A stretch of DNA of 64,000 nucleotides from Diprion similis. Lineage: Eukaryota; Arthropoda; Insecta; Hymenoptera; Diprionidae. Shown piece by piece: positions 1 through 64,000 of this stretch. The stretch spans positions 6,042,425 through 6,106,424 of the forward strand of contig NC_060108.1 in the NCBI RefSeq assembly GCF_021155765.1, written 5' to 3'. How positions within the stretch are numbered: the first letter of the stretch is position 1; each line of letters begins with the position of its first letter. Under the pieces are notes generated by a model. That model was not told the origin of the DNA. It saw only the letters and a list, made by a program, of their open reading frames with translations, and did not search any database. The position numbers and the translations under genes are program-made.

Positions 1-884
1 GAAGCTAAGTACAAATCGTACAAGTTTCAAGTACATCACGAACTCTTGGTTGGTGATGGCGATAATCGTCTTCGCTTCAGCCAAGAGATGATGGAACGTC
101 TGAATGCAGATGAGGGCTTGTTGAGTCGCATTTGTTTCTCCGATGAAAGTACGGTGATACTTCTCGGAAAACCCAACAGGCAGAACACCAGAGCCTGGTG
201 CCGAAGCAACCCTCGTCTGTTCATTCAGGCCGGCACGCAGTACCCGTTGAAGCTCAACGTCTGGCTCGGCGCCATTGGTAATCGGCTGATCGGGCCATTT
301 TTCATCGATGGGAACCTCAACGGTGAAAAGTATCTTCGGTTACTTAGGGACCACATCGTACCAGCTCTTAGGCTGATTGAAGAAATCGTGAGTGTACCTT
401 ATCGTGTGAGGGGGGCCTTTTTATTAGCAGACTCCCTGTGATTTTGAAATAAATACTTGTTATGCTTACTAAAAGTAACGTGTCTTTTTCTGTATTTTAG
501 GGCGAACCTGTTTGGTTTCAGCAGGATGGAGCCCCGGCTCACTTTACACGAGCCGTCCGGGATTACCTCGACCAAGAGTTCCCTGGACGTTGGATCGGTA
601 GAGGAAGCCCGGAGGTGGAATGGCCAGCTCGTTCCCCTGATCTCGCCCCTCTGGACTATGGCTTGTGGGGCCATTTGAAAAATGTTCTCTATGCACAAGG
701 TAGAATTGAAGGCCTTGCAGCACTGCAAGCCAGAATTTTGGACATTCTGCAGAACCTGTCGCCAGATGTTATATCGAACACAACAAATGCATTTTACGAT
801 CGGCTCGGTTACTGCGCTGCAGCTGCTGGAGGGCATTTTGAGCATTTATTGAAAGGGAACCAGTGGCCAGATGATCATGGGTGA
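1..884 (+). CDS. Tc1/mariner-superfamily transposase, 5' end outside window
   Basis: DDE transposase in two exons, 1..387 and 501..884, joined in phase 0 by a 113-bp intron (donor GTGAGT, acceptor TATTTTAG). The reading frame is already open at base 1, so the N terminus lies off the window. Exon 1 has ICFSDEST with the first catalytic Asp; exon 2 opens with VWFQQDGAPAHF, carrying the second Asp, then WPARSPDLAPLDYGLWGHLK with the third acidic residue. This layout is that of insect transposases with a DUF4817-type N-terminal helix-turn-helix; a related N-terminal fragment sits at 57121-57310. No stop or frameshift is seen in the visible part. It may belong to the TA-flanked element ending at 2237 (inference: same superfamily-type target duplication, adjacent position). 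Family assignment is firm, intactness unknown. Confidence 0.85.
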
Positions 885-903
885 TCAGTAGGGAAGTTGA
901 GAT

Positions 904-1790
904 TGGTCTCCTTGAGTTGTAGGACGATTGTCCGGTAAGTTATCGTTTTGTTTACTTTTTCCTTCAATAATACGAGTTAGACTGTAAAATTGACTGCTGT
1001 TCTTTTTCTGTTTTTGGATGTCTGGTCAACCCTTCTTTGTTAACTGAACATCGACTGTGGTACATTGGAGTTGCGTAAACTTTGTCAACTATTCAACGGA
1101 GTCAGCGAGGATTTTTTTAGGGTATTGCATCAGGTACGTCTACTGTGACTTGCTACTTTTTGTACTCCTAAGCTTTGTGTTCAAGATACCCAATTTTTTT
1201 TTATTTCTCGTTACTGATTTTATTTATTTATTTCATGTTTATCGGTACGGATTACTGGCTTCGGGACCACTGCACTGTAACAAATCTACTCCGGAGGCAC
1301 CTTCTACTGAGATTCAACGATCCATTTATTTTTATCACGGAAGTGAAGATTGGTCTCCTTGAGCTATGGGATGATTGTCCTGTACGTTATTGCGTTGTTT
1401 CCTAATTTTTCTTTAGTAACATGAGTTACACTGTGAAATTAACTGTTGTCCTTTTTATCTTTTCGTACTTGGATGTCTGGTGAACTCTTCTTTGTTAACG
1501 GAACATCGACTGTTGTACAATGGACTTGCATAAACTTTGTCAACTATTCAACGGAGTCTTTGAGGGTTTTTGAGGGTATTAGGACATTTGTCAAGTACGT
1601 TTGCTGTGATCGCTAACTTTTTGTGCTCCTAAACTTTGTGTTTACAATCAATAATTAATTTTTATTCCTTGTTACTGATTTAATTACTCATTTCATGTTC
1701 ATCGGCACTGATAACTGGTTTCTGGAGTACTGCACTGTAAGAAATCTACTCCGGAGCTACCTTCTACTGGGTTTCAACAATGTACTTATT
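904..1790. repeat. Diverged tandem duplication, unit about 440 bp, two copies
   Basis: The stretch 904-1345 and the stretch 1346-1790 are two diverged copies of one sequence, both beginning ATTGGTCTCCTTGAG and running through CATCGACTGT, CAACTATTCAACGGAGTC and ACTCCGGAG. The distal part of each unit is also found at 18180-18350 and 38590-38770, so the unit belongs to the CCGGGACC element family. No coding capacity is seen. It probably represents 3' non-coding sequence of the element whose right end is at 2237. Confidence 0.7.
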
Positions 1791-2237
1791 ATTAATTTTA
1801 TGTGAATAAAGAATCTTTTTGAGATAAACAATATTTTCACTTACCTGCCTCAGTTTGTCTAGACTCCCACTCGTTGATGACGTTTCACATTTTATTTCAG
1901 ATTTCTTCAATAAATAACTAACCCAATTTCTGCAGCTTTTGATATTTGTTTCTCCATTCGAGCCTTTATTATGTCGATTGAATATCTTCGAATATCGACG
2001 ACGGTATTGTTGAATGACACTATTCTTAGACAATTCTCGCGAAATAGGAATAAATATTAACATAACCTCAATCCGCTACTTTAGGCGCGAGAGATTCACA
2101 GCCTTGTCATATTTTTTGTATGTTGGTCCCCTTGGTTTGCTGACGAAAATTACGCCGCGGGGCAATTTCGCTGACCAATGAGATTGAATTATTTGGCGCA
2201 TGCGCAGTTGCTGTTTAGTTTCTAGAGATGGTCTCGG
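1140..2237 (+). mobile_element. Right part of a TA-flanked DNA element, CCGGGACC family (copy C)
   Basis: The sequence from about 1140 matches the outer part of the complete copies at 12823-15513 and 16114-18808. It ends in the family terminal repeat, read here as GCGCATGCGCAGT, then TTAGTTTCTAGAGATGG and CTCGG, followed by TA. The terminal repeat and TA flank suggest a Tc1/mariner-type insertion. Its left end is not in the window or is not recognised; the transposase at 1-884 may be its gene. After removing the LTR at 2263-16108, this end lies only about 25 bp from copy B. Confidence 0.7.
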
Positions 2238-2281
2238 TATATATATAACTATATATATATATTGTAACGTTTGCCCTGTAG

Positions 2282-5200
2282 CAGCCCCCTGACACAGGCC
2301 GCTATTCCCATACAACAAAACGAAACGCGTTTTGTAGCCGTTTTTTAATTCAGCTAGTGCCCTGTACGTGGCGCTGACCCGACGTGACTGCCTGAGATTT
2401 CCCCTTCCTCTATACGCTATACGTCATACGGCCATTTTTTTGTTTTCTCGGTGCGTTTCGAGGTTATTGTTTTCGTAAACAAATTCCTGTGAACCTTTCG
2501 TAAACAAAAAATTATAAATATTCTTTTTGATTTACATATATTTTGTAGTGCAGTATTCGGTGTTCGGTGTGATTAGTTTTTTTTTTTGGACAGTAATTGT
2601 AAAAAAACAGTGCGAGTGGTAAACACAAACATTTTGCGTATAATATTTATCATGCCGACGTGCATCGTACCGGGCTGTACTTCGGGGTACATTTCAAATC
2701 GCGAAAAAGTTCACTTTTTCATCTTACCCCGAAATGCCGAGAGTGAGAAATTGTGGAAAGTGGCAACAAGAAGAACGAACAATTTGGTTAAAGCCGGAAG
2801 AGCGGTATGCGAAAAACATTTTCGAAAAGACGAAATTGTTTGGAAACGCGAACTGCTCGGTTCCGATGGTCAAGTACTTGGAGTGGTGAGTATTATTGAC
2901 TTTCATAATTTGTTTGCAACATTTTTTTTGTAATTTGCATTATTATCATTGTGATTGTAAATATAATTACAGACGCAGTACAAAATTCCGAGATTAAAAA
3001 AAGGCTCCGTACCCTCGCAGTTCCCGTGGAACCAATTCAACGAACCTCTCCAGCTGCAATGCCAAAATGAATCACCGGAGGAGGCCAATCACGGACACGA
3101 AATTTCTCAGGAAGAGGAAGGTGAAAAATCGAACGCCGAGGAGAATATTTCCATCGCTGCCATTGCCGAGGAGATTTTTTCAGGCAGTCAACATTTTACA
3201 TCGAATGAATCCGTCCAAGTAGCAGAAGAAGTACCAACACAAGTGGAAAATACTACAAGTACTCTGCACTTCACAGAACTGCTCGCAGCGGAGATAATCA
3301 CTCCTTCCGGATGGATGAAGCAAATTGTAGACTGCGACAATGCCAAACTCATGTTTTTTTTCACCAACAGAACTGAGAAAGTTGATGAAATGTATGAAAC
3401 ATTTATATTGAAAGACATCACACTAAAAGAAGGATTGTCTGTTCGAATAAGAGTTTTAGGTGTACCGCTCAATCCCAGTCATCATCTCGATCTCAACTTG
3501 CCTCGCTGTATAACGGACATCGAACAGTTGCAGTCTTTGTTAGCAACGATGCATCGGCTCAACGTATGTCGCGGTTGTGGTGAACCACCGGAGCAGCTGA
3601 ATTGTACCACATTGAAAAAAGACGTTTCTGGTACCTGGCGTCACGATCAATGTTCACTGTTACTATACAACTCGAAAGTGTGTGAATATTGTAACCGAGC
3701 AAAGAAAACATTGGCCACGAATCTTCGAAGGTATCTACAAGGCTAGGGGAGAATTCGCAAGAAATCGATTATCGATTTGAAGGAGCAACAGCGGCAATTA
3801 TTAAAATCGCAATCGAGGTACCGCTCAGCAAAAAGGGCCAAACGTCTTGCTCGGGAAAAAATCAAAAGTTTGAAGATGGAGGTTCACGAGATTCGCAAGA
3901 AAACGGCATCGTGTACCAGTCAAGATCTTGAGCGACATATTGAGAATGGAAATATTCCTCAAACCCAACTTCAAGTGTTAAATCAAATAATTGATGCCGC
4001 GAAACATAAGGATTCCAAAGGACGCGATTACTCGGAGGAATGGATGTTGCTGAGCATGCTCCTGAATATGAGGTCTCCAACAGGGTACGAGTTTCTGCGA
4101 TCGAACGAGATTTTGCCTCTTCCATGCAAGAGAACTGTTCGCAGGTATGTTATACTCTGTATTTGCATTATTTGGAATTATGAAATTAAAAAATTGAAAA
4201 TATTAAAAAATATAATTGCATTTTCTCACTTACTATCGATAAATACGAACTAAATATCGTCAATTGTTTCCAGAAATTTATCGAAAATTAAAACCACCTG
4301 TGGTTTTGATCAGGAATTTTTCGAGGTACTGAAAGTGGCCTTAAATAAACAAGACGAATCACAAAGACACGGGATCCTTCTCATCGATGAAATTTCGGTT
4401 CGGGAAAGTGTCAGTGTTGACACAAAAAACCTCACCTATAAAGGATTAATCGACTTCGGGGAGGACGGCTGCAAATCCTCGAATTTCAATGAAAAGGCAA
4501 ACCATGCATTGGTTTTGATGTTCCAGCCGTTGAACAATTCCAGCTGTCAGCCTATTGCGGTTTTTGCCTCGAGAGGACCCGTAAAAGGAGAAGTGCTCGC
4601 CCAACTCGTCGTGAAAGCAATTGTTTTGCTTGAAAATATTGGCGCAAAAATACACGCAGTTGTTGGCGATGGAGCCAGCACAAATCGAAAATTTTGGTCT
4701 GAAGTCGGCGTGAGCGGGAAAAAAGACGATCTGCGCAATCACTTCGAGCATCCTTTGGTAGAAGGTCGTAAAATATTCGTTTTTTCCGACATTCCACATC
4801 TCATAAAAACCATCCGAAATCGTTTGCACAATAAGGGAGTTTTACAGGTATGTATATTTATATGCATTTAAAGTAAATAGCTTCATAAATATATTTGTCG
4901 TCTTCATTATTGTAAAACATTTTTCAGATTGATCCTGCAGAATCGCTCATTACGTGGGAGCACTTTAAACTTCTCTACGAAAAAGACCGAGAAAATGCAG
5001 GTCCCGGCCAATCTCTAGTTTGTCCGAGATTGACGTCGAATCACGTCAATTTGAACAACGCCTCAAAAATGCGTGTGCGCTTGGCTACTCAAGTAAGCCT
5101 CTCCGTTCTTAAAATTCGCCTGTGTCTACCATAAAACAAAGGTCTCTCATAAAAAGTAAAAAAAAAATTGAATTGATTCAAATTTTAACTTACAGGTCTT

Positions 5201-7226
5201 CAGCAAATCAGTCGCACGAGGGCTGCGGTTTTTCAAAAAGTACGTACCGGAACTTCGTGACTGTGAAGCCACGGCGTCATTTTGTGAGTGGATCAACAAT
5301 ATGTTCGACGCTCTCAATCGTAAACACCCGATCGACGGTGTCGAACCAGGCAATATTGACTACAAGGTAAATATAACAAATGATATCGTTATAATGATCT
5401 ATGCGATATTACTATTGTTTATCGATAAATATTATTATTGTGATAGGAAATTCAAGAGTCGCTGAGAAAGTTGGACGCTTGGGAGACCATGTGGAAAAAG
5501 GGCGAGTATCAGCGGATCTGTTTTTAACGAAACAAACCGCAGAGGGTCTCCGCGTTTCACTACGGTCGATGTTAGATCTGGTAGACTACCTAACGCAGCA
5601 CTGTAATTTTCCCTATGTGTTGACCGGTCGAGTTAATCAGGATCCGCTGGAGGTTTGTTTACAGAGCCCTTTCGTCGAGAAATTTCCCACAAATTGCTTC
5701 CGTCATTAACAGGCTTCGTGTATTTATAAGATTCGACAACGTGCTAACATGAATTTTCAATTTCTTTTATCTACAAATCATGCATTCGAAACTTATCAGA
5801 TTCAGGATTCCGTAATGATGGTTCTTTATTATTTCTTTGCACGGTTTGCACGTTAATCTATGCATGTGTCTTTGTTTTTTTGTGTTCATTGCAGAAGTTT
5901 TTTGGTACTGTTCGACAAGCGGGTGGTTGTGATGATCATCCCTTGACGCCAACGTTTCTGAATATTTATAAAATTCTTTCTCTATACAGTATTTTAAAAC
6001 CTCCAAAAACGGGAAACTGTTCCATCACCAAAGAAAACCCTACCGAGCCTTTGGTAACACTTGCCGATCTGAAATCGATATACCACAATCCCGAGACTTC
6101 CGCAAACATTTCAAATTCCATCAAAAAAAAGTTGCAACGCATTGTGCAACATGAAGAATGGGACTTCGAAACTGTATCGGATCACGATTACAGCGTGCCC
6201 GAAGTTGCCAGTTGCGTTATGTATTGCCTCACTGTTGACCTTACAAAACGAATTTGTAACACAGTCAAGTGTCTAAAATGCAAAGACGCATTATTGAAAT
6301 CAGATGCCAATGGCATAATTCTTCCCGAAGCTCTATTGAGCAATTGGCAACAACGCGACGGACTGGTCCACCCGAACACACATCTATACCGGTTTTTGGT
6401 CTTTCTGGAGAACAGCTTCCAAGCTCACTGTAATTCCACGCATGTTTTTGATGACATTTTCGAAGATGTTCTTAACTATCGAAGCCTGTCATTCCCGTGC
6501 CCTAATCACGCTCATGATATTTTGTACAAATAATTCAATATTTCGTTACAAAAAGAATGCAGCAATATTGTACGCGAATAAACGCCGAGCGAAAAAAAAA
6601 TAACCAGCTCGGCAAAAAAAAAATCAAAATTCTGTACAACATAAATGTACATTTGTACACGACGATGACATTTTTCGACGTATTTAGTAAAATAATATTT
6701 ATAATTTTATAAAATAAATATTTAAATAAATATTGATCTGTTTTTATATAGTTTGTCTTATTTCATCCGCCTTTCTTCTTTTAGTCTGGTTTCAGAAATT
6801 TACATACAAATAAATACATAACAAAATAAAAACAAAAATAAATACATATAAAAAATTGAAAACTTAACAAACAGTAAATACACATATAAAAATACCAAAT
6901 ACAATAAATAAATGAAATAAAGTTCATTGCAATGGTATTTATTCGGATTTTCTATGTTACCCTACAACTTCGAAAAGTCAGGCAGGTAATGTGATAAAAC
7001 GGATAAAACCCACACCCCCCTCCCATTACAGCGGTTTTAAATATTGCGAATTGTTCATATCTTTCGGTCGCCCCAACACCCCGCTACATCCTATAGGCAA
7101 ACCCATCCCCTCTCCGCATCACATTCCAGCGGTCCTGTAGCTGCCAGCGCTACAAGCGGCAAAGTTCGGCGACAATTCCGAGCTACATTTCGCGTGCCGA
7201 CTTCAGCGGCCAGTGTCAGGGGGCTG
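2282..7226 (+). mobile_element. P-element superfamily transposon, essentially full length
   Basis: A 4,945-bp element bounded by 22-bp terminal inverted repeats beginning CAGCCCCCTGACAC (2282-2303 and 7205-7226, one mismatch) and an exact 8-bp target duplication CCCTGTAG (2274-2281 and 7227-7234). TIR and 8-bp TSD fit the P superfamily, and the internal gene encodes a THAP-P-type transposase. The 5' leader 2304-2651 has no gene. The 3' region 6534-7204 contains AATAAA signals (from about 6577), AT-rich repeats and no coding sequence. The target is an LTR whose uninterrupted version is at 43355. Confidence 0.93.
2652..6533 (+). pseudogene. P-element transposase (THAP-type), one stop and one 1-bp frameshift
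   Basis: Seven exons with GT-AG introns: 2652-2885, 2973-4144, 4274-4847, 4928-5092, 5196-5366, 5447-5652, 5895-6533; with one base restored they total 3,162 nt (1,053 codons plus stop). Exon 1 is a THAP zinc finger starting MPTCIVPGCTSGY with the later CEKHF (C2CH). Exon 2 has a Cys-rich motif (VCRGCGE ... CEYC) and a basic coiled-coil-like segment (about codons 335-400). RNase H-like catalytic motifs follow: LLIDEISV (first Asp), VVGDGAST (second Asp) and DPLEKFFG (Glu at the exon 6/7 junction). Damage: in-frame TAG at 3744-3746, and a missing T in the run 5521-5525 that shifts exon 6. Everything else reads through, so this is a young insertion. The product is a DNA-binding cut-and-paste transposase, now probably inactive; truncated translation would give a 335-residue THAP protein. 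Confidence 0.9.
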
Positions 7227-8209
7227 CCCTGTAGGCACTGCAAGTGCCGACAGTGCGCCGGTGAGTTGTCTTTGTCCTGTTGTCAGTCAAACCTCTTTAC
7301 ATTAATGTTTTTAAGAAAAAGGACATCCAATCCTCAGTCGGTGCAAGGTTATGAGTTAGTACGTCAAGTTGTCTACTCTCAGTTCAGGTTTTACTCGTCG
7401 CTATTGTTGAGCGCGGATTTTATTCGTTGCTCCTGATCTATGGTTAATGTGTTACTCCTAGTTTAGGCGCGGGTTTTATCCGTTGCTCGTCCCTCTCTAT
7501 TGGTTTGTTACTCCTGGCCTAGGCGCGGGTTTTATCCGTTGCTCGTTCCCTATTTATTTGTTTCTTAGTATGCCGTCGAATGACTTCAAGATATTTTCTT
7601 TAATAACTTTAATCTTTAATTTATGGAAAAGCTTGAATAATATATACAACTTTATAACTATCAATTAATTCTATGTACAGCTGTCTGCCCACTTGACGCC
7701 TTATACTATTCTTCACCAGGTGTGAATTTCTATAACTAAATGAGTTGATATCTATTCGTTCGAAATAACAAAATAAAAAAAATAAAAGAAAATGAAAGAA
7801 AAAAAAAAGGAAAGGAAACTAAATCGAATTGAGAAAATAAAGCTCAATTCAAGAATATTTGGAATCAATAATTCGATGAAATTGCTGTGGATTTATTTAA
7901 TTGTTTATCTAATGTCTTGTGCAAGATTTCTATGATATCAGCCGGCTCAAGGGCTGGTCTTGGGTGCGATTCTGTATTTGAAGTGAGATTGCTCACTTCT
8001 CGCATTTTCATCTCACGTGAGTTGGTTCGACTGATTCCGTAACGGTGTAGTGAAAATACGAAATAACTAGACGTGAGATGAGATGGAATGTTGTTTTTTC
8101 TCAGACTGTACTGTACTTTCCTACGCGTTGGCTCGACATTCGACTCAAAAAAAATAAAAAGAGATTTGATCGCAATTTTGTGCTTTGTTTATTGAACTTT
8201 TCAGTCAAC

Positions 8210-10133
8210 ATGAATGTAACTGAAAAACAAAAGCAAATGATTGTCAATTTCATGCGCGCCCACCCGAACTTTGGGCGAGGTAGATTGCGGTATAACCGCG
8301 ATAATAAGAAAAGATTGGTAAGTAATTTTTTGGTTATGTTCAATTGAATTAATTAACTCAAGGTCGATCATTTATATGTATAACTAATGAAAAATAACAA
8401 AAACAGGAGGAGCTGTGGGAAGAATTAACACTTCATATTAATTCCGCTGGTAATGGTCCTAAAAAACAAGCAAAAGACTGGGCTAAAGTTAGTTAATTTC
8501 CATTACTTCATTTCTCAATTTGACATGAAAAGATGGTATAAATTGTATATTGTTTTTTATCACAGACATGGCGTGATTGGAAAAGCAATCTATTAAAAAA
8601 AGTGGCCATCTATAAAAGTCATGCAGGGCAAACAGGCGGTGGTCCACCGATGACTTTAAATTTGAGTTCCGTTGAAGAAGATTTGTTAGACTTCGTAACG
8701 CCAGAAGCCAGTGGGCTGTCCGGCATTCCAGAAGGAGGGGCTCTTGACGATACGCGTCCATCAACTTCGTATTTTAAATCCAGGTCTTCCATCATAATTT
8801 CTGAAGAAAATACATGTAGCGAGCAAACATCGGGGATTACAAGATTCGACATTCATCGTCCAGGGGTAAGAATATCACCTGACAGTCCTTATTATTTCAA
8901 TATTAAAATAATATATGATTACGCTTGTTGTTTCCAATTCTCTGAAACAAAATTCCTAAATTTATAAATTTAATAATTTTTTTTGTCCACATCTTCAACA
9001 TTTTTTCCAATGTACATTAACATTTTTCATTTATTTACATTATAGAGTTCTTCTTTCAATGCTTATGAAGATGATACATATGATGCAGAAAATCATGCGA
9101 TAAATGTAAGCCATGTTATATAATTTTGTTTCCCTTATGATTTTTTATATTTTTCGCTTAGTATAGTATTAATTGTTTTATATTGTTCTAGATCTCTCCC
9201 AATGTACATCGCTCTACGGGAAACGTAAGCGATGCTATATCATTTTTTTTCATTGACAGTTTTTCATATTTTTTGCTTAGTAGTATTAATTGTTTTATAC
9301 TGTTCTATATCTCTTCCAATGTACTTCGCTCTACGGAAAACGTAAGCCATGCTATATAATTTGTTTTCCTTTATGATGTTTTATATGTTTTGCTTGGTAG
9401 TATTAATTGTTTTATATTGTTTTAGATCTCTCCCAATGTACATCGCTCTACGGGAAACGTAAGCCATGCTATATAATTTGGTTTCCTTTATAATGTTTTA
9501 TATTTTTTGCTTGGTAGTATTAATTGTTTTATACTTTCTAGATCTTTCCCAATGTACATCGCTCTACGGGAAACGTAAGCCATGCTATATAATTTTATTT
9601 CCTGCATGATTTTTCCGATTTTTGGCTTAGTAGTATTGATTGTTTTATACTGTTCTAGATCTCTTCCGATGTGCTGCGCACTACGGAAAACATGCAGGAA
9701 CAAGATTTGGTTGGAACTCAAACCCAAACAACGCCAACGCAAAATAAGCGGAAACTGTTGGATGACTCAGGTAATAAGCATTTATGTCGCATATTGAATG
9801 ATCATTACGAGCAGAAATCATGTAATTTATGTCACTTTTCAATATTATTTGAAGTTACGTAAAATATTGTTGCACTTTTTTTCAGATACTGGCTCGAAAA
9901 AGACGAAGAAGCCACGGGTTGCGCATCTTTTCGAACAGCACACATCCGAGTACTCCAATATTCAACAGCGAAGAGTACAGCTGAAGGAAGAAAAACTGGC
10001 TCTTGCGAAGGAACAATTCGAATTTACGAAAAGAGCTCACGAAGAGCGAACTGAAATAATTCGGTTACTTATCCAAAAGGTAGTTGAATCAACTGAATCG
10101 GTTCAAAATTTGGGTCCGCAATATTTGGAGTAA
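8210..10133 (+). CDS. Harbinger Myb/SANT-like DNA-binding protein
   Basis: ATG at 8210 (MNVTEKQKQMIVNFMRAHP). Exons: 8210-8317, 8407-8487, 8566-8865, 9046-9105, a series of 33-nt microexons (see repeat entry), 9659-9770 and 9886-10133. Exons 1-3 form the three-helix Myb/SANT-like fold with the Trp series EELWEEL ... KDWAKTWRDWKSNL followed by the GGGPP turn, which is typical of the accessory protein that helps Harbinger transposase enter the nucleus and bind ends. The C-terminal exon is a charged coiled coil (QLKEEKLALAKEQFEFTKRA). All joints keep frame; no stop seen. It converges with the transposase gene of the same element. Confidence 0.85.
9106..9691 (+). repeat. Tandem array of about 117 bp units, each holding a 33-nt microexon
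   Basis: Five units with spacing 117, 117, 116 and 117 bp. Each has an intron ending TTCTAG or similar and a 33-nt exon starting at 9192, 9309, 9426, 9542 and 9659 that encodes 11 residues like ISPNVHRSTGN, followed by GTAAGC in the first four. Copy 2 has lost its acceptor (TAT for TAG before 9309). Copy 5 has lost its donor and runs on into a longer exon (9659-9770). Exon 4 (9046-9105) is followed by the same intron sequence. All exons are multiples of three and phase 0, so inclusion or skipping of any copy keeps frame. Confidence 0.8.
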
Positions 10134-10829
10134 AACACAGAGCGCATCGTACACAAAAAGTGTTTTATTCATATAAAACTATTCTTATTACAGTTTTTAT
10201 AATGATATGAACGAATACTATTAGAATAAATTAAAAAATATAGTTTTTCATCGTATCTCGGCTTTGTGCGCATTTATTTTTATCATCCAATAAAAATATA
10301 CAGATTAATATTAAAATTATGTACAAATTAAGTTTTCTGATATTTCGGTGATCTTAAAGTCAACTACATTACTGTATCATATAATTATTAATGTTTTACA
10401 TTGATAAGAAACTTATTTTTGTATTGTACAAAAATGTTTCGCCAAAAGGCTGTGATGTTTTGTACTCGTGTGTCGAATAAGGATTAAGGTAATTCTATCG
10501 CGACATTCAAATCGAAACATTGTTTTTCAGTTTTTCTCAGATACAAAATGCTTGCGGGCTTCAATTAATGAAGAAAAGTTGTTGCTAAATCGACTAAAGA
10601 ACAGCATACTGCGAATTCAAGGTCATTCGAGAGAATATGTACTTGCTGTGTAATTACAAAATCGTTCTCTTCAGATTTTTTTTGAAAAACTAAATGAAGC
10701 TTCTTTGATGTTGCACAAAAATGTATGCAAAGTGTAACTTGTAAAATGCGCTCTTATGAGAAAGTACCGAAAATTGTGATTTTCAGTAATGAATAAGCTT
10801 CCGCTCGGTGAAAGCTTCCAAAATTTACG
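10134..10829. other. Intergenic 3' sequence between the convergent Harbinger genes
   Basis: AT-rich DNA between the stop codons of the Myb-like gene and the transposase. It holds AT-rich 3' UTR sequence but no gene that I recognise; short open frames here lack coding features. Confidence 0.6.
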
Positions 10830-12639
10830 TTAATTAGTAAAAAATAACTGAATCACGCGATTTCGGGTTTGTACTCCCTGTTCTTCCTGGACGTCATTGT
10901 GTGGTATCGGTGGCGCAAGGTCCATTTCATCCAGATGAACTTCCTCATACGGAATCCCCCGTCTCATAGCCATATTGTGTAAAACGCAACAGGCGTTTAC
11001 AATGAGCGCTGTAAATACGTTTCAATATGTTAGACCGGGAAATTCATTACAAAAATACCATATACTAATATCATATACGAAATTATTTGTACATAATATA
11101 ATATTATATCATAATATATTAATGCAATTCTATGTTGAAAATGATAGGTTATTAAAATAAGTCCGCATGGAAGACTGTTAAATAATATAGGGGTATTACC
11201 AGCAAATTGTGGACAATAGTGTAAAGCCCGTTCCTTCCGTAGACAACGCCAGCGACCCTTTACAATGCCAAAACATCTTTCTACAGCGACACGAGTCCGA
11301 GCATGGTGATCCGTATATCTTGCGCCTGGAGTTCCTTCCTCTTGATTTAACTTTGGCGTTAGCAGAAACGGTTGGAGCGGATATGCAGAATCACCTGAAA
11401 AAAAAAATTGTAATCGATAACTAAAGCTATTAAACTTTGTTCACTCACAACATGCAGAATTCAGAGTACGATTATCTCTGCGTAGCAACATAATTACTTG
11501 CCTAGAAGCCAGAAATCTCTTTCTCCTCCTGCGTATCTTTGTTCTAAATGAGTGAATATTCTTGAGGATCGTAAAACTCGAGAATCGTGCGTCCGCCCAC
11601 CATGAGAACTATTTACAGCCAATATTTCACATGTGGAATCACAAACCTATAATCCCATCCAAAGCATAATACCATGTTATTGTTTGTCAATTAATTATCG
11701 TATTAATTTTTAGATAAATGTTGCAACATTATAGAATCCTTATATACTTACAACTAATACATTTAGCGAGTGATACGATTTCCGGTTGATAAACAAATGT
11801 TCCCTTTCCACTTCAGGTGGAAATATGGCAATGTGCGTCCCATCAATTGCCCCAATCACGCCAGGAAAACCACCAGCCCTGAAAAATCTGAAGAAAAATG
11901 AATTAATATTGATAACATGTTTCATTATTTGTAGTCTACTATACAGCACCTACTTCTTCACTTGATCTGCATTCTATATATGTACATATGTAAGATAATT
12001 TTTTTACCCTTCTTTGATGTGTTGAATTCTGTCAGCAGTTGTTGGAAATCGAATCCAATTGTCCATCACGTTATTTAATGCATTTACTGTAGCGTGTAGA
12101 CTACAGCTGAGTGATGTTTGGGACATACACGTTAAAAAATCTTGCCCAACTCGTCTTTGGTAAGATCCCGATGCAAAAAGAAGTTTAACGATGCTAGTAT
12201 CTACATGAAATAATGTATCGCATTAAGGAGGTCTAACAAATATATACAAATTAAACTCTGTTGCTTAAATTAAGAATTAAAGATACATTTTACGATAAAT
12301 ATATCACAAGTACGTTTACCTATTTTACCTGTAATTCATGAGGGATCGCACTTCTTCTGGACAGTTCAGGCATAAATGGCACTAATTCTTCTATGAGGGC
12401 ACGGCTTGTATCTTTGGTCAGTCTACAATAGAAAATGCATACCACACGCAGATTTTAGAATCTTCATCACTATTGAGATTATTTAATCGAAAAACTTACC
12501 TGTACAGTCTACGAAATTCAATCTCAGGAATTGAGAAAGGATCACATGTGTCTCTTAGTGTTCTTCGTCAAACTCTCATAATGTGATCGGGAGCATCCTC
12601 TTCATCGTTCAGTAAAATAAAAGCAGCAAATAATGCCAT
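10830..12639 (-). pseudogene. Harbinger transposase (DDE_Tnp_4 type), stop plus frameshift
   Basis: Minus-strand multi-exon gene, ATG at 12639, stop at 10830-10832. Exons 12500-12639, 12329-12422 and 12008-12200 are followed by exons near 11750-11890, 11510-11650, 11215-11400 and 10830-11010. Motifs in order: LTKDTSRALIEELVPFMPEL; GSYQRRVGQDFL; GVIGAIDGTHIAI with the first Asp; GGRTHDSRV with the second Asp; RVAVERCFGIVKGRWRCL with the Glu; NACCVLHNMA. Damage: a TGA replaces an Arg codon at about codon 24, and there is a 1-bp frameshift at a T run near 12180. One intron appears to use a GC donor near 11500. It works with the Myb-like protein of the same element. Confidence 0.85.
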
Positions 12640-12822
12640 TTTTCAGCACTTCCGTGCACTTTACTTGCTCTTAACACTACAAAACTTCGTTCTTCTTAAC
12701 CTCAAAACCTCTAAGCTTTCCCTTAACCTCTGCAACTTAACCTCTTAGCTGCGGGGGTGGTCAATATATCGACCACCAGTTACATCGGGAACTCTACCTG
12801 AGATACACGGTGATTTTATGTA

Positions 12823-15513
12823 CCGGGACCATCTCTAGAAACTAAACAGGAACTGCGCATGCGCCAGATGATTCAATTTCATTGGTCAGCGAAATTGCCC
12901 CGCGGAGTAATTTTCGTCAGCTAACCAAGGCGACCAACGTACACGAAATGTGACAAGGCTCTGAATATCTCGCGCGTAAAGTAGCGTATTGAGGTTATGT
13001 TGATATTTATTCCTACTTATCGTGAATTTTCTAAGAAAAGTGTCATTCAGCAATACCGTAGTTGATATTAGCAGATATTTAATCGACACAATAAAGGCGT
13101 CAATGGAGAAACAAATATCAAAAGCTACAGAAATTGGATCAGTTATTTATTGAAAGAAGAAAACTGAAATTAAATGTGGAACGTCATCAACGAGTGGGAG
13201 TCTAGACAAACTGAGGCAGGTAAGTAAAAATATTGTTTATTTCAAACAGATTCTTTATTTACATAAAATTAAAAATAAATGGATTGTTGAAACCCAGTAG
13301 AAGGTTGCTCCAGAGTAGATTTGTTACAGTGCAGTGCTCCGGAAGCCAGTAATCAGTGCCGATGAACATGAAATATTAAAATAAAATCAGTAACAAGGAA
13401 TAAAAGAAATAGTGTATCTTGAAACACAAAGCTTAGGAGTACAAAAAGTAGCAATTCGTTTTTCTGTCGCAATTTATTGAAAATTAGTGGTATCCAAAAC
13501 AATTAGAAGCTCTTGTCTGATGATAATATCTTTTAATATTTTCAGGTGGGAAACAACCATCATCGAAGCGAGACTAAAGTTGTCAGGCGTTGAAGCGTGT
13601 AAGTAAATTTCTGATGCTATGATATTTGCATATTACAATATTTTCACATGTATTCAATGATAAAATTCGTTTGTTCTGACAGACTTAAAGTTTCAAGTTT
13701 GGATAATAGGATGAAAATCATACCTTACCTGATGGTCAAAACGTTTTGGTGGCTAGGACCCTAGTTTCTCGATTGGTGCCACCGTTCCAACCATCGAACC
13801 TGGTTGTTCCGTTGTTCCATTAGACAACAGGTATCCGAAGGAATTTCTTCTGGTCATCGCCACCTTCTGAACATCAGTCGTGGCAAAATTGAAGAGCACG
13901 ACACGCTACAGATCATGGTGTTTGAATATTCCATTATTTTAGATCTATCGAGCCAATAGTAATAAGTTTGTTATTCAACAATTGCTGCTAACTAATTTTA
14001 CAGAGCAATCATTCCGTGCACCATTGTAATCCAAGCAGTATTATTGGTCCACATTATTTTTCAAATTTTATTATCGGCAGTTTTGATATTTTATTTTTCA
14101 CTCTCTTGGTATTCAATTCAGATGAATAGTGTTTCAAGTGTTAAATCAGATTCCAAGGATGAATTTTGATGGGTAAACTGAACCAATCTCAATCTAAAAA
14201 TGTTGGATAACTTCAGTTGAAAATGTCTTTAAAGTCAATATTAATCGACAGTATCATCTGACTAGCTAGTTGCAGCTATCATCCGTGCTTGAGCCTCGTT
14301 CAACCCCAGCAAGGTCTAAGGAATGCATTCACTTACTAGTACACGTTACAAATGATCACTTTGTCTACAATAGGACTTACTTGCTGGCTAACTTTTTTAT
14401 GATGAATCTTTATCAGGGAGTCATCCGGTAACTTATTGAAAGCTTGAAACCAGATTCAATTTTATACTCTTACAATGGTCCTTCATTGAAACTGAGAGTT
14501 TGTGAATCTCCATTTATTACAATTAATTCTGCATCCCATGTTAACACTGTTCGAAACAAAAAATCTCATCCTAAGATTGGAAATGGAATCTGCAATGCAA
14601 AAGTTATCTAGTGGCACAAGTTAAAAACAAAGAACCTTATAACGGTTTCTGCGACAGAGGGATTCCTTCCGGACATTCATGTTACTGGATGATGTTCGGA
14701 GCACTATGAACAAGATATTGTATTGGATTTAGGTTTGAGTAGATATTTTCATGAACTTCAGTGAAAATTAGATATTCATTTGTTTCAAAGGAACAAGGGG
14801 TACAATGTTGAACCCGATAAGTCAATATTTTCATATGAATGTTCTGAACATTACTCTAAAACATGATTATCCTTAAAGTTAATTACTGAGGCACATTTTG
14901 AAAATGTTGATTTTTAACTTGTGTCACAGAATGTTTCTGAGTTTTACTCTTGGGATTAGATTTCTTTAGATTAGATTTGAAATTGAAAGAAACCGTAAGA
15001 TCTACAACTTCCTTTTTCAACCAACAAAAGTGGCCGATGATCTCTGCATGTGTCATGAATTGAATGGGAAGAGAAGACATCAGCTAACAGCAGAGATGCT
15101 ATTATTTTGGCTGTATTTTCTGTTGAAAGAAAAAAATTTCATTGTTATTCTTAATGTATGAAGTAATGAAAATGATTGAATAAATTGTCCCCACCTACCT
15201 GCTTCGTTTCTTCCAAGCACCCAACATTTGAACAGATTTCTTGTTTCAATCGAATAGGACGAATTTTCAAAGAGCATCAGCATTAAATTCCGACCGTTCT
15301 TTGAACAATCAATTTTCAATAACAAATGCTTCCCAAGCCTTTCCGAGTGACTATCTGAATGACTTGAGATTCTAACCTCAAAAATGCATGTGAACTACAT
15401 CGCCGACAGAAACAGAGTTTGACAGCAGGGTCTCGGGGTGGCCAGACTGCACGGACGGCGGATTTAAATTCGCGCATGCGCAGTTCCTGTTTAGTTTCTA
15501 GAGATGGTCCCGG
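12823..15513 (+). mobile_element. CCGGGACC-family element, copy A (complete, non-autonomous)
   Basis: A 2,691-bp element starting CCGGGACCATCTCTAG and ending with its inverted copy; TIRs span about 42 bp to the GCGCATGCGC palindrome. TA flanks both ends (12821-12822, 15514-15515), which fits a Tc1/mariner-type duplication. It sits inside Harbinger. No long ORF; splice-like signals occur (GAGGCAG then GTAAGTAAA near 13220; AAGCG then GTAAGT near 13600) around short frames conserved among copies, so it may derive from a spliced gene now lost. Near-identical to copy B in inverse orientation. Confidence 0.85.
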
Positions 15514-16113
15514 TATAAATTTCGCATTATATAAGAGGTTGATTTGTACTGATATTTTCCCGCACCTTAAAGGTTGAATTTACTCCAAGACGCATTACAC
15601 ATTACATGCTTCGTTTTGAGCCAACGCCAACGTATTTCTCTCTCTTTCTCTCTCTCTATTTCTGTTCTTTCTCTCTCGGACCCACGTATACGTCAAGAAA
15701 TTTCATGTCGAACAAACTACCGTGAGATGGCTCACTTTTTCACTAGGGTGATTATTACGGAATCGAGAGGACTGCTCACTTTTAGTGTTTTCACCAGATT
15801 TCAGTTACAGAATCGCACCCCTGATATTGATTGACTTTCAAGAATGCAGCGAGTCAGCCGGGTTGGTTACCTCAGGTCTGCTCCCGAACCGTGGTTTACC
15901 GGTCAGATATTTGGTGGCCCGGGTAGCCGTTGCTGCGAGCCCCGGTCGTCGCGTCGTCCATCTGTCGGCGTCCGGTCAGTACTGTCGACGGTCTTTGTTG
16001 TCTCGTACTCGGTCTCTGTTGTTGTGGGTGGTCAGTCCGTGGCTCCTAATCAGGGGTTCTCACCCGGTGATCAACGTTGTGACGCGACCAGTCACCGGTC
16101 ACGTTACAATATA

Positions 16114-18808
16114 CCGGGACCATCTCTAGAAACTAAACAGGAACTGCGCATGCGCGAATTTAAATCCGCCGTCCGTGCAGTCTGGCCACCCCGAGACCCT
16201 GCTGTCAAACTCTGTTTCTGTCGGCGATGTAGTTCACATGCATTTTTGAGGTTAGAATCTCAAGTCATTGAGATAGTCACTCGGAAAGGCTTGGGAAGCA
16301 TTTGTTATTGAAAATTGATTGTTCAAAGAACGGTCGGAATTTAATGCTGATGCTCTTTGAAAGGTCGTCCTATTCGATTGAAACAAGAAATCTGTTCAAA
16401 TGTTGGGTGCTTGGAAGAAACAAAGCAGGTAGGTGGGGACAATTTATTCAATCATTTTCATTACTTCATACATTAAGAATAACAATGAAATTTTTTTCTT
16501 TCAACAGAAAATACAGCCAAAATAATAGCATCTCTGCTGTTAGCTGATGTCTTCTCTTCCCATTCAATTCGTGACACATGCAGAGATCATCGGCCACTTT
16601 TGTTGGTTGGAAAAGGAAGTTGTAGATCTTACGGTTTCTTTCAATTTCAAATCTAATCTAAAGAAATCTAATCCGAAGAGTAAAACTCAGAAACATTCTG
16701 TGACACAAGTTAAAAATCAACATTTTCAAAATGTGCCTCAGTAATTAACTTTAAGGATAATCATGTTTTAGAGTAATGTTCAGAACATTCATATGAAAAT
16801 ATTGACTTATCGGATTCAACATTGTACCCCTTGTTCCTTTGAAACAAATGAATATCTAATTTTCACTGAAGTTCATGAAAATATTTACTTAAACCTAAAT
16901 CCAATACAATATCTTGTTCATAGTGCTCCGAACATCATCCAGTAACATGAATATCCGGAAGGAATCCCTCTGTCGCAGAAACCGTTATAAGGTTCTTTGT
17001 TTTTAACTTGTGCCACTAGATAACTTTTGCATTGCAGATTCCATTTCCAATCTTAGGATGAGATTTTTTGTTTCGAACAGTGTTAACATGGGATGCAGAA
17101 TTAATTGTAATAAATGGAGATTCACAAACTCTCAGTTTCAATGAAGGACCATTGTAAGAGTATAAAATTGAATCTGGTTTCAAGCTTTCAATAAGTTACC
17201 GGATGACTCCCTGATAAAGATTCATCATAAAAAAGTTAGCCAGCAAGTAAGTCCTATTGTAGACAAAGTGATCATTTGTAACGTGTACTAGTAAGTGAAT
17301 GCATTCCTTAGACCTTGCTGGGGTTGAACGAGGCTCAAGCACGGATGATAGCTGCAACTAGCTAGTCAGATGATACTGTCGATTAATATTGATTTTAAAG
17401 ACATTTTCAACTGAAGAAATCCAACATTTTTAGATTGAGATTGGTTCAGTTTACACATCAAAATTCATCCTTGGAATCTGATTTAACACTTGAAACACTA
17501 TTCATCTGAATTGAATACCAAGAGAGTGAAAAATAAAATATCAAAACTGCCGAAAATAAAATTTGAAAAATAATGCGGGCCAATAATACTGCTTGGATTA
17601 CAATGGTGCACGGAATGATTGCTCTGTAAAATTAGTTAGCAGCAATTGTTGAATAACAAACTTATTACTATTGGCTCGATAGATCTAAAATGATGGAATA
17701 TTCAAACACCATGATCTGTAGTGTGTCGTGCTCTTCAATTTTGCCACGACTGATGTTCAGAAGGTGGCGATGACCAGAAGAAATTCCTTCGGATACCTGT
17801 TGTCTAATGGAACAACGGAACAACCAGGTTCGATGGTTGGAACGGTGGCACCAATCGAGAAACTAGGGTCCTAGCCACCAAAACGTTTTGACCATCAGGT
17901 AAGGTATGATTTTCATCCTATTATCCAAACTTGAAACTTCAAGTCTGTCAGAACAAACGAATTTTATCATTGAATACATGTGAAAATATTGTAATATGCA
18001 AATATCATGGTATCAGAAATTTACTTACACGCTTCAACGCCTGACAACTTTAGTCTCGCTTCGATGATGTGTGTTTCCCACCTGACAATATTAAAAGATA
18101 TTATCATCAGACAAGAGCTTCTAATTGTTTTGAATACCACTAATTTTCAATAAATTGCGACAGAAAAACGAATTGCTACTTTTTGTACTCCTAAGCTTTG
18201 TGTTTCAAGATACACTATTTCTTTTATTCCTTGTTACTGAGTTTATTTTAATATTTCATGTTCATTGGCACTGATTACTGGCTTCCGGAGCACTGCACTG
18301 TAACAAATTTACTCTGGAGCAACCCTCTACTGGGTTTCAACAATCCATTTATTTTTAATTTTATGTAAATAAAGAATCTGTTTGAAATAAACAATATTTT
18401 CACTTACCTGCCTCAGTTTGTCTAGACTCCCACTCGTTGATGACGTTCCACATTTAATTTCAGATTTCTTCTTCCAATAAATAACTGATCCAATTTCTGT
18501 AGCTTTTGATATTTGTTTCTCCATTGACGCCTTTATTGTGTCGATTAAATATCTTCTAATATCAACTACGGTATTGCTGAATGACACTTTTCTTAGAAAA
18601 TTCACGATAAGTAGAAATAAATATCAACATAACCTCAATACGCTACTTTACACGCGAGATATTCAGAGCCTTGTCACATTTCGTGTATGTACGTTGGTCG
18701 CCTTGGTTAGCCGGCGAAAATTACTCCGCGGGGCAATTTCGCTGACCAATGAAATTGAATCATTTGGCGCATGCGCAGTTCCTGTTTAGTTTCTAGAGAT
18801 GGTCCCGG
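16114..18808 (-). mobile_element. CCGGGACC-family element, copy B (complete, inverted relative to A)
   Basis: A 2,695-bp element with the same TIRs and TA on both sides (16112-16113, 18809-18810). It is nearly identical to the reverse complement of copy A, differing by scattered substitutions and small indels (for example extra bases near 18690). Together with A it forms a 6-kb inverted repeat with a 600-bp spacer. No intact gene found; short frames at 16302-16744 and 18327-18605 are shared with copy A only. Confidence 0.85.
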
Positions 18809-18810
18809 TA

Positions 18811-19294
18811 TATATTCATACGTGTATGCAAGCAATGGATATAAGTATTCGCCTCCTGCAACAAGACTTGCAGCGCCTCTCTCGGCGAACGCGTTAGGAA
18901 GCGTTGCTGAACTGATGCAAAACATTGTGTACTTTACATAAGAACCTTAGTAAATAACGGTGGAAGTGATAGATGAGAAGTTTAAAAACTATTATAATAA
19001 ATGATATTAAAATAATGTGAATTGAAAACAATAATCCTTTCAAGTACATAATAGGACACGGGGAAGCAAGCGTAAGTTGAATTACTTTTATAATCATCTG
19101 TTTTTAATTCGTCAGTTTTAGGTTATGAGCTCGTAAATATTAGATGAAGTATACATATACCTACTATAAATATATTTATAACGCTAATATGTAGAAAATA
19201 TGTACAATATTTATACAATGTTAGAAGTTGTACTTTATTATTAAAAAAAAGCAATTTCAAAAATATAATTGAAACATTTTTTAACAGATTCATT
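18811..19294 (+). other. Left flank and leader of ISL2EU-type element
   Basis: Short unique spacer then the left terminal repeat (18873-18905) and an AT-rich leader. A splice acceptor TTTTTTAACAG ends just before 19288, so a 5' non-coding or very short first exon may lie here; none could be fixed. Confidence 0.4.
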
Positions 19295-20127
19295 ATGGAT
19301 GTTATTATCAAAACTGGTTTTGAAAAAATATCCCATAACATTGAATTTCAACCTGAAACAGTCCCAAAAGGAAAAGCCCTCGTGGCGGCTGGACATGTTC
19401 GGGATGTGCAGGAAGAGCAGAAATATGGCATGAAATGTATTACAATATCTGCGAATGTAGTTAGACAAACGTCAGTTTCTTCAACACCATATGCTACAAA
19501 GCTCAGTGTAAGTAATAGTTTTAAATTGTTTTATTACCTAATTTTGTACAAATTGTGTAATGCTTGATTGAAAAATAAATTTGTAACAATTATTTTGTTA
19601 CAGATAAATTTGAAAAGAGAAGTAGTATCTGTTTCTTGCACATGCGTGTACAACAAAAGTGCTAAATGTAAGCATATAGCTGCAGTTATTTATTATATAA
19701 ACCATATAGAAAGTTTAACTAAAACTGACCACGAGCAGCAGTGGGGCAAGGTGTCTGCAAAAAAGTTTGCTCAAGAAAAATATTCTAAAGGTGCATACTT
19801 TTGGGAAATGTTTCCGCCAAAGCCACAAAAAAAACCTGCACCCATGGACGTAGAACTATCAGAATTGGAAGGCAATTCAATGTTAAAACTTATGTTAATG
19901 GCAGCAGAAAAAGGAAAAGAATATTATGAAGTACAAACTTGTGTTGCAAGTCTGCTCGATAAGGTGGAAATTTTGTTGGACCTTAACAGATGTGAAGACT
20001 GTGTTCAACAAACATTTACGTGTGCAATGAATCACCCCATTTACATAAGTGGCTGTGAAATTAGTATTAAGGCAAAACAATTTTATGCTAAAAATGTTGT
20101 GATAGAAAAGAAAAATATTATAAAACT

Positions 20128-22606
20128 TGTAACGTCTCGTTTTTCTGTGGCTGTCACAGACGCGATGGACGTACTTTATCCCCTTTCCAAGGGCGGTTAT
20201 GTCGATAAGTGTTGGTGTGGGCGGTCCCTGCCCAAGGGTGCTGCTCGTCCTTCGATGCGGAGGTGCAACGCTGTGCGCGGGAGTATGAGGATTTACATGG
20301 GTGAAGCGGCGAAGAATCCACCACTGCAATAGTGCGTAGATGTAGCCGGCGAGGTGGATGGGTGTGTGATTTAGCAATGCAGGGTGCGCTGCATTAGCGC
20401 ACGACCGCAGCCGTGTGTGCGTGTGTAGTGGCAATGAATCCTTCACTGCAATAGTGAGAAGATGCAGCCGAGGGTGTGAGTGAATGTGTACTTTAGCAAT
20501 GCAGGGTGCGCTGCAATAGCGCACGACCGCAGCCGTGTGTGTGTCGCAGCAATGAATCTTTCACTGCAATAGCGAGAAGATGCAGCCGGAGGTGTGGGTG
20601 CGTGTGTGATTTAGCAATGCAGAGTACGCTGCAATAGCGCACGACCGCAGCCGCGTGTGGGTGTCGGCAATGAATCCTTCACTGCAATAGTGAGAAGACG
20701 CAGCCGGTGTTGTGGATGGATGTATGATTTAGCAATGCAGAGTGCGCTGCACTAGCGCACGACCACAGCCGTGTGTGTGTGTGTGTCCGCAATGAATCTT
20801 TCACTGCAATAGTGAGAAGACGCAGCCGGTGTTGTGGATGGATGTATGATTTAGCAATGCAGAGTACGCTGCAATAGCGCACGACCACAGCCGTGTGTGT
20901 GTGTGTGTCGGCAATGAATCTTTCACTGCAATAGTGAGAAGACGCAGCCGGTGTTGTGGATGGATGTATGATTTAGCAATGCAGAGTGCGCTGCACTAGC
21001 GCACGACCACAGCCGTGTGTGTGTGTGTGTCCGCAATGAATCTTTCACTGCAATAGTGAGAAGACGCAGCCGGTGTTGTGGATGGATGTATGATTTAGCA
21101 ATGCAGAGTGCGCTGCAATAGCGCACGACCACAGCCGTGTGTGTGTGTGTGTCAGCAATGAATCTTTCACTGCAATAGTGAGAAGACGCAGCCGGTGTTG
21201 TGGATGGATGTATGATTTAGCAATGCAGAGGGCGCTGCAATAGCGCACGACCGCAGCCGTGTGCGTGTGTCAGCAATGAGTCTCTCACTGCAATAGTGAT
21301 AAGACGCAGCCGTTAATGTGGATGGATGTGTAGTTTAGCAATGCAGGGTGCGCTGCAATAGCGCACGACCGCAGCCGTGTGTGTGTGTCAGCAATGAATC
21401 CCTCACTGCAATAGTGAGCAGACGCAGCCGGGGTTGTGGTTGGATGTATGATTTAGCAATGCAGAGTGCGCTGCAATAGCGCACGACCGCAGCTGTATGT
21501 GTGTGTGTGTCAGCAATGAATCTTTCACTGCAATAGTGAGAAGACGCAGCCGTTAGTATGGATGGATGTGCGAGTTAGCAATGCAGAGTGCGCTGCAATA
21601 GCGTACGACCGCAGCCGTGTGTGTGCGTCAGCAATGGATCTTTCACTGCAATAGTGAGAAGACGCAGCCGTTAATATGGATGGATGTGTGAGTTAGCAAT
21701 GCAGAGTGCGCAGCAATAGCGCACGACCGCAGCCGCGTGTGGGTGTCAGCAATGAATCCTTCACTGCAATAGTGATAAGATGCAGCCGGTGGGATGAAGG
21801 GGTGGGTGATTGACAGAATCTCTCTTTGCGCGTGCTGGATAAAATAAGAATTTTAATCTATTTCGCCTGCGGCGTTTAACATTATACAAAAAAAATAGAA
21901 AAATAAAGAATCAACCAATGTTGGGTGATAAAATAATAATAATGATAAATATTAATAGTGAAATAATACAGAAAATTGTGTGGCCTAATATCGGCGCCAG
22001 CTACCGAACAAATTGATTAAATGCGTGTGTTGTAATTAATGACAGTCGTTACGAGTCGTTGACGTGCTGCAGAGCAGTAAATAAAGATAATATAAATTTA
22101 TGTAGGTTTGCTGTTTAGAATGGTCTGAGATTTCGAAATAGAAGAATATAATACTTTAAATAGCCGTTATACGGTTAGAACACAATGTATATAATTGGAT
22201 CAACTGAGCGGTCTTAGTTGATCCTTTGTTTGCGAATTAGCTTCTCCAAAGGAGAGCTTGAAGAAGAGAGTATCCTCCTGTGTCCGAGGTGCCGGCTTAT
22301 ATACTATTTTGGTTCCTTCCCCCTCTTTGGCGGCGCGCGAGGCTCGGACGCCGTGCGTTATATAGATATGGGTTTTTGCTTGCTGTGCCGGATTAGCGTG
22401 TCTCCTATAGGTATATTTCTTAGTATATACATATTATTCTATTCTCTTTGGCTTTGCTCGTTTTTGAATATTATAGGACTAGTTTCAGTCTTTTATATGT
22501 TATATTCGTGCTTTGTGGCGGCTAAAGTTAATTCGCGGAGTGGTTGACTCGAAGGAAGTGGGTTGCTTCCGTGGATTATAATACATAACGTCTTTAGGGC
22601 GTTACA
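20128..22606 (+). mobile_element. Solo-LTR-like element LTR-3 with internal minisatellite
   Basis: 2,479 bp, starting TGTAACGTCTCG and ending GGCGTTACA, with the same 7-bp termini as LTR-1 and LTR-2 but no other evident similarity. Exact 4-bp target duplication AACT (20124-20127, 22607-22610). The insertion lies inside a Leu codon of the SWIM-YqaJ gene, and its removal restores the frame. About 60 percent of its length is the tandem array 20310-21795. The rest (21796-22606) is non-coding and contains no polymerase genes. Confidence 0.82.
20310..21795. repeat. Minisatellite, about 120-bp unit, roughly 13 copies, two hairpins per unit
   Basis: The motif CACTGCAATAGTG (or one-base variants) recurs at 20322, 20443, 20559, 20680, 20802, 20924, 21046, 21168, 21286, 21402, 21525, 21643 and 21762, spacing about 116-122 bp. 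Each unit also has GTGCGCTGCAATAGCGCAC. Both are perfect or near-perfect hairpins closed on a GCAAT loop. Units also contain a (GT)n stretch of variable length and GGATGGATGTATGATT. Open frames on the minus strand through this array follow the repeat and are not genes. Confidence 0.9.
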
Positions 22607-23199
22607 AACTATGTTGTGATACATTAGAACAATCAAATTGTGATGAGTGGTTTCAGGCTCGAAAATTAAGAATAAGTGCAAGTAAAGATGTACATTCAAT
22701 AAAAATCAGACAAAAAAAAACTGAGGAGGCATTGCTCATGGAAATGGTGAATCCAAAAAATATTACAACTAAATCAATTTTGTATGGTAGAAATAACGAA
22801 AAAAAAGCTATAAAAGTTTATGAGAAGATGTACGGAGTCAAAGTAATAAAACTTGGAGTTTTAGTCAGCGATAGGCAACCATGGCTGTGTGCCAGCCTTG
22901 ATGGAGTAGTTTTAGAAAATGATTCTATCCTTAGAATTATAGAAATAAAATGCCCTAGTAGCTGTCAAAAATTACCAATTATTGATGAAGCGAATGAAAA
23001 ATGCAATGTCAAATATTTAAAATTTTATGGAGATCAAATAAGATTGAAAGAAAGTAGTATGTACTATACTCAGTGTCAAGTACAAATGTATGTTAGTGGT
23101 GTAAGTACCTGTCACTTGTTTATTTACTCGCCAATTGAAAATGGAAGTTGTTGTGTTCAAGTTGAGAGAGATGAATCATTTTTGCAAAGTCATTATTAA

Positions 23200-23671
23200 A
23201 AGTGAACAATTTTATTTTCATTACTATTTACCTGCCTTAATGTCAAAACCATTAGAAAATCAAGATGAAAAAAAAAGATGTTTCAATGGGCAAGACATTT
23301 CCAATCAAAATTAAAATATTGTTTCCGAAAGTAATCAAAGTACAATTATGATACTTTATTACAAATTTGTTTTCTTTGTTATTAATATATGAGAAGGGTT
23401 ATCAATGCGCAATTTTATTTTAGAAAGAATGCAAATGCATTTTCCAATCGTTAAAACAATACCAAAGTATTATGATTAAATATTCTTTTATTTATGATAT
23501 AGTAAGTACAAAAATGAAAATAGCAAGTATTAATTACTAAAAGCAGTTGCAGTACTTCTAAATATTAAATGCAACTTTATAAAATAATACAATATATTTT
23601 ATATTAAGACAGTTGAAAAAAAAAAAAAAAACAATAAAACGTTCAATTATTTCTTGTCAAAAAAGTTGTTG
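23200..23671. other. 3' sequence between the convergent ISL2EU genes
   Basis: AT-rich, includes an A15 run near 23615. Nothing coding seen; presumably the two 3' UTRs and poly-A signals. Confidence 0.55.
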
Positions 23672-25495
23672 TTATTCAATATTTATTCCTGCAATTATTG
23701 GGGTCTGAAGATTTACTAATACACAGCACATTTGGAGTAGATCATCGATACTTGAAAGCAAATGCTCCGGTATAAATTGTAAAATTTTGTATGTTCTCAA
23801 CCGTTGCATAATTCTTTCGACGTGGATACGAACTCTTGCTACACTGTATGTTAAACATGTTTCTTTTTCACTGAACTCATTTTTTTTCTCTAAGAACGGT
23901 GGCATAACAAACAATACTTTTTTGCCTGATGCATCAATTTTTGCTTTAATTTCTGGAAATCCTTTATCTGCTAAAACTTCATCTCCGTCCTCAAGTAAAT
24001 CTACAAACTTTGATTCTATTGTTATGTTAGAATCTGTTTTTCTTCCTCCGGCTACTTTAGATTTGAAACTAATCCACCCACATGGAGCAATTCCAATGAG
24101 AACTTTTGCTGTAAATCCTTTTTTATAATGAGAATAAGTGAAGACTTTATTATTTACACCACTAAGTATTTCAATTTCAAACTCCGTGCAATCTATTATA
24201 ACTCGAGTGTTTGCATACTCTGGCTTGAAACAATCTGGCATTGTTCTCTGCACTACATATTTGTCAGGCCAAAACACTAAATTTGCTGTAACTGCAGCTA
24301 AATGATGCAGCATTGAATAAAATATTTTTGAAATGGTTGGCTCATTTACAGCAAAAAATACACTCAGTGTAGAAAATGTTAAACCTGTTTTCATCAAAAT
24401 TAAAAAAATGAACAATCTATTTTTTAGCGACACAGTACATCTGTTTTCATTTACAGCTGATTTAGCCCTTTTCAACAAAAATTCAAAATTTTCCTGTGTC
24501 ACTCCTGCAGTCTGCTTTAGTTGCTTTTCATTATTAATTGATTCATAACCACAAAACTTTCTATTTTCCTTCTCCAAATTACAAGATACTTCTTTATCAC
24601 AAGCACTTTTTGAAGGTGTGCCTACACATTGATCTTTTACTTTTTTCCCTACAATTTCAATAGTATTCAAAGATGTTAAATCTGTTTGAATTTCAGCGTC
24701 ACAGTAATTCTTATCGCTATAAATATATTTACCACAAGTAAAAGAATTCGATGTATTAAAATCATTTAAATGAAGTATTTCTACTTGACATTCTTGGTCC
24801 ACATTTTCTTTTCCTACAATAACACTTCGATCAAATGCACTATTTTCTCCATAATTGATAATTTCATTTTGTTGATTTCCATTTTCATAACCATTGATAC
24901 GTTCTTTTTGTTGCTTTAATTGTCTGCGAGGTTTTTCCACATTCAATTCATTTGATTGATCAGCCATTCTGCGTTTCATAAAACGAGCATGTCTAAAAAT
25001 GAAGAATTACTTTATAAGAAACAATATAACAATATTACATTATCAGTACATCTAAATCATGCATTTTATTCATATTACTTTATTCATACCTGCTTAAAGC
25101 TTGTTTTTCATCAATTTTGTTGCGATGTTTCAAAGAAAATACAGTAGGAACATAGCTAGGGCTTGAAACAGAATCTGACTTCCTATTTCCAATAAAATGC
25201 TGGCTGCAGATAACATGACTTGGTTTTAATATCCAGTTTGATCCATCGGGGCTAGAAAAAAAATATTAAAATGAACACACTTGAGATATAGAATTGGTAT
25301 GTAGTAGACAGCATCAACGCTGACAGCTGATTAATACATCCAGCTTAGTTAGGTCAAGATATCTTACTGGTTCCGCTGTACAGCAGCAATCCACAGTTTC
25401 TTTTGATCTTCTTTGTGCTTATGTTTAGGAAATTTGTAAAATTCACAAGCGCTGTTTGTGTGCGAATTTGTACAGCCAAAGACACAGCAAACCAT
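23672..25495 (-). CDS. ISL2EU-type THAP-DDE transposase 1
   Basis: Three exons on the minus strand: 25368-25495, 25090-25251 and 23672-24992, GT-AG introns, 1,611 nt, 536 residues, no stop. Exons 1-2 encode a THAP finger: MVCCVFGCTNSHTNSACEF, then KKLWIAAVQRN, ICSQHF and PSYVPTVF, spanning about residues 1-80. An acidic linker with paired Cys follows. A helix-turn-helix (LSVFFAVNEPTISKIF) precedes the DDE_Tnp_4 core: VIIDCTEFEIE (Asp), EVLADKGFPE (Asp), RVRIHVERIMQRLRTYKIL (Glu). It should bind element ends via THAP and cut and join DNA. The frame is fully open, so it could be functional. Convergent with the SWIM-YqaJ gene. Confidence 0.9.
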
Positions 25496-25593
25496 TATAA
25501 ATTAACGGAAATATTTATTAATTTATACGAGCAGTAATGGTACGCTCTGTAAAAATCCGGAACGCTTTTTAACTTTCTCGCCACCATGAGCGC

Positions 25594-26389
25594 CTCGATC
25601 GATTTGCTTATCCCCTCTACCTTGGTGCAGGAGGCCAATAGATGCAAGTGTAGCACAGTCGGGGATACATGTTGGTTGTGTCTACGGTATCGTTACCGAC
25701 GGAACTACTCCGTGTAAGACATGGCTGCCTATAATACGGCGATTAGTCCATGCTCACCCGGCAAGTTTACTCCAGGGTTCTTTAGTAGACTTAATCAATG
25801 TTAAGTAATACTTCCAATGGTTCAAACAATGACTGTGATATTAGTAAGGTTCCGTAAGAGGATCTCGCGACCTCTGAGGTAAGTATATCCCTACAATTAA
25901 TAAAAGGTAATCAAATGTGTATAACTAGGTAATATCCGGTAGCTCATAGGTCAGTCGCAAGATACTCGTACCGCAGGTAAACGTGGTTAGTCGTGTTCAC
26001 CGAATAGAAAAGGCAAGATTTGTGGTGGGGAGGTCGGATGCCACAGACGCACCGCAGCCGTTAGGTCAGTACACCGTCCACCTTTGAAAGAGCCACATCT
26101 ATTTTTTCCGATCAGAATTCCGAGAGGTAAGTCTTTGAGTCTTTATTTATTTTCGAAATTCTCGCGCCTACATAGCATGTCGAAAATCAAATAGTTGTGC
26201 GACAATCATGCATCGATACTCGTCTTTTTTCACAATATCTCGCATCGTAAATAAAACTCCGGTGAAGATCTTTTTTCACGAAGATTGCAAAACGCATTGG
26301 CATACGGTACGAACAGTCAAACGGGCATATACGCGGCACAAGTCCAATACAACACAGTGTGCGACAAGCGGGGAAAAGCATGCGCCGAG
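25594..26389. other. No recognisable gene
   Basis: Unique, mixed-composition DNA to the right of the ISL2EU end. It contains several GGTAAG-like sequences (near 25880 and 26130) but no supported exons. Confidence 0.5.
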
Positions 26390-27015
26390 CTTACGTAAAC
26401 AAACGACAACGCAGAATTTCCACGGCTTTCGGGCCGACGTAAACAAACGACAAAGTAGAATACTCACGGCTCACTCGGCGCTCGAGCCGACGCAGGCAAG
26501 CGACGAACGGACAAACCCACGGCTCGCTCGGCGCTCGAGCCGATGTCAACAAACGACAAAGTAGAATACTCACGGCTCACTCGGCGCTCGAGTCGACGTA
26601 AACAAACGACCTAGTCGAATATCTACAGCTTGTTCGACGCTCGAGCCAACGTAAACAAACGGCAAAGCAGAATAATCACGGCTCACTCGGCGCTCGATAC
26701 GACGTAAACAAACGACCTAGTCGAATATCCACAGCTCGCTCGGCGCTCGTACCAACGTAAACAAACGGCAAAGCAGAATATTCACGGCTCACCCGGCGCT
26801 CGAGTCGACGTAAACACACTACCTAGTCGAATATCCACAGCTCTCTCGGTGCTCGAGCCAACGTCAACAAACGGCAACGCAGAATTTCCACGGCTTTCGG
26901 ACTTACATAAACAAACGACAAAGTAAAATACTCACGGCTCACTCGGCGCTCGAGCCGACGCAGGCAAGCGACGAACGGGAAAACCCACTGCTCGCTCGGC
27001 CCTCGAGCCGGTCAT
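26390..27015. repeat. Minisatellite, unit about 48-54 bp, about 11-12 copies
   Basis: Units contain ACGTAAACAAACGAC, then AGAATAYTCACGGCTCACT, then CGGCGCTCGAGCCG. Two subfamilies alternate: one with GACAAAGTAGAATACTCAC, one with GACCTAGTCGAATATCCAC, the latter mostly in the middle of the array, which suggests higher-order expansion. Open frames crossing it follow the period and are not genes. Confidence 0.82.
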
Positions 27016-27885
27016 AAAGTCACCACAAAATAGAATAACCACAATAGAGCGCACCGCCGACGATATTGGCGATATTCCACGAATATTACAATATAAACGC
27101 CCGCGTCAAACCCAAACTTTTCGTTAATATTATTCCTATACAAATGTATGTATTTTCCTCCCCTTATTTTCACCTTCCGATTCAAGTCACTTCGTTTCAG
27201 TTCAATTTTATTCAATTTCAAGTTATTTTTCCGTCCGTTTCCACCAAAATTCAGGCTACATGTAATTTATTTCAATTTTCTTCCATTAATCTTGTTTTTT
27301 GTTTTTATATCCGCTCCAAGTCACTTTTCCGTTTGCTTTAACCCGCCGTTGCGCTATATATTGTTGTCTACTTTCATTTTTCACTTTCTTTCGATTTTGC
27401 CATTTCCATTCGCTTGTCTTGCGTTATTGTTCTGTAAAATTATTTGTCTTCGCTGTTTTTCTTTTGATCTTCTTGTGTCCTGTATTAAATTTCAGTTACG
27501 TACGCATTTTTCATCCACCGTCGTCGCGATCTACGTGATATCGTTGATTCCCTAATACGCGTCCGGTAAATAGTTGTAACTTCGACGCTTTGTCGCGTCG
27601 TTCGCTTCAAATGTGAATTATTAGGCGTACCTAATTTCACCACGGAATCGTCTTGACGTACGGATTATTTCTTCTGAACTACCGTCATGTTTTCCATGTC
27701 AGTCGAAAAAAGCCTATATACAATCATCCCACGACACGCAAATATTTTCGAAATCCAAACCTACGCGAACATTATCGGTATCGAACTAATTCTCATTACG
27801 CCGTACCTTTATTTCAATCGAGATAAGACCGTCACGCCAACACATATCAATCTCACGAGTCGTATTGTCTCTTTACAGCAGCATC
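27016..27885. other. Non-coding, pyrimidine-rich stretch upstream of the proline-rich gene
   Basis: Strong T/C bias between about 27130 and 27500 makes long spurious frames. A palindrome GTGAATTATTAGG...CCTAATTTCAC lies near 27613-27642. A splice acceptor CTTTACAG precedes 27880, so a 5' non-coding exon of the next gene may lie in here. Confidence 0.45.
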
Positions 27886-28889
27886 ATGAGTGAAGAATGC
27901 AGAGCTGAATCTGCCGATTCGGAGGGTACCTGGGATATACCCCTCTCCCAGGCCAGGATGGTAAGTAGCGTTGTTGCAAAGCAGCGGTACAAGTGAAATC
28001 GAAAAGCTGTTAATTTTGCATTCCGTATCGTTTCGCAGGTTGCGCGGACCGTAAAAGCCGAAGAAAACTCCGCGGAGTGGCGAGTTCCCGTAGGTATGAA
28101 AATTTTTCACAACTAGCGGTACAGGCACGTCCGGTAAGCCGCGCCATCCCGCAGAGCGTCGTCTTCCCGATAATAAAGCGTTTCATGGTGTCACACGTTG
28201 TTGCAGCCGTTGTCGCCGATAGAAATACTCTTCGAGGATTCCGAAGACGAGGAGCCGGCAGCCGACCGACAACGGCTTACACCGCCGACGCCGGGATCTT
28301 CGCCACCGCCACCGCCTCCGTCACCGGAGCGGCTGGAGGAAAACGTAAGTACGAGCGCAATTCGAAGGTCGCGCCGAAGGCACATCCGGTAAACCGCGTG
28401 CCGCCTTGTCACGCGACATCTGTGCATTGATCAAGCTCATCAGTGCGTTGCACGTTTTCGCAACTAACATTGTGATGTTATTGCAGGGGACCCCGCCAAT
28501 GGTCGAGCGGCCAAATACGCCGCCACCGCCCCCAGCACTGGCGTTGCCGCCGTACAGAGTATTAAGGGAGCGCTTCGAAGGGGGGGGGGGGGGGGGCGGT
28601 GGCGATGGACCAGCCCGCGCCCCCAAGACGCCGATACGAACCGGAAGAGGATGAGTTACTCCTGGCGTACGCCGTGCGGAGGCCGTCGCTCCGCGGCTTG
28701 TACAGCTAGGAGTTCTGGGCGCGGGCGGTCAGGGTCCCGGGCGGCCTGGCGGTATTGCGGAGGTCGCCGTGCTCCCTTCTCAGCCGGCTCCGGCTGCTCG
28801 TTAAAACCAAAAAACGCGTATTGGAACGGCTCGAACCAGGGCGTAGGAACGCCCTGGAAAATTTTTTCAAGGCCGCGCGTAGAGAATAA
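27886..28889 (+). pseudogene. Proline-rich multi-exon gene, function unknown, with frameshift and stop
   Basis: Four exons, all joints phase 0 with strong signals: 27886-27960 (MSEECRAESADSEGTWDIP, donor GTAAGT), 28039-28089, 28207-28344 (acidic LFEDSEDEE then PPTPGSSPPPPPPSPERL) and 28487 onward (GTPPMVERPNTPPPPPALAL). A run of 17 G (28580-28596) then sets the frame: as written it ends at TGA 28652-28654. With one G fewer it runs on through YEPEEDELLLAYAVRRPSL to TAG at 28707-28709, and past it an open frame (FWARAVRVPGG ... NALENFFKAARRE) continues to TAA 28887-28889. I do not recognise the family. Consistent splicing and composition support a real gene; whether the G-run shift is genuine or an assembly error cannot be told here. 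GC-rich, unlike its neighbours. Confidence 0.6.
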
Positions 28890-29020
28890 TTAGAATAAAA
28901 CTATTACAATTGAGAGTAGGATGAGGACATATTACGTCAAGTTTAGGATAGTATAGATTAAAGAAATAAACAGTATAAAATTACAAGAGTTTATATGATT
29001 CAAGTCTTCAAGACACATAC

Positions 29021-29794
29021 ATGTCGTTCCAAGAAAAATTCCACAATCGAGTACGCCTAGTCCTCATACCGGTTAACCGTAACCCGCGAGATCTTCCGGA
29101 ACACCCTCCGATGACGCGTTCGAATATTCACTCATCCTTTGCGTCATCTCGAAAAAATTCGGTCACGCAGTGTCCAGCTTCACAGACGTTTCAGACGTTA
29201 TATAGTCGGATCTCTGATGTGCTTATAAAGAACGACTATCCACCTGGCTTATTACACAGAGTAATCAGTAGAAGAGTTTTACAAATATCACATTCTGACA
29301 TTAACAGTACACCAAATTTGGGAGAAAATAATAACATCCAAACCTTTATTTCTATTCCGTATGTTGCTGGGTTGTTTGAAAACTTGAATAGAACTTTCAA
29401 AAAATATAATGTTAGATTTGTAGGCAAAAATGTGAATGATCTACGTAGGTGGTTCGATTCTGGCAAAGATAGTCTTCCTTTTGATAAACAATCTAATGTG
29501 CTATACAAGATCTTCTGTATAGATTGTGGCAAACTTTATATTGGACAGACAAGCCGGTGTTTAAACACTAGGTTAAATGAACACAAAAACAACTATAAAG
29601 ACAGTGAGGACCACCAAACAGCACTGACAAAACATGCCTTAAATTTACAACACCAATTCGATTATGATAATGTAAAAATTTTGCATATTGAACCTAGATA
29701 TTATAACCGGTCGTTACTTGAAATGTGTAATATTGTGAGCAGTGTCACTTCTGTTAATTTGAGACAGGACATTAAACATTTCAGCGATGTTTAA
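29021..29794 (+). CDS. Penelope-like element: C-terminal RT region plus GIY-YIG endonuclease (5'-truncated)
   Basis: 257 codons from an ATG. The N-terminal half resembles the region after the reverse transcriptase palm of Penelope-like elements (SRISDVLIKNDYPPGLLHRV). The C-terminal half has KIFCIDCGKLYIGQTSRCLN TRLNEH, i.e. the CxxC-preceded GIY-YIG nuclease motif with the downstream Arg, then ALTKHALNLQHQFD and later catalytic-region residues. The RT palm with its YxDD motif is absent, so the copy is 5'-truncated, as is common for this class. Frame is open to the TAA. Penelope-like elements use target-primed reverse transcription with this nuclease. Confidence 0.85.
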   Translation: MSFQEKFHNRVRLVLIPVNRNPRDLPEHPPMTRSNIHSSFASSRKNSVTQCPASQTFQTLYSRISDVLIKNDYPPGLLHRVISRRVLQISHSDINSTPNLGENNNIQTFISIPYVAGLFENLNRTFKKYNVRFVGKNVNDLRRWFDSGKDSLPFDKQSNVLYKIFCIDCGKLYIGQTSRCLNTRLNEHKNNYKDSEDHQTALTKHALNLQHQFDYDNVKILHIEPRYYNRSLLEMCNIVSSVTSVNLRQDIKHFSDV

Positions 29795-30480
29795 GTTAAA
29801 TTAATTTCCAACTCTAGAAGGTAGTTACGTTACCGATTGGGTTTATGTCAGTTGCCGACGCGTAATATTTAATTGTGGTTTGTGGTTTACACCATCTTGT
29901 CTTCTGATGTTCACATCTCCATTAATATCGATTCATGATCCAGGGACTGTTCCGGTTTGAGTCTTCCTGTTTGATCCTCTTTGCTTCTTACACTTGTTGT
30001 GTGTTACGTTTGGTTTGATCTTTTAAATCTAAAGCAATCCTAATGGAGAGGTGGGAGATCCGGAAGAAGAGAATTAAGAAATTAGCTGGCTTGATTAATT
30101 TTCGCTGACGTCTTGTTCCTTCCCTAAAAATTTTATGCATTGTAAATAAGGTTAGTTTGCTTTCTTCAATTGTAACACGAGCTTTCCTTGATTGTTGTAT
30201 AATTTTGATAATTTGTTCTAGATGATGGGTATACCCATCCAAATTGTCCGTCCTTTTTAAAATTCCAAGCTTATTTGGAACCAATGTGATAAGCTATTTA
30301 TAATGTGTCAAGGTTAGTCGCACACACACGTTCAATTTTATTCTCTGGACTTTGCGACATGTGCTATTTAAGTTGTAAATTTTGATTCTGTTCTACAAAT
30401 GAATTAATAAATTTTCGGTCCTGAAGATGACTCAAATCACAGAGTCGAAACGTTGACATCAACTGATTGTCTTAATGATT
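29795..30480 (+). other. 3' untranslated region of Penelope-like element 1
   Basis: AT-rich, non-coding. Ends near the hammerhead-like motif at 30417-30465. The boundary with the following GC-richer DNA (after about 30480) is not sharp. Confidence 0.5.
30417..30465 (+). ncRNA. Hammerhead-ribozyme-like motif of a Penelope-like element
   Basis: CTGAAGA (core CUGANGA) at 30421-30427, then GACTC (30429-30433), a short loop, GAGTC (30442-30446) forming stem II, directly followed by GAAA (30447-30450) and a GTTG/CAAC stem III candidate. Penelope-like elements are known to carry hammerhead ribozymes in their terminal repeats. The position after the last stem is not the expected UH, and stem I is not obvious, so this copy may be decayed. 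Confidence 0.5.
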
Positions 30481-32274
30481 GGCCTGCATATCCAAGATTC
30501 TATTCAACATATCATAAGGAGGTCAAGACTACTTTCTGCACCAATCGGGGAGATGGACGACCAATTCGAGAGTGTGGAACCGGCCGTAAAGTGAGACCTC
30601 AACGGAGGATACACCGCGAGCGAAGGGTCTCACACAAGGCTACGGAGGGAGCGCCAACGCCGAGCTCTGCCGCGAGGGAAACCAAGGCGGACGAGATTCC
30701 CGCTGTTGGCCAGCGAACCGTAGCCTGCCCTCCTCGCGATACACCATCATGCCAACGATCGTGCTGCCTCTACGCCGCTGACGAGGACTGAACACCGGAG
30801 AGACCAACGACCGATCTGCGAGCCGCGACAGCGGAAACCGACGTTAGCAATAAGCTAGAATTTAAGAGTTGCGTAATTCGATACCCAATAAGATACGTCA
30901 AATTTCGGAAACGACAACGCCTCGTTTTGAATTTTTGGCTCGGCGTGACGGAGCAGAACACTTGCGTCCTGGTGCTGAATCTAGCGAAGGCTGCGAAAAT
31001 TTTGTAAAGATAGTTTTTTGGGTTATTGAGAGAGTTGAGCGATTGGTGTTAAAATTTTGGGATTCGCGGAAGACGGGACTATTGTCCAATTATCGTGACG
31101 GAGATTTTTCTGGTCTGGATTCATTGCGGTAAGCGCTATTGCTTCTTTGCGGACAAATTTCGAGAACGGTTTAGGTCGGCGCACCGGGTAACGGTTGGCC
31201 ATGTTGAATTGCGTCAATCAATACTCGAAATTCGTTTGACGATTTCCTTGGTTGGTGGCCGGATCTTGATTTTTATTTTTTTTTGCGATAGCGTATCGAG
31301 TCAATTTTGGCCATTGTACATGTTGAGTAGAGTCATTCGTTTCGTTAATCGCGAGCAGCCCAAATTCCGCTGCACAGGGTCAAGTCGCGTTCGCGTGTTT
31401 AGAAAGTGTCACCTCTCGTGTAGGTCGCGTATCGCTAAGTGTGAGCGCTCCGTTTGGCTGGGTTATTATTTCTAGTCTCCTTAATTGATTTATTTCGGAA
31501 GATAGTGAAGTTTTGGATGCGTCGCGATTAATCGCTTCGATTTAAATTGTTAAGTAAGAATTACTGTCGAGTTACTTATATGGTATGTTTTGCGATTAGC
31601 GCGATAATTCTGTTTGGGTTTGGCGAATAGCGCCGATATTTATAATTAAGGGAAGGACGATCACGAGTAGCGTGTTTGTATCGTTGTCGATTTTCTGTAT
31701 TTTGATTTTTGTTTTGTTGATCTCGTTGAGACGAGGAACGCGACTACACACGTAGATTTGAGGTCTAGTTAAGATTTGATTTTCTTCCTATTTTGTTGGT
31801 GGAATCGCGGGAGGCGAATTGAGTATCTGTTTCTTTTTCTTTTTGTTTTGTATTGCTTCGATTTTTTTGAATATATATTATTTTATTTTGTTAAATTCTG
31901 TATCGTGTCGAGTGTCCGTTCTTTCTCTCCACAAAACTACCCACCCCCTCTCCGCGGTACTGAGCTACCTGGCATAGAGAAGGACAGCCGAGGAATTGCG
32001 AAGGTAAAGATTTGAGGCGTGTTTAACACGCCAGGCGCCCAACAAAATTTCGCGATAGCTTTTGTAAGCTGTAGATTGCATCGCGGGTTGCCGAATCATT
32101 GTGCACCAGGTTAACTCTTGGGAACTTCTCCGGGTGAACAAGAGCGGCGAAAAACCTCGTCACAAGCTATATGGTTGTTAACTAAAAATAAGCGAACAAA
32201 TTCTGAACTTAACTTCATGCTAAGCATGTAACATATTTAGAATATCGCATAATGATTAATAATTTTGCATCAAG
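30481..32274. other. No recognisable gene
   Basis: GC-richer to about 30850, then unique DNA with strong T/G bias around 31500-31900. A tRNA-primer-site-like string GGCGCCCAAC occurs at about 32034-32043 but no LTR boundary could be matched to it. The 5' exons of the DUF4806 gene may lie here, not resolved. Confidence 0.4.
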
Positions 32275-33200
32275 ATTCACTACCTGCTGAAAACTTGCGG
32301 AAGCACGGGTGTCAAAGATTACATACGTGACGTAATGGGAAAGATGTTCAGCAATAGCCTGGCCCTGGAGTACATCAGGCAAGGAAAGAGAGGAGGCAAG
32401 AAAAATTTCTCGGCCTTGACCACCTATAAAGCGCTAGACTGTGAGTGTTATTTTATGAATATAATAAAATATAACAACGGTACCCTAACTGAAATTTCCT
32501 TTTAACAACATTAGAGAGTACCTCGGGTCATAAATTGAGTTATTCAACTGCACATATTCAGATGTGGCCAGCCTCTGTTAGTCACGGAGGATCCAGCACA
32601 TCCTATTGTGCTGAGAATTTGCCTAACTGTGAATAAGAAAGCATCATGAATTTCCAAGTCTATAGGGACCGCAATAAATTCTAGATTCATGTTCAGCACT
32701 ATTCATAACATATCCCCCCGCAACCGACATTTCACATAATGTACTTGACTATCCCCCTCAGATTAGGTTAGGTCGAAGTTCTTTCCTCAAAATTAGTTAA
32801 TTTCTAAATAAACCATCTTTCAATAATGCTTGTAATTGAGATAACTTACCTATAAATCATCGGGGGTGGCAAATCGGTTATGTTGAATAAAACCACCTGT
32901 TGGACAACCATGTGCTCGGCAAATCTTTGAACTTTTCAACACTTTGTAAGTTTAGTATTTTTGTGGGAACATTTTTTCAACACACATGCAGTTTATCATT
33001 GTGTTTCAAATTATCATCATCCACTTTTTGTAGGTGCAACATTGGAAAAATTCGGTGGGCAGAGCGAAAAGGACATTCTGCGCCTCGTGGGCAACTATTT
33101 AATTGGCGCACGCGATCGTGGCAAGGAACGGAAAATCAGGAATGCTGCGTGCGCTGTAAGGTCAGCAGCAGCAGCACCTGCGAACGTTGCAAAGGAGTAG
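32275..33200 (+). CDS. DUF4806-type gene, last two exons
   Basis: Exon 32275-32440 (phase 1 at the donor GTGAGT) and last exon 33034-33200 after acceptor TTTTTGTAG. The joined product contains LLKTCGSTGVKDYIRDVMGK, MFSNSLALEYIRQGKRGGKK and FSALTTYKALDCATLEKFGG, ending with ILRLVGNYLIGARDRG, which matches the layout of the DUF4806 domain found in many insect proteins of unknown function. Stop TAG at 33198-33200, AATAAA-like signals from about 33235. Upstream exons were not found; the first acceptor is weak. It could be a host gene or a repeat-derived copy. The 590-bp intron has no recognisable content. Confidence 0.6.
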
Positions 33201-34064
33201 CATTAAAAAATGTTGAAAATAAATTTGCTTATAAATAAATATTTTCTATAAAAACGTTGAGTTCTACGATTTGGTGTATTGTTATCGATATATTGCTCTA
33301 GTATCCTAACACGGAAACGGTCTGAAATTGCATATGGATAGTTTGGATCAACATGTATGTTATTTTTCAACGAGACATTTTCATTTTCAACTGAAACATA
33401 TTTTTCAAATGATTGGTTGAATCAACCTGGTCTTTGAGTGTTTGACATGATTTATTATTGGGTACGTTTTTGTCTTTTTGCGCCTGGTGGCTCAACTGAT
33501 TCTGAATGATTGATTTCAGTGGCATTTCACTCCCCTCAGCCAGCGGAGATTTTATGACAAGACCGCTTTCTTATGATACATTTGACAAGGAAATAACTGC
33601 GCCGTTCTGCAGATTTGCCTCGCCTACAGATTAGTAATGTTGCAACTTCAATCAGTGGAAATTCGTTCATTCTTGTTCGAAATTTCTGCAAACAATATTG
33701 GGTCGGTGGTAATAAATTTTTGAAACGAAAAAGTTGAGTTAAAGCATGCATTGACGAATTTTCGAAAACGTATCCGATTTGTGTTTTGTCCATTTCAGGG
33801 CATAAATGTCGTGATGAATCGAAACATATTTTTTTTCTTGCTGCGGGAAAGAGCAAGCATTTGGCGTGCGCCAAGTTCAGATGTACCGGGTCTTGAGGAC
33901 TAGGGAATTCTCTAGTCCTATAGTTGGTAAGCGGGCGATGCAGTGGAGAGAGCATTCGCCCAGAAGTGTGTGCGTACAAAGCGACTGCCAGTTATATTAA
34001 TAAGACTGTAATGACTTAATAAATAATAAACATTGATCTCAATTATGTGTCGTTAATAACCTAT
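33201..34064. other. No recognisable gene; one hairpin
   Basis: Unique DNA. A 7-bp stem hairpin GGACTAG...CTAGTCC lies at about 33897-33918. The minus-strand open frame across 33536-33979 has no recognised domain. Confidence 0.45.
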
Positions 34065-34186
34065 AAACACCGGGACTGATGAAATTTAAACACCGGGACT
34101 GATGAAATTTAAACACCGGGACTGATGAAATTTAAACACCGGGACTGATGAAATTGAAACACCGGGACTGATGAAATTGAAACACC
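34065..34186. repeat. Minisatellite, 23-bp unit, five copies plus a partial
   Basis: Unit AAACACCGGGACTGATGAAATTT begins exactly every 23 bp at 34065, 34088, 34111, 34134 and 34157, with a partial copy at 34180-34186. The last two copies carry TTGA for TTTA at the junction. Confidence 0.95.
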
Positions 34187-37100
34187 TCACACAGAAAAGA
34201 TTGTTCACGTCTCTCCAAGTAGCGAGGATTGTCATAACACGAAAGAACGCCATCGTCGTCACATAAAAATCCAACCCAGAGCTACCATAGGGAGTGAAAT
34301 AGAAAAGAAATCACCGCTTTATGTAAAACCTTGAATGCTCAATAGTCCAGTCAAATGAACTGTTTGAGGGAAGTCCCTACTCAAAATAAAAACTTTGGCA
34401 CTTTTCTCATAATTGAAAATTCCCCAAGATCATGTGAAAGTCTAGTCAAAAACTAAGGAAATGCCCTCATAAGCTCAAGGATTATTCGAGAAATACAGAA
34501 GTTACGCACCATTCAGTGGTAAAAACATATCAAACTTCAAAATGCTCCTTGCGCGTCAGCAAAAATCCTTCGATCCTCACTTTCGCAAAGAGTGTTCAGG
34601 GCACCCAGGCAAAGAAATTTAGGGATCGGATCTCAAATTGATCCACCCATCCCTACATAATAACAAGAAACATGCTTTTTCCACAAAACTTTAGCATGTT
34701 TCATGTTATGCGGGACTAGAAAACTATGTTCCTTATACAGTATAATGATATCGATCCCTCATTTTGTGTATAACATATGTGTGAATCTTCACTGCGAAGG
34801 ACAAATTGATCGGAGCAGAACTCATGCGCAAAGAGCAATTTGAGTAACTAAAAACAGTTTTGAGTAAATCGCTGTTAGTGAAATCCCAACACAAGCAATT
34901 ATATTCGCCTTACTAAATAGTCTCAGATGATTCAGTAACGCGTGTAATCGAATATTTTGATTGAATCACCTGACATTTTGAATTTGCTCGTCTCCTGCAT
35001 CTTGTAGCACCGTTAAGCATCGCATCATGTCTCTGCCCTTCGCAGCATCACACATGACCTCGTGAAGTTGATCTTCGCCTCTTATGTCCAGATTTACCGT
35101 CACATGGAATAAAATTGCTTGAAAATAAGTACTCAAATATTGTTATATATTAACATGAATACCAAATTTGAATTTTTTTACGAGATAGCTACAAGTACGC
35201 ACAATAGCCAAACGGCTGCTAATTTTTTAGTTGAATAATGACTATATGTCGCCTGCCTAGAACTTTCCAGCTCCGTAAGTCTGCCCTTCCTCCGTTTTCT
35301 GCGCGGCTTGAAGTGCAGCCTTCGTCAGGTTGTCGGAATATAGGTTTGTGAAGCAATGAACAAAGTTCAAATTTGATGATTGTAAAGTTTACACTTGCTG
35401 CCAGATGTAACAAAGATGACAGTTCGTAGCAAACTAACCATAGAAACCGAAAACAGGCGGAAGAGCGGGAGAGCGCGAAACAATTCCTAGCAGCGCTCCA
35501 AGAGGCTAAAATAATAACGATAAACGCCTTTTCGGGTTATAATAGTGTCGGCATGTCGCTCTGTCGATATCCATACACGCTCATACTCGAAACAAGCGCG
35601 ACATCCGCGTACGAAACTGTGACAAGTTTTGTAATGTATATTTTCTGAAAAGCAAGTTGCGTATTATATATTTCGTAAAACTCACTTCGGTTGATATTCT
35701 CAACTCTTTGAGGTAATTTTTAAATCCTCTGATGTATGGAAATGATAGTAAAATTTTTGAATTCAACCTTTATTCACAAAATAATTCGGCAAACCGGCTA
35801 AAAAAAATCGAATCATCAAAAATGGTTGTCTGACAGGTGGGGGCAGTCTCCTAGAATATTTTTTCGCAAAAAACGAAAAATAGATTTATGGTGAAAATTT
35901 GGGTAGGGTTTTCCCTTAAGTGTCCAAAATGACGATTTTCGCCTACCCGAAACGTAGCTATGGATTCCGGCAGAAACAGGTGTCCTCATTATCCCCTAAG
36001 GTTTGCGCCAGATTCTGTCCATGCGTTTAGCAACAATTAACGGTTGAAAGCCGGAAATCGGTGTTTTTATTTTTGATTTCCGCTTATATAATGAGAACTA
36101 TTGGTCGGACCGGAAGAAAGGAGAATTGAAAGTTGTAAGCAATTTTCAAAATCTATCGATTGGCGTGGGCCCTGTGTCGATATTCCAATTTGTTGCTCAA
36201 CTATTGCGCTTGAAAATTAAAAAAAGCGTTATTTGCGTTATTTGCATTATTTCATAAGAAATGTTAAAATGTGTTCGGGGAGTTGCGATTGTGGTTTTAG
36301 GAGACTCTTAACCAGTAGAAACTACAGTTTGAATTCGGTTACAAAACAGGTGATTTATAAATTATAAAAACGTAGAAATTATAAATGTATACCAATTCTA
36401 AAAATGTGTTGAAATCTCAGATATTGATCAAGAAATTTCGGGAGAGCATAATATTTTTATTGATGAATTAAATGTTCTGGTACAAAGCTGCGATTAGAAT
36501 GATTTTGGTTAATGTGAGCATGACACTGAAAATTATGAAGATGGAAGCGATGCGAGCGAAATTGAATATTCTACCGCAAATAAGCGACCAAGATTGTAAT
36601 AAAAATATACAAATGCTTTGAATGTATGTAAAGTAGGAACATGTAGATATTGCAAAATGTAAAGTTTATTTTTTGATTAGAATAAAATTCAATCCTTCTA
36701 CGAATCAATCCCACTTCGAGTCAACATATGTTACACCTATGGCACAACGTAATGAACCTCCCAAAATCTATTTATTTGCTAAATTTGCAGCGTAAAAATT
36801 GATTTACTTGTGATTTGAGGGATTCCCGATAACAATCCGAGAGTGCCATAGTGATATTTGATGTTGCAACGATCGATAACTGCATGCCCGATATTTAATC
36901 CGTATCGATACTTTGCTCACCAATGCGTATCGATAATACATTCAGAATGTATGGCTATCACTACACACGATGCGCTAGAACAATGTTAAGACACATCATC
37001 AAAATCCTCCAATAGTTGCCGAGATACAGACAGCAAGGTGCGTTGGAATCTTTGAACTTACTTTTCGTACGATCGAATCAACGGCCGCGTTCTCCTGAAC

Positions 37101-37584
37101 AATTTGCTTGGCTCAAGTATTATATAGATCTTGTTACTGTTCCGAACCCGGAGCTCGCCGGCAAACTGCCCAAATCACACTCTAGGTGATTGCGTTATCG
37201 CGACGTGCAGTCTTAGTCGCAACCGACTCGCCTGGACTCTCTCAGTTTCATGTGGTGTTGTATAAGCCCGGCTGGCAGCGCCGATGTCGCGAGAGGCAAG
37301 CGAACCTAGCGGGCGCCTCCGGTACTTGGCTCACCAGGTTCGGGGAAAGACGACGAGGTGGTAGAGGTGGTCAGCCAACTCTATTGCTATTTCCACTCCC
37401 AAGTTTTTCCACCTACGAGAATGTCACCGATAATAATAACCATTGTTTTGCTGCTCAGAACCGAATTATGAGTCTTATCAAAAACTATACACTTCCTGTG
37501 ATGGTTTCATAAAAAAACATGGTCAGGACGTTACATCAATTTCAACTCAAAACACCCGATCTAATATAAAAAAAGTGTAGCGAT
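34187..37584. other. Long stretch with no recognisable gene or element
   Basis: Unique, AT-rich. A loose inverted repeat occurs at about 34670-34720 (AAACATGC with GCATGTTT). A short acidic frame near 36425-36600 has stops and could not be assigned. The open frame 37186-37512 has no recognised domain. Confidence 0.5.
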
Positions 37585-38268
37585 AGGTTTATATGATCGG
37601 TGCCTCAATTTTTCTCATCCTAAATTCCGAAAAAACAATCTGAAACTAGTTGACAACACATTAATAAATAATGGATATCCGGAAAAGCTCTTGAATCGAA
37701 TCAAAACTGAGAGAATACACTTGCTTTACAATTCAATCGTTTGGAGCGGTGATACTGTCAAAGAAAAAATTGATGGCTCAATTCCGTATGTACAGCAACT
37801 ATACCTTTTATCAAAAAAATACTACATGATGTAGGTATCAACATCACATACAAGATCACAAATAGCGCACAATTTTTATTCACTTCTTTAAAATCGAAAA
37901 TTTCAACACCTAATGTAATTAATAGTATTTACAAAATTGAATGTCTTGATTGTGAAAAAATCTACGTAGGGCAAACCTCACAGCATCTAAAAAATAGGAT
38001 CAGTGGTCATAAGTCAAAAATCAAATGTCATGATCCGGACAGCTGTGCATTAGCGGCACACTCATTAGACCTAGGACACAACTTTGATTTTGATCATGCT
38101 TCTGTAATCTCCACGGAGAACAATTGCTACAAAAGAAATATCAAAGAAATGATTAATATTAGCAGAAATAACAACATCACCTGCAATAGAAAAACAGACA
38201 TTCAACATCTTAGTCATATGTATCAAGACATCATTCAGTTTAAAGTTTCCCGCCCTATGCAGATTTAA
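37585..38268 (+). pseudogene. Penelope-like element 2, decayed C-terminal RT region plus GIY-YIG
   Basis: Broken by at least one frame change. First part: YDRCLNFSHPKF, INNGYPEKLLNRIK, VWSGDTVKEKID, similar to the segment after the RT palm. Second part: SIYKIECLDCEKIYVGQTSQ, then HLKNRISGHKSKIK, the GIY-YIG motif with preceding CxxC, ending at TAA 38266-38268. It differs strongly from the copy at 29021, so it is a separate lineage. Confidence 0.8.
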
Positions 38269-38481
38269 TCTCAGCTGTCATATCTATTTAATCAATACCA
38301 CCATTGATTTACTGGATCGAGTCACTTGCTCCATGGCGGTGCTGAGATCAACATCTAAGCATGAAGGTTGTCAAAATTTTGTAAGTTAAATCTGTAATTA
38401 TCTTTGTAATCCCTACTTTTATATTAACTTAGCTTCTATTTGTGATTTAAATTCATTTTTTGGTAAATAATTCTTGCTAAA

Positions 38482-39238
38482 TATTAGTCTCGCTTCGATG
38501 ATGGGTGTTTCCCACCTGAAAATATTAAAATATATTATTATCAAACAAGAGCTCCTAATTGTTTTGGATACTACTAATTTCCAATAAATTGCGACAGAAA
38601 AACGAATTGCTACTGTTTGTACTCCTAAGCTTTGTGTTTTGAGATACACCATTTCTTTTATTCCTTGTTACTGATTTTATTCTAATATTTCATGTTCATC
38701 GGCACTGATTACTGGCTTCCGGAGCACTGCACTGTAACAAATCTACTTCGAAGCTACCTTCCACTGGGTTTCAACAATCCATTCATTGGTCATTTTATGT
38801 AAATAAAGAATCTGTTTAAAATGAACAATATTTTTACTTACCTGCCTCAGTTTGTCCAGACTCTCACTCGTTGATGACGTTCCACATTTAATTTCAGATT
38901 TCTTCTTACAATAAATAACTGATCCAATTTCTGTAGCTTTTGATATTTGTTTCTCCATTGACGCCTTTATTGTGTCGATTAAATATCTTCTAATATCAAC
39001 CACGGTATTGCTGAATGACACTTTTCTTAGAAAATTCACGATAAGTAGGAATAAATATCAACACAACCTCACAACGCTACTTTACGCGCGAGATATTCAC
39101 AGCCTTGTCACATTTCGTGTACGTTGGTCCCCTTGGTTAGCTGACGAAAATTACGCCGCGGGGCAATTTCGCTGACCAATGAGTGTGAATTATTTGGCAC
39201 ATGCGCAGTTCTTGTATAGTATCAAGAGATTCTCCCGA
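38482..39238 (+). mobile_element. CCGGGACC-family fragment, copy D (left-truncated)
   Basis: Matches 18050-18808 of copy B from TAGTCTCGCTTCGATGATG onward to a mutated terminal repeat (ATTCTCCCGA followed by TATATA). Divergence is higher than between A and B, so it is older. Confidence 0.75.
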
Positions 39239-39712
39239 TATATATATATATTAGACCGGTTCAAAAAAAAAACAATTTTTTTTTTTCGGTCCGCCTTCCT
39301 CATTAAACTGTTGTTTATGATGAAAAACAAATCCCCTGCAAATTTCAGCTTGATCGGAGAAGATTTAGAGGTCCCGCTATCAATTTTTCGTTTTCACATT
39401 AAAATAACACTAAAAAAATGCTTACGTCAACTCACGGTCAATTTCGCGTGAAAATATAGACGTGAATAAAAAATATCAAGTGAACTTTTTTGTAGGTGAT
39501 AATATTTGGTACAAAAAAGGTCTCTAGATCATTTTATTCAAGTTTGCATATTTTAGAATTATTGTTACTTCAAACTGGAAAAATGGAAAAATAAAAATAA
39601 TCCTATCAAATTAAGAGAAATAATTTTTTTTTAATTATTTTTCCAGTCTGGATAACTCATGGATGATAAAAAACTTTCATTTCTCTCAATATTTCTTCAA
39701 TATATATATATA
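39239..39712. other. AT-rich non-coding spacer with MITE-like end
   Basis: Begins with (TA)n then TTAGACCGGTTCAAAAAA, a sequence style similar to the end of the next element, but no partner end was found. No gene seen. Confidence 0.4.
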
Positions 39713-41494
39713 TTAGGGCGATTTTTTTTGAACGACTATTTTTTTTTTTTAGTTCCCATCGAAAATTTTGTTCTATATGTCCAACAAAAAATTCCCTAAA
39801 AGTTATAGCCCTTAATATTAATATTAAGTACTCGCCCAGGGCGTGAAAAGATTTCCCATATAAATACACGTGAATCGAAGCGTTTTTTTTTTCAAATCTC
39901 TACAACTCAGTGGAATTTTATGATATCACATTGGTCTTGGTCGCAATTTACGCAGAATTGAACGATCTTCGAAAGTGTCGAAAACGTCTCGAGTCCAACT
40001 TACACTGGTGAGATGGTACAGGTCACTATAGTTGATTTTTAGCCAAAATTCTCCATTTTTCGCTGTTATCTCCGAAATGATCAACTGTACCAAAAAAATT
40101 TACAAAATAACTTTATTGGAAATTTGATTTCCTACAAGAAAGGTCCTACAGACCAAAATGCTCAGATTGATATTTCTCGAGATATCGAAATTCAACTTAC
40201 TTGACGTATAAAATGTTGATGTTCTATTGAATTAAACGTTTTAATCTAATATAACCAATAAACATTATGGTTTATTGGATCAAACGTTTTGAATTACTGA
40301 TATTCCAATGAAATAGATCGAATGGATCGAATCGAATTGAAAAAAATCAAATTCCAATGCAATATCAATAATTTCAAACGTTTGATTCGATAAACCATAA
40401 AAATTTTATACGACAAGAAGTTAAAGTTCGATATCTCAAGAAATATCAATCTGAGCATTTTGGTCTATAGGAATTTTCTTGTAGGAAATCAAATTTCCAA
40501 CAAAGTTATTCTGTAAATTTTTTTGGTACAGTTGATCATTTCGGAGATAACAGCAAAAAATGGAGAATTTTGGGTAAAAATCAACTTTAGTGACCTGTAC
40601 CATCTCACCAGTGTAAGTTGGACTTACGACGCTTCAGACACTTTTGAAGATCGTCCAATCCTGCGTAAATTGCGACCAAGATCAATGTGATATCATAAAA
40701 TTCCACTGAGTTGTAGAGATTTGAAAAAAAACGCTTCGATTCACGTGTATTTATATGGGAAATCTTTTCACGCCCTGGGCGAGTACCTAATATTAATATT
40801 AAGACCCCGCTGACCTGGCATGTCATATATATATTTCGTGACGTCAGAAGCGGGGAAATTGGGCGAAAACGCCTATACGAATCCTGCGATAACGAGAGTA
40901 TGAATCTTACTCGGAAATATTTTAAATCGTAGCTTGAATAATAGTGTACGTGTGAATCTCAGTCACTGCTCAGGCAAATCGCTGATAATGTTTATAATAA
41001 AGAATGATGAAGTGAATAAAATCACGCGACAACAAACATGGCCGATCGGAGCTACCGCATGTTGAATATTCACTGATTGCACTGTTCCACAATTTCTTTC
41101 ACCCTCGCCAGGGAGATTCACACGTACAAAAGCACACACGTTATCCGGGAAAACTTGTACTATCAGTTATTTTTTTGTAAACATGGCTCGATTCGTATAG
41201 GCGTTTTTCATGTGACAGCAGCCCGTTTATGGTCCACAAGAAGTATGTTCCGATCTGTAACTGACATCATTGGTTGGATCTAACAGAACAAGCCAATGAA
41301 ATCAGCGGCCTTAGTTCACCGTTCAACGTTCAGAGGCGCTGCACGTATTTATGACGTCACGATTTGATGTTTTCAAGTCACTTCAGCGGCACCTTAAGGG
41401 CTATAACTTTTAGGGAATTATTTGTTCGACATATAGAACAAAATTTTCGATGGGGACTAAAAAAAAAATAGTCGTTTAAAAAAAATCACCCTAA
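39713..41494. mobile_element. Foldback element with long inverted arms, interrupted by a TTAA MITE
   Basis: Ends TTAGGGCGATTTTTTTT and, inverted, AAAAAATCACCCTAA, set in (TA)n. The left arm 39713-40196 is repeated inverted as 40420-40802 plus 41398-41494, with markers such as GATGGTACAGGTCACTAT and CACGTGAATCGAAGCG. Loop about 40197-40419. No coding capacity. The arms are moderately diverged. Confidence 0.85.
40803..41393. mobile_element. TTAA-flanked MITE (piggyBac-type duplication) inside the foldback element
   Basis: 591 bp flanked by TTAA on both sides (40799-40802, 41394-41397). The right arm of the foldback element becomes continuous when it and one TTAA are removed. Ends GACCCCGCTGA and, inverted, GGTGCCGCTGA. 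An internal perfect 18-bp inverted repeat AAAACGCCTATACGAATC lies at 40866-40883 and 41190-41207. TTAA duplication is the mark of piggyBac transposition; no gene inside. Confidence 0.8.
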
Positions 41495-41904
41495 TATGTA
41501 TATATATATTTTTTTTTTCAATGATTGTAGCAGTTTTTCGAAGGCAGTTGGGTTTAGTATCGAATTATAGAGGTCATTGGATTAGGGAGGTTAGAATTTG
41601 ATTAGATTTACCTTAGTGAAGAAATATTAATGTAGGCGATTCGCCAATGCGTAAAGTGAATTTTCTGTTGTAGTTCATGATTAGCTTGACTAGCGTCTCT
41701 GACATTTCTTGTTTACGTACACAAACCGACTCCGCTGATGCGCTGGGCGAGATACATGATGCATGAATACACCGTCACTTGGCTGTTGTTTAGCGCGGTG
41801 GCACCGGCTTCGGTTTGTATACGTAAACGAAGTATCGATATAAAGTCTTTCTTCGCCGACTCCTACCATTTCTGAACTGAAACGTTTTACTCATTTCATG
41901 TTGG
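41495..41904. other. Unique non-coding spacer
   Basis: No gene or repeat seen between the foldback element and the next MITE. Confidence 0.5.
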
Positions 41905-42494
41905 GGAAGGCCTCTTGGACTGCCGGCAAAATAACCGATTTGAGGAATTTCGGTTACATGGATAACTAATTAATAAAGGTCCAGATTGTTGGTATTTTAA
42001 TAAGTATATATTACGCTTGTTTTGTATAAATTTTCATTGAAAAATGTTGAAAATTAACAAACATATGGATCTTAACTTGAATCTATTAAAAAAATTACCT
42101 TTTTATTATGATATTGATATCGCGGTAAAGGGTTGTCTGAAAATAAGAAAAAATTTTATCTATATTTACACGAACGTAGATATCGTTTCACTTGGCCATT
42201 CTTCCAATGAATATTTACAAAATGGCGACGGCTTGAATGAGAAAAAAAAGTGACTTGAAAAAAAAAATAATCCGTCGCATTGTCGTAAATGATCATGAAA
42301 GAGAAAAAAAAATGACCTTGTGCAACGATAGCTACATTCTTATAGATATTGATCTTTTTCAATACAAATTCACATAAAACACGTTAAACTAGACTCAATA
42401 AAATGCAAACATTCTGATCCTTTTATTATTAGTTATCCATGTAAAAAAACTTCTTGAAAATCGGTTATTTTTTCGGCTGTCACAGTGGCCTTCC
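41905..42494. mobile_element. MITE with about 75-bp imperfect terminal inverted repeats
   Basis: Left end GGAAGGCC (41905) and right end GGCCTTCC (to 42494). Both arms share AAATAACCGATT and TTACATGGATAACTAAT in inverted order. About 590 bp, non-coding, AT-rich centre with A-runs. The target duplication is unclear. Confidence 0.65.
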
Positions 42495-43354
42495 ATCGTA
42501 AGGGGGTGTCCTCGTCGATTTCCACGTTGTCCAATATATCTCTAACATTGAAGTCCACGGGTCTTGGACGTGAAAAAGGGCTTGACAGCCCCCTTATTTT
42601 CTGACGCAATTCTAAACAAAAGCACTCTGACCCATATTTATTTGACGCAGTAATAAAGAAATGTCATAAATTCTACGAATTTACTATCGTGATTTCGTAA
42701 AATCCATTCAATTTTTTTGTGTTTCCTTAAATAAAAATATATTTGAGTGTTTTTGTTCAGAATCACGAATAGAATAGGGCTGTCATACCCTTTTTTGCAT
42801 TTGACATACATGGACTTGGATGCTCAGAGATATATACGTCAACGCCGAAATCGACCCTTCAATGAATACATATCGACGGGCTTCATAAAAACAGACGTAT
42901 TTATTTTGTTGAGTACCTAGAGCGGACGTATCGTGAAAGATGCTATAGTAAGTGTAAACTAATCTCCGTACACATCTGGTAGAGTTGGGTGAGATACGTC
43001 CGTTTTATAAGGCATTCGATGAAATAGGCTGTTGAAAATTTTGTAGCCAAAAATGTACGTTCTAGATAGCCCATCGAAATACGTCTGTTCCACAGGACCC
43101 GTCAATAGTGAAAGGAAAATTCAAGAAGACCGATATTAGAGGCGTGAAGCTGCCCCTTCTCGGTTCAACTGATGCACCGCTTCAATACCGCAGTTTCAAA
43201 GATATTGACGGAATTCCAGAAAAGTGTACCTTGGTCTGTGGAGACTGGCAATAACATGCATTTAATCAATGATATTCGTATATTATTAAAAAAAAAACAG
43301 TTGTATGGTTACAGAACACAACTTAAATATTATGTAGCATTCAATCCAATATAC
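42495..43354. other. Unique non-coding stretch
   Basis: No recognisable gene, RNA or repeat. Confidence 0.5.
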
Positions 43355-44326
43355 TGTAACGTTCGCCCTGTAGGCACTGCAAGTGCCGACAGTGCGCCGG
43401 TGAGTTGTCTTTGTCCTGTTGTCAGTCAAACCTCTTTACATTAATGTTTTAAGAAAAAGGACATCCAATCCTCAGTCGGTGCAAGGTTATGATTTAGTAC
43501 TTCAAGTTGTCTACTCTCAGCTCAGGTTTTACCCGTCGCTATTGTTGAGCGCGGATTTTATTGATCGATAGTTAGTGTGTTATTCCTAGCTTAGGCGCGG
43601 GTTTTATCCGTTGCCGTCGAGCGTGGGTTTTATCCGTTGCTCGTCCCTCTCTATTGGTTTGTTAGTATGCCGTCGAATGACTTCAAGATATTTTTTCTTC
43701 AATAGAATAGAAGAAAAAAACAACTATCAATTAATTCTAAGTGTACAGCTGTCTGCCCACTTGTAGCCTTATAATTACTCTGCACCATGCATGAATTTCT
43801 ACAACTTAATGAATCAATATACTATTTGTTCAAAAAATCAACAATTAAAAATGAAATAATATTAAAAGAAAATGAAAGAGAAAAGAAAAAGAAACTAAAT
43901 TGAATTGAGAACATAAACCTCAATTGAATAGAATAATTGAAATCGATAATTCGATATAAATGCTGTGGATTTATGTAGACTTTTATCTAATAACTTGTGC
44001 TCGATTTTCTATAATATCAGCCGGCTCTGATGCTGGTCTGTTATTGAAGGATTTTCAATAATGTAGTGAGACAGCCGGCTCGGTTGCCTCAGGTCTGCTC
44101 CTCGATCCGTGGTTTGCCGGTCAGATATTTGGTGGCCCGTGTTGCCGTTGCTGCGAGCCCCGGTCGTCGCGTCGTCCATCTGTCGGCGTCCGGTCAGTAC
44201 TGTCGACGGTCTTTGTTGTCTCGTAATCTGTCTCTGTCGTTGAAGGTGGTCAGTCCGTGGCTTCTACTCAGGGGTTCTTACCCGGTGACCAACGTTGTGA
44301 CGCGACCAGTCACCGGTCACGTTACA
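43355..44326 (+). mobile_element. Solo-LTR-like element LTR-2, uninterrupted
   Basis: 972 bp from TGTAACGTTCGCCC to CACGTTACA. Flanks ATAC and ATAT fit a 4-bp duplication with one change. Colinear with the broken copy LTR-1; it serves as the empty-site reference for the P and Harbinger insertions there. The 5' half has repeated GCGCGGGTTTTATCCGTTGC, the 3' half GC-rich sequence. No adjacent PBS, PPT or polymerase. Confidence 0.8.
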
Positions 44327-44348
44327 ATATATATTTTTTCCAGGAAAT

Positions 44349-46128
44349 ATGTCTTCTCTTGTCTAATTCGACGACGAACAGTATGAGGTCATCTCTTCGA
44401 AACGTGTCAAAGTCATACAAGACATAGACTGCATAGTCAAGTACAGAAATGGGGCAAAATCCCATGCATCTCTTCTGGATACAGCAGGTATTATATTTTT
44501 TACAACAGTTACATAATGAAATTATAACAAACAGCAGAAAACAATCACTCTTTCAACCATTTTATTGTTTTAATCACGTAATACTCTTTTTGTAGTGCAA
44601 GGTGAATTTTCTTTTTGGACCTTGTTTATGATAACAAAGTGATAATGAGAGTCCAAATTGCCGGATAATATTTTTTGATTATTTACTGAACGATTGCAAA
44701 AATTGCTTTCGTACAAATCGCTCAATTTTTCACATAATTCTTATTAAATTTTCGACGACAATCATCATGACAGGTTTAGTAATGTCAAAAGTTGAATTCT
44801 TGAAAATTTCAAGAAACATGAAATAACCTGTTTTTAACCCCTGGTGAATGAAATAAAAGATGAGGTTCTCCGGATATTGAAATTTTCCATACCTTCTGTG
44901 CACTTTGAGTTATAACATTTACAAGAGTGAATCGACAATTTTCTAACTCTTACTCTTGTTTCTTAAGTTATTGCATTCAAAAAATGACTCATCAGGTTTT
45001 CAGCAGGCAATTTTAGATTCAGTTACTTCTGAACACATTTCAACAAAAACAAATTGAACTGTCAAGTTTTTGGAGCAGTGAACCAGTTTATCGTACACAC
45101 ATGTTTAGGTTCTTGATAATTTCAGTCAATACTTGTAAATTTTGGTCTTATTGCAGGGACTAAAGAGCAGTTAACCCAATTTCTGTTAAATATTCAACGG
45201 AATGATGATAAACAACAATCGATATCACCAAAAAATATTGAGCAGGGAAATGACCACCATCAACATCCGATATTACTGGAAAACATGCAGCAAAATAACA
45301 AGAATCGAGAAACATACTCACTGGACACTATTCAGCAAAATGATAATCACGAGGCCACGTCACGAGAAGATATTCAGTATAATAACAACAATCGAGAATC
45401 AACATCACAGGAAAGTATTCAGTACAATAAAACTAAAAAATCAACATCCTCATTGTCACCCATTGTTGATTTGAATATTGTAAATTCAACATTTATATCT
45501 GACGAGCAGCCATTCTCGAACAATTCATCAACACCTGAAAATGCTATGCAGTCCAAATCAAATTGCTTTTTGAAGGAGATGGCTATGTTGGATATTATGG
45601 ATAACTCATCAATTCATGCCTCCATGTCTAGTGATGCACCAACTGGCATTACTCAAATTGAAAATATAATCGGTGATACTTGGATGGGTGTTTGTGGATA
45701 GTCTGGTGAAAGTGAAAACGAACATGTAGCCACGAAGGAACGTTCCGAAGAAAAAAATTCGGGTGAATTATTGAGCTGCAACGATGAAGATTTTATAAAT
45801 GATGGTTCTCATGAAGATTCTGATTACCAACCCGATCATTCTACTACTAATAATAAAGACAGGCCTCAAACTTCAACAAACATTTCTGAACTGGAAAAAT
45901 CTTCGTTATTGGATCAAGCACCAGCTGTTGACGGACGTGAGTTGAAAATTCCTTCATCACAAAAGCACAAAAAAATACGTACAAAAAATATTTTTGCTTA
46001 TACTGTCACACATTACAAACAAAATTTGCTCGTCATTTAACATTAAAGCATCAAGATCAAGCAGATGTAAAGAAATTTATCCATCTTCCTCCGCAATGTT
46101 CTGGAACGATTACGCGTGTTGTTTAAAG
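44349..46128 (+). pseudogene. Decaying gene with C2H2-like zinc finger, not assigned
   Basis: Exon 1 44349-44487 (ATG, but TAA at codon 6), intron, exon 2 from 45157 after TTATTGCAG. The protein opens with a small domain (KRVKVIQDIDCIVKYRNGAK, then DTAGTKEQLTQFL), followed by a Ser/Asn/Gln-rich, acidic linker. The linker has TAG at 45699-45701, and a frameshift near 45980 leads to a finger FCLYCHTLQTKFARHLTLKH followed by QADVKKFIHLPP. Similar N-terminal layouts occur in animal proteins linked to mobile elements with tyrosine recombinases, but no recombinase domain is seen here, so I leave it unassigned. Homology seems to end at about 46100, where the Gypsy sequence begins. Confidence 0.5.
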
Positions 46129-46147
46129 CGGTTGTTCAGCGTTCATC

Positions 46148-49100
46148 TCACACGGGCGTTAGCTTTGTAATGTGGAAGAGGTTCGATTCCGACTTCTTGT
46201 GCCCAGTGTCGATTTCGTAGATTGAATTGGAAATTTTCTTTTGTATTCTATATGGTCCGACCCTCAGTTCATCCAGTTTTCTCCTATTTAGTCGATTCCC
46301 ATTTTCCACGTAGACTCGGTCTCCTATTTTTAACTGTAATTCTTTTCGGTGCCGATCAAAGTTCCTTTTATTGTAGTTGTGTGACTTGATCGTGTTTCTT
46401 AAAGCTAGTCTCCTGTCTCTCTTCAGATCATCATTTGTACCTTCTGATTTTAAATCCTCCGGTAGAATATTTACATTTTCACCTTCCAGTAGGTATTTTG
46501 GCGCGAATTTTGTGATTGTGTGATCCGTTTTGTTATACTTTTCTACACACCTTTGTGCGATGGTCGTCCATGCGATTTTCTTCGTACTTTCGTTTATTTC
46601 GCATCGTATTTTGTTAATCAGAGTTTGGTTTAACCTTTCGTTGAGGCCATTCGAAAACGGTGCATCAACAGCGGTAAAGACCATTTTGGTGTTTTTCTCT
46701 TTCAGAAATTCCTTGAATTCTTTCAAATTTATGCCCGGATATTGATCCGTTAGTATCATGTTGATATTGTAACTTTGTGTCACCATCTCGGTTAATTTTA
46801 TAAAGGTCTTGGAATTTTGGTTTTTTGATGTCAAGATATAAGCGTATCTCGTAAAATGGTCCACCAAAAGATGCAAATATTTTTTTTTGACCGAGAACCG
46901 CCAAAGCCTCCAATCGTATCAATGGATACGATTTCAAAAGGATATTTCGCTGGACCCAAGTGTGACATTAAACCGTATTTAGATTTTCTTCTTGATTTGT
47001 TCTTCGTACAAATCTCACAATTATCACAGATTTTTTTTAAGTTTGCTATGTGGTTTTTCGCTGTATAGAACGGTGTTATTTTATTCAGTGTTTGAGTTCT
47101 TCCGATGTGACAGTACGTCCTGTGTACCTTTTCTATTAGGTTTCTACTGAATTCTTCCGATAAGACAATTTTCTCTCTTTTTCTTGTTTTTTTATAGTAG
47201 ATTTCGTTTTCCATTGTCAGTGTATCTTTTCGTTGTTTATTTAGATTTTGTGTTGGTCGTTCTTTATATCTACTAGATCAATTAGATTAACTACCTTCAA
47301 GAAATCCTCGGCATTCTCGTAGGGTTCCACAACCGGGTTTCTGCTTAAGCAGTCTGCTTCGTGGTTTAATTTCCCTGGGTTATATTTTATTTTTAAATTA
47401 TATTGCGATAAGTAGTATGTCAATTCCCCTAGTTCTTCATCCGTCCTGGCTTTTATATTCATGTGTTCCAAGGGTTTGTGGTCGGAATATATCGTAAATT
47501 CTTTTCCCATTAACCAGTGTTGCCAGTATTTGACGGCTTCTTTTATCGCCAAACATTCTAGGTATATCGCTCTCCTTTTTTTGGGGCTTCAGTTGATTTT
47601 TTTGAGAAATAAGCCACTGGCTTACTATTTCCATTTTCATCCTTTTGTTTTAGTACAGCTCCCACTCCTTTAATGCTTGCGTCTGTGTAGATGTCAATTT
47701 CACCTTCTGGATCGAAAATTTTCAAAACTGGTTCTGAACACATTAATGTCTCTATTTTGTCAAATGCCTCTTGACAAGTTTCTGACCAGTTGAATGGTAC
47801 TGCTTTCCTCAGTAGGTTGTGAAGTGGATCCAGAATTATTGCAATGTGTGGTATGAATTTGTGGTGAAAATTTATTTTTCCCAGAAATTGACGTATATTT
47901 TTCCTCGTTTCCGGAGCTGGAAAATTCTTAACGGCCGTTAAATAATCCTTCAGAGGCTTGACTGAATTGTTTTCTATTCTGTGACCCAGGTAATTTGCAT
48001 AACTCTGTGCGAAATTGCATTTTGAAAATTTCAGTCTAAATCCTTCAGTCAGTATTGCCTCCAATAGTCTCGACAAATGCGTGATGTGTTCTTCAAAAGT
48101 TTTTGAAAAAACTATGATGTCGTCGATGAAGTTAACCGCAAACCCAGAGAGCTTGTGTCTCCGTATAATATTGCTCAGTATTCTTTGGAAGATCGCTGGA
48201 GCCGTTTTTAGTCCAAATGGGAGGCAGGTCCATTGGTAGTGACCTTCCTGTGTAGCGAATGCGGTTTTTTCTCTGTCCTGGATCTTCAGAGGGATCGACC
48301 AAAATGCAGAATTGATGTCCAACGTTGTAAAGTACTTGCTATTTACCGTTTTCCCCATCAAATCTTCAATTAATGGGAACGGTTGTGATTGAGGAGCAAT
48401 GATTTTGTTCAAGTCTCTAAAATCTATACATAGTCTCGATCTTCTTCCCTCTTCTTTTTTATATGCCAGAGTAACCGGAGCAGCAAATGGGCTGCATGAT
48501 TCCTCGATCAGATTTTTTTCCAATAGCTTTGCTATTTGGTTTTCTATTTCTTTCCTATCTTCCATTGTGCATCTGTATGGGCGTTTGTAACAGTATCTGT
48601 CGACCGTGAGATCAATATGAGCTTCATAGTCTTTTACCCTGCCAATGTCATACTTGTCTTTTGCAAATACTGATTTGTATTTATCTATCAGTTCTTCAAT
48701 ATCTAGTTGTTGTTGTGAACTTCGGTTCTTTATTGAGATCTCAAATTCCTCATGGTTTATGTGTTCATTGAAATTTACTTCGTGTTTGTTTTATAGTTCT
48801 TTACCTAGTACATCAGGAATTTCGACCCTTTCTCTCTCTATGTCTTGTTTTTTGGAGGCATACTCATTTATTTGTTTGTTGTTGCCCTGTAGGATCCTTA
48901 GATCTTCATCTTGGGTTGACTTGAAATTCTTGATGTAATCCAGACCGATTAAAAAATCATAATTGAAATTTTCGTTATTCACGATAAAGACCTCCATACT
49001 TTTTTCAATATCGTAGATTTTTATTTTTAGTGTTACCATACCTTCCGTCTTCTTTACACCATTAATAGTTTTCAAATTTACCATCTGTATATTTTTGTTT

Positions 49101-49200
49101 TATTTTTAGCAATTTTGCATCAATCAGTGACACGTTTGAGCCCGAGTCATAAACTCCAGAAACTACAAGTGTGTCATTTAGTAGTAAATTGATTTTTATT
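46148..49200 (-). pseudogene. Gypsy pol: protease, RT, RNase H, integrase with several breaks
   Basis: Protease: VYDSGSNVSLID near 49150-49190, then a frame change to 49084-48791. A TAA (48791-48793) separates it from RT in the same frame. RT 48565-47558: LCIDFRDLNKI, LPFGLKTAPAIFQRI, FIDDIIVFS (FIDD in place of the usual YIDD). RNase H starts YTDASIKGVGAVL and continues after a frame change at a T run near 47575 (47552-47241, with SDHKPLEHMN and NHEADCLSRNP). Integrase: zinc-binding HRTYCHIG ... CDNCEIC, DTIGGF (Asp), a shift in an A run near 46885, LTDQYPGIN (Asp), NGLNERLNQTL (Glu), and a GPY/F-like VGPYRIQKK tail. It ends at 46148. Clearly inactive. Confidence 0.85.
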
Positions 49201-49298
49201 AATGGTGTTATTTTTAGTTTTTTGGATTTCTTCCGTTTAGCTCTATTTCCAACTCTGAATTGTTGACACTTTTTATTTGTTTGGTCCTTTTACTTTTT

Positions 49299-50183
49299 TC
49301 ATTTTTTTACCTTACCTTTTATACCTTTTTTCTCGCTTTCGCAGATTTGCCATGGTCTTTTTTCTTCAACTTTCGTGGGTTTCCTATCGGAATACCTTTC
49401 TTTTCTTTCCATTCTTGTTTTATCCACCAGATGTTCTAATTTACCAATTTCGTTGTAGAGATCCTCCGTTCCTCGTAAAGTTTCTCTGTCTATTTTGTCC
49501 GACACGTAGTTTGGTAAGCCGACCGCTATGAGATCTATAAGTGTTTCGGTGTCTATGGATTTCCTTATTTCCAGTAACAGTTTTTCGTTCTTTAGAGCGT
49601 AATCCAGCAGGGGACCTGCTTGATATTTAAAGGCCAGAGCGTATCTAATTAGAGACCACCCTTTATTGGCAAAGGTTTCGCGAAAGTTGCTTTTCCACTT
49701 GCTCCATTCTGATTCCACCGTGAATTTCAAGACCATACAGCTGTACCAATTCGCACTGACTTTCTCCAGGAAAAATTTTAATATTTCAATTATTTTCCTG
49801 TCTTCTACGATCACGCATCGTCCGCATTCTTTTTCAAAATCCTGTACCCATTGGTAAGCGTTCGAATTTTTCCCATCAAATTTTCCAATCATAAAGTCCT
49901 TCGCTATTTTTGCCAAGTTCTGGACTTCAGATTTTTGTTGTTTTTCCTGGAGTACTTTTTCCAACAATTTTTTAATCGTCTCAACTGCGGTACTTTGTGT
50001 GGTCTCGACTGCTTTTTCCGTGATTTCCTCTAAATAGTAATCACCAAACTGCAGATTTTCTTCTTCATCCAAGTATACTTTTTTTAATTCTTCTGTTAGA
50101 GTAATCCAGATTTTCCTATATTGATTCCTCTTTGTTAGTGTTTTTTTTATTTTAGCAAATACTTGTGTATTGAGGTCAGACAT
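49299..50183 (-). CDS. Gypsy gag-like protein
   Basis: 294 codons with ATG at 50183. MSDLNTQVFAKIKK start; central capsid-like segment FDGKNSNAYQWVQDFEKEC, WYSCMVLKF and WSKWKSNFRETFANKGW; basic C terminus. No CCHC zinc knuckle is visible before the stop, though it may lie downstream in another frame. Position directly upstream of protease supports gag. Confidence 0.7.
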   Translation of the reverse strand: MSDLNTQVFAKIKKTLTKRNQYRKIWITLTEELKKVYLDEEENLQFGDYYLEEITEKAVETTQSTAVETIKKLLEKVLQEKQQKSEVQNLAKIAKDFMIGKFDGKNSNAYQWVQDFEKECGRCVIVEDRKIIEILKFFLEKVSANWYSCMVLKFTVESEWSKWKSNFRETFANKGWSLIRYALAFKYQAGPLLDYALKNEKLLLEIRKSIDTETLIDLIAVGLPNYVSDKIDRETLRGTEDLYNEIGKLEHLVDKTRMERKERYSDRKPTKVEEKRPWQICESEKKGIKGKVKK

Positions 50184-50628
50184 AATATTGTCGATTTCCC
50201 ATCTGCCGATTCTCTCATCTTGAAATCAAACCTTAGTTTGTCCATCTCTTGAAATATTTGCAGAAATGTTGTTTTGTAATGAGTCTATTTTTCTCCTGTT
50301 TTGAGGTTAGAATAAAGGTTCAACTGCGTTTCTCTGTAAAATCGAAAGTTTTTTTATTTACACTATGTACAACATGGTTCATTTCCTCAAATCTTACCTG
50401 TAGAATCAAAAGAAACAACATTTAAAGCTGTTATTCCAATCGATGTATTTCCTCTCACAGTTTGGTTTTCTACAGGTTTTACTCTGCGATTCTCTCGTTC
50501 TCTTACTTTCTGTCTCCCCACTCCTAACGTCGGTAACATAGGTCGCAGCCGTAAGAGAAGCGACGATACGAGTAGACGAGAGTCACGATTTTCTTTACAC
50601 ATATATTGGGAAATGACAAACTCGAACA
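50184..50628. other. Non-coding sequence right of the Gypsy element
   Basis: Might contain the remnant 5' LTR and leader of the Gypsy element, but no TG...CA unit matched to the other side. Confidence 0.4.
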
Positions 50629-50793
50629 TGACATCTAGCGGCGAAAAATGTAACTGCTGCTGTCAAGTCGCTGCCCGGTGTTTACCAGTGTTTGCGCCGT
50701 GATATACGTGCGTTTTGTTAGTATCAAAGAGATTTATTAAAGCAGTGACTCAATAATTAAGAAAAGAAATCAACAAATAAGGATCGTGACAGT

Positions 50794-52418
50794 ATGGGCG
50801 ACATTCCGGGCGAAGGTATGAGGTTTTCGCCAAGAATCTCTAAAGACAAATCATTTTGTGTCGTATACGGCTGCTCAAGTAACAGTAGCAGAGATCCAAC
50901 CGTGAGATTCCACACATTTCCGACACGTGGACAAACTTTTGTTAAAATTACCAATAAACGAGGAATATCGGAAAAAATCGACAAATTCAAGGCCTGGGAA
51001 CAAGCAATAAAAATCGGTAAACCGATTACTCCGACCATGCGCATCTGTTCCTTGCACTTTAAAAAAGAGGATTATTTTCTGCCAGGTAAGAAGTACCAAA
51101 TTGTTTTTGGAATTGATGTAGATTATACTATAGAAAAAAATTAAAGAAAGGATTTATTGTTAACTTTTGCAAAATGATCTTTATATAAATAATTTTAACA
51201 CAATTCTCTGTTGCAGATGTTCAATCGAAAAGAAAAAATTTAAAAATTAGTGCAGTTCCGTCATATAACTTGCCGAAGAGATCAACCGACAAAGTAACAG
51301 AAACTGCGGAAAATAAGAATCGAACGAAAAGAATATTAGAAAGAGAACAGAAGCGACAGTTGATTGCGAAAGAGACAGTTAAAAAAGTTGAAACCCCTGC
51401 CGGTGAAGACTCTCCGATGGAAGTGGATGCCAATGAAAAATGTGTCGAAACACAATCACTACTTGATATTCCACCACTTTCCTCTACTGCTGAAATTGGA
51501 ATTCAAGTACAGAGCGGAGACCTTGTTCCAACACTACGCAGTCTTATTAAGAGTGATCGGCAACTCAGTACTCTCACTGGTATTGAAAATTTCACGATAC
51601 TCGAGCGAATTGTAGATATTGTGCATATAATGAACCCAAACATTGCGGATTCAAAATCAACGGTCCAAGAACAAATATTGATGACGTATATTAAACTAAA
51701 ACAAAACGCATCATATGCGCTTCTCGCAATTTTCAGTCGAATGTACAGTGCACAAAGCTGCAAAAGAATATTCCTCCGAATGTTAGACGTTTTAAGTAGA
51801 GTCCTTCGAGTAGCCATTCCTTTCCCCTCAAAGACTGAAATCTCACGAAATATTCCGACGTGTTTCGAAGGTTTCGAAGATGTTCGTGTTGTTCTAGATT
51901 GTACAGAGATATTTTTGCAAAAACCAAAAAATCTTTGCTGTCAAATCCTGACATATTCATTTTACAAAGGAACCTACACAGTAAAATTCATGACCGGAGT
52001 CACTCCGGCTGGTATGATTTCATTCATAAGCAAACCATACGGAGGAAGATCGTCGGACAAAGCGATATTCGTAGAGAGCAACTTGTTGGAAAAGTTACAG
52101 GCAAATGATGCTGTTATGGTTGACAAAGGGTTCCTCATCGATGATATTTGCAAAAAAAATGACTTAAAACTTATTCGGCCTCCTTTTTTGAAAAAACAAA
52201 AACAATTCTCAAGCGTCGACGCATGTTTAACTGCAAAAATTGCCAAAGCTAGAGTACACATCGAGCGTGCCAATCAAAGACTCAAAACATTCAAAATTCT
52301 AGGGGATAAACTTCCATCCAAACTTGCATCGAAGATCGAACAAATATTCACAATAATTTGCGGAACAGTAAATATTGGTTCTCCAATTCTAAAAAACAAC
52401 AAGTTTCCATCGTTGTGA
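50794..52418 (+). CDS. ISL2EU-type THAP-DDE transposase 2
   Basis: Exon 1 50794-51085, exon 2 51217-52418, 1,494 nt, 497 residues, no stop. THAP finger in exon 1: FCVVYGCSSNSSRDP, FHTFP, AWEQAIKIG, RICSLHF, completed by VPSYNLP in exon 2. Basic linker (KRILEREQKRQ). DDE core: VRVVLDCTEIFLQ (Asp), AVMVDKGFLIDD (Asp), ARVHIERANQRLKTFKIL (Glu), preceded by a helical segment with SRMYSAQSCKRIF. Homologous to the gene at 23672-25495 along its length but strongly diverged. Convergent with the SWIM-YqaJ gene, 146 bp between stops. Confidence 0.9.
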
Positions 52419-52564
52419 CCATCTTTTTCTACGTAACTTTGAATGGGAATAAAATAATAAATATACGTATGTTTATTTTTATATTACATAAATATAAAGC
52501 TTTATATTTCTCTCTTTTCTATGCGTACACTCAAAATGCAAGTAAATAAAAGAAACGTTGTAAA

Positions 52565-54761
52565 TTAAACCTTAAGACAAAGATTATGTACCATCATGTT
52601 AAAATAAACGTGTTTGATTGCAAAAAGCATTTCTTTAGCAAAATTCTCATCGAAAGAAACATGCAAAACAATCATGCTGTTGTCGAAAGGTGCAAAAATG
52701 ACCAAATCAGCTTGTTGCAAGTTTAAAATCGCCATGCCTGCTTGGACTTGACCGTAGTACGTATGCTTGTTTTTCAAAGTTATACTATCGTTTGTTATTT
52801 TCAACCAGTTCAAGTTTGGTATCACGTCGGAAATTGTTTGCGTTTTTCCAGCATAAGAGCATTTAATTTCGATAAGCTTATTTGGTTTGCCATCTTCAAA
52901 TATAACTCCATCGGGAGAATACCCTAGCCATCGATTTTGCTGTGACACAGTTAATCCGAATTGAAAAACTTGCTCCGATGTTCGCTTCTCATATTCTTTA
53001 CGTGCAAGACTTTCACTGTCTGCGCCGTGTTTTACAAACTTGTTAGTGAAATCTTGAGGGTTGAAATAATTTTCGGATTTTTTGTGCCAATCAGGATTTT
53101 TGTTTTTACTGTAGGTGTACAGCTCATAACACCTTGATCCCGTGACTCTCATTTGGCGCTCCTTCAACCAAACCGAAAACGATGTCATGCTCTCTGTACA
53201 GATGTCCACAACATCTCTCTCCAATCCATTCAGAATATTTTGACAACATTCTCTGAGCGGGCGATGAACGCAATCCGCTAAATGTTGCATACATTCTGAT
53301 GTTTGGTTCAGAAAAATCGTTCTAATCTTCTCCCTTTGGGGATCAGATACAGGGACAATACTTTTTGGAAGAATAGGAGCGAGCCGTCCAAACCTGTGTG
53401 AAATCCAAATCAAGTTCCCCAAAGATACACCATCACCCTTTGAAAAATATAGACCAGAGAAACAATAACTGCACACCTCCAAGGTTAAAAAGAAAATTTT
53501 TAGTAATTAAATGGATTCTCGTGAAGAAAGTTATGGTGTAAAAGTTCAGATTCTCAAAAGCATGCTCAATGGTTAAAAAAAAAAGTTTTTATTTATTTAT
53601 TTATTTCTAATTTTATTATTTATTATAACAAACTATGGTAGTCTAGGACTAAATATAAACAAACTGCATTGGACATTAAGACCCAAAGATCCTTTTCAGA
53701 ACCTTTTCCACTCCTGCGCGTAGCAGGTCTGCGAAGAGATTCTTCGCAGACTCTCAACGCAGGACGCAAAAGGGTTTCTTATGTCGAAATCTTCATTGTA
53801 GGTTTTGTTGAAAGTTTATTATAAACTAGATACACATTGTGAGCTATATTTATTTTATACTATAACTTTATGCCATGAAAATTCACTTTTTACTAGAATT
53901 TTGACAAAATACCAACACCATCAAGTTGGTACACATCGTTCATTAGAAAAGAGAGAATAGAAGAACGCTATTTTCTATTTTCATTTCTCTTAGGTTTATG
54001 TAATATATTATCCATCGTATCAAACTGGATTGAGTGTTGGAGTTGGCTGTGTGAAATGAAAGGCAGAAAGTTTTACGTGTGTTGTGCAAATGCTGATCCT
54101 GGAATTCCTTGTAGAATCATCGCTCGTATCAGCTCTTCGTCCGCAACGTTAACTACGTCGATGGATTTGAGTCGGAAACATTCGTGCTCTTCTAACGGCA
54201 CCGGCTTATATTTTTCCAGTGATTTTTTTTGAGGCTCGCTCCACACGCATTTTTTGTCCGTACATGAGAGAACGTCCAGTTTATCGATATCGTTTCTAAT
54301 CAGATATAATAACTTTGGTTAATTAAGAACACATTGATTGATTATTGAAACCATATTTACCTGGTAAGAAACAACAACACAGCCAAACTATGTTTGCACT
54401 TTTGACCGAGTCCAGCTTTGCACGTGCAGGTTATGTTGCCGATCACTCCTACTTTATTTAAAGTTGCGTTTATCTCGTGAGGACTGCTTTTTGAATTGGA
54501 TGTTTGAAAACAGAATGCTCGGACTTTGATAATATTATTTTCACAGTCACGAGCATCCTCGCATCTGTCACACCGGATTATGTGGCCTGCATTCAGCAAT
54601 TTTTCACCTTCGATGAAATTTCTGTGCGTTGGAGCTGTCTCAGCCCAAGCACACACATCGCCAGTGGTCAATCTCATTGCGAGAATTGAATGGATTTTGA
54701 TAAATTCGAACCGATAAACAAATAAATATAAGCGACTCCCTATGATTTCACGTGTTAGCAT
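52565..54761 (-). CDS. SWIM zinc finger - YqaJ-like exonuclease protein 2
   Basis: Exons 54361-54761, 54077-54295 and 52565-53468 (minus strand), GT-AG introns, 1,524 nt, 507 residues from ATG 54761. The frame is open further upstream, so the start is uncertain. SWIM finger ITCTCKAGLGQKCKHSLAVL. A linker with CTDKKCVWSEPQKKSLEKYK follows. Nuclease: GADSESLARKEYEKRT, LGYSPDGVIFEDG, LIEIKCSYAGK, TYYGQVQAGMAI, giving E...D...EXK...Q. The third exon uses the acceptor GTGTGCAG just before 53468, which alone keeps phase. Same architecture as the split gene at 19295-23199. It probably works on element DNA ends; the role is not established by sequence. Confidence 0.85.
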
Positions 54762-54829
54762 GGACCGGCTGACTTGGATGAGGCCGCCATATTGAATAGG
54801 CCACGCCTCCGTGTTGGTTCCCAATATAA

Positions 54830-56190
54830 AGTGTGACGTGGCGAGTCTACCAGCCCATCACCGACCTGCACCTCACTCCCAGGCGGCCGCGTGAATCGCT
54901 CCTGGAGAGCAGGGGAGAGTCCTGCCGTGCCGCACCAATGAACAGCCAGAGTTAGCTTTAAGATTTATGTATTATTGCTAATGCTTTTTGTTAGTTCCCC
55001 GCCAAATTCTCTGAGGTGACCGCCACTGCCGCCGCCACTGCCGACGCCGTCCAACAACCACCCTGCGCTGCCGTCGCGGGAAATCGGAGGGACGACTGGA
55101 CGACCGGCGCGGAGTTCAAAGCCCCGGACCCAGTAGTCACACCGTTGCTTATATTACGCGAACATCGATGCCGCCAAAGACATCTCGCTGCTGCCGCCCA
55201 GGGGTCGAGTTGCCTCCACCTGAGTCCCTAATAACCCGGCACCAAAAACCACCGGACTCAGCCTCTCCCTGGGTACTCCGATGCCGAAAAAACGTCTCCG
55301 CCTTCGAGCTGACCGCCCTCGCAACCCGCAGCATAGCGCGGCGAACAGACCGGGTGCCTAGGCTCCCGCCGGTCTCTTGCCAAAATGTGCCTATCGACCC
55401 CCCCCCCCCCCCCCCCCCCGCCCCCCCCCCCCCCCCGCCCTCCGTAGCGCCGACACTGGATTGCGTTCATCGAGAGCGGGCGGCCACCTCACTCTCCCTT
55501 GCGCTACCATACGTACTGCTGCGATAGTAATACCTGCAAATTTGCAACTATGCTTCGCTGTGTCTTTTTTGTCCTTCTTCTGTTGGCTTGTCAAATAATT
55601 GTACCGGACCTTTCGGAGATAGATAGCTGCCGTGTGTCATTCCGGAGCCTCTCGCATCTTCGTGTAAAAAGGTAGGCTGACGCTACCCCGAATCTCGCTG
55701 GCTAACACGGATCCACGGCCTCAGGCCATTTTCCCTTGGCAACAGGTTGCCGGCCAGCTTCGGTCGGCCATTTTAAGTAAAAGCCCGCGAGCCTCGTGGT
55801 GACTAAGCTTTTCTATTAACTGTATTTTTTATCTTAATTGCTATCTTGTTTTATTACTATTATTGTAAGATACTCTGGTTGTTCATTCGGTGATTTTCTG
55901 CCGTCTACGACTAACGAATAATTTGTAATAGATCGAGTACCGTGCCGCTTCCCGGCCGCGTACTAAGTACGTGAGTGCGAGAGAGAGAGAATCTGTGAGT
56001 GAGTGTGTACGCCCGTGCCGTTGTTGCCGAGTGTAACTACCGCCGTCAAGCAGCGACAGGCGACCGTGTCGTTACATTATAGACAAGCGAAAAAGGATGA
56101 TCTCGTATTTGCGAAAACGTTAGACTGCTAGCGAATTTGTTTTCGAATTGCTTCGTATTGTTATGAGTTTTGGAATTGTCAACGCTTTTG
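54830..56190. other. GC-rich stretch with long poly-C tract, no assigned gene
   Basis: Two C-runs at about 55399-55436 broken by single G. Proline-rich frames around 55170-55530 result from the C-runs. A TGTAACTACC near 56032 could be an LTR start with GGTAATTACA at 61219-61228 as its end, but the flanks do not match as a target duplication. Confidence 0.4.
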
Positions 56191-57120
56191 CAGTGTCGCC
56201 AACTTGGGGGTTTTCCCCCTAAATTTAGGGGGGAAATAGTTGCGCTGGGGTTTTTTTGGGGGGAAAAAATGTTTAGGGGTTTTTTTAGGGGCTTATAAAA
56301 AGGCTTATGGGGATTTTTAGGGGCTTCTAAAAATTTGCTCAAAGGCTGCAAAAAAATTGTTATTAGTGTCACAATTTTCTTTCCGTAAATATGTACATTA
56401 GATTTGCTATTGTAATTTTTTAAATATTTTATGGTGGTATATATGACATCTGGTGGTGGACTGCATATAGCCCAAACAGTTTACAGTCACCTGTCTAGCG
56501 AGTCCGCGTTAACGCAGACCGTGACGGGGGCGACAGGATTGAACAAGAGTCTGCTGGCAAGATTTGCGTGAGCTAATGGGAGCTGAGGATTATGAGTTGA
56601 CAAGTCGGGCGGGCATAGTAGCGGGTTTGTAGCTGCATAGTTGATTGTTGGATACACAAATTTTCTTAAATTGACGTTGTTAAAAATTAGTTGTTGTGTT
56701 AATAAATTAAAACAATTGAAGTAATGCCGAAAAGTACAGAGAAGAAATATCGCCAAAAGTATACCAAAGTATGGGAAAGTGATGTTTAATTGAAAGGTAA
56801 GGATTACATTTTCATTCAGATACTGGGTAAAAGTACAACAACAGTCTAAATCTAAACAACGAAATACTTCCTCAAATTAAATGAAATGTTTTTTATAGGT
56901 AGTCTGAATGACCATCATATATCATTGATGTTCCAACTTTATGAAAAAAAAAACAGGTCTATATAATTATTTCTTGTTTTGTTAAAGTTTTCATTTCTCC
57001 AAGTTGAGTTCGAATTTTCTCCTGCTATATTCAAGTATTCAAAACAAGATGGTAAGGTTGATTGTAAAAGCTATCCAAAAATTTATGCAAGATTCGCATT
57101 TCGCGCCATTTATGCGGTAA

Positions 57121-57310
57121 AATGTTCGCAAAATTAAAAAAGGAGCGCTATACACGAAAATACAACGAGTTTTCATCGTTGAGCAATATTTTAAAAATAA
57201 TGAAGCTTTGGCACCTACTGTTCGCAATTGTCGTACAAAATATGGTCGGAATAGTGATTTAACTGTATCCAATGTGAAGAGATTAATTGAAAAATTTAAC
57301 AGTGCTACAT
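57121..57310 (+). pseudogene. Fragment of a DUF4817-type transposase N terminus inside the hAT intron
   Basis: The frame at 57121 reads QRVFIVEQYFKNNEALAPTV then RNCRTKYGRNSDLTVSNVKR LIEKF, matching the N-terminal helix-turn-helix of the insect Tc1/mariner group with DUF4817. A neighbouring frame just before has KKERYT, so a frameshift separates the first residues. No DDE core is next to it. The same superfamily is at 1-884. Confidence 0.7.
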
Positions 57311-58396
57311 TTTTAAGAACCCTGAACTGTCACCTGCCACGCTGTGTTTTATTTTTTGGCGGAAACATTTCAGACGTGTTCGAAAATTGAGTAACAGTAC
57401 TGTCAACAATCTTTCGCGCTGCCGAGTTCGTGAATAGCTCTGAGTTTGTTGTATAGGAAGTTTTTAGTACTGCTAGTCAATTCACGAACACGGCCTTTAC
57501 AGCACAAATGGCGGAAAATTCAAATATTGCGTGAATTTTAGGCCATCCTTTAGGTCACGTATTATATAATAACTGTATTATATATAACTACAATAATAAG
57601 ATCATTTTTCAATTAAGGGTTTTCTCTGAGGATACTAACACAATTAATGTTTCTTGTGGTGGTGTTGCTTATCTGTTTCAATCCACAAATAAGTCTTGAA
57701 TAAATTAGTACTCATGATAATAAAATAATGAATCTGTTCTGTAATAATATTTGATTTGCAGATTGGATTTCACCAGATCCCACAAACGACGGTACGGCGG
57801 TATGTAAGTATTGTCAAGCGAAGTTAAAAGCTCACAGGAAAGATTTGGTTGGTCACGCAAATACAGAAAAACATAAAAAAGCAGTTGACGCTGATAGAAG
57901 TGCAAAATCATATCACAAAATTACATCGGCAGTTCAACTAGTTCGTCCTCAAGAAACGAAAATTGCAGAGTTGAAAATAGCGACTTTTATCGCGGAGCAT
58001 TCTTCTGTTCAAACTGTTAATCACTTGACAGAAATATTACCAAAGTTAGATAATAATTCTGAAACCTTATCTAAGTTAAAACTACACAAAACAAAGTGTA
58101 CCATGATAATAAAAAATGTGCTTAGTTCTTGCATGCTTAAGGATCTAATACAGGAGGTAAGCGACTCCGCTTACTCTCTCATCATCGATGAGTGTACAGA
58201 TGTTTCGACTCTCAAGATTCTTTGTATAATGATAAGGTTTTTCTCAAGTTCACAAAAACAAATAGTGACTACATTTTATCGCATAATTAAGTTGACTGAT
58301 TGTGATGCGCAGAGCGTGTGTGATGCTATAAAAGTTCAGTTGAAGCATGATGGTCTGAATCTCCAAAATCTAGTTGGAATAGGCGTGGATGGTGCT

Positions 58397-59131
58397 AATG
58401 TGATGGTAGGTAAACACAAATCAGTAGCTGCCCTTCTGAGAAAAGAATTGCCGGATCTCGTCGTAGTAAAATGCATCTCTCATTCTTTACATACATGTGC
58501 AGAGAAGGCAGCCGAAACACTGCCTAGACAATTAGAATTTCTGGTTCGAGAAATTCACAATTGGTTTGCTTATAGTTCTAAACGTATCGAAGAGTACAAA
58601 GATCTATACGAAACAATGAATAATAATCGTAATGTTAAAAAAGATCAAGGACTTAGTGGAACTCGCTGGCTAGCTCGTTTCAACGCTATAAATACAATAC
58701 TGGACCAATGGTTAGAATTAGAACTTTTATTTTCAATGGCTAAAACTCAGGACAAATGTTCAAATGTGATGGTAGGTAAACACAAATCAGTAGCTGCCCT
58801 TCTGAGAAAAGAATTGCCGGATCTCATCGTAGTAAAATGCATCTCTCATTCTTTACATTTATGTGCAGAGAAGGCAGCCGAAACACTGCCTAGACAATTA
58901 GAATTTCTGGTTCGAGAAATTCACAATTGGTTTGCTTATAGTTCTAAACGTATCGAAGAGTACAAAGATCTATACGAAACAATGAATAATAATCGTAATG
59001 TTAAAAAAGTTCAAGGACTTAGTGGAACTCGCTGGCTAGCTCGTTTCAACGCTATAATAAATACAATACTGGACCGATGGTTAGAATTAGAACTTTTATT
59101 TTCAATGGCTAAAACTCAGGACAAATGTTAT
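58397..59131 (+). repeat. In-frame 366-bp tandem duplication within hAT transposase
   Basis: 58397-58762 and 58763-59131 are almost identical: a few substitutions (for example GTC/ATC, GAT/GTT, CAA/CGA codons) and one 3-bp insertion in the second copy. The short string AATGT is shared at the breakpoints. 122 codons per unit, so the frame is kept. Confidence 0.95.
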
Positions 59132-60931
59132 ATGGCAGATCAGCTGCATGATGTAATGAAAAGGTTACCTTTTAAGGCTTTTCTGACTTTCTTGAGAAAT
59201 GAACTGAAGTCTATTACTCAATTGAATCAACTTTTTCAAAGCAATCAAGTGGAACCAGTGAAATTATTCGAAGATCTATTTCTACTATATAAGAATTTAA
59301 TGCAGAAGATTGTAGTACCCCCTCAACTACAAAAGATTAGTGACAATGAACTTGTTAAATTTAATTTCCACCCCCATTTGATGCACACTTCCGCAATATA
59401 CTTCGGTTATGATTTTGAATGCGCAATTCAAAAAATTGATCCACAAGATATACTTGACGTAAAAGAACGATGTAAAAACTTTTTAGTTGTTCTGGCTGAA
59501 CAGATTCAAAATAGATTGCCTGAAAATTTATCAATTTTCAAAATAATGGCAAGTCTTGATCCCAAATTTGCTACGTCTCAGGTAAAGCCTAGTCTCCATG
59601 AAATTCTGCAGAGAATTTCCAGAACTCACATATATGGTGAAAAACAAGGCATCGAAGATGAGTGGCGTCAACTAGCAAATAAAACATGGACTAGTTTGTC
59701 TAATACCGAAGAATTTTATGTAGAAGTATACGAAGATAGCGATGCAGCAGGAAATAAAAAATTCCAAAATATATCTAAATTCGCAACAGCGTTGCTTTGT
59801 CTACCTTTTTCGAATGCTAGTGTAGAGCGCGCGTTTTCTATCTATTCAGTGATAAAAAATAAGTTAAGAAACAAATCAAGTCCTGAAATGTTGCAATGCC
59901 TAATGATGGTTAGACATACTCTACAACAAGGTTCATGTGTCAACTTTACACCAACACCAGCTATGATTAAGCAATTCAATTATAAGATTTACGATTTAAA
60001 AAATAAAACTAACAATAGTCAGACTCAAAGCGATTGTGATAGAATGGAGGAGATCTTACTTCATATGGATCCGTAATCCAATTCAAACAATCCAAATGTG
60101 ATATGATTACTACTTTAATAGTACTATTCGTTCTGTTTAGTTATATTCAAAGTTTATAATCTTCAAAATTTGTGAGTAATGAAGAGTTATAAGTATTCGT
60201 ACTGGCTGCAATAATAACTATTATAATAGTAATAAATATTGAATTATTTTTATATAATTTGTTATTATTTATAACTAAAAATAACTAAATATTTAAAATA
60301 ATACATAATACTATTAAGATTATTAATCGAACCCAGAAGCTCCACTGTTTCAATCCGTAATTGAACTTTTTCTTTCGGTAGTATAAGTTTGTAGTGATAA
60401 AACAACATTGTTCTGCAACATTTTTTTATTTTGTTGTAAAATATCAGATGTATACTGCTTATCAAAACTGCATGTCAATTAAATACTAATGAAACACTAA
60501 TGTAACGGAGTAAATTTAAAAAACTGTAAGATAAGTATCACAAATTCTTGTTTCTGCATTTTGTGATTTTAAAACGAGTTATTAAAAATTTCATTCTGAT
60601 TGTATGACTCTTACAGTTATCTTTTCCTGCATTCAGAAAATACTTGCCTAAACATACATTTCCGAGCTATGTTATGTTTTTCTTTACCAGGCTATTCGTG
60701 GAGAGTGAACTGTAAGGAAAACTCAAACTCAAGCAACCTAGCGGGATTGCGTAAGCCAATCACGACACAGAACGAGAGAGACAGAATGTCTCAACATATC
60801 CGGTATCGTTGAATGCAATCCCACTAGACGCGCAAGTTTTAGGTTGGTATGTCAATTTAGGGGGATTTAGGGGTTTTTGAAATCAGTTTTAGGGGGATAA
60901 AATTGCAAATGTTGGCGACACTGCGCTTTTG

Positions 60932-62547
60932 CTTACCAACGAATTTGTAATCGCATGAGATATTGAACCGTTAACGATTTTGCTCCGCTTATTATTCGCC
61001 TAGCTTGGTCGCTTGCCGCTCCCCGCTTCTAGCTTGTACTGCTTGATTTTGCCGTTGTACATTGAATTGTTTAATGTTGTTGCGATGTTATGTTTTATCT
61101 TCAGTTTTATTTGAATTGTATCGAAGCGTACCGCCACCGATAAAACCGTTTGCCGTGTAAATCTTTTATTTTTGTGCCTACTGCCTTGCCGTAACGGCTT
61201 TATTTGTTAATAAATGCTGGTAATTACATCTACAATCATTTGATTGTCACATCTATACTATCTCACCTTCGCGCCCACGTTCCCCTTACCGCTGGCTAGT
61301 GGGCTGTTTTTGCTTGCCTGCTCTCGTTATAGTTTTCCTTTTGGGATTTATCTGTTGTGAATTTGGTTCGCCGTTCGAGTCGGCGAACGACTGTTATTGT
61401 CGAGGTAATTTTGAATCTGGTAAGAGTATAGTCTTTTACGGCTCTCTCGAGCCTGGCGCCCAACACCGGTTTTGCAGTGCCGTTAAACATTATACATTCC
61501 ATCTATTCTACTGCCGTGTTGGAGAACCACTGATATATAACTACACTGGATTGGATATTACCGTATACCCAACGTGTAAGCTCGTGCGTCCAATTGAACT
61601 GCTGAATTCCCGCCATCTTGTAGGGAAAGTTGTCACAAAATGCGCGCTAGATTTAAATCGCATAATATAAGTTATTTAGATCTAATGCGTTGACTGAGAC
61701 ATATTCATCACACAAAAAAGTTTCTGACGTGTAAAATAATGTTTGATACGTTAAATGAGGAACAAATAATTTTTTCGAAAGTATATTATTATTTACATTA
61801 CCATGATGTAGAAGCTTATTTACTAATATGATAAAAAACTTGTATTTAAGCGTGATTTTTCTTGATGTTCAAAAGAAGTCTTCAATTCTGAGAAGTTTCC
61901 GTCCATCATCCTTTATCTTATGGTGGGCTGAGTTCCATACAGATTATTCAAAAATTTGTGTAACACTAATTCAACCGTTAGGGAATTACCATCCATTGAT
62001 CATCAAAGTGGAGCTTAAGACATGTAAAAAACGTTTTGAATTAAATTATATCGAATTAGGTGTGTAAAAGGTTTATTCCAAAAATATGAAAAATAAAACA
62101 TTCCTTTTAAACGTTAAGGCACTTTTATAGAGTTGCGTTTGATAAACCATAACCGTAATAAAATTAGTAGTGTTAATCCACACACATGAAGAAAAAGTTA
62201 CAAGTATAATTGAAAGAAAATAAAAAAGATGTACATATCTAAGCATGCAAATTAGGTACAAATGTGTAGGTGACATATTGCCACTTGTCGAGTTATGTAC
62301 ATGGTTATATAGATTAGATATAATTAATAAGATTAATCCATAAATAAGATTTATCACAAATGGGTTAAAAGTGAAAATTAAAAAATCTGCATATTGCATG
62401 TCTAAGGATGCAAAGCAAGTATAAAAACATAAAGCACGTATTGAAACTTGTCACGGAATATAAATGGTTATTGATTGGCCCATACGAGTTGCCGATTCGT
62501 GTAATGCCGTATATTCAATCCTGTTTGTCGCAAAGTAGCAATCTTGG
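60932..62547. other. No recognisable gene; weak LTR-retrotransposon traces
   Basis: AATAAA near 61210 and TGGCGCCCAACACCGG at 61445-61460, which looks like a tRNA primer-binding site, but no LTR end is next to it. Open frames 61299-61670 and 61828-62067 have no recognised domain. AT-rich to 62547. Confidence 0.35.
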
Positions 62548-63174
62548 TTAAAGCAAACATTCGTAATTCGATATACTCTTTAATGACAGATTTTGTGAGT
62601 TGATATACGTGATTAGAAAAAGCTCATTCGGCGCATCGTCAAAAATGTGGACATCTAGCTCACTAAATACTAAATTTTTCAACGGATTCTCTGAAAGACT
62701 TTTTAAAACTTGTGAACACAAAATACCTGGGAACTGAGACTCTACTGGAGGAAGACCTTGATTGCAATTTACAGCATGCCTAAACATTTTTTCAGTAACA
62801 GAGGCAATGTTGATCACCGATTCGCTTGGTACGGTAAGGCCTCCCTTATTCTTAATGATCAGAAGTTTCAAGCTTTTGGACACAGTTTGAATGGTATCTT
62901 TGGTTATATCATATAGGAGAGCCAATCGGCAATCATCACACTTTAGGCGCTTCAGTATTTTCCTAACCACATAACCGCAAGTATATGAAATTGCATTTTC
63001 CGAGAAGTCGCTCAAGTTTTCTGATAGCATATTCTCAGAATATAAAAAATTATCGTCAATGTTCTTATCAGTCCCTAAACTATCATCTAAGTCGTACTTT
63101 TTGCATACTCTTATGACTTCCATCTCATCGTGTAATCGTGAATCGTACCGGTCGACAATTTTTTTTTTTATCAC
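62548..63174 (-). pseudogene. C-terminal fragment of a P-like (THAP-type) transposase
   Basis: A 208-codon frame with ISYTCGYVVRKILKRLKC, CDDCRLAL, NKGGLTVPSESVINIASVTE, resembling the final domain of P-superfamily transposases and corresponding in position to VKCLKCKDALL and following residues of the copy at 2652-6533. No THAP or catalytic motifs are found nearby. It is a separate lineage, probably a truncated remnant; its end is at the stop near 62548. Confidence 0.7.
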
Positions 63175-63504
63175 CCGAAGAAACTGTTGTCACATCCTCG
63201 ATGCCCTCTGCCTCTACTCATTAGTTTTATTTCAGTTTTCGATTAAATTCATTTATATCTTATATTTTTGAGTCTCCGTATGCATTGTATGCATACGGCT
63301 TTCTTTATCACTTTTTACGGCTCTGGGAAATAACCACCCTCAGCTTATAATAATCTTACTCATTAAATAATGTTACGGGATAATCCTTACCTAAACAGAC
63401 TAGAATATACAAACTCTCTAAAAGTAACCAGATGACCGAAAATCGCTTCTCGATATTTCCAGGTATGCAGAATCTGGCACGCACGTGCAAAGGATTAAAA
63501 TCAA

Positions 63505-63620
63505 TATAGCCATCTTTGAAGTGTCTGTTTGGACAGGGTCGTCCCGAACATACAGTAGAATATTTTTTATCATGTACCAAAACAAGCACGGCAATTCCCA
63601 CCCGCACTCATGGAAGAGGC
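63505..63620 (+). pseudogene. Possible 3' fragment of a non-LTR retrotransposon
   Basis: The frame reads SLKCLFGQGRPEHTVEYFLS CT, similar to the C-terminal CxxC...H...C segment that ends many LINE ORF2 proteins. Stops lie immediately upstream. Short, so only tentative. Confidence 0.3.
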
Positions 63621-63825
63621 GGGATTAGTTAAGATAGTTTTGCATGCTACACCGTACCCAAAGGGCGGGGGTAGTTAATGGCGAATGGAAAACTCAAAAT
63701 CTTATCAAGACTTCCTTATTGGGCAGCTCTCTCAAAGATGCTGGGAACCAATCAGGAAGTAGTTTCTCTCAATTCTCAGTTTTTCTGAACAGTCAGTTGT
63801 TACACAGACGTTACACAGTCCTGAC

Positions 63826-63900
63826 ATAGTCGTCAGCAGTCGTTAAATTTTCGTCAAGCAGTCGTTACATTTTTCGTCAAGCAGTCGTTACATAGTTGTC
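63826..63900. repeat. Short degenerate tandem repeat
   Basis: CAGTCGTTACATTTTTCGTCA recurs three times with variation at about 63838, 63859 and 63882. The rest of 63175-64000 shows nothing assignable. Confidence 0.6.
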
Positions 63901-64000
63901 AGCCAGTCTTCATCAAGAAGAAGCAGCTCTCAGTTTTTTCAAGACATTCATTCCTCATTGTTTATTCGCAATTCTCATTTTCTCAAGTCTCATTCTCAGG

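Follow-up and report, generated by a model that had tools for sequence, protein, structure and literature searches.

Two diverged ISL2EU-type transposons of Diprion similis with a THAP-DDE transposase gene and a SWIM-YqaJ nuclease gene

The pairing of a transposase with a YqaJ protein has already been reported for ISL2EU transposons in the available part of Han et al. (2015, PMC4482050), as the earlier note on this DNA had stated. The second gene was published in 2015 at the latest, and its function is stated as unknown in that part of the paper (PMC4482050), where no word starting with "swim" occurs. The same text describes 25 published ISL2EU families with an A|AT|T target context and ends that usually begin with GG (PMC4482050). 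The accessible text of a fish survey contains the same pairing and lacks the word SWIM (PMC9179366), and that of a weevil study filters out YqaJ orthogroups as related to transposable elements (PMC13289751). No description of a SWIM-YqaJ or Mutator-YqaJ fusion was found in the open-licence literature, which was covered mostly as titles and abstracts; Repbase and the architectures of protein databases lie outside this scope and may show the fusion. Nucleases of the lambda-exonuclease type are 5'-3' exonucleases and act as a ring trimer.

Two elements of this kind, E1 and E2, are present in the window, that is, the whole stretch of 64,000 nucleotides of Diprion similis DNA analysed here. Judged from their sequences, they are almost certainly two old, separate cut-and-paste families of ISL2EU type (PHIS superfamily), in which the transposase gene and the SWIM-YqaJ gene lie tail-to-tail.

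Anatomy of E1 and E2 in the window

E2 occupies positions 50607-54823 (4.2 kb) and E1 positions 18849-25637 (6.8 kb including an insertion of 2.48 kb). The bounds are the points where the match to other copies ends and are slightly wider than those first proposed (18873-25593 and about 50629-54826). In both elements the gene models have GT-AG introns and open joined frames under predicted splicing.

E2 has TGGGAA...TTCCCA ends with AT at either side, and it recurs on contig C2 at 0.697 Mb (99.2% identity) and on contig C14 at 1.250 Mb (L038, 99.1%), the loci being L037 and L038. Its transposase gene lies on the plus strand (50794-52418, exons 50794-51085 and 51217-52418) and codes for a THAP-HTH-DDE_Tnp_4 protein of 497 aa. 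The spliced protein matches the Pfam profiles THAP (4.8e-12) and DDE_Tnp_4 (8.3e-41), the HTH_Tnp_4 match being slightly under the cut-off (25.9 bits vs 27). The SWIM-YqaJ gene lies on the minus strand (52565-54677) and consists of exons 54361-54677 (SWIM), 54077-54295, and 52565-53468 (YqaJ), which together code for 479 aa. In the spliced protein, the SWIM match (1.8e-4) exceeds the cut-off (21.4 bits vs 19.6), and YqaJ is matched at 1.4e-15 with 58.3 bits; a separate match of E2 to YqaJ gave 6e-16. In all three copies (window, C2, and C14) the two E2 models keep an open frame and their GT-AG introns.

E1 begins with T(C/G)GCCTCCTG..., has AT at either side, and possesses inverted arms at 18846-18865 and 25621-25640 with 90% identity. 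Three copies were found in the genome search, the one in the window included. The other two (L016/L017, at 18.144 Mb and 18.174 Mb of contig C3) are 98.7-99.2% identical to it over the main pieces, and one of them matches only up to 24739, before the transposase end. The two C3 copies are taken as a single duplicated insertion because the left flank is common to both, in opposite orientation. The transposase gene of E1 lies on the minus strand (23672-25495, exons 25368-25495, 25090-25251, and 23672-24992) and codes for a THAP-HTH-DDE_Tnp_4 protein of 536 aa, with matches to THAP (5.6e-12), HTH_Tnp_4 (2.2e-7), and DDE_Tnp_4 (1.5e-35) once spliced. Joining the exons raises the THAP score from 16.7 to 46.7 bits.

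The SWIM part of the E1 nuclease gene lies on the plus strand at 19295-20127, where exons 19295-19507 and 19604-20127 form an in-frame GT-AG model and the finger CTC..CKH is found at 19637-19675. Its score of 17.7-18.1 bits is slightly under the Pfam cut-off of 19.6; the piece is alignable with other SWIM pieces (alignment A7), and all four zinc ligands are present. The YqaJ part (1.2e-18) follows on the same strand at 22607-23199, severed from the SWIM part by an insertion at 20128-22606. This insertion has TGTAACG/CGTTACA ends, a 4-bp target-site duplication (AACT), and an internal minisatellite with a period of 118-122, and it is absent in both C3 copies. A probe of 581 bases taken from it matches at least 40 places in the genome (40 scored among 86 candidates, this one counted), several at 99-100%. 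SWIM and YqaJ are thus separated in E1 by a repeat insertion and not by an intron. In the C3 copies the two domains share a single frame of 323 aa, which carries lesions of its own: the finger CTC is changed to CTR (CxC to CxR), and a frameshift follows the EIK (ExK) motif. An intact nuclease gene is present in none of the three E1 copies found, and E1 as it stands codes for no fused protein.

These results bear unequally on the earlier note. Its claim that both elements code for a SWIM-YqaJ fusion holds for E2, where the exons join in frame to 479 aa, and fails for E1, where the 2.48-kb insertion intervenes; E1 as a working two-gene element is not supported, the nuclease gene being damaged in all three copies found. 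The tail-to-tail arrangement of a THAP-DDE_Tnp_4 transposase with the nuclease was borne out in both elements by domains and strands, and the profile search suggested there recovered YqaJ, THAP, and DDE_Tnp_4 in both and SWIM in E2, the E1 finger scoring 17.7-18.1 bits vs the required 19.6. The catalytic residues are present in all four proteins, as had been stated: the motifs DCTE/DKGF/HxER in both transposases and D..ExK in both nucleases.

SWIM-YqaJ loci across the genome and their divergence

The genome surveyed comprises 269 Mb in 60 contigs. TTAGG repeats, which occur in many arthropods, are present from the beginning of contig C1. At least 45 matches were obtained with the YqaJ profile, 33 of which were read by tblastn and Pfam and 12 left out. 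SWIM-YqaJ accounts for 26 of the 33 loci read, in four diverged clades, a recurrence that exceeds chance and upholds the view of SWIM as a regular partner of the nuclease. Within the stretch read, similarity to DDE_Tnp_4 occurs at 21 of the 26 loci, tail-to-tail with the nuclease in every case, and is absent at the other five (L010, L030, L031, L035, and L036).

The pattern CxCx(7-8)CxH is found in 14 of the 26 loci (E1 in the window, L006 to L011, L019, L020, L025, L030, L033, L035, and L036), with a stop codon between the two ligand pairs in L006, L035, and L036. One zinc ligand is altered in four (L016, L017, L028, and L029), and L031 shows a partial SWIM match only. In the seven loci of clade D the finger is split across two frames, and CxxC replaces CxC; both halves were located in six of these and one half in L032. 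In the alignment of SWIM pieces, from which L035/L036 were excluded for their stops, the three Cys are present in 11 of 11 rows and the His in 10; PF04434 is matched by 10 of these 11 pieces at E<=1, the best at 1.2e-5. A stretch upstream of CxC, GHv..-i.A.v.QTS, is common to clades A, B, and C and has a more distant form in D (A, C, and D judged by eye), so that the SWIM unit exceeds the 38 positions of the Pfam model. Weak matches to IL17 (in the E1 SWIM exons) and to WSC were both taken as chance.

It is extremely improbable that the two domains belong to different genes or that SWIM is a chance pattern of cysteines. The E1 finger does fall under the Pfam cut-off, and in E1 and E2 the two domains lie in separate frames. 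Set against this, the E2 finger is over the cut-off, the E2 exons join in frame, nearly all aligned pieces match the SWIM profile, and six loci (L016, L017, L019, L028, L029, and L033) hold both domains in one open frame, albeit with an altered ligand in L016, L017, L028, and L029. Separate transcripts, named beforehand as the finding that would overturn the fusion, are contradicted by these six frames and were rejected.

The remaining seven loci (L005, L012, L018, L021, L022, L027, and L034) have a PF20700 Mutator-like transposase upstream of YqaJ. PF20700 was matched at 2e-61 and 9e-11 in the two loci scanned (L005 and L012), and the other five, some of which have stops or deletions, were assigned by their similarity to L005 in tblastn. 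The frames of these seven M loci contain no SWIM pattern, and no DDE_Tnp_4 lies within the stretch read. Inverted ends of a Mutator-YqaJ element were sought in L155 and not found. SWIM occurs in MuDR; an origin of SWIM-YqaJ in a Mutator transposase is not favoured by the seven M-locus frames, which have no SWIM pattern, and with D and M grouped at 87/86 the order of events may run either way. A viral source of the fusion was rejected: no SWIM-like pattern was present in 33 viral ORFs checked among 106 viral loci (one scan covering the best 80 of 191), in scans by short patterns, which miss distant relatives. A bacterial and archaeal scan, which also started from a short pattern and misses distant relatives, gave no relative.

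In the nuclease tree (36 rows), clades A (E1), B (E2), C, D, and M each form one side of a starred branch, and 19 viral rows are split off by a branch of 88/96; D and M are joined at just 87/86. The separate placement of E1 and E2 agrees with the strong divergence first noticed between them. E76, D110, E124, K126, and Q164 (numbering of the E2 domain) are either invariant or conserved to 90% or more across alignments A1 (15 rows) and A6 (18 rows). The predicted model of the E2 nuclease, the only one modelled, has the lambda exonuclease fold, although 16 relatives from phages or viruses were part of its input and bias the model toward that fold; a single-sequence AlphaFold2 model of the 313-aa frame reached a pLDDT of 35.

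Both proteins are readable in ten elements, for which the distances between nucleases correlate with those between transposases (r=0.946, with 0 of 5000 permutations as high), and they still do so after removal of one of two close copies (r=0.922, 0 of 5000); the transposases of L006 and L032 contain stops, which were read as X. This correlation favours a long shared inheritance in which the partners were not exchanged. It also suggests a joint task, which speaks against a selfish service of another sort, such as destruction of competing DNA or blocking of host silencing; nothing specific favours this reading, and it is very unlikely.

Among five B-clade families, the nuclease has pS of 0.67-0.87, which is near saturation, and pN of 0.31-0.40 (Fisher P<=2e-10 for each of the 10 pairs), so the comparison of synonymous with non-synonymous change advised by the earlier note gave pS > pN in every pair. 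The B-clade transposases show a similar pattern in all three pairs tested. For the close pair L019/L028, SWIM-YqaJ gives pS 0.086 vs pN 0.041 (P=0.008), and the transposase gives 0.041 vs 0.035 (P=0.81). The difference is not significant in the close pairs L012/L021 of M (P=0.08) and L014/L013 of D (P=0.24). The three E2 copies differ by 3-4 synonymous vs 3-8 non-synonymous changes in the nuclease, too few for a clear departure from neutral, and by 0-1 vs 7-8 in the transposase. Inserted copies drift, as expected; to judge by these counts, constraint is apparent between families and not clear within the E2 copies.

Target sites and the possible role of SWIM-YqaJ

AT is present on both sides at four of five sites (E1 in the window and on C3, E2 in the window and on C2), and the fifth, E2 on C14, has TT at the left and AT at the right. 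This C14 copy (L038) sits inside a repeat that recurs, element-free, in the window at 7521-7780 on the minus strand, where the paralogous empty site reads GATAGTTATAAAGTTG without the element. The length of the empty site corresponds to an AT duplication plus one substitution and, taken alone, is also compatible with no duplication; it is incompatible with a duplication of TA or TWA, which was rejected. At all five sites AT is preceded by T and followed by A (T|AT|A). If AT is the duplication, the element starts with TGGGAA in E2 and with T(C/G)GCC in E1.

The ISL2EU family and the AT duplication suggest that excision by the DDE transposase would involve cuts staggered by 2 nt. The SWIM finger and the conserved stretch upstream of it may then be the targeting part, by which the nuclease would be brought to the break, with DNA, the transposase, or recombination proteins of the host as the intermediary. 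There, as the fold implies, the nuclease would resect the 5' ends. A sister or homologous copy could finally serve as the template for repair of the donor gap, so that the element is kept or gained; this is the least certain step. The analysis shows the layout of the genes, the predicted fold, the catalytic residues, the correlated divergence of the two proteins, selection between families, and the AT duplication; the activity of the nuclease, its direction, its recruitment, and the outcome of repair are inferred. Element identity and mechanism taken together form the best explanation, held with somewhat less than even confidence, and the resection mechanism by itself is tentative. Against them count the damaged nuclease gene in all three E1 copies found, the zinc ligands or frames that are broken in several other loci, the within-E2 changes, which do not show present-day constraint, the five of 26 SWIM-YqaJ loci without a transposase in the stretch read, and a structural model steered by its 16 phage or viral input sequences beside a single-sequence pLDDT of 35. 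Moreover, transposition of Harbinger relatives involves a Myb-like second protein according to the available text of PMC2836001, so that a nuclease is dispensable for such chemistry in general.

The main rival holds that SWIM-YqaJ is chiefly a targeting or assembly factor, like the Myb-like protein of PIF/Harbinger, with nuclease activity secondary, and it is possible but doubtful. SWIM-YqaJ occupies the second-ORF position of this sister group, and in Harbinger3_DR nuclear localisation requires the second protein, which also binds the ends (available part of PMC2836001); the ISL2EU protein itself is termed DNA-binding by Han et al. (available part of PMC4482050). However, the transposase already has THAP and HTH domains of its own, and the nuclease active site, unneeded in a pure adaptor, is kept over deep divergence.

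The same anatomy would also suit a nuclease that works on the element and not on the donor gap, trimming or exposing either the element's ends or an intermediate ahead of insertion. In favour of this, any free 5' end would be a substrate for an exonuclease of the phage type. The ends at the five E1/E2 sites are tidy save for single substitutions and do not suggest processive trimming, so such a role appears unlikely.

Returning to resection, one nuclease family has two transposase linkages in this genome, the ISL2EU-type gene pair and the PF20700 Mutator-like fusion. The Mutator-like fusions suggest that the pairing of transposase and nuclease arose repeatedly or passed between transposon types. 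A more speculative extension, which we consider rather improbable, is a Red-like repair-steering module in which SWIM would dock on host RAD51-paralog or annealing proteins and bias repair of the excision gap toward recopying; the ISL2EU pair and the PF20700 fusion would then point to a general advantage of pairing a transposase with an end-resecting nuclease. The regular SWIM finger, the four clades, their in-step divergence, and the kept active site provide a concrete part to mutate, and they make it testable whether cut-and-paste transposons carry their own end-resection enzyme that steers repair.

Comparison with known systems

Compared with lambda exonuclease (Red alpha), LHK-Exo, and the YqaJ-type phage nucleases, the difference lies in the finger, the 33 viral ORFs being without a SWIM-like pattern. 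The SWIM proteins Shu2/SWS1 have only the CxC...CxH motif in common with those described here. They interact with RAD51 paralogs, as stated in the accessible part of PMC6316741, and by analogy SWIM-YqaJ may be recruited to recombination proteins, which is at most a fair lead. The PF20700 Mutator-like-YqaJ type of the same genome has the link of transposase and YqaJ in common with E1 and E2, but joins them in one frame and without SWIM.

PIF/Harbinger elements resemble E1 and E2 in having a DDE-type transposase and a second element-coded protein. They differ in that, in the available parts of PMC4482050 and PMC2836001, the second protein of Harbinger is Myb/SANT, the duplication is TWA, and no THAP is listed, whereas here the second gene is SWIM-YqaJ, and TA/TWA misfits the empty site of L038.

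The closest relatives are the ISL2EU elements as described in the available part of PMC4482050. Like them, E1 and E2 have a THAP-HTH-DDE transposase, a YqaJ protein as second ORF, and an AT duplication, which supports the ISL2EU-type identity first proposed. Without the insertion they measure about 4.2-4.3 kb, vs a published mean of about 4.8 kb (PMC4482050). Unlike the published families, with A|AT|T and GG, they lie in T|AT|A and start with TGG or TCG (PMC4482050); the A|AT|T context is treated here as usual for ISL2EU and not as defining. The SWIM finger as a regular part of the nuclease was not found described, whereas the pair of transposase and nuclease is known, and the target context of E1 and E2 differs from the published one.

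Mutator-like transposases joined to a YqaJ nuclease

Besides the ISL2EU-type pairs, the same genome holds a second transposase-nuclease pairing, in which a YqaJ nuclease lies downstream of, and in the same frame as, a PF20700 Mutator-like transposase. It was found at seven loci (L005, L012, L018, L021, L022, L027, and L034), two of which (L005 and L012) match the PF20700 profile, while the other five were assigned by tblastn similarity to L005. In L005, both domains lie within a single open frame of 659 aa; in the stretch L154, the pair occupies 3483-6382. The loci share a common unit of about 6.5 kb, and inverted ends were looked for in the stretch L155 and not found.

The Mutator-fused YqaJ domains cluster in the nuclease tree (support 87/86) with those of clade D, a group of SWIM-YqaJ nucleases comprising L013, L014, L015, L023, L024, L026, and L032. 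In the clade D SWIM finger, CxxC replaces CxC, and an intron apparently separates the two ligand pairs.

Surroundings of the E1 and E2 copies

The two copies of the ISL2EU-type element E1 on contig C3 (L002/L016/L039 and L003/L017/L040, at 18.14 and 18.17 Mb) are separated by about 30 kb, point in opposite directions, and have their left flank in common; a segment containing E1 has probably been duplicated here in inverted form. On contig C14, a copy of the second element, E2 (L038), sits inside a related copy of a diverged repeat found at two places in the window (7226-7960 and 43347-44329), which provided the empty-site comparison.

Other repeats and mobile-element frames in the window

E1 is interrupted by a high-copy repeat (20128-22606; ends TGTAACG/CGTTACA, AACT duplication) containing a minisatellite of period 118-122. 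Among 40 genome places scored (of 86 candidates, this one included), several are at 99-100%, and the repeat is therefore young.

LTR-retrotransposon frames on the minus strand (46148-50225; weak gag, RT-RNaseH, and integrase) adjoin E2, and L036 contains frames which resemble them by eye. Pieces of a P-element/THAP9-like transposase occur at 2967-6533 and 62551-63189, with matches to TNP-like_RNaseH_N (4254-4868, 7e-33), TNP-like_RNaseH_C (5748-6530, 5e-6), and THAP9_C (62551-63189, 5e-10); a domain search of the initial frame (2967-3743) gave no match. At 57755-60076 lies a hAT-type frame of 773 aa (Dimer_Tnp_hAT, 5e-8); judged by eye, about 120 residues are duplicated within it. The frame at 28979-29794 has a GIY-YIG domain (8.5e-5), a type of domain known from Penelope-like elements.

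Target context and element ends

Both families have the target context T|AT|A (E1 at 18849-25637 and E2 at 50607-54823 of the window; L003, L040, L037, and L038), and the elements start with TGG/TCG in the two families. In the published ISL2EU description (PMC4482050), the target is instead A|AT|T.
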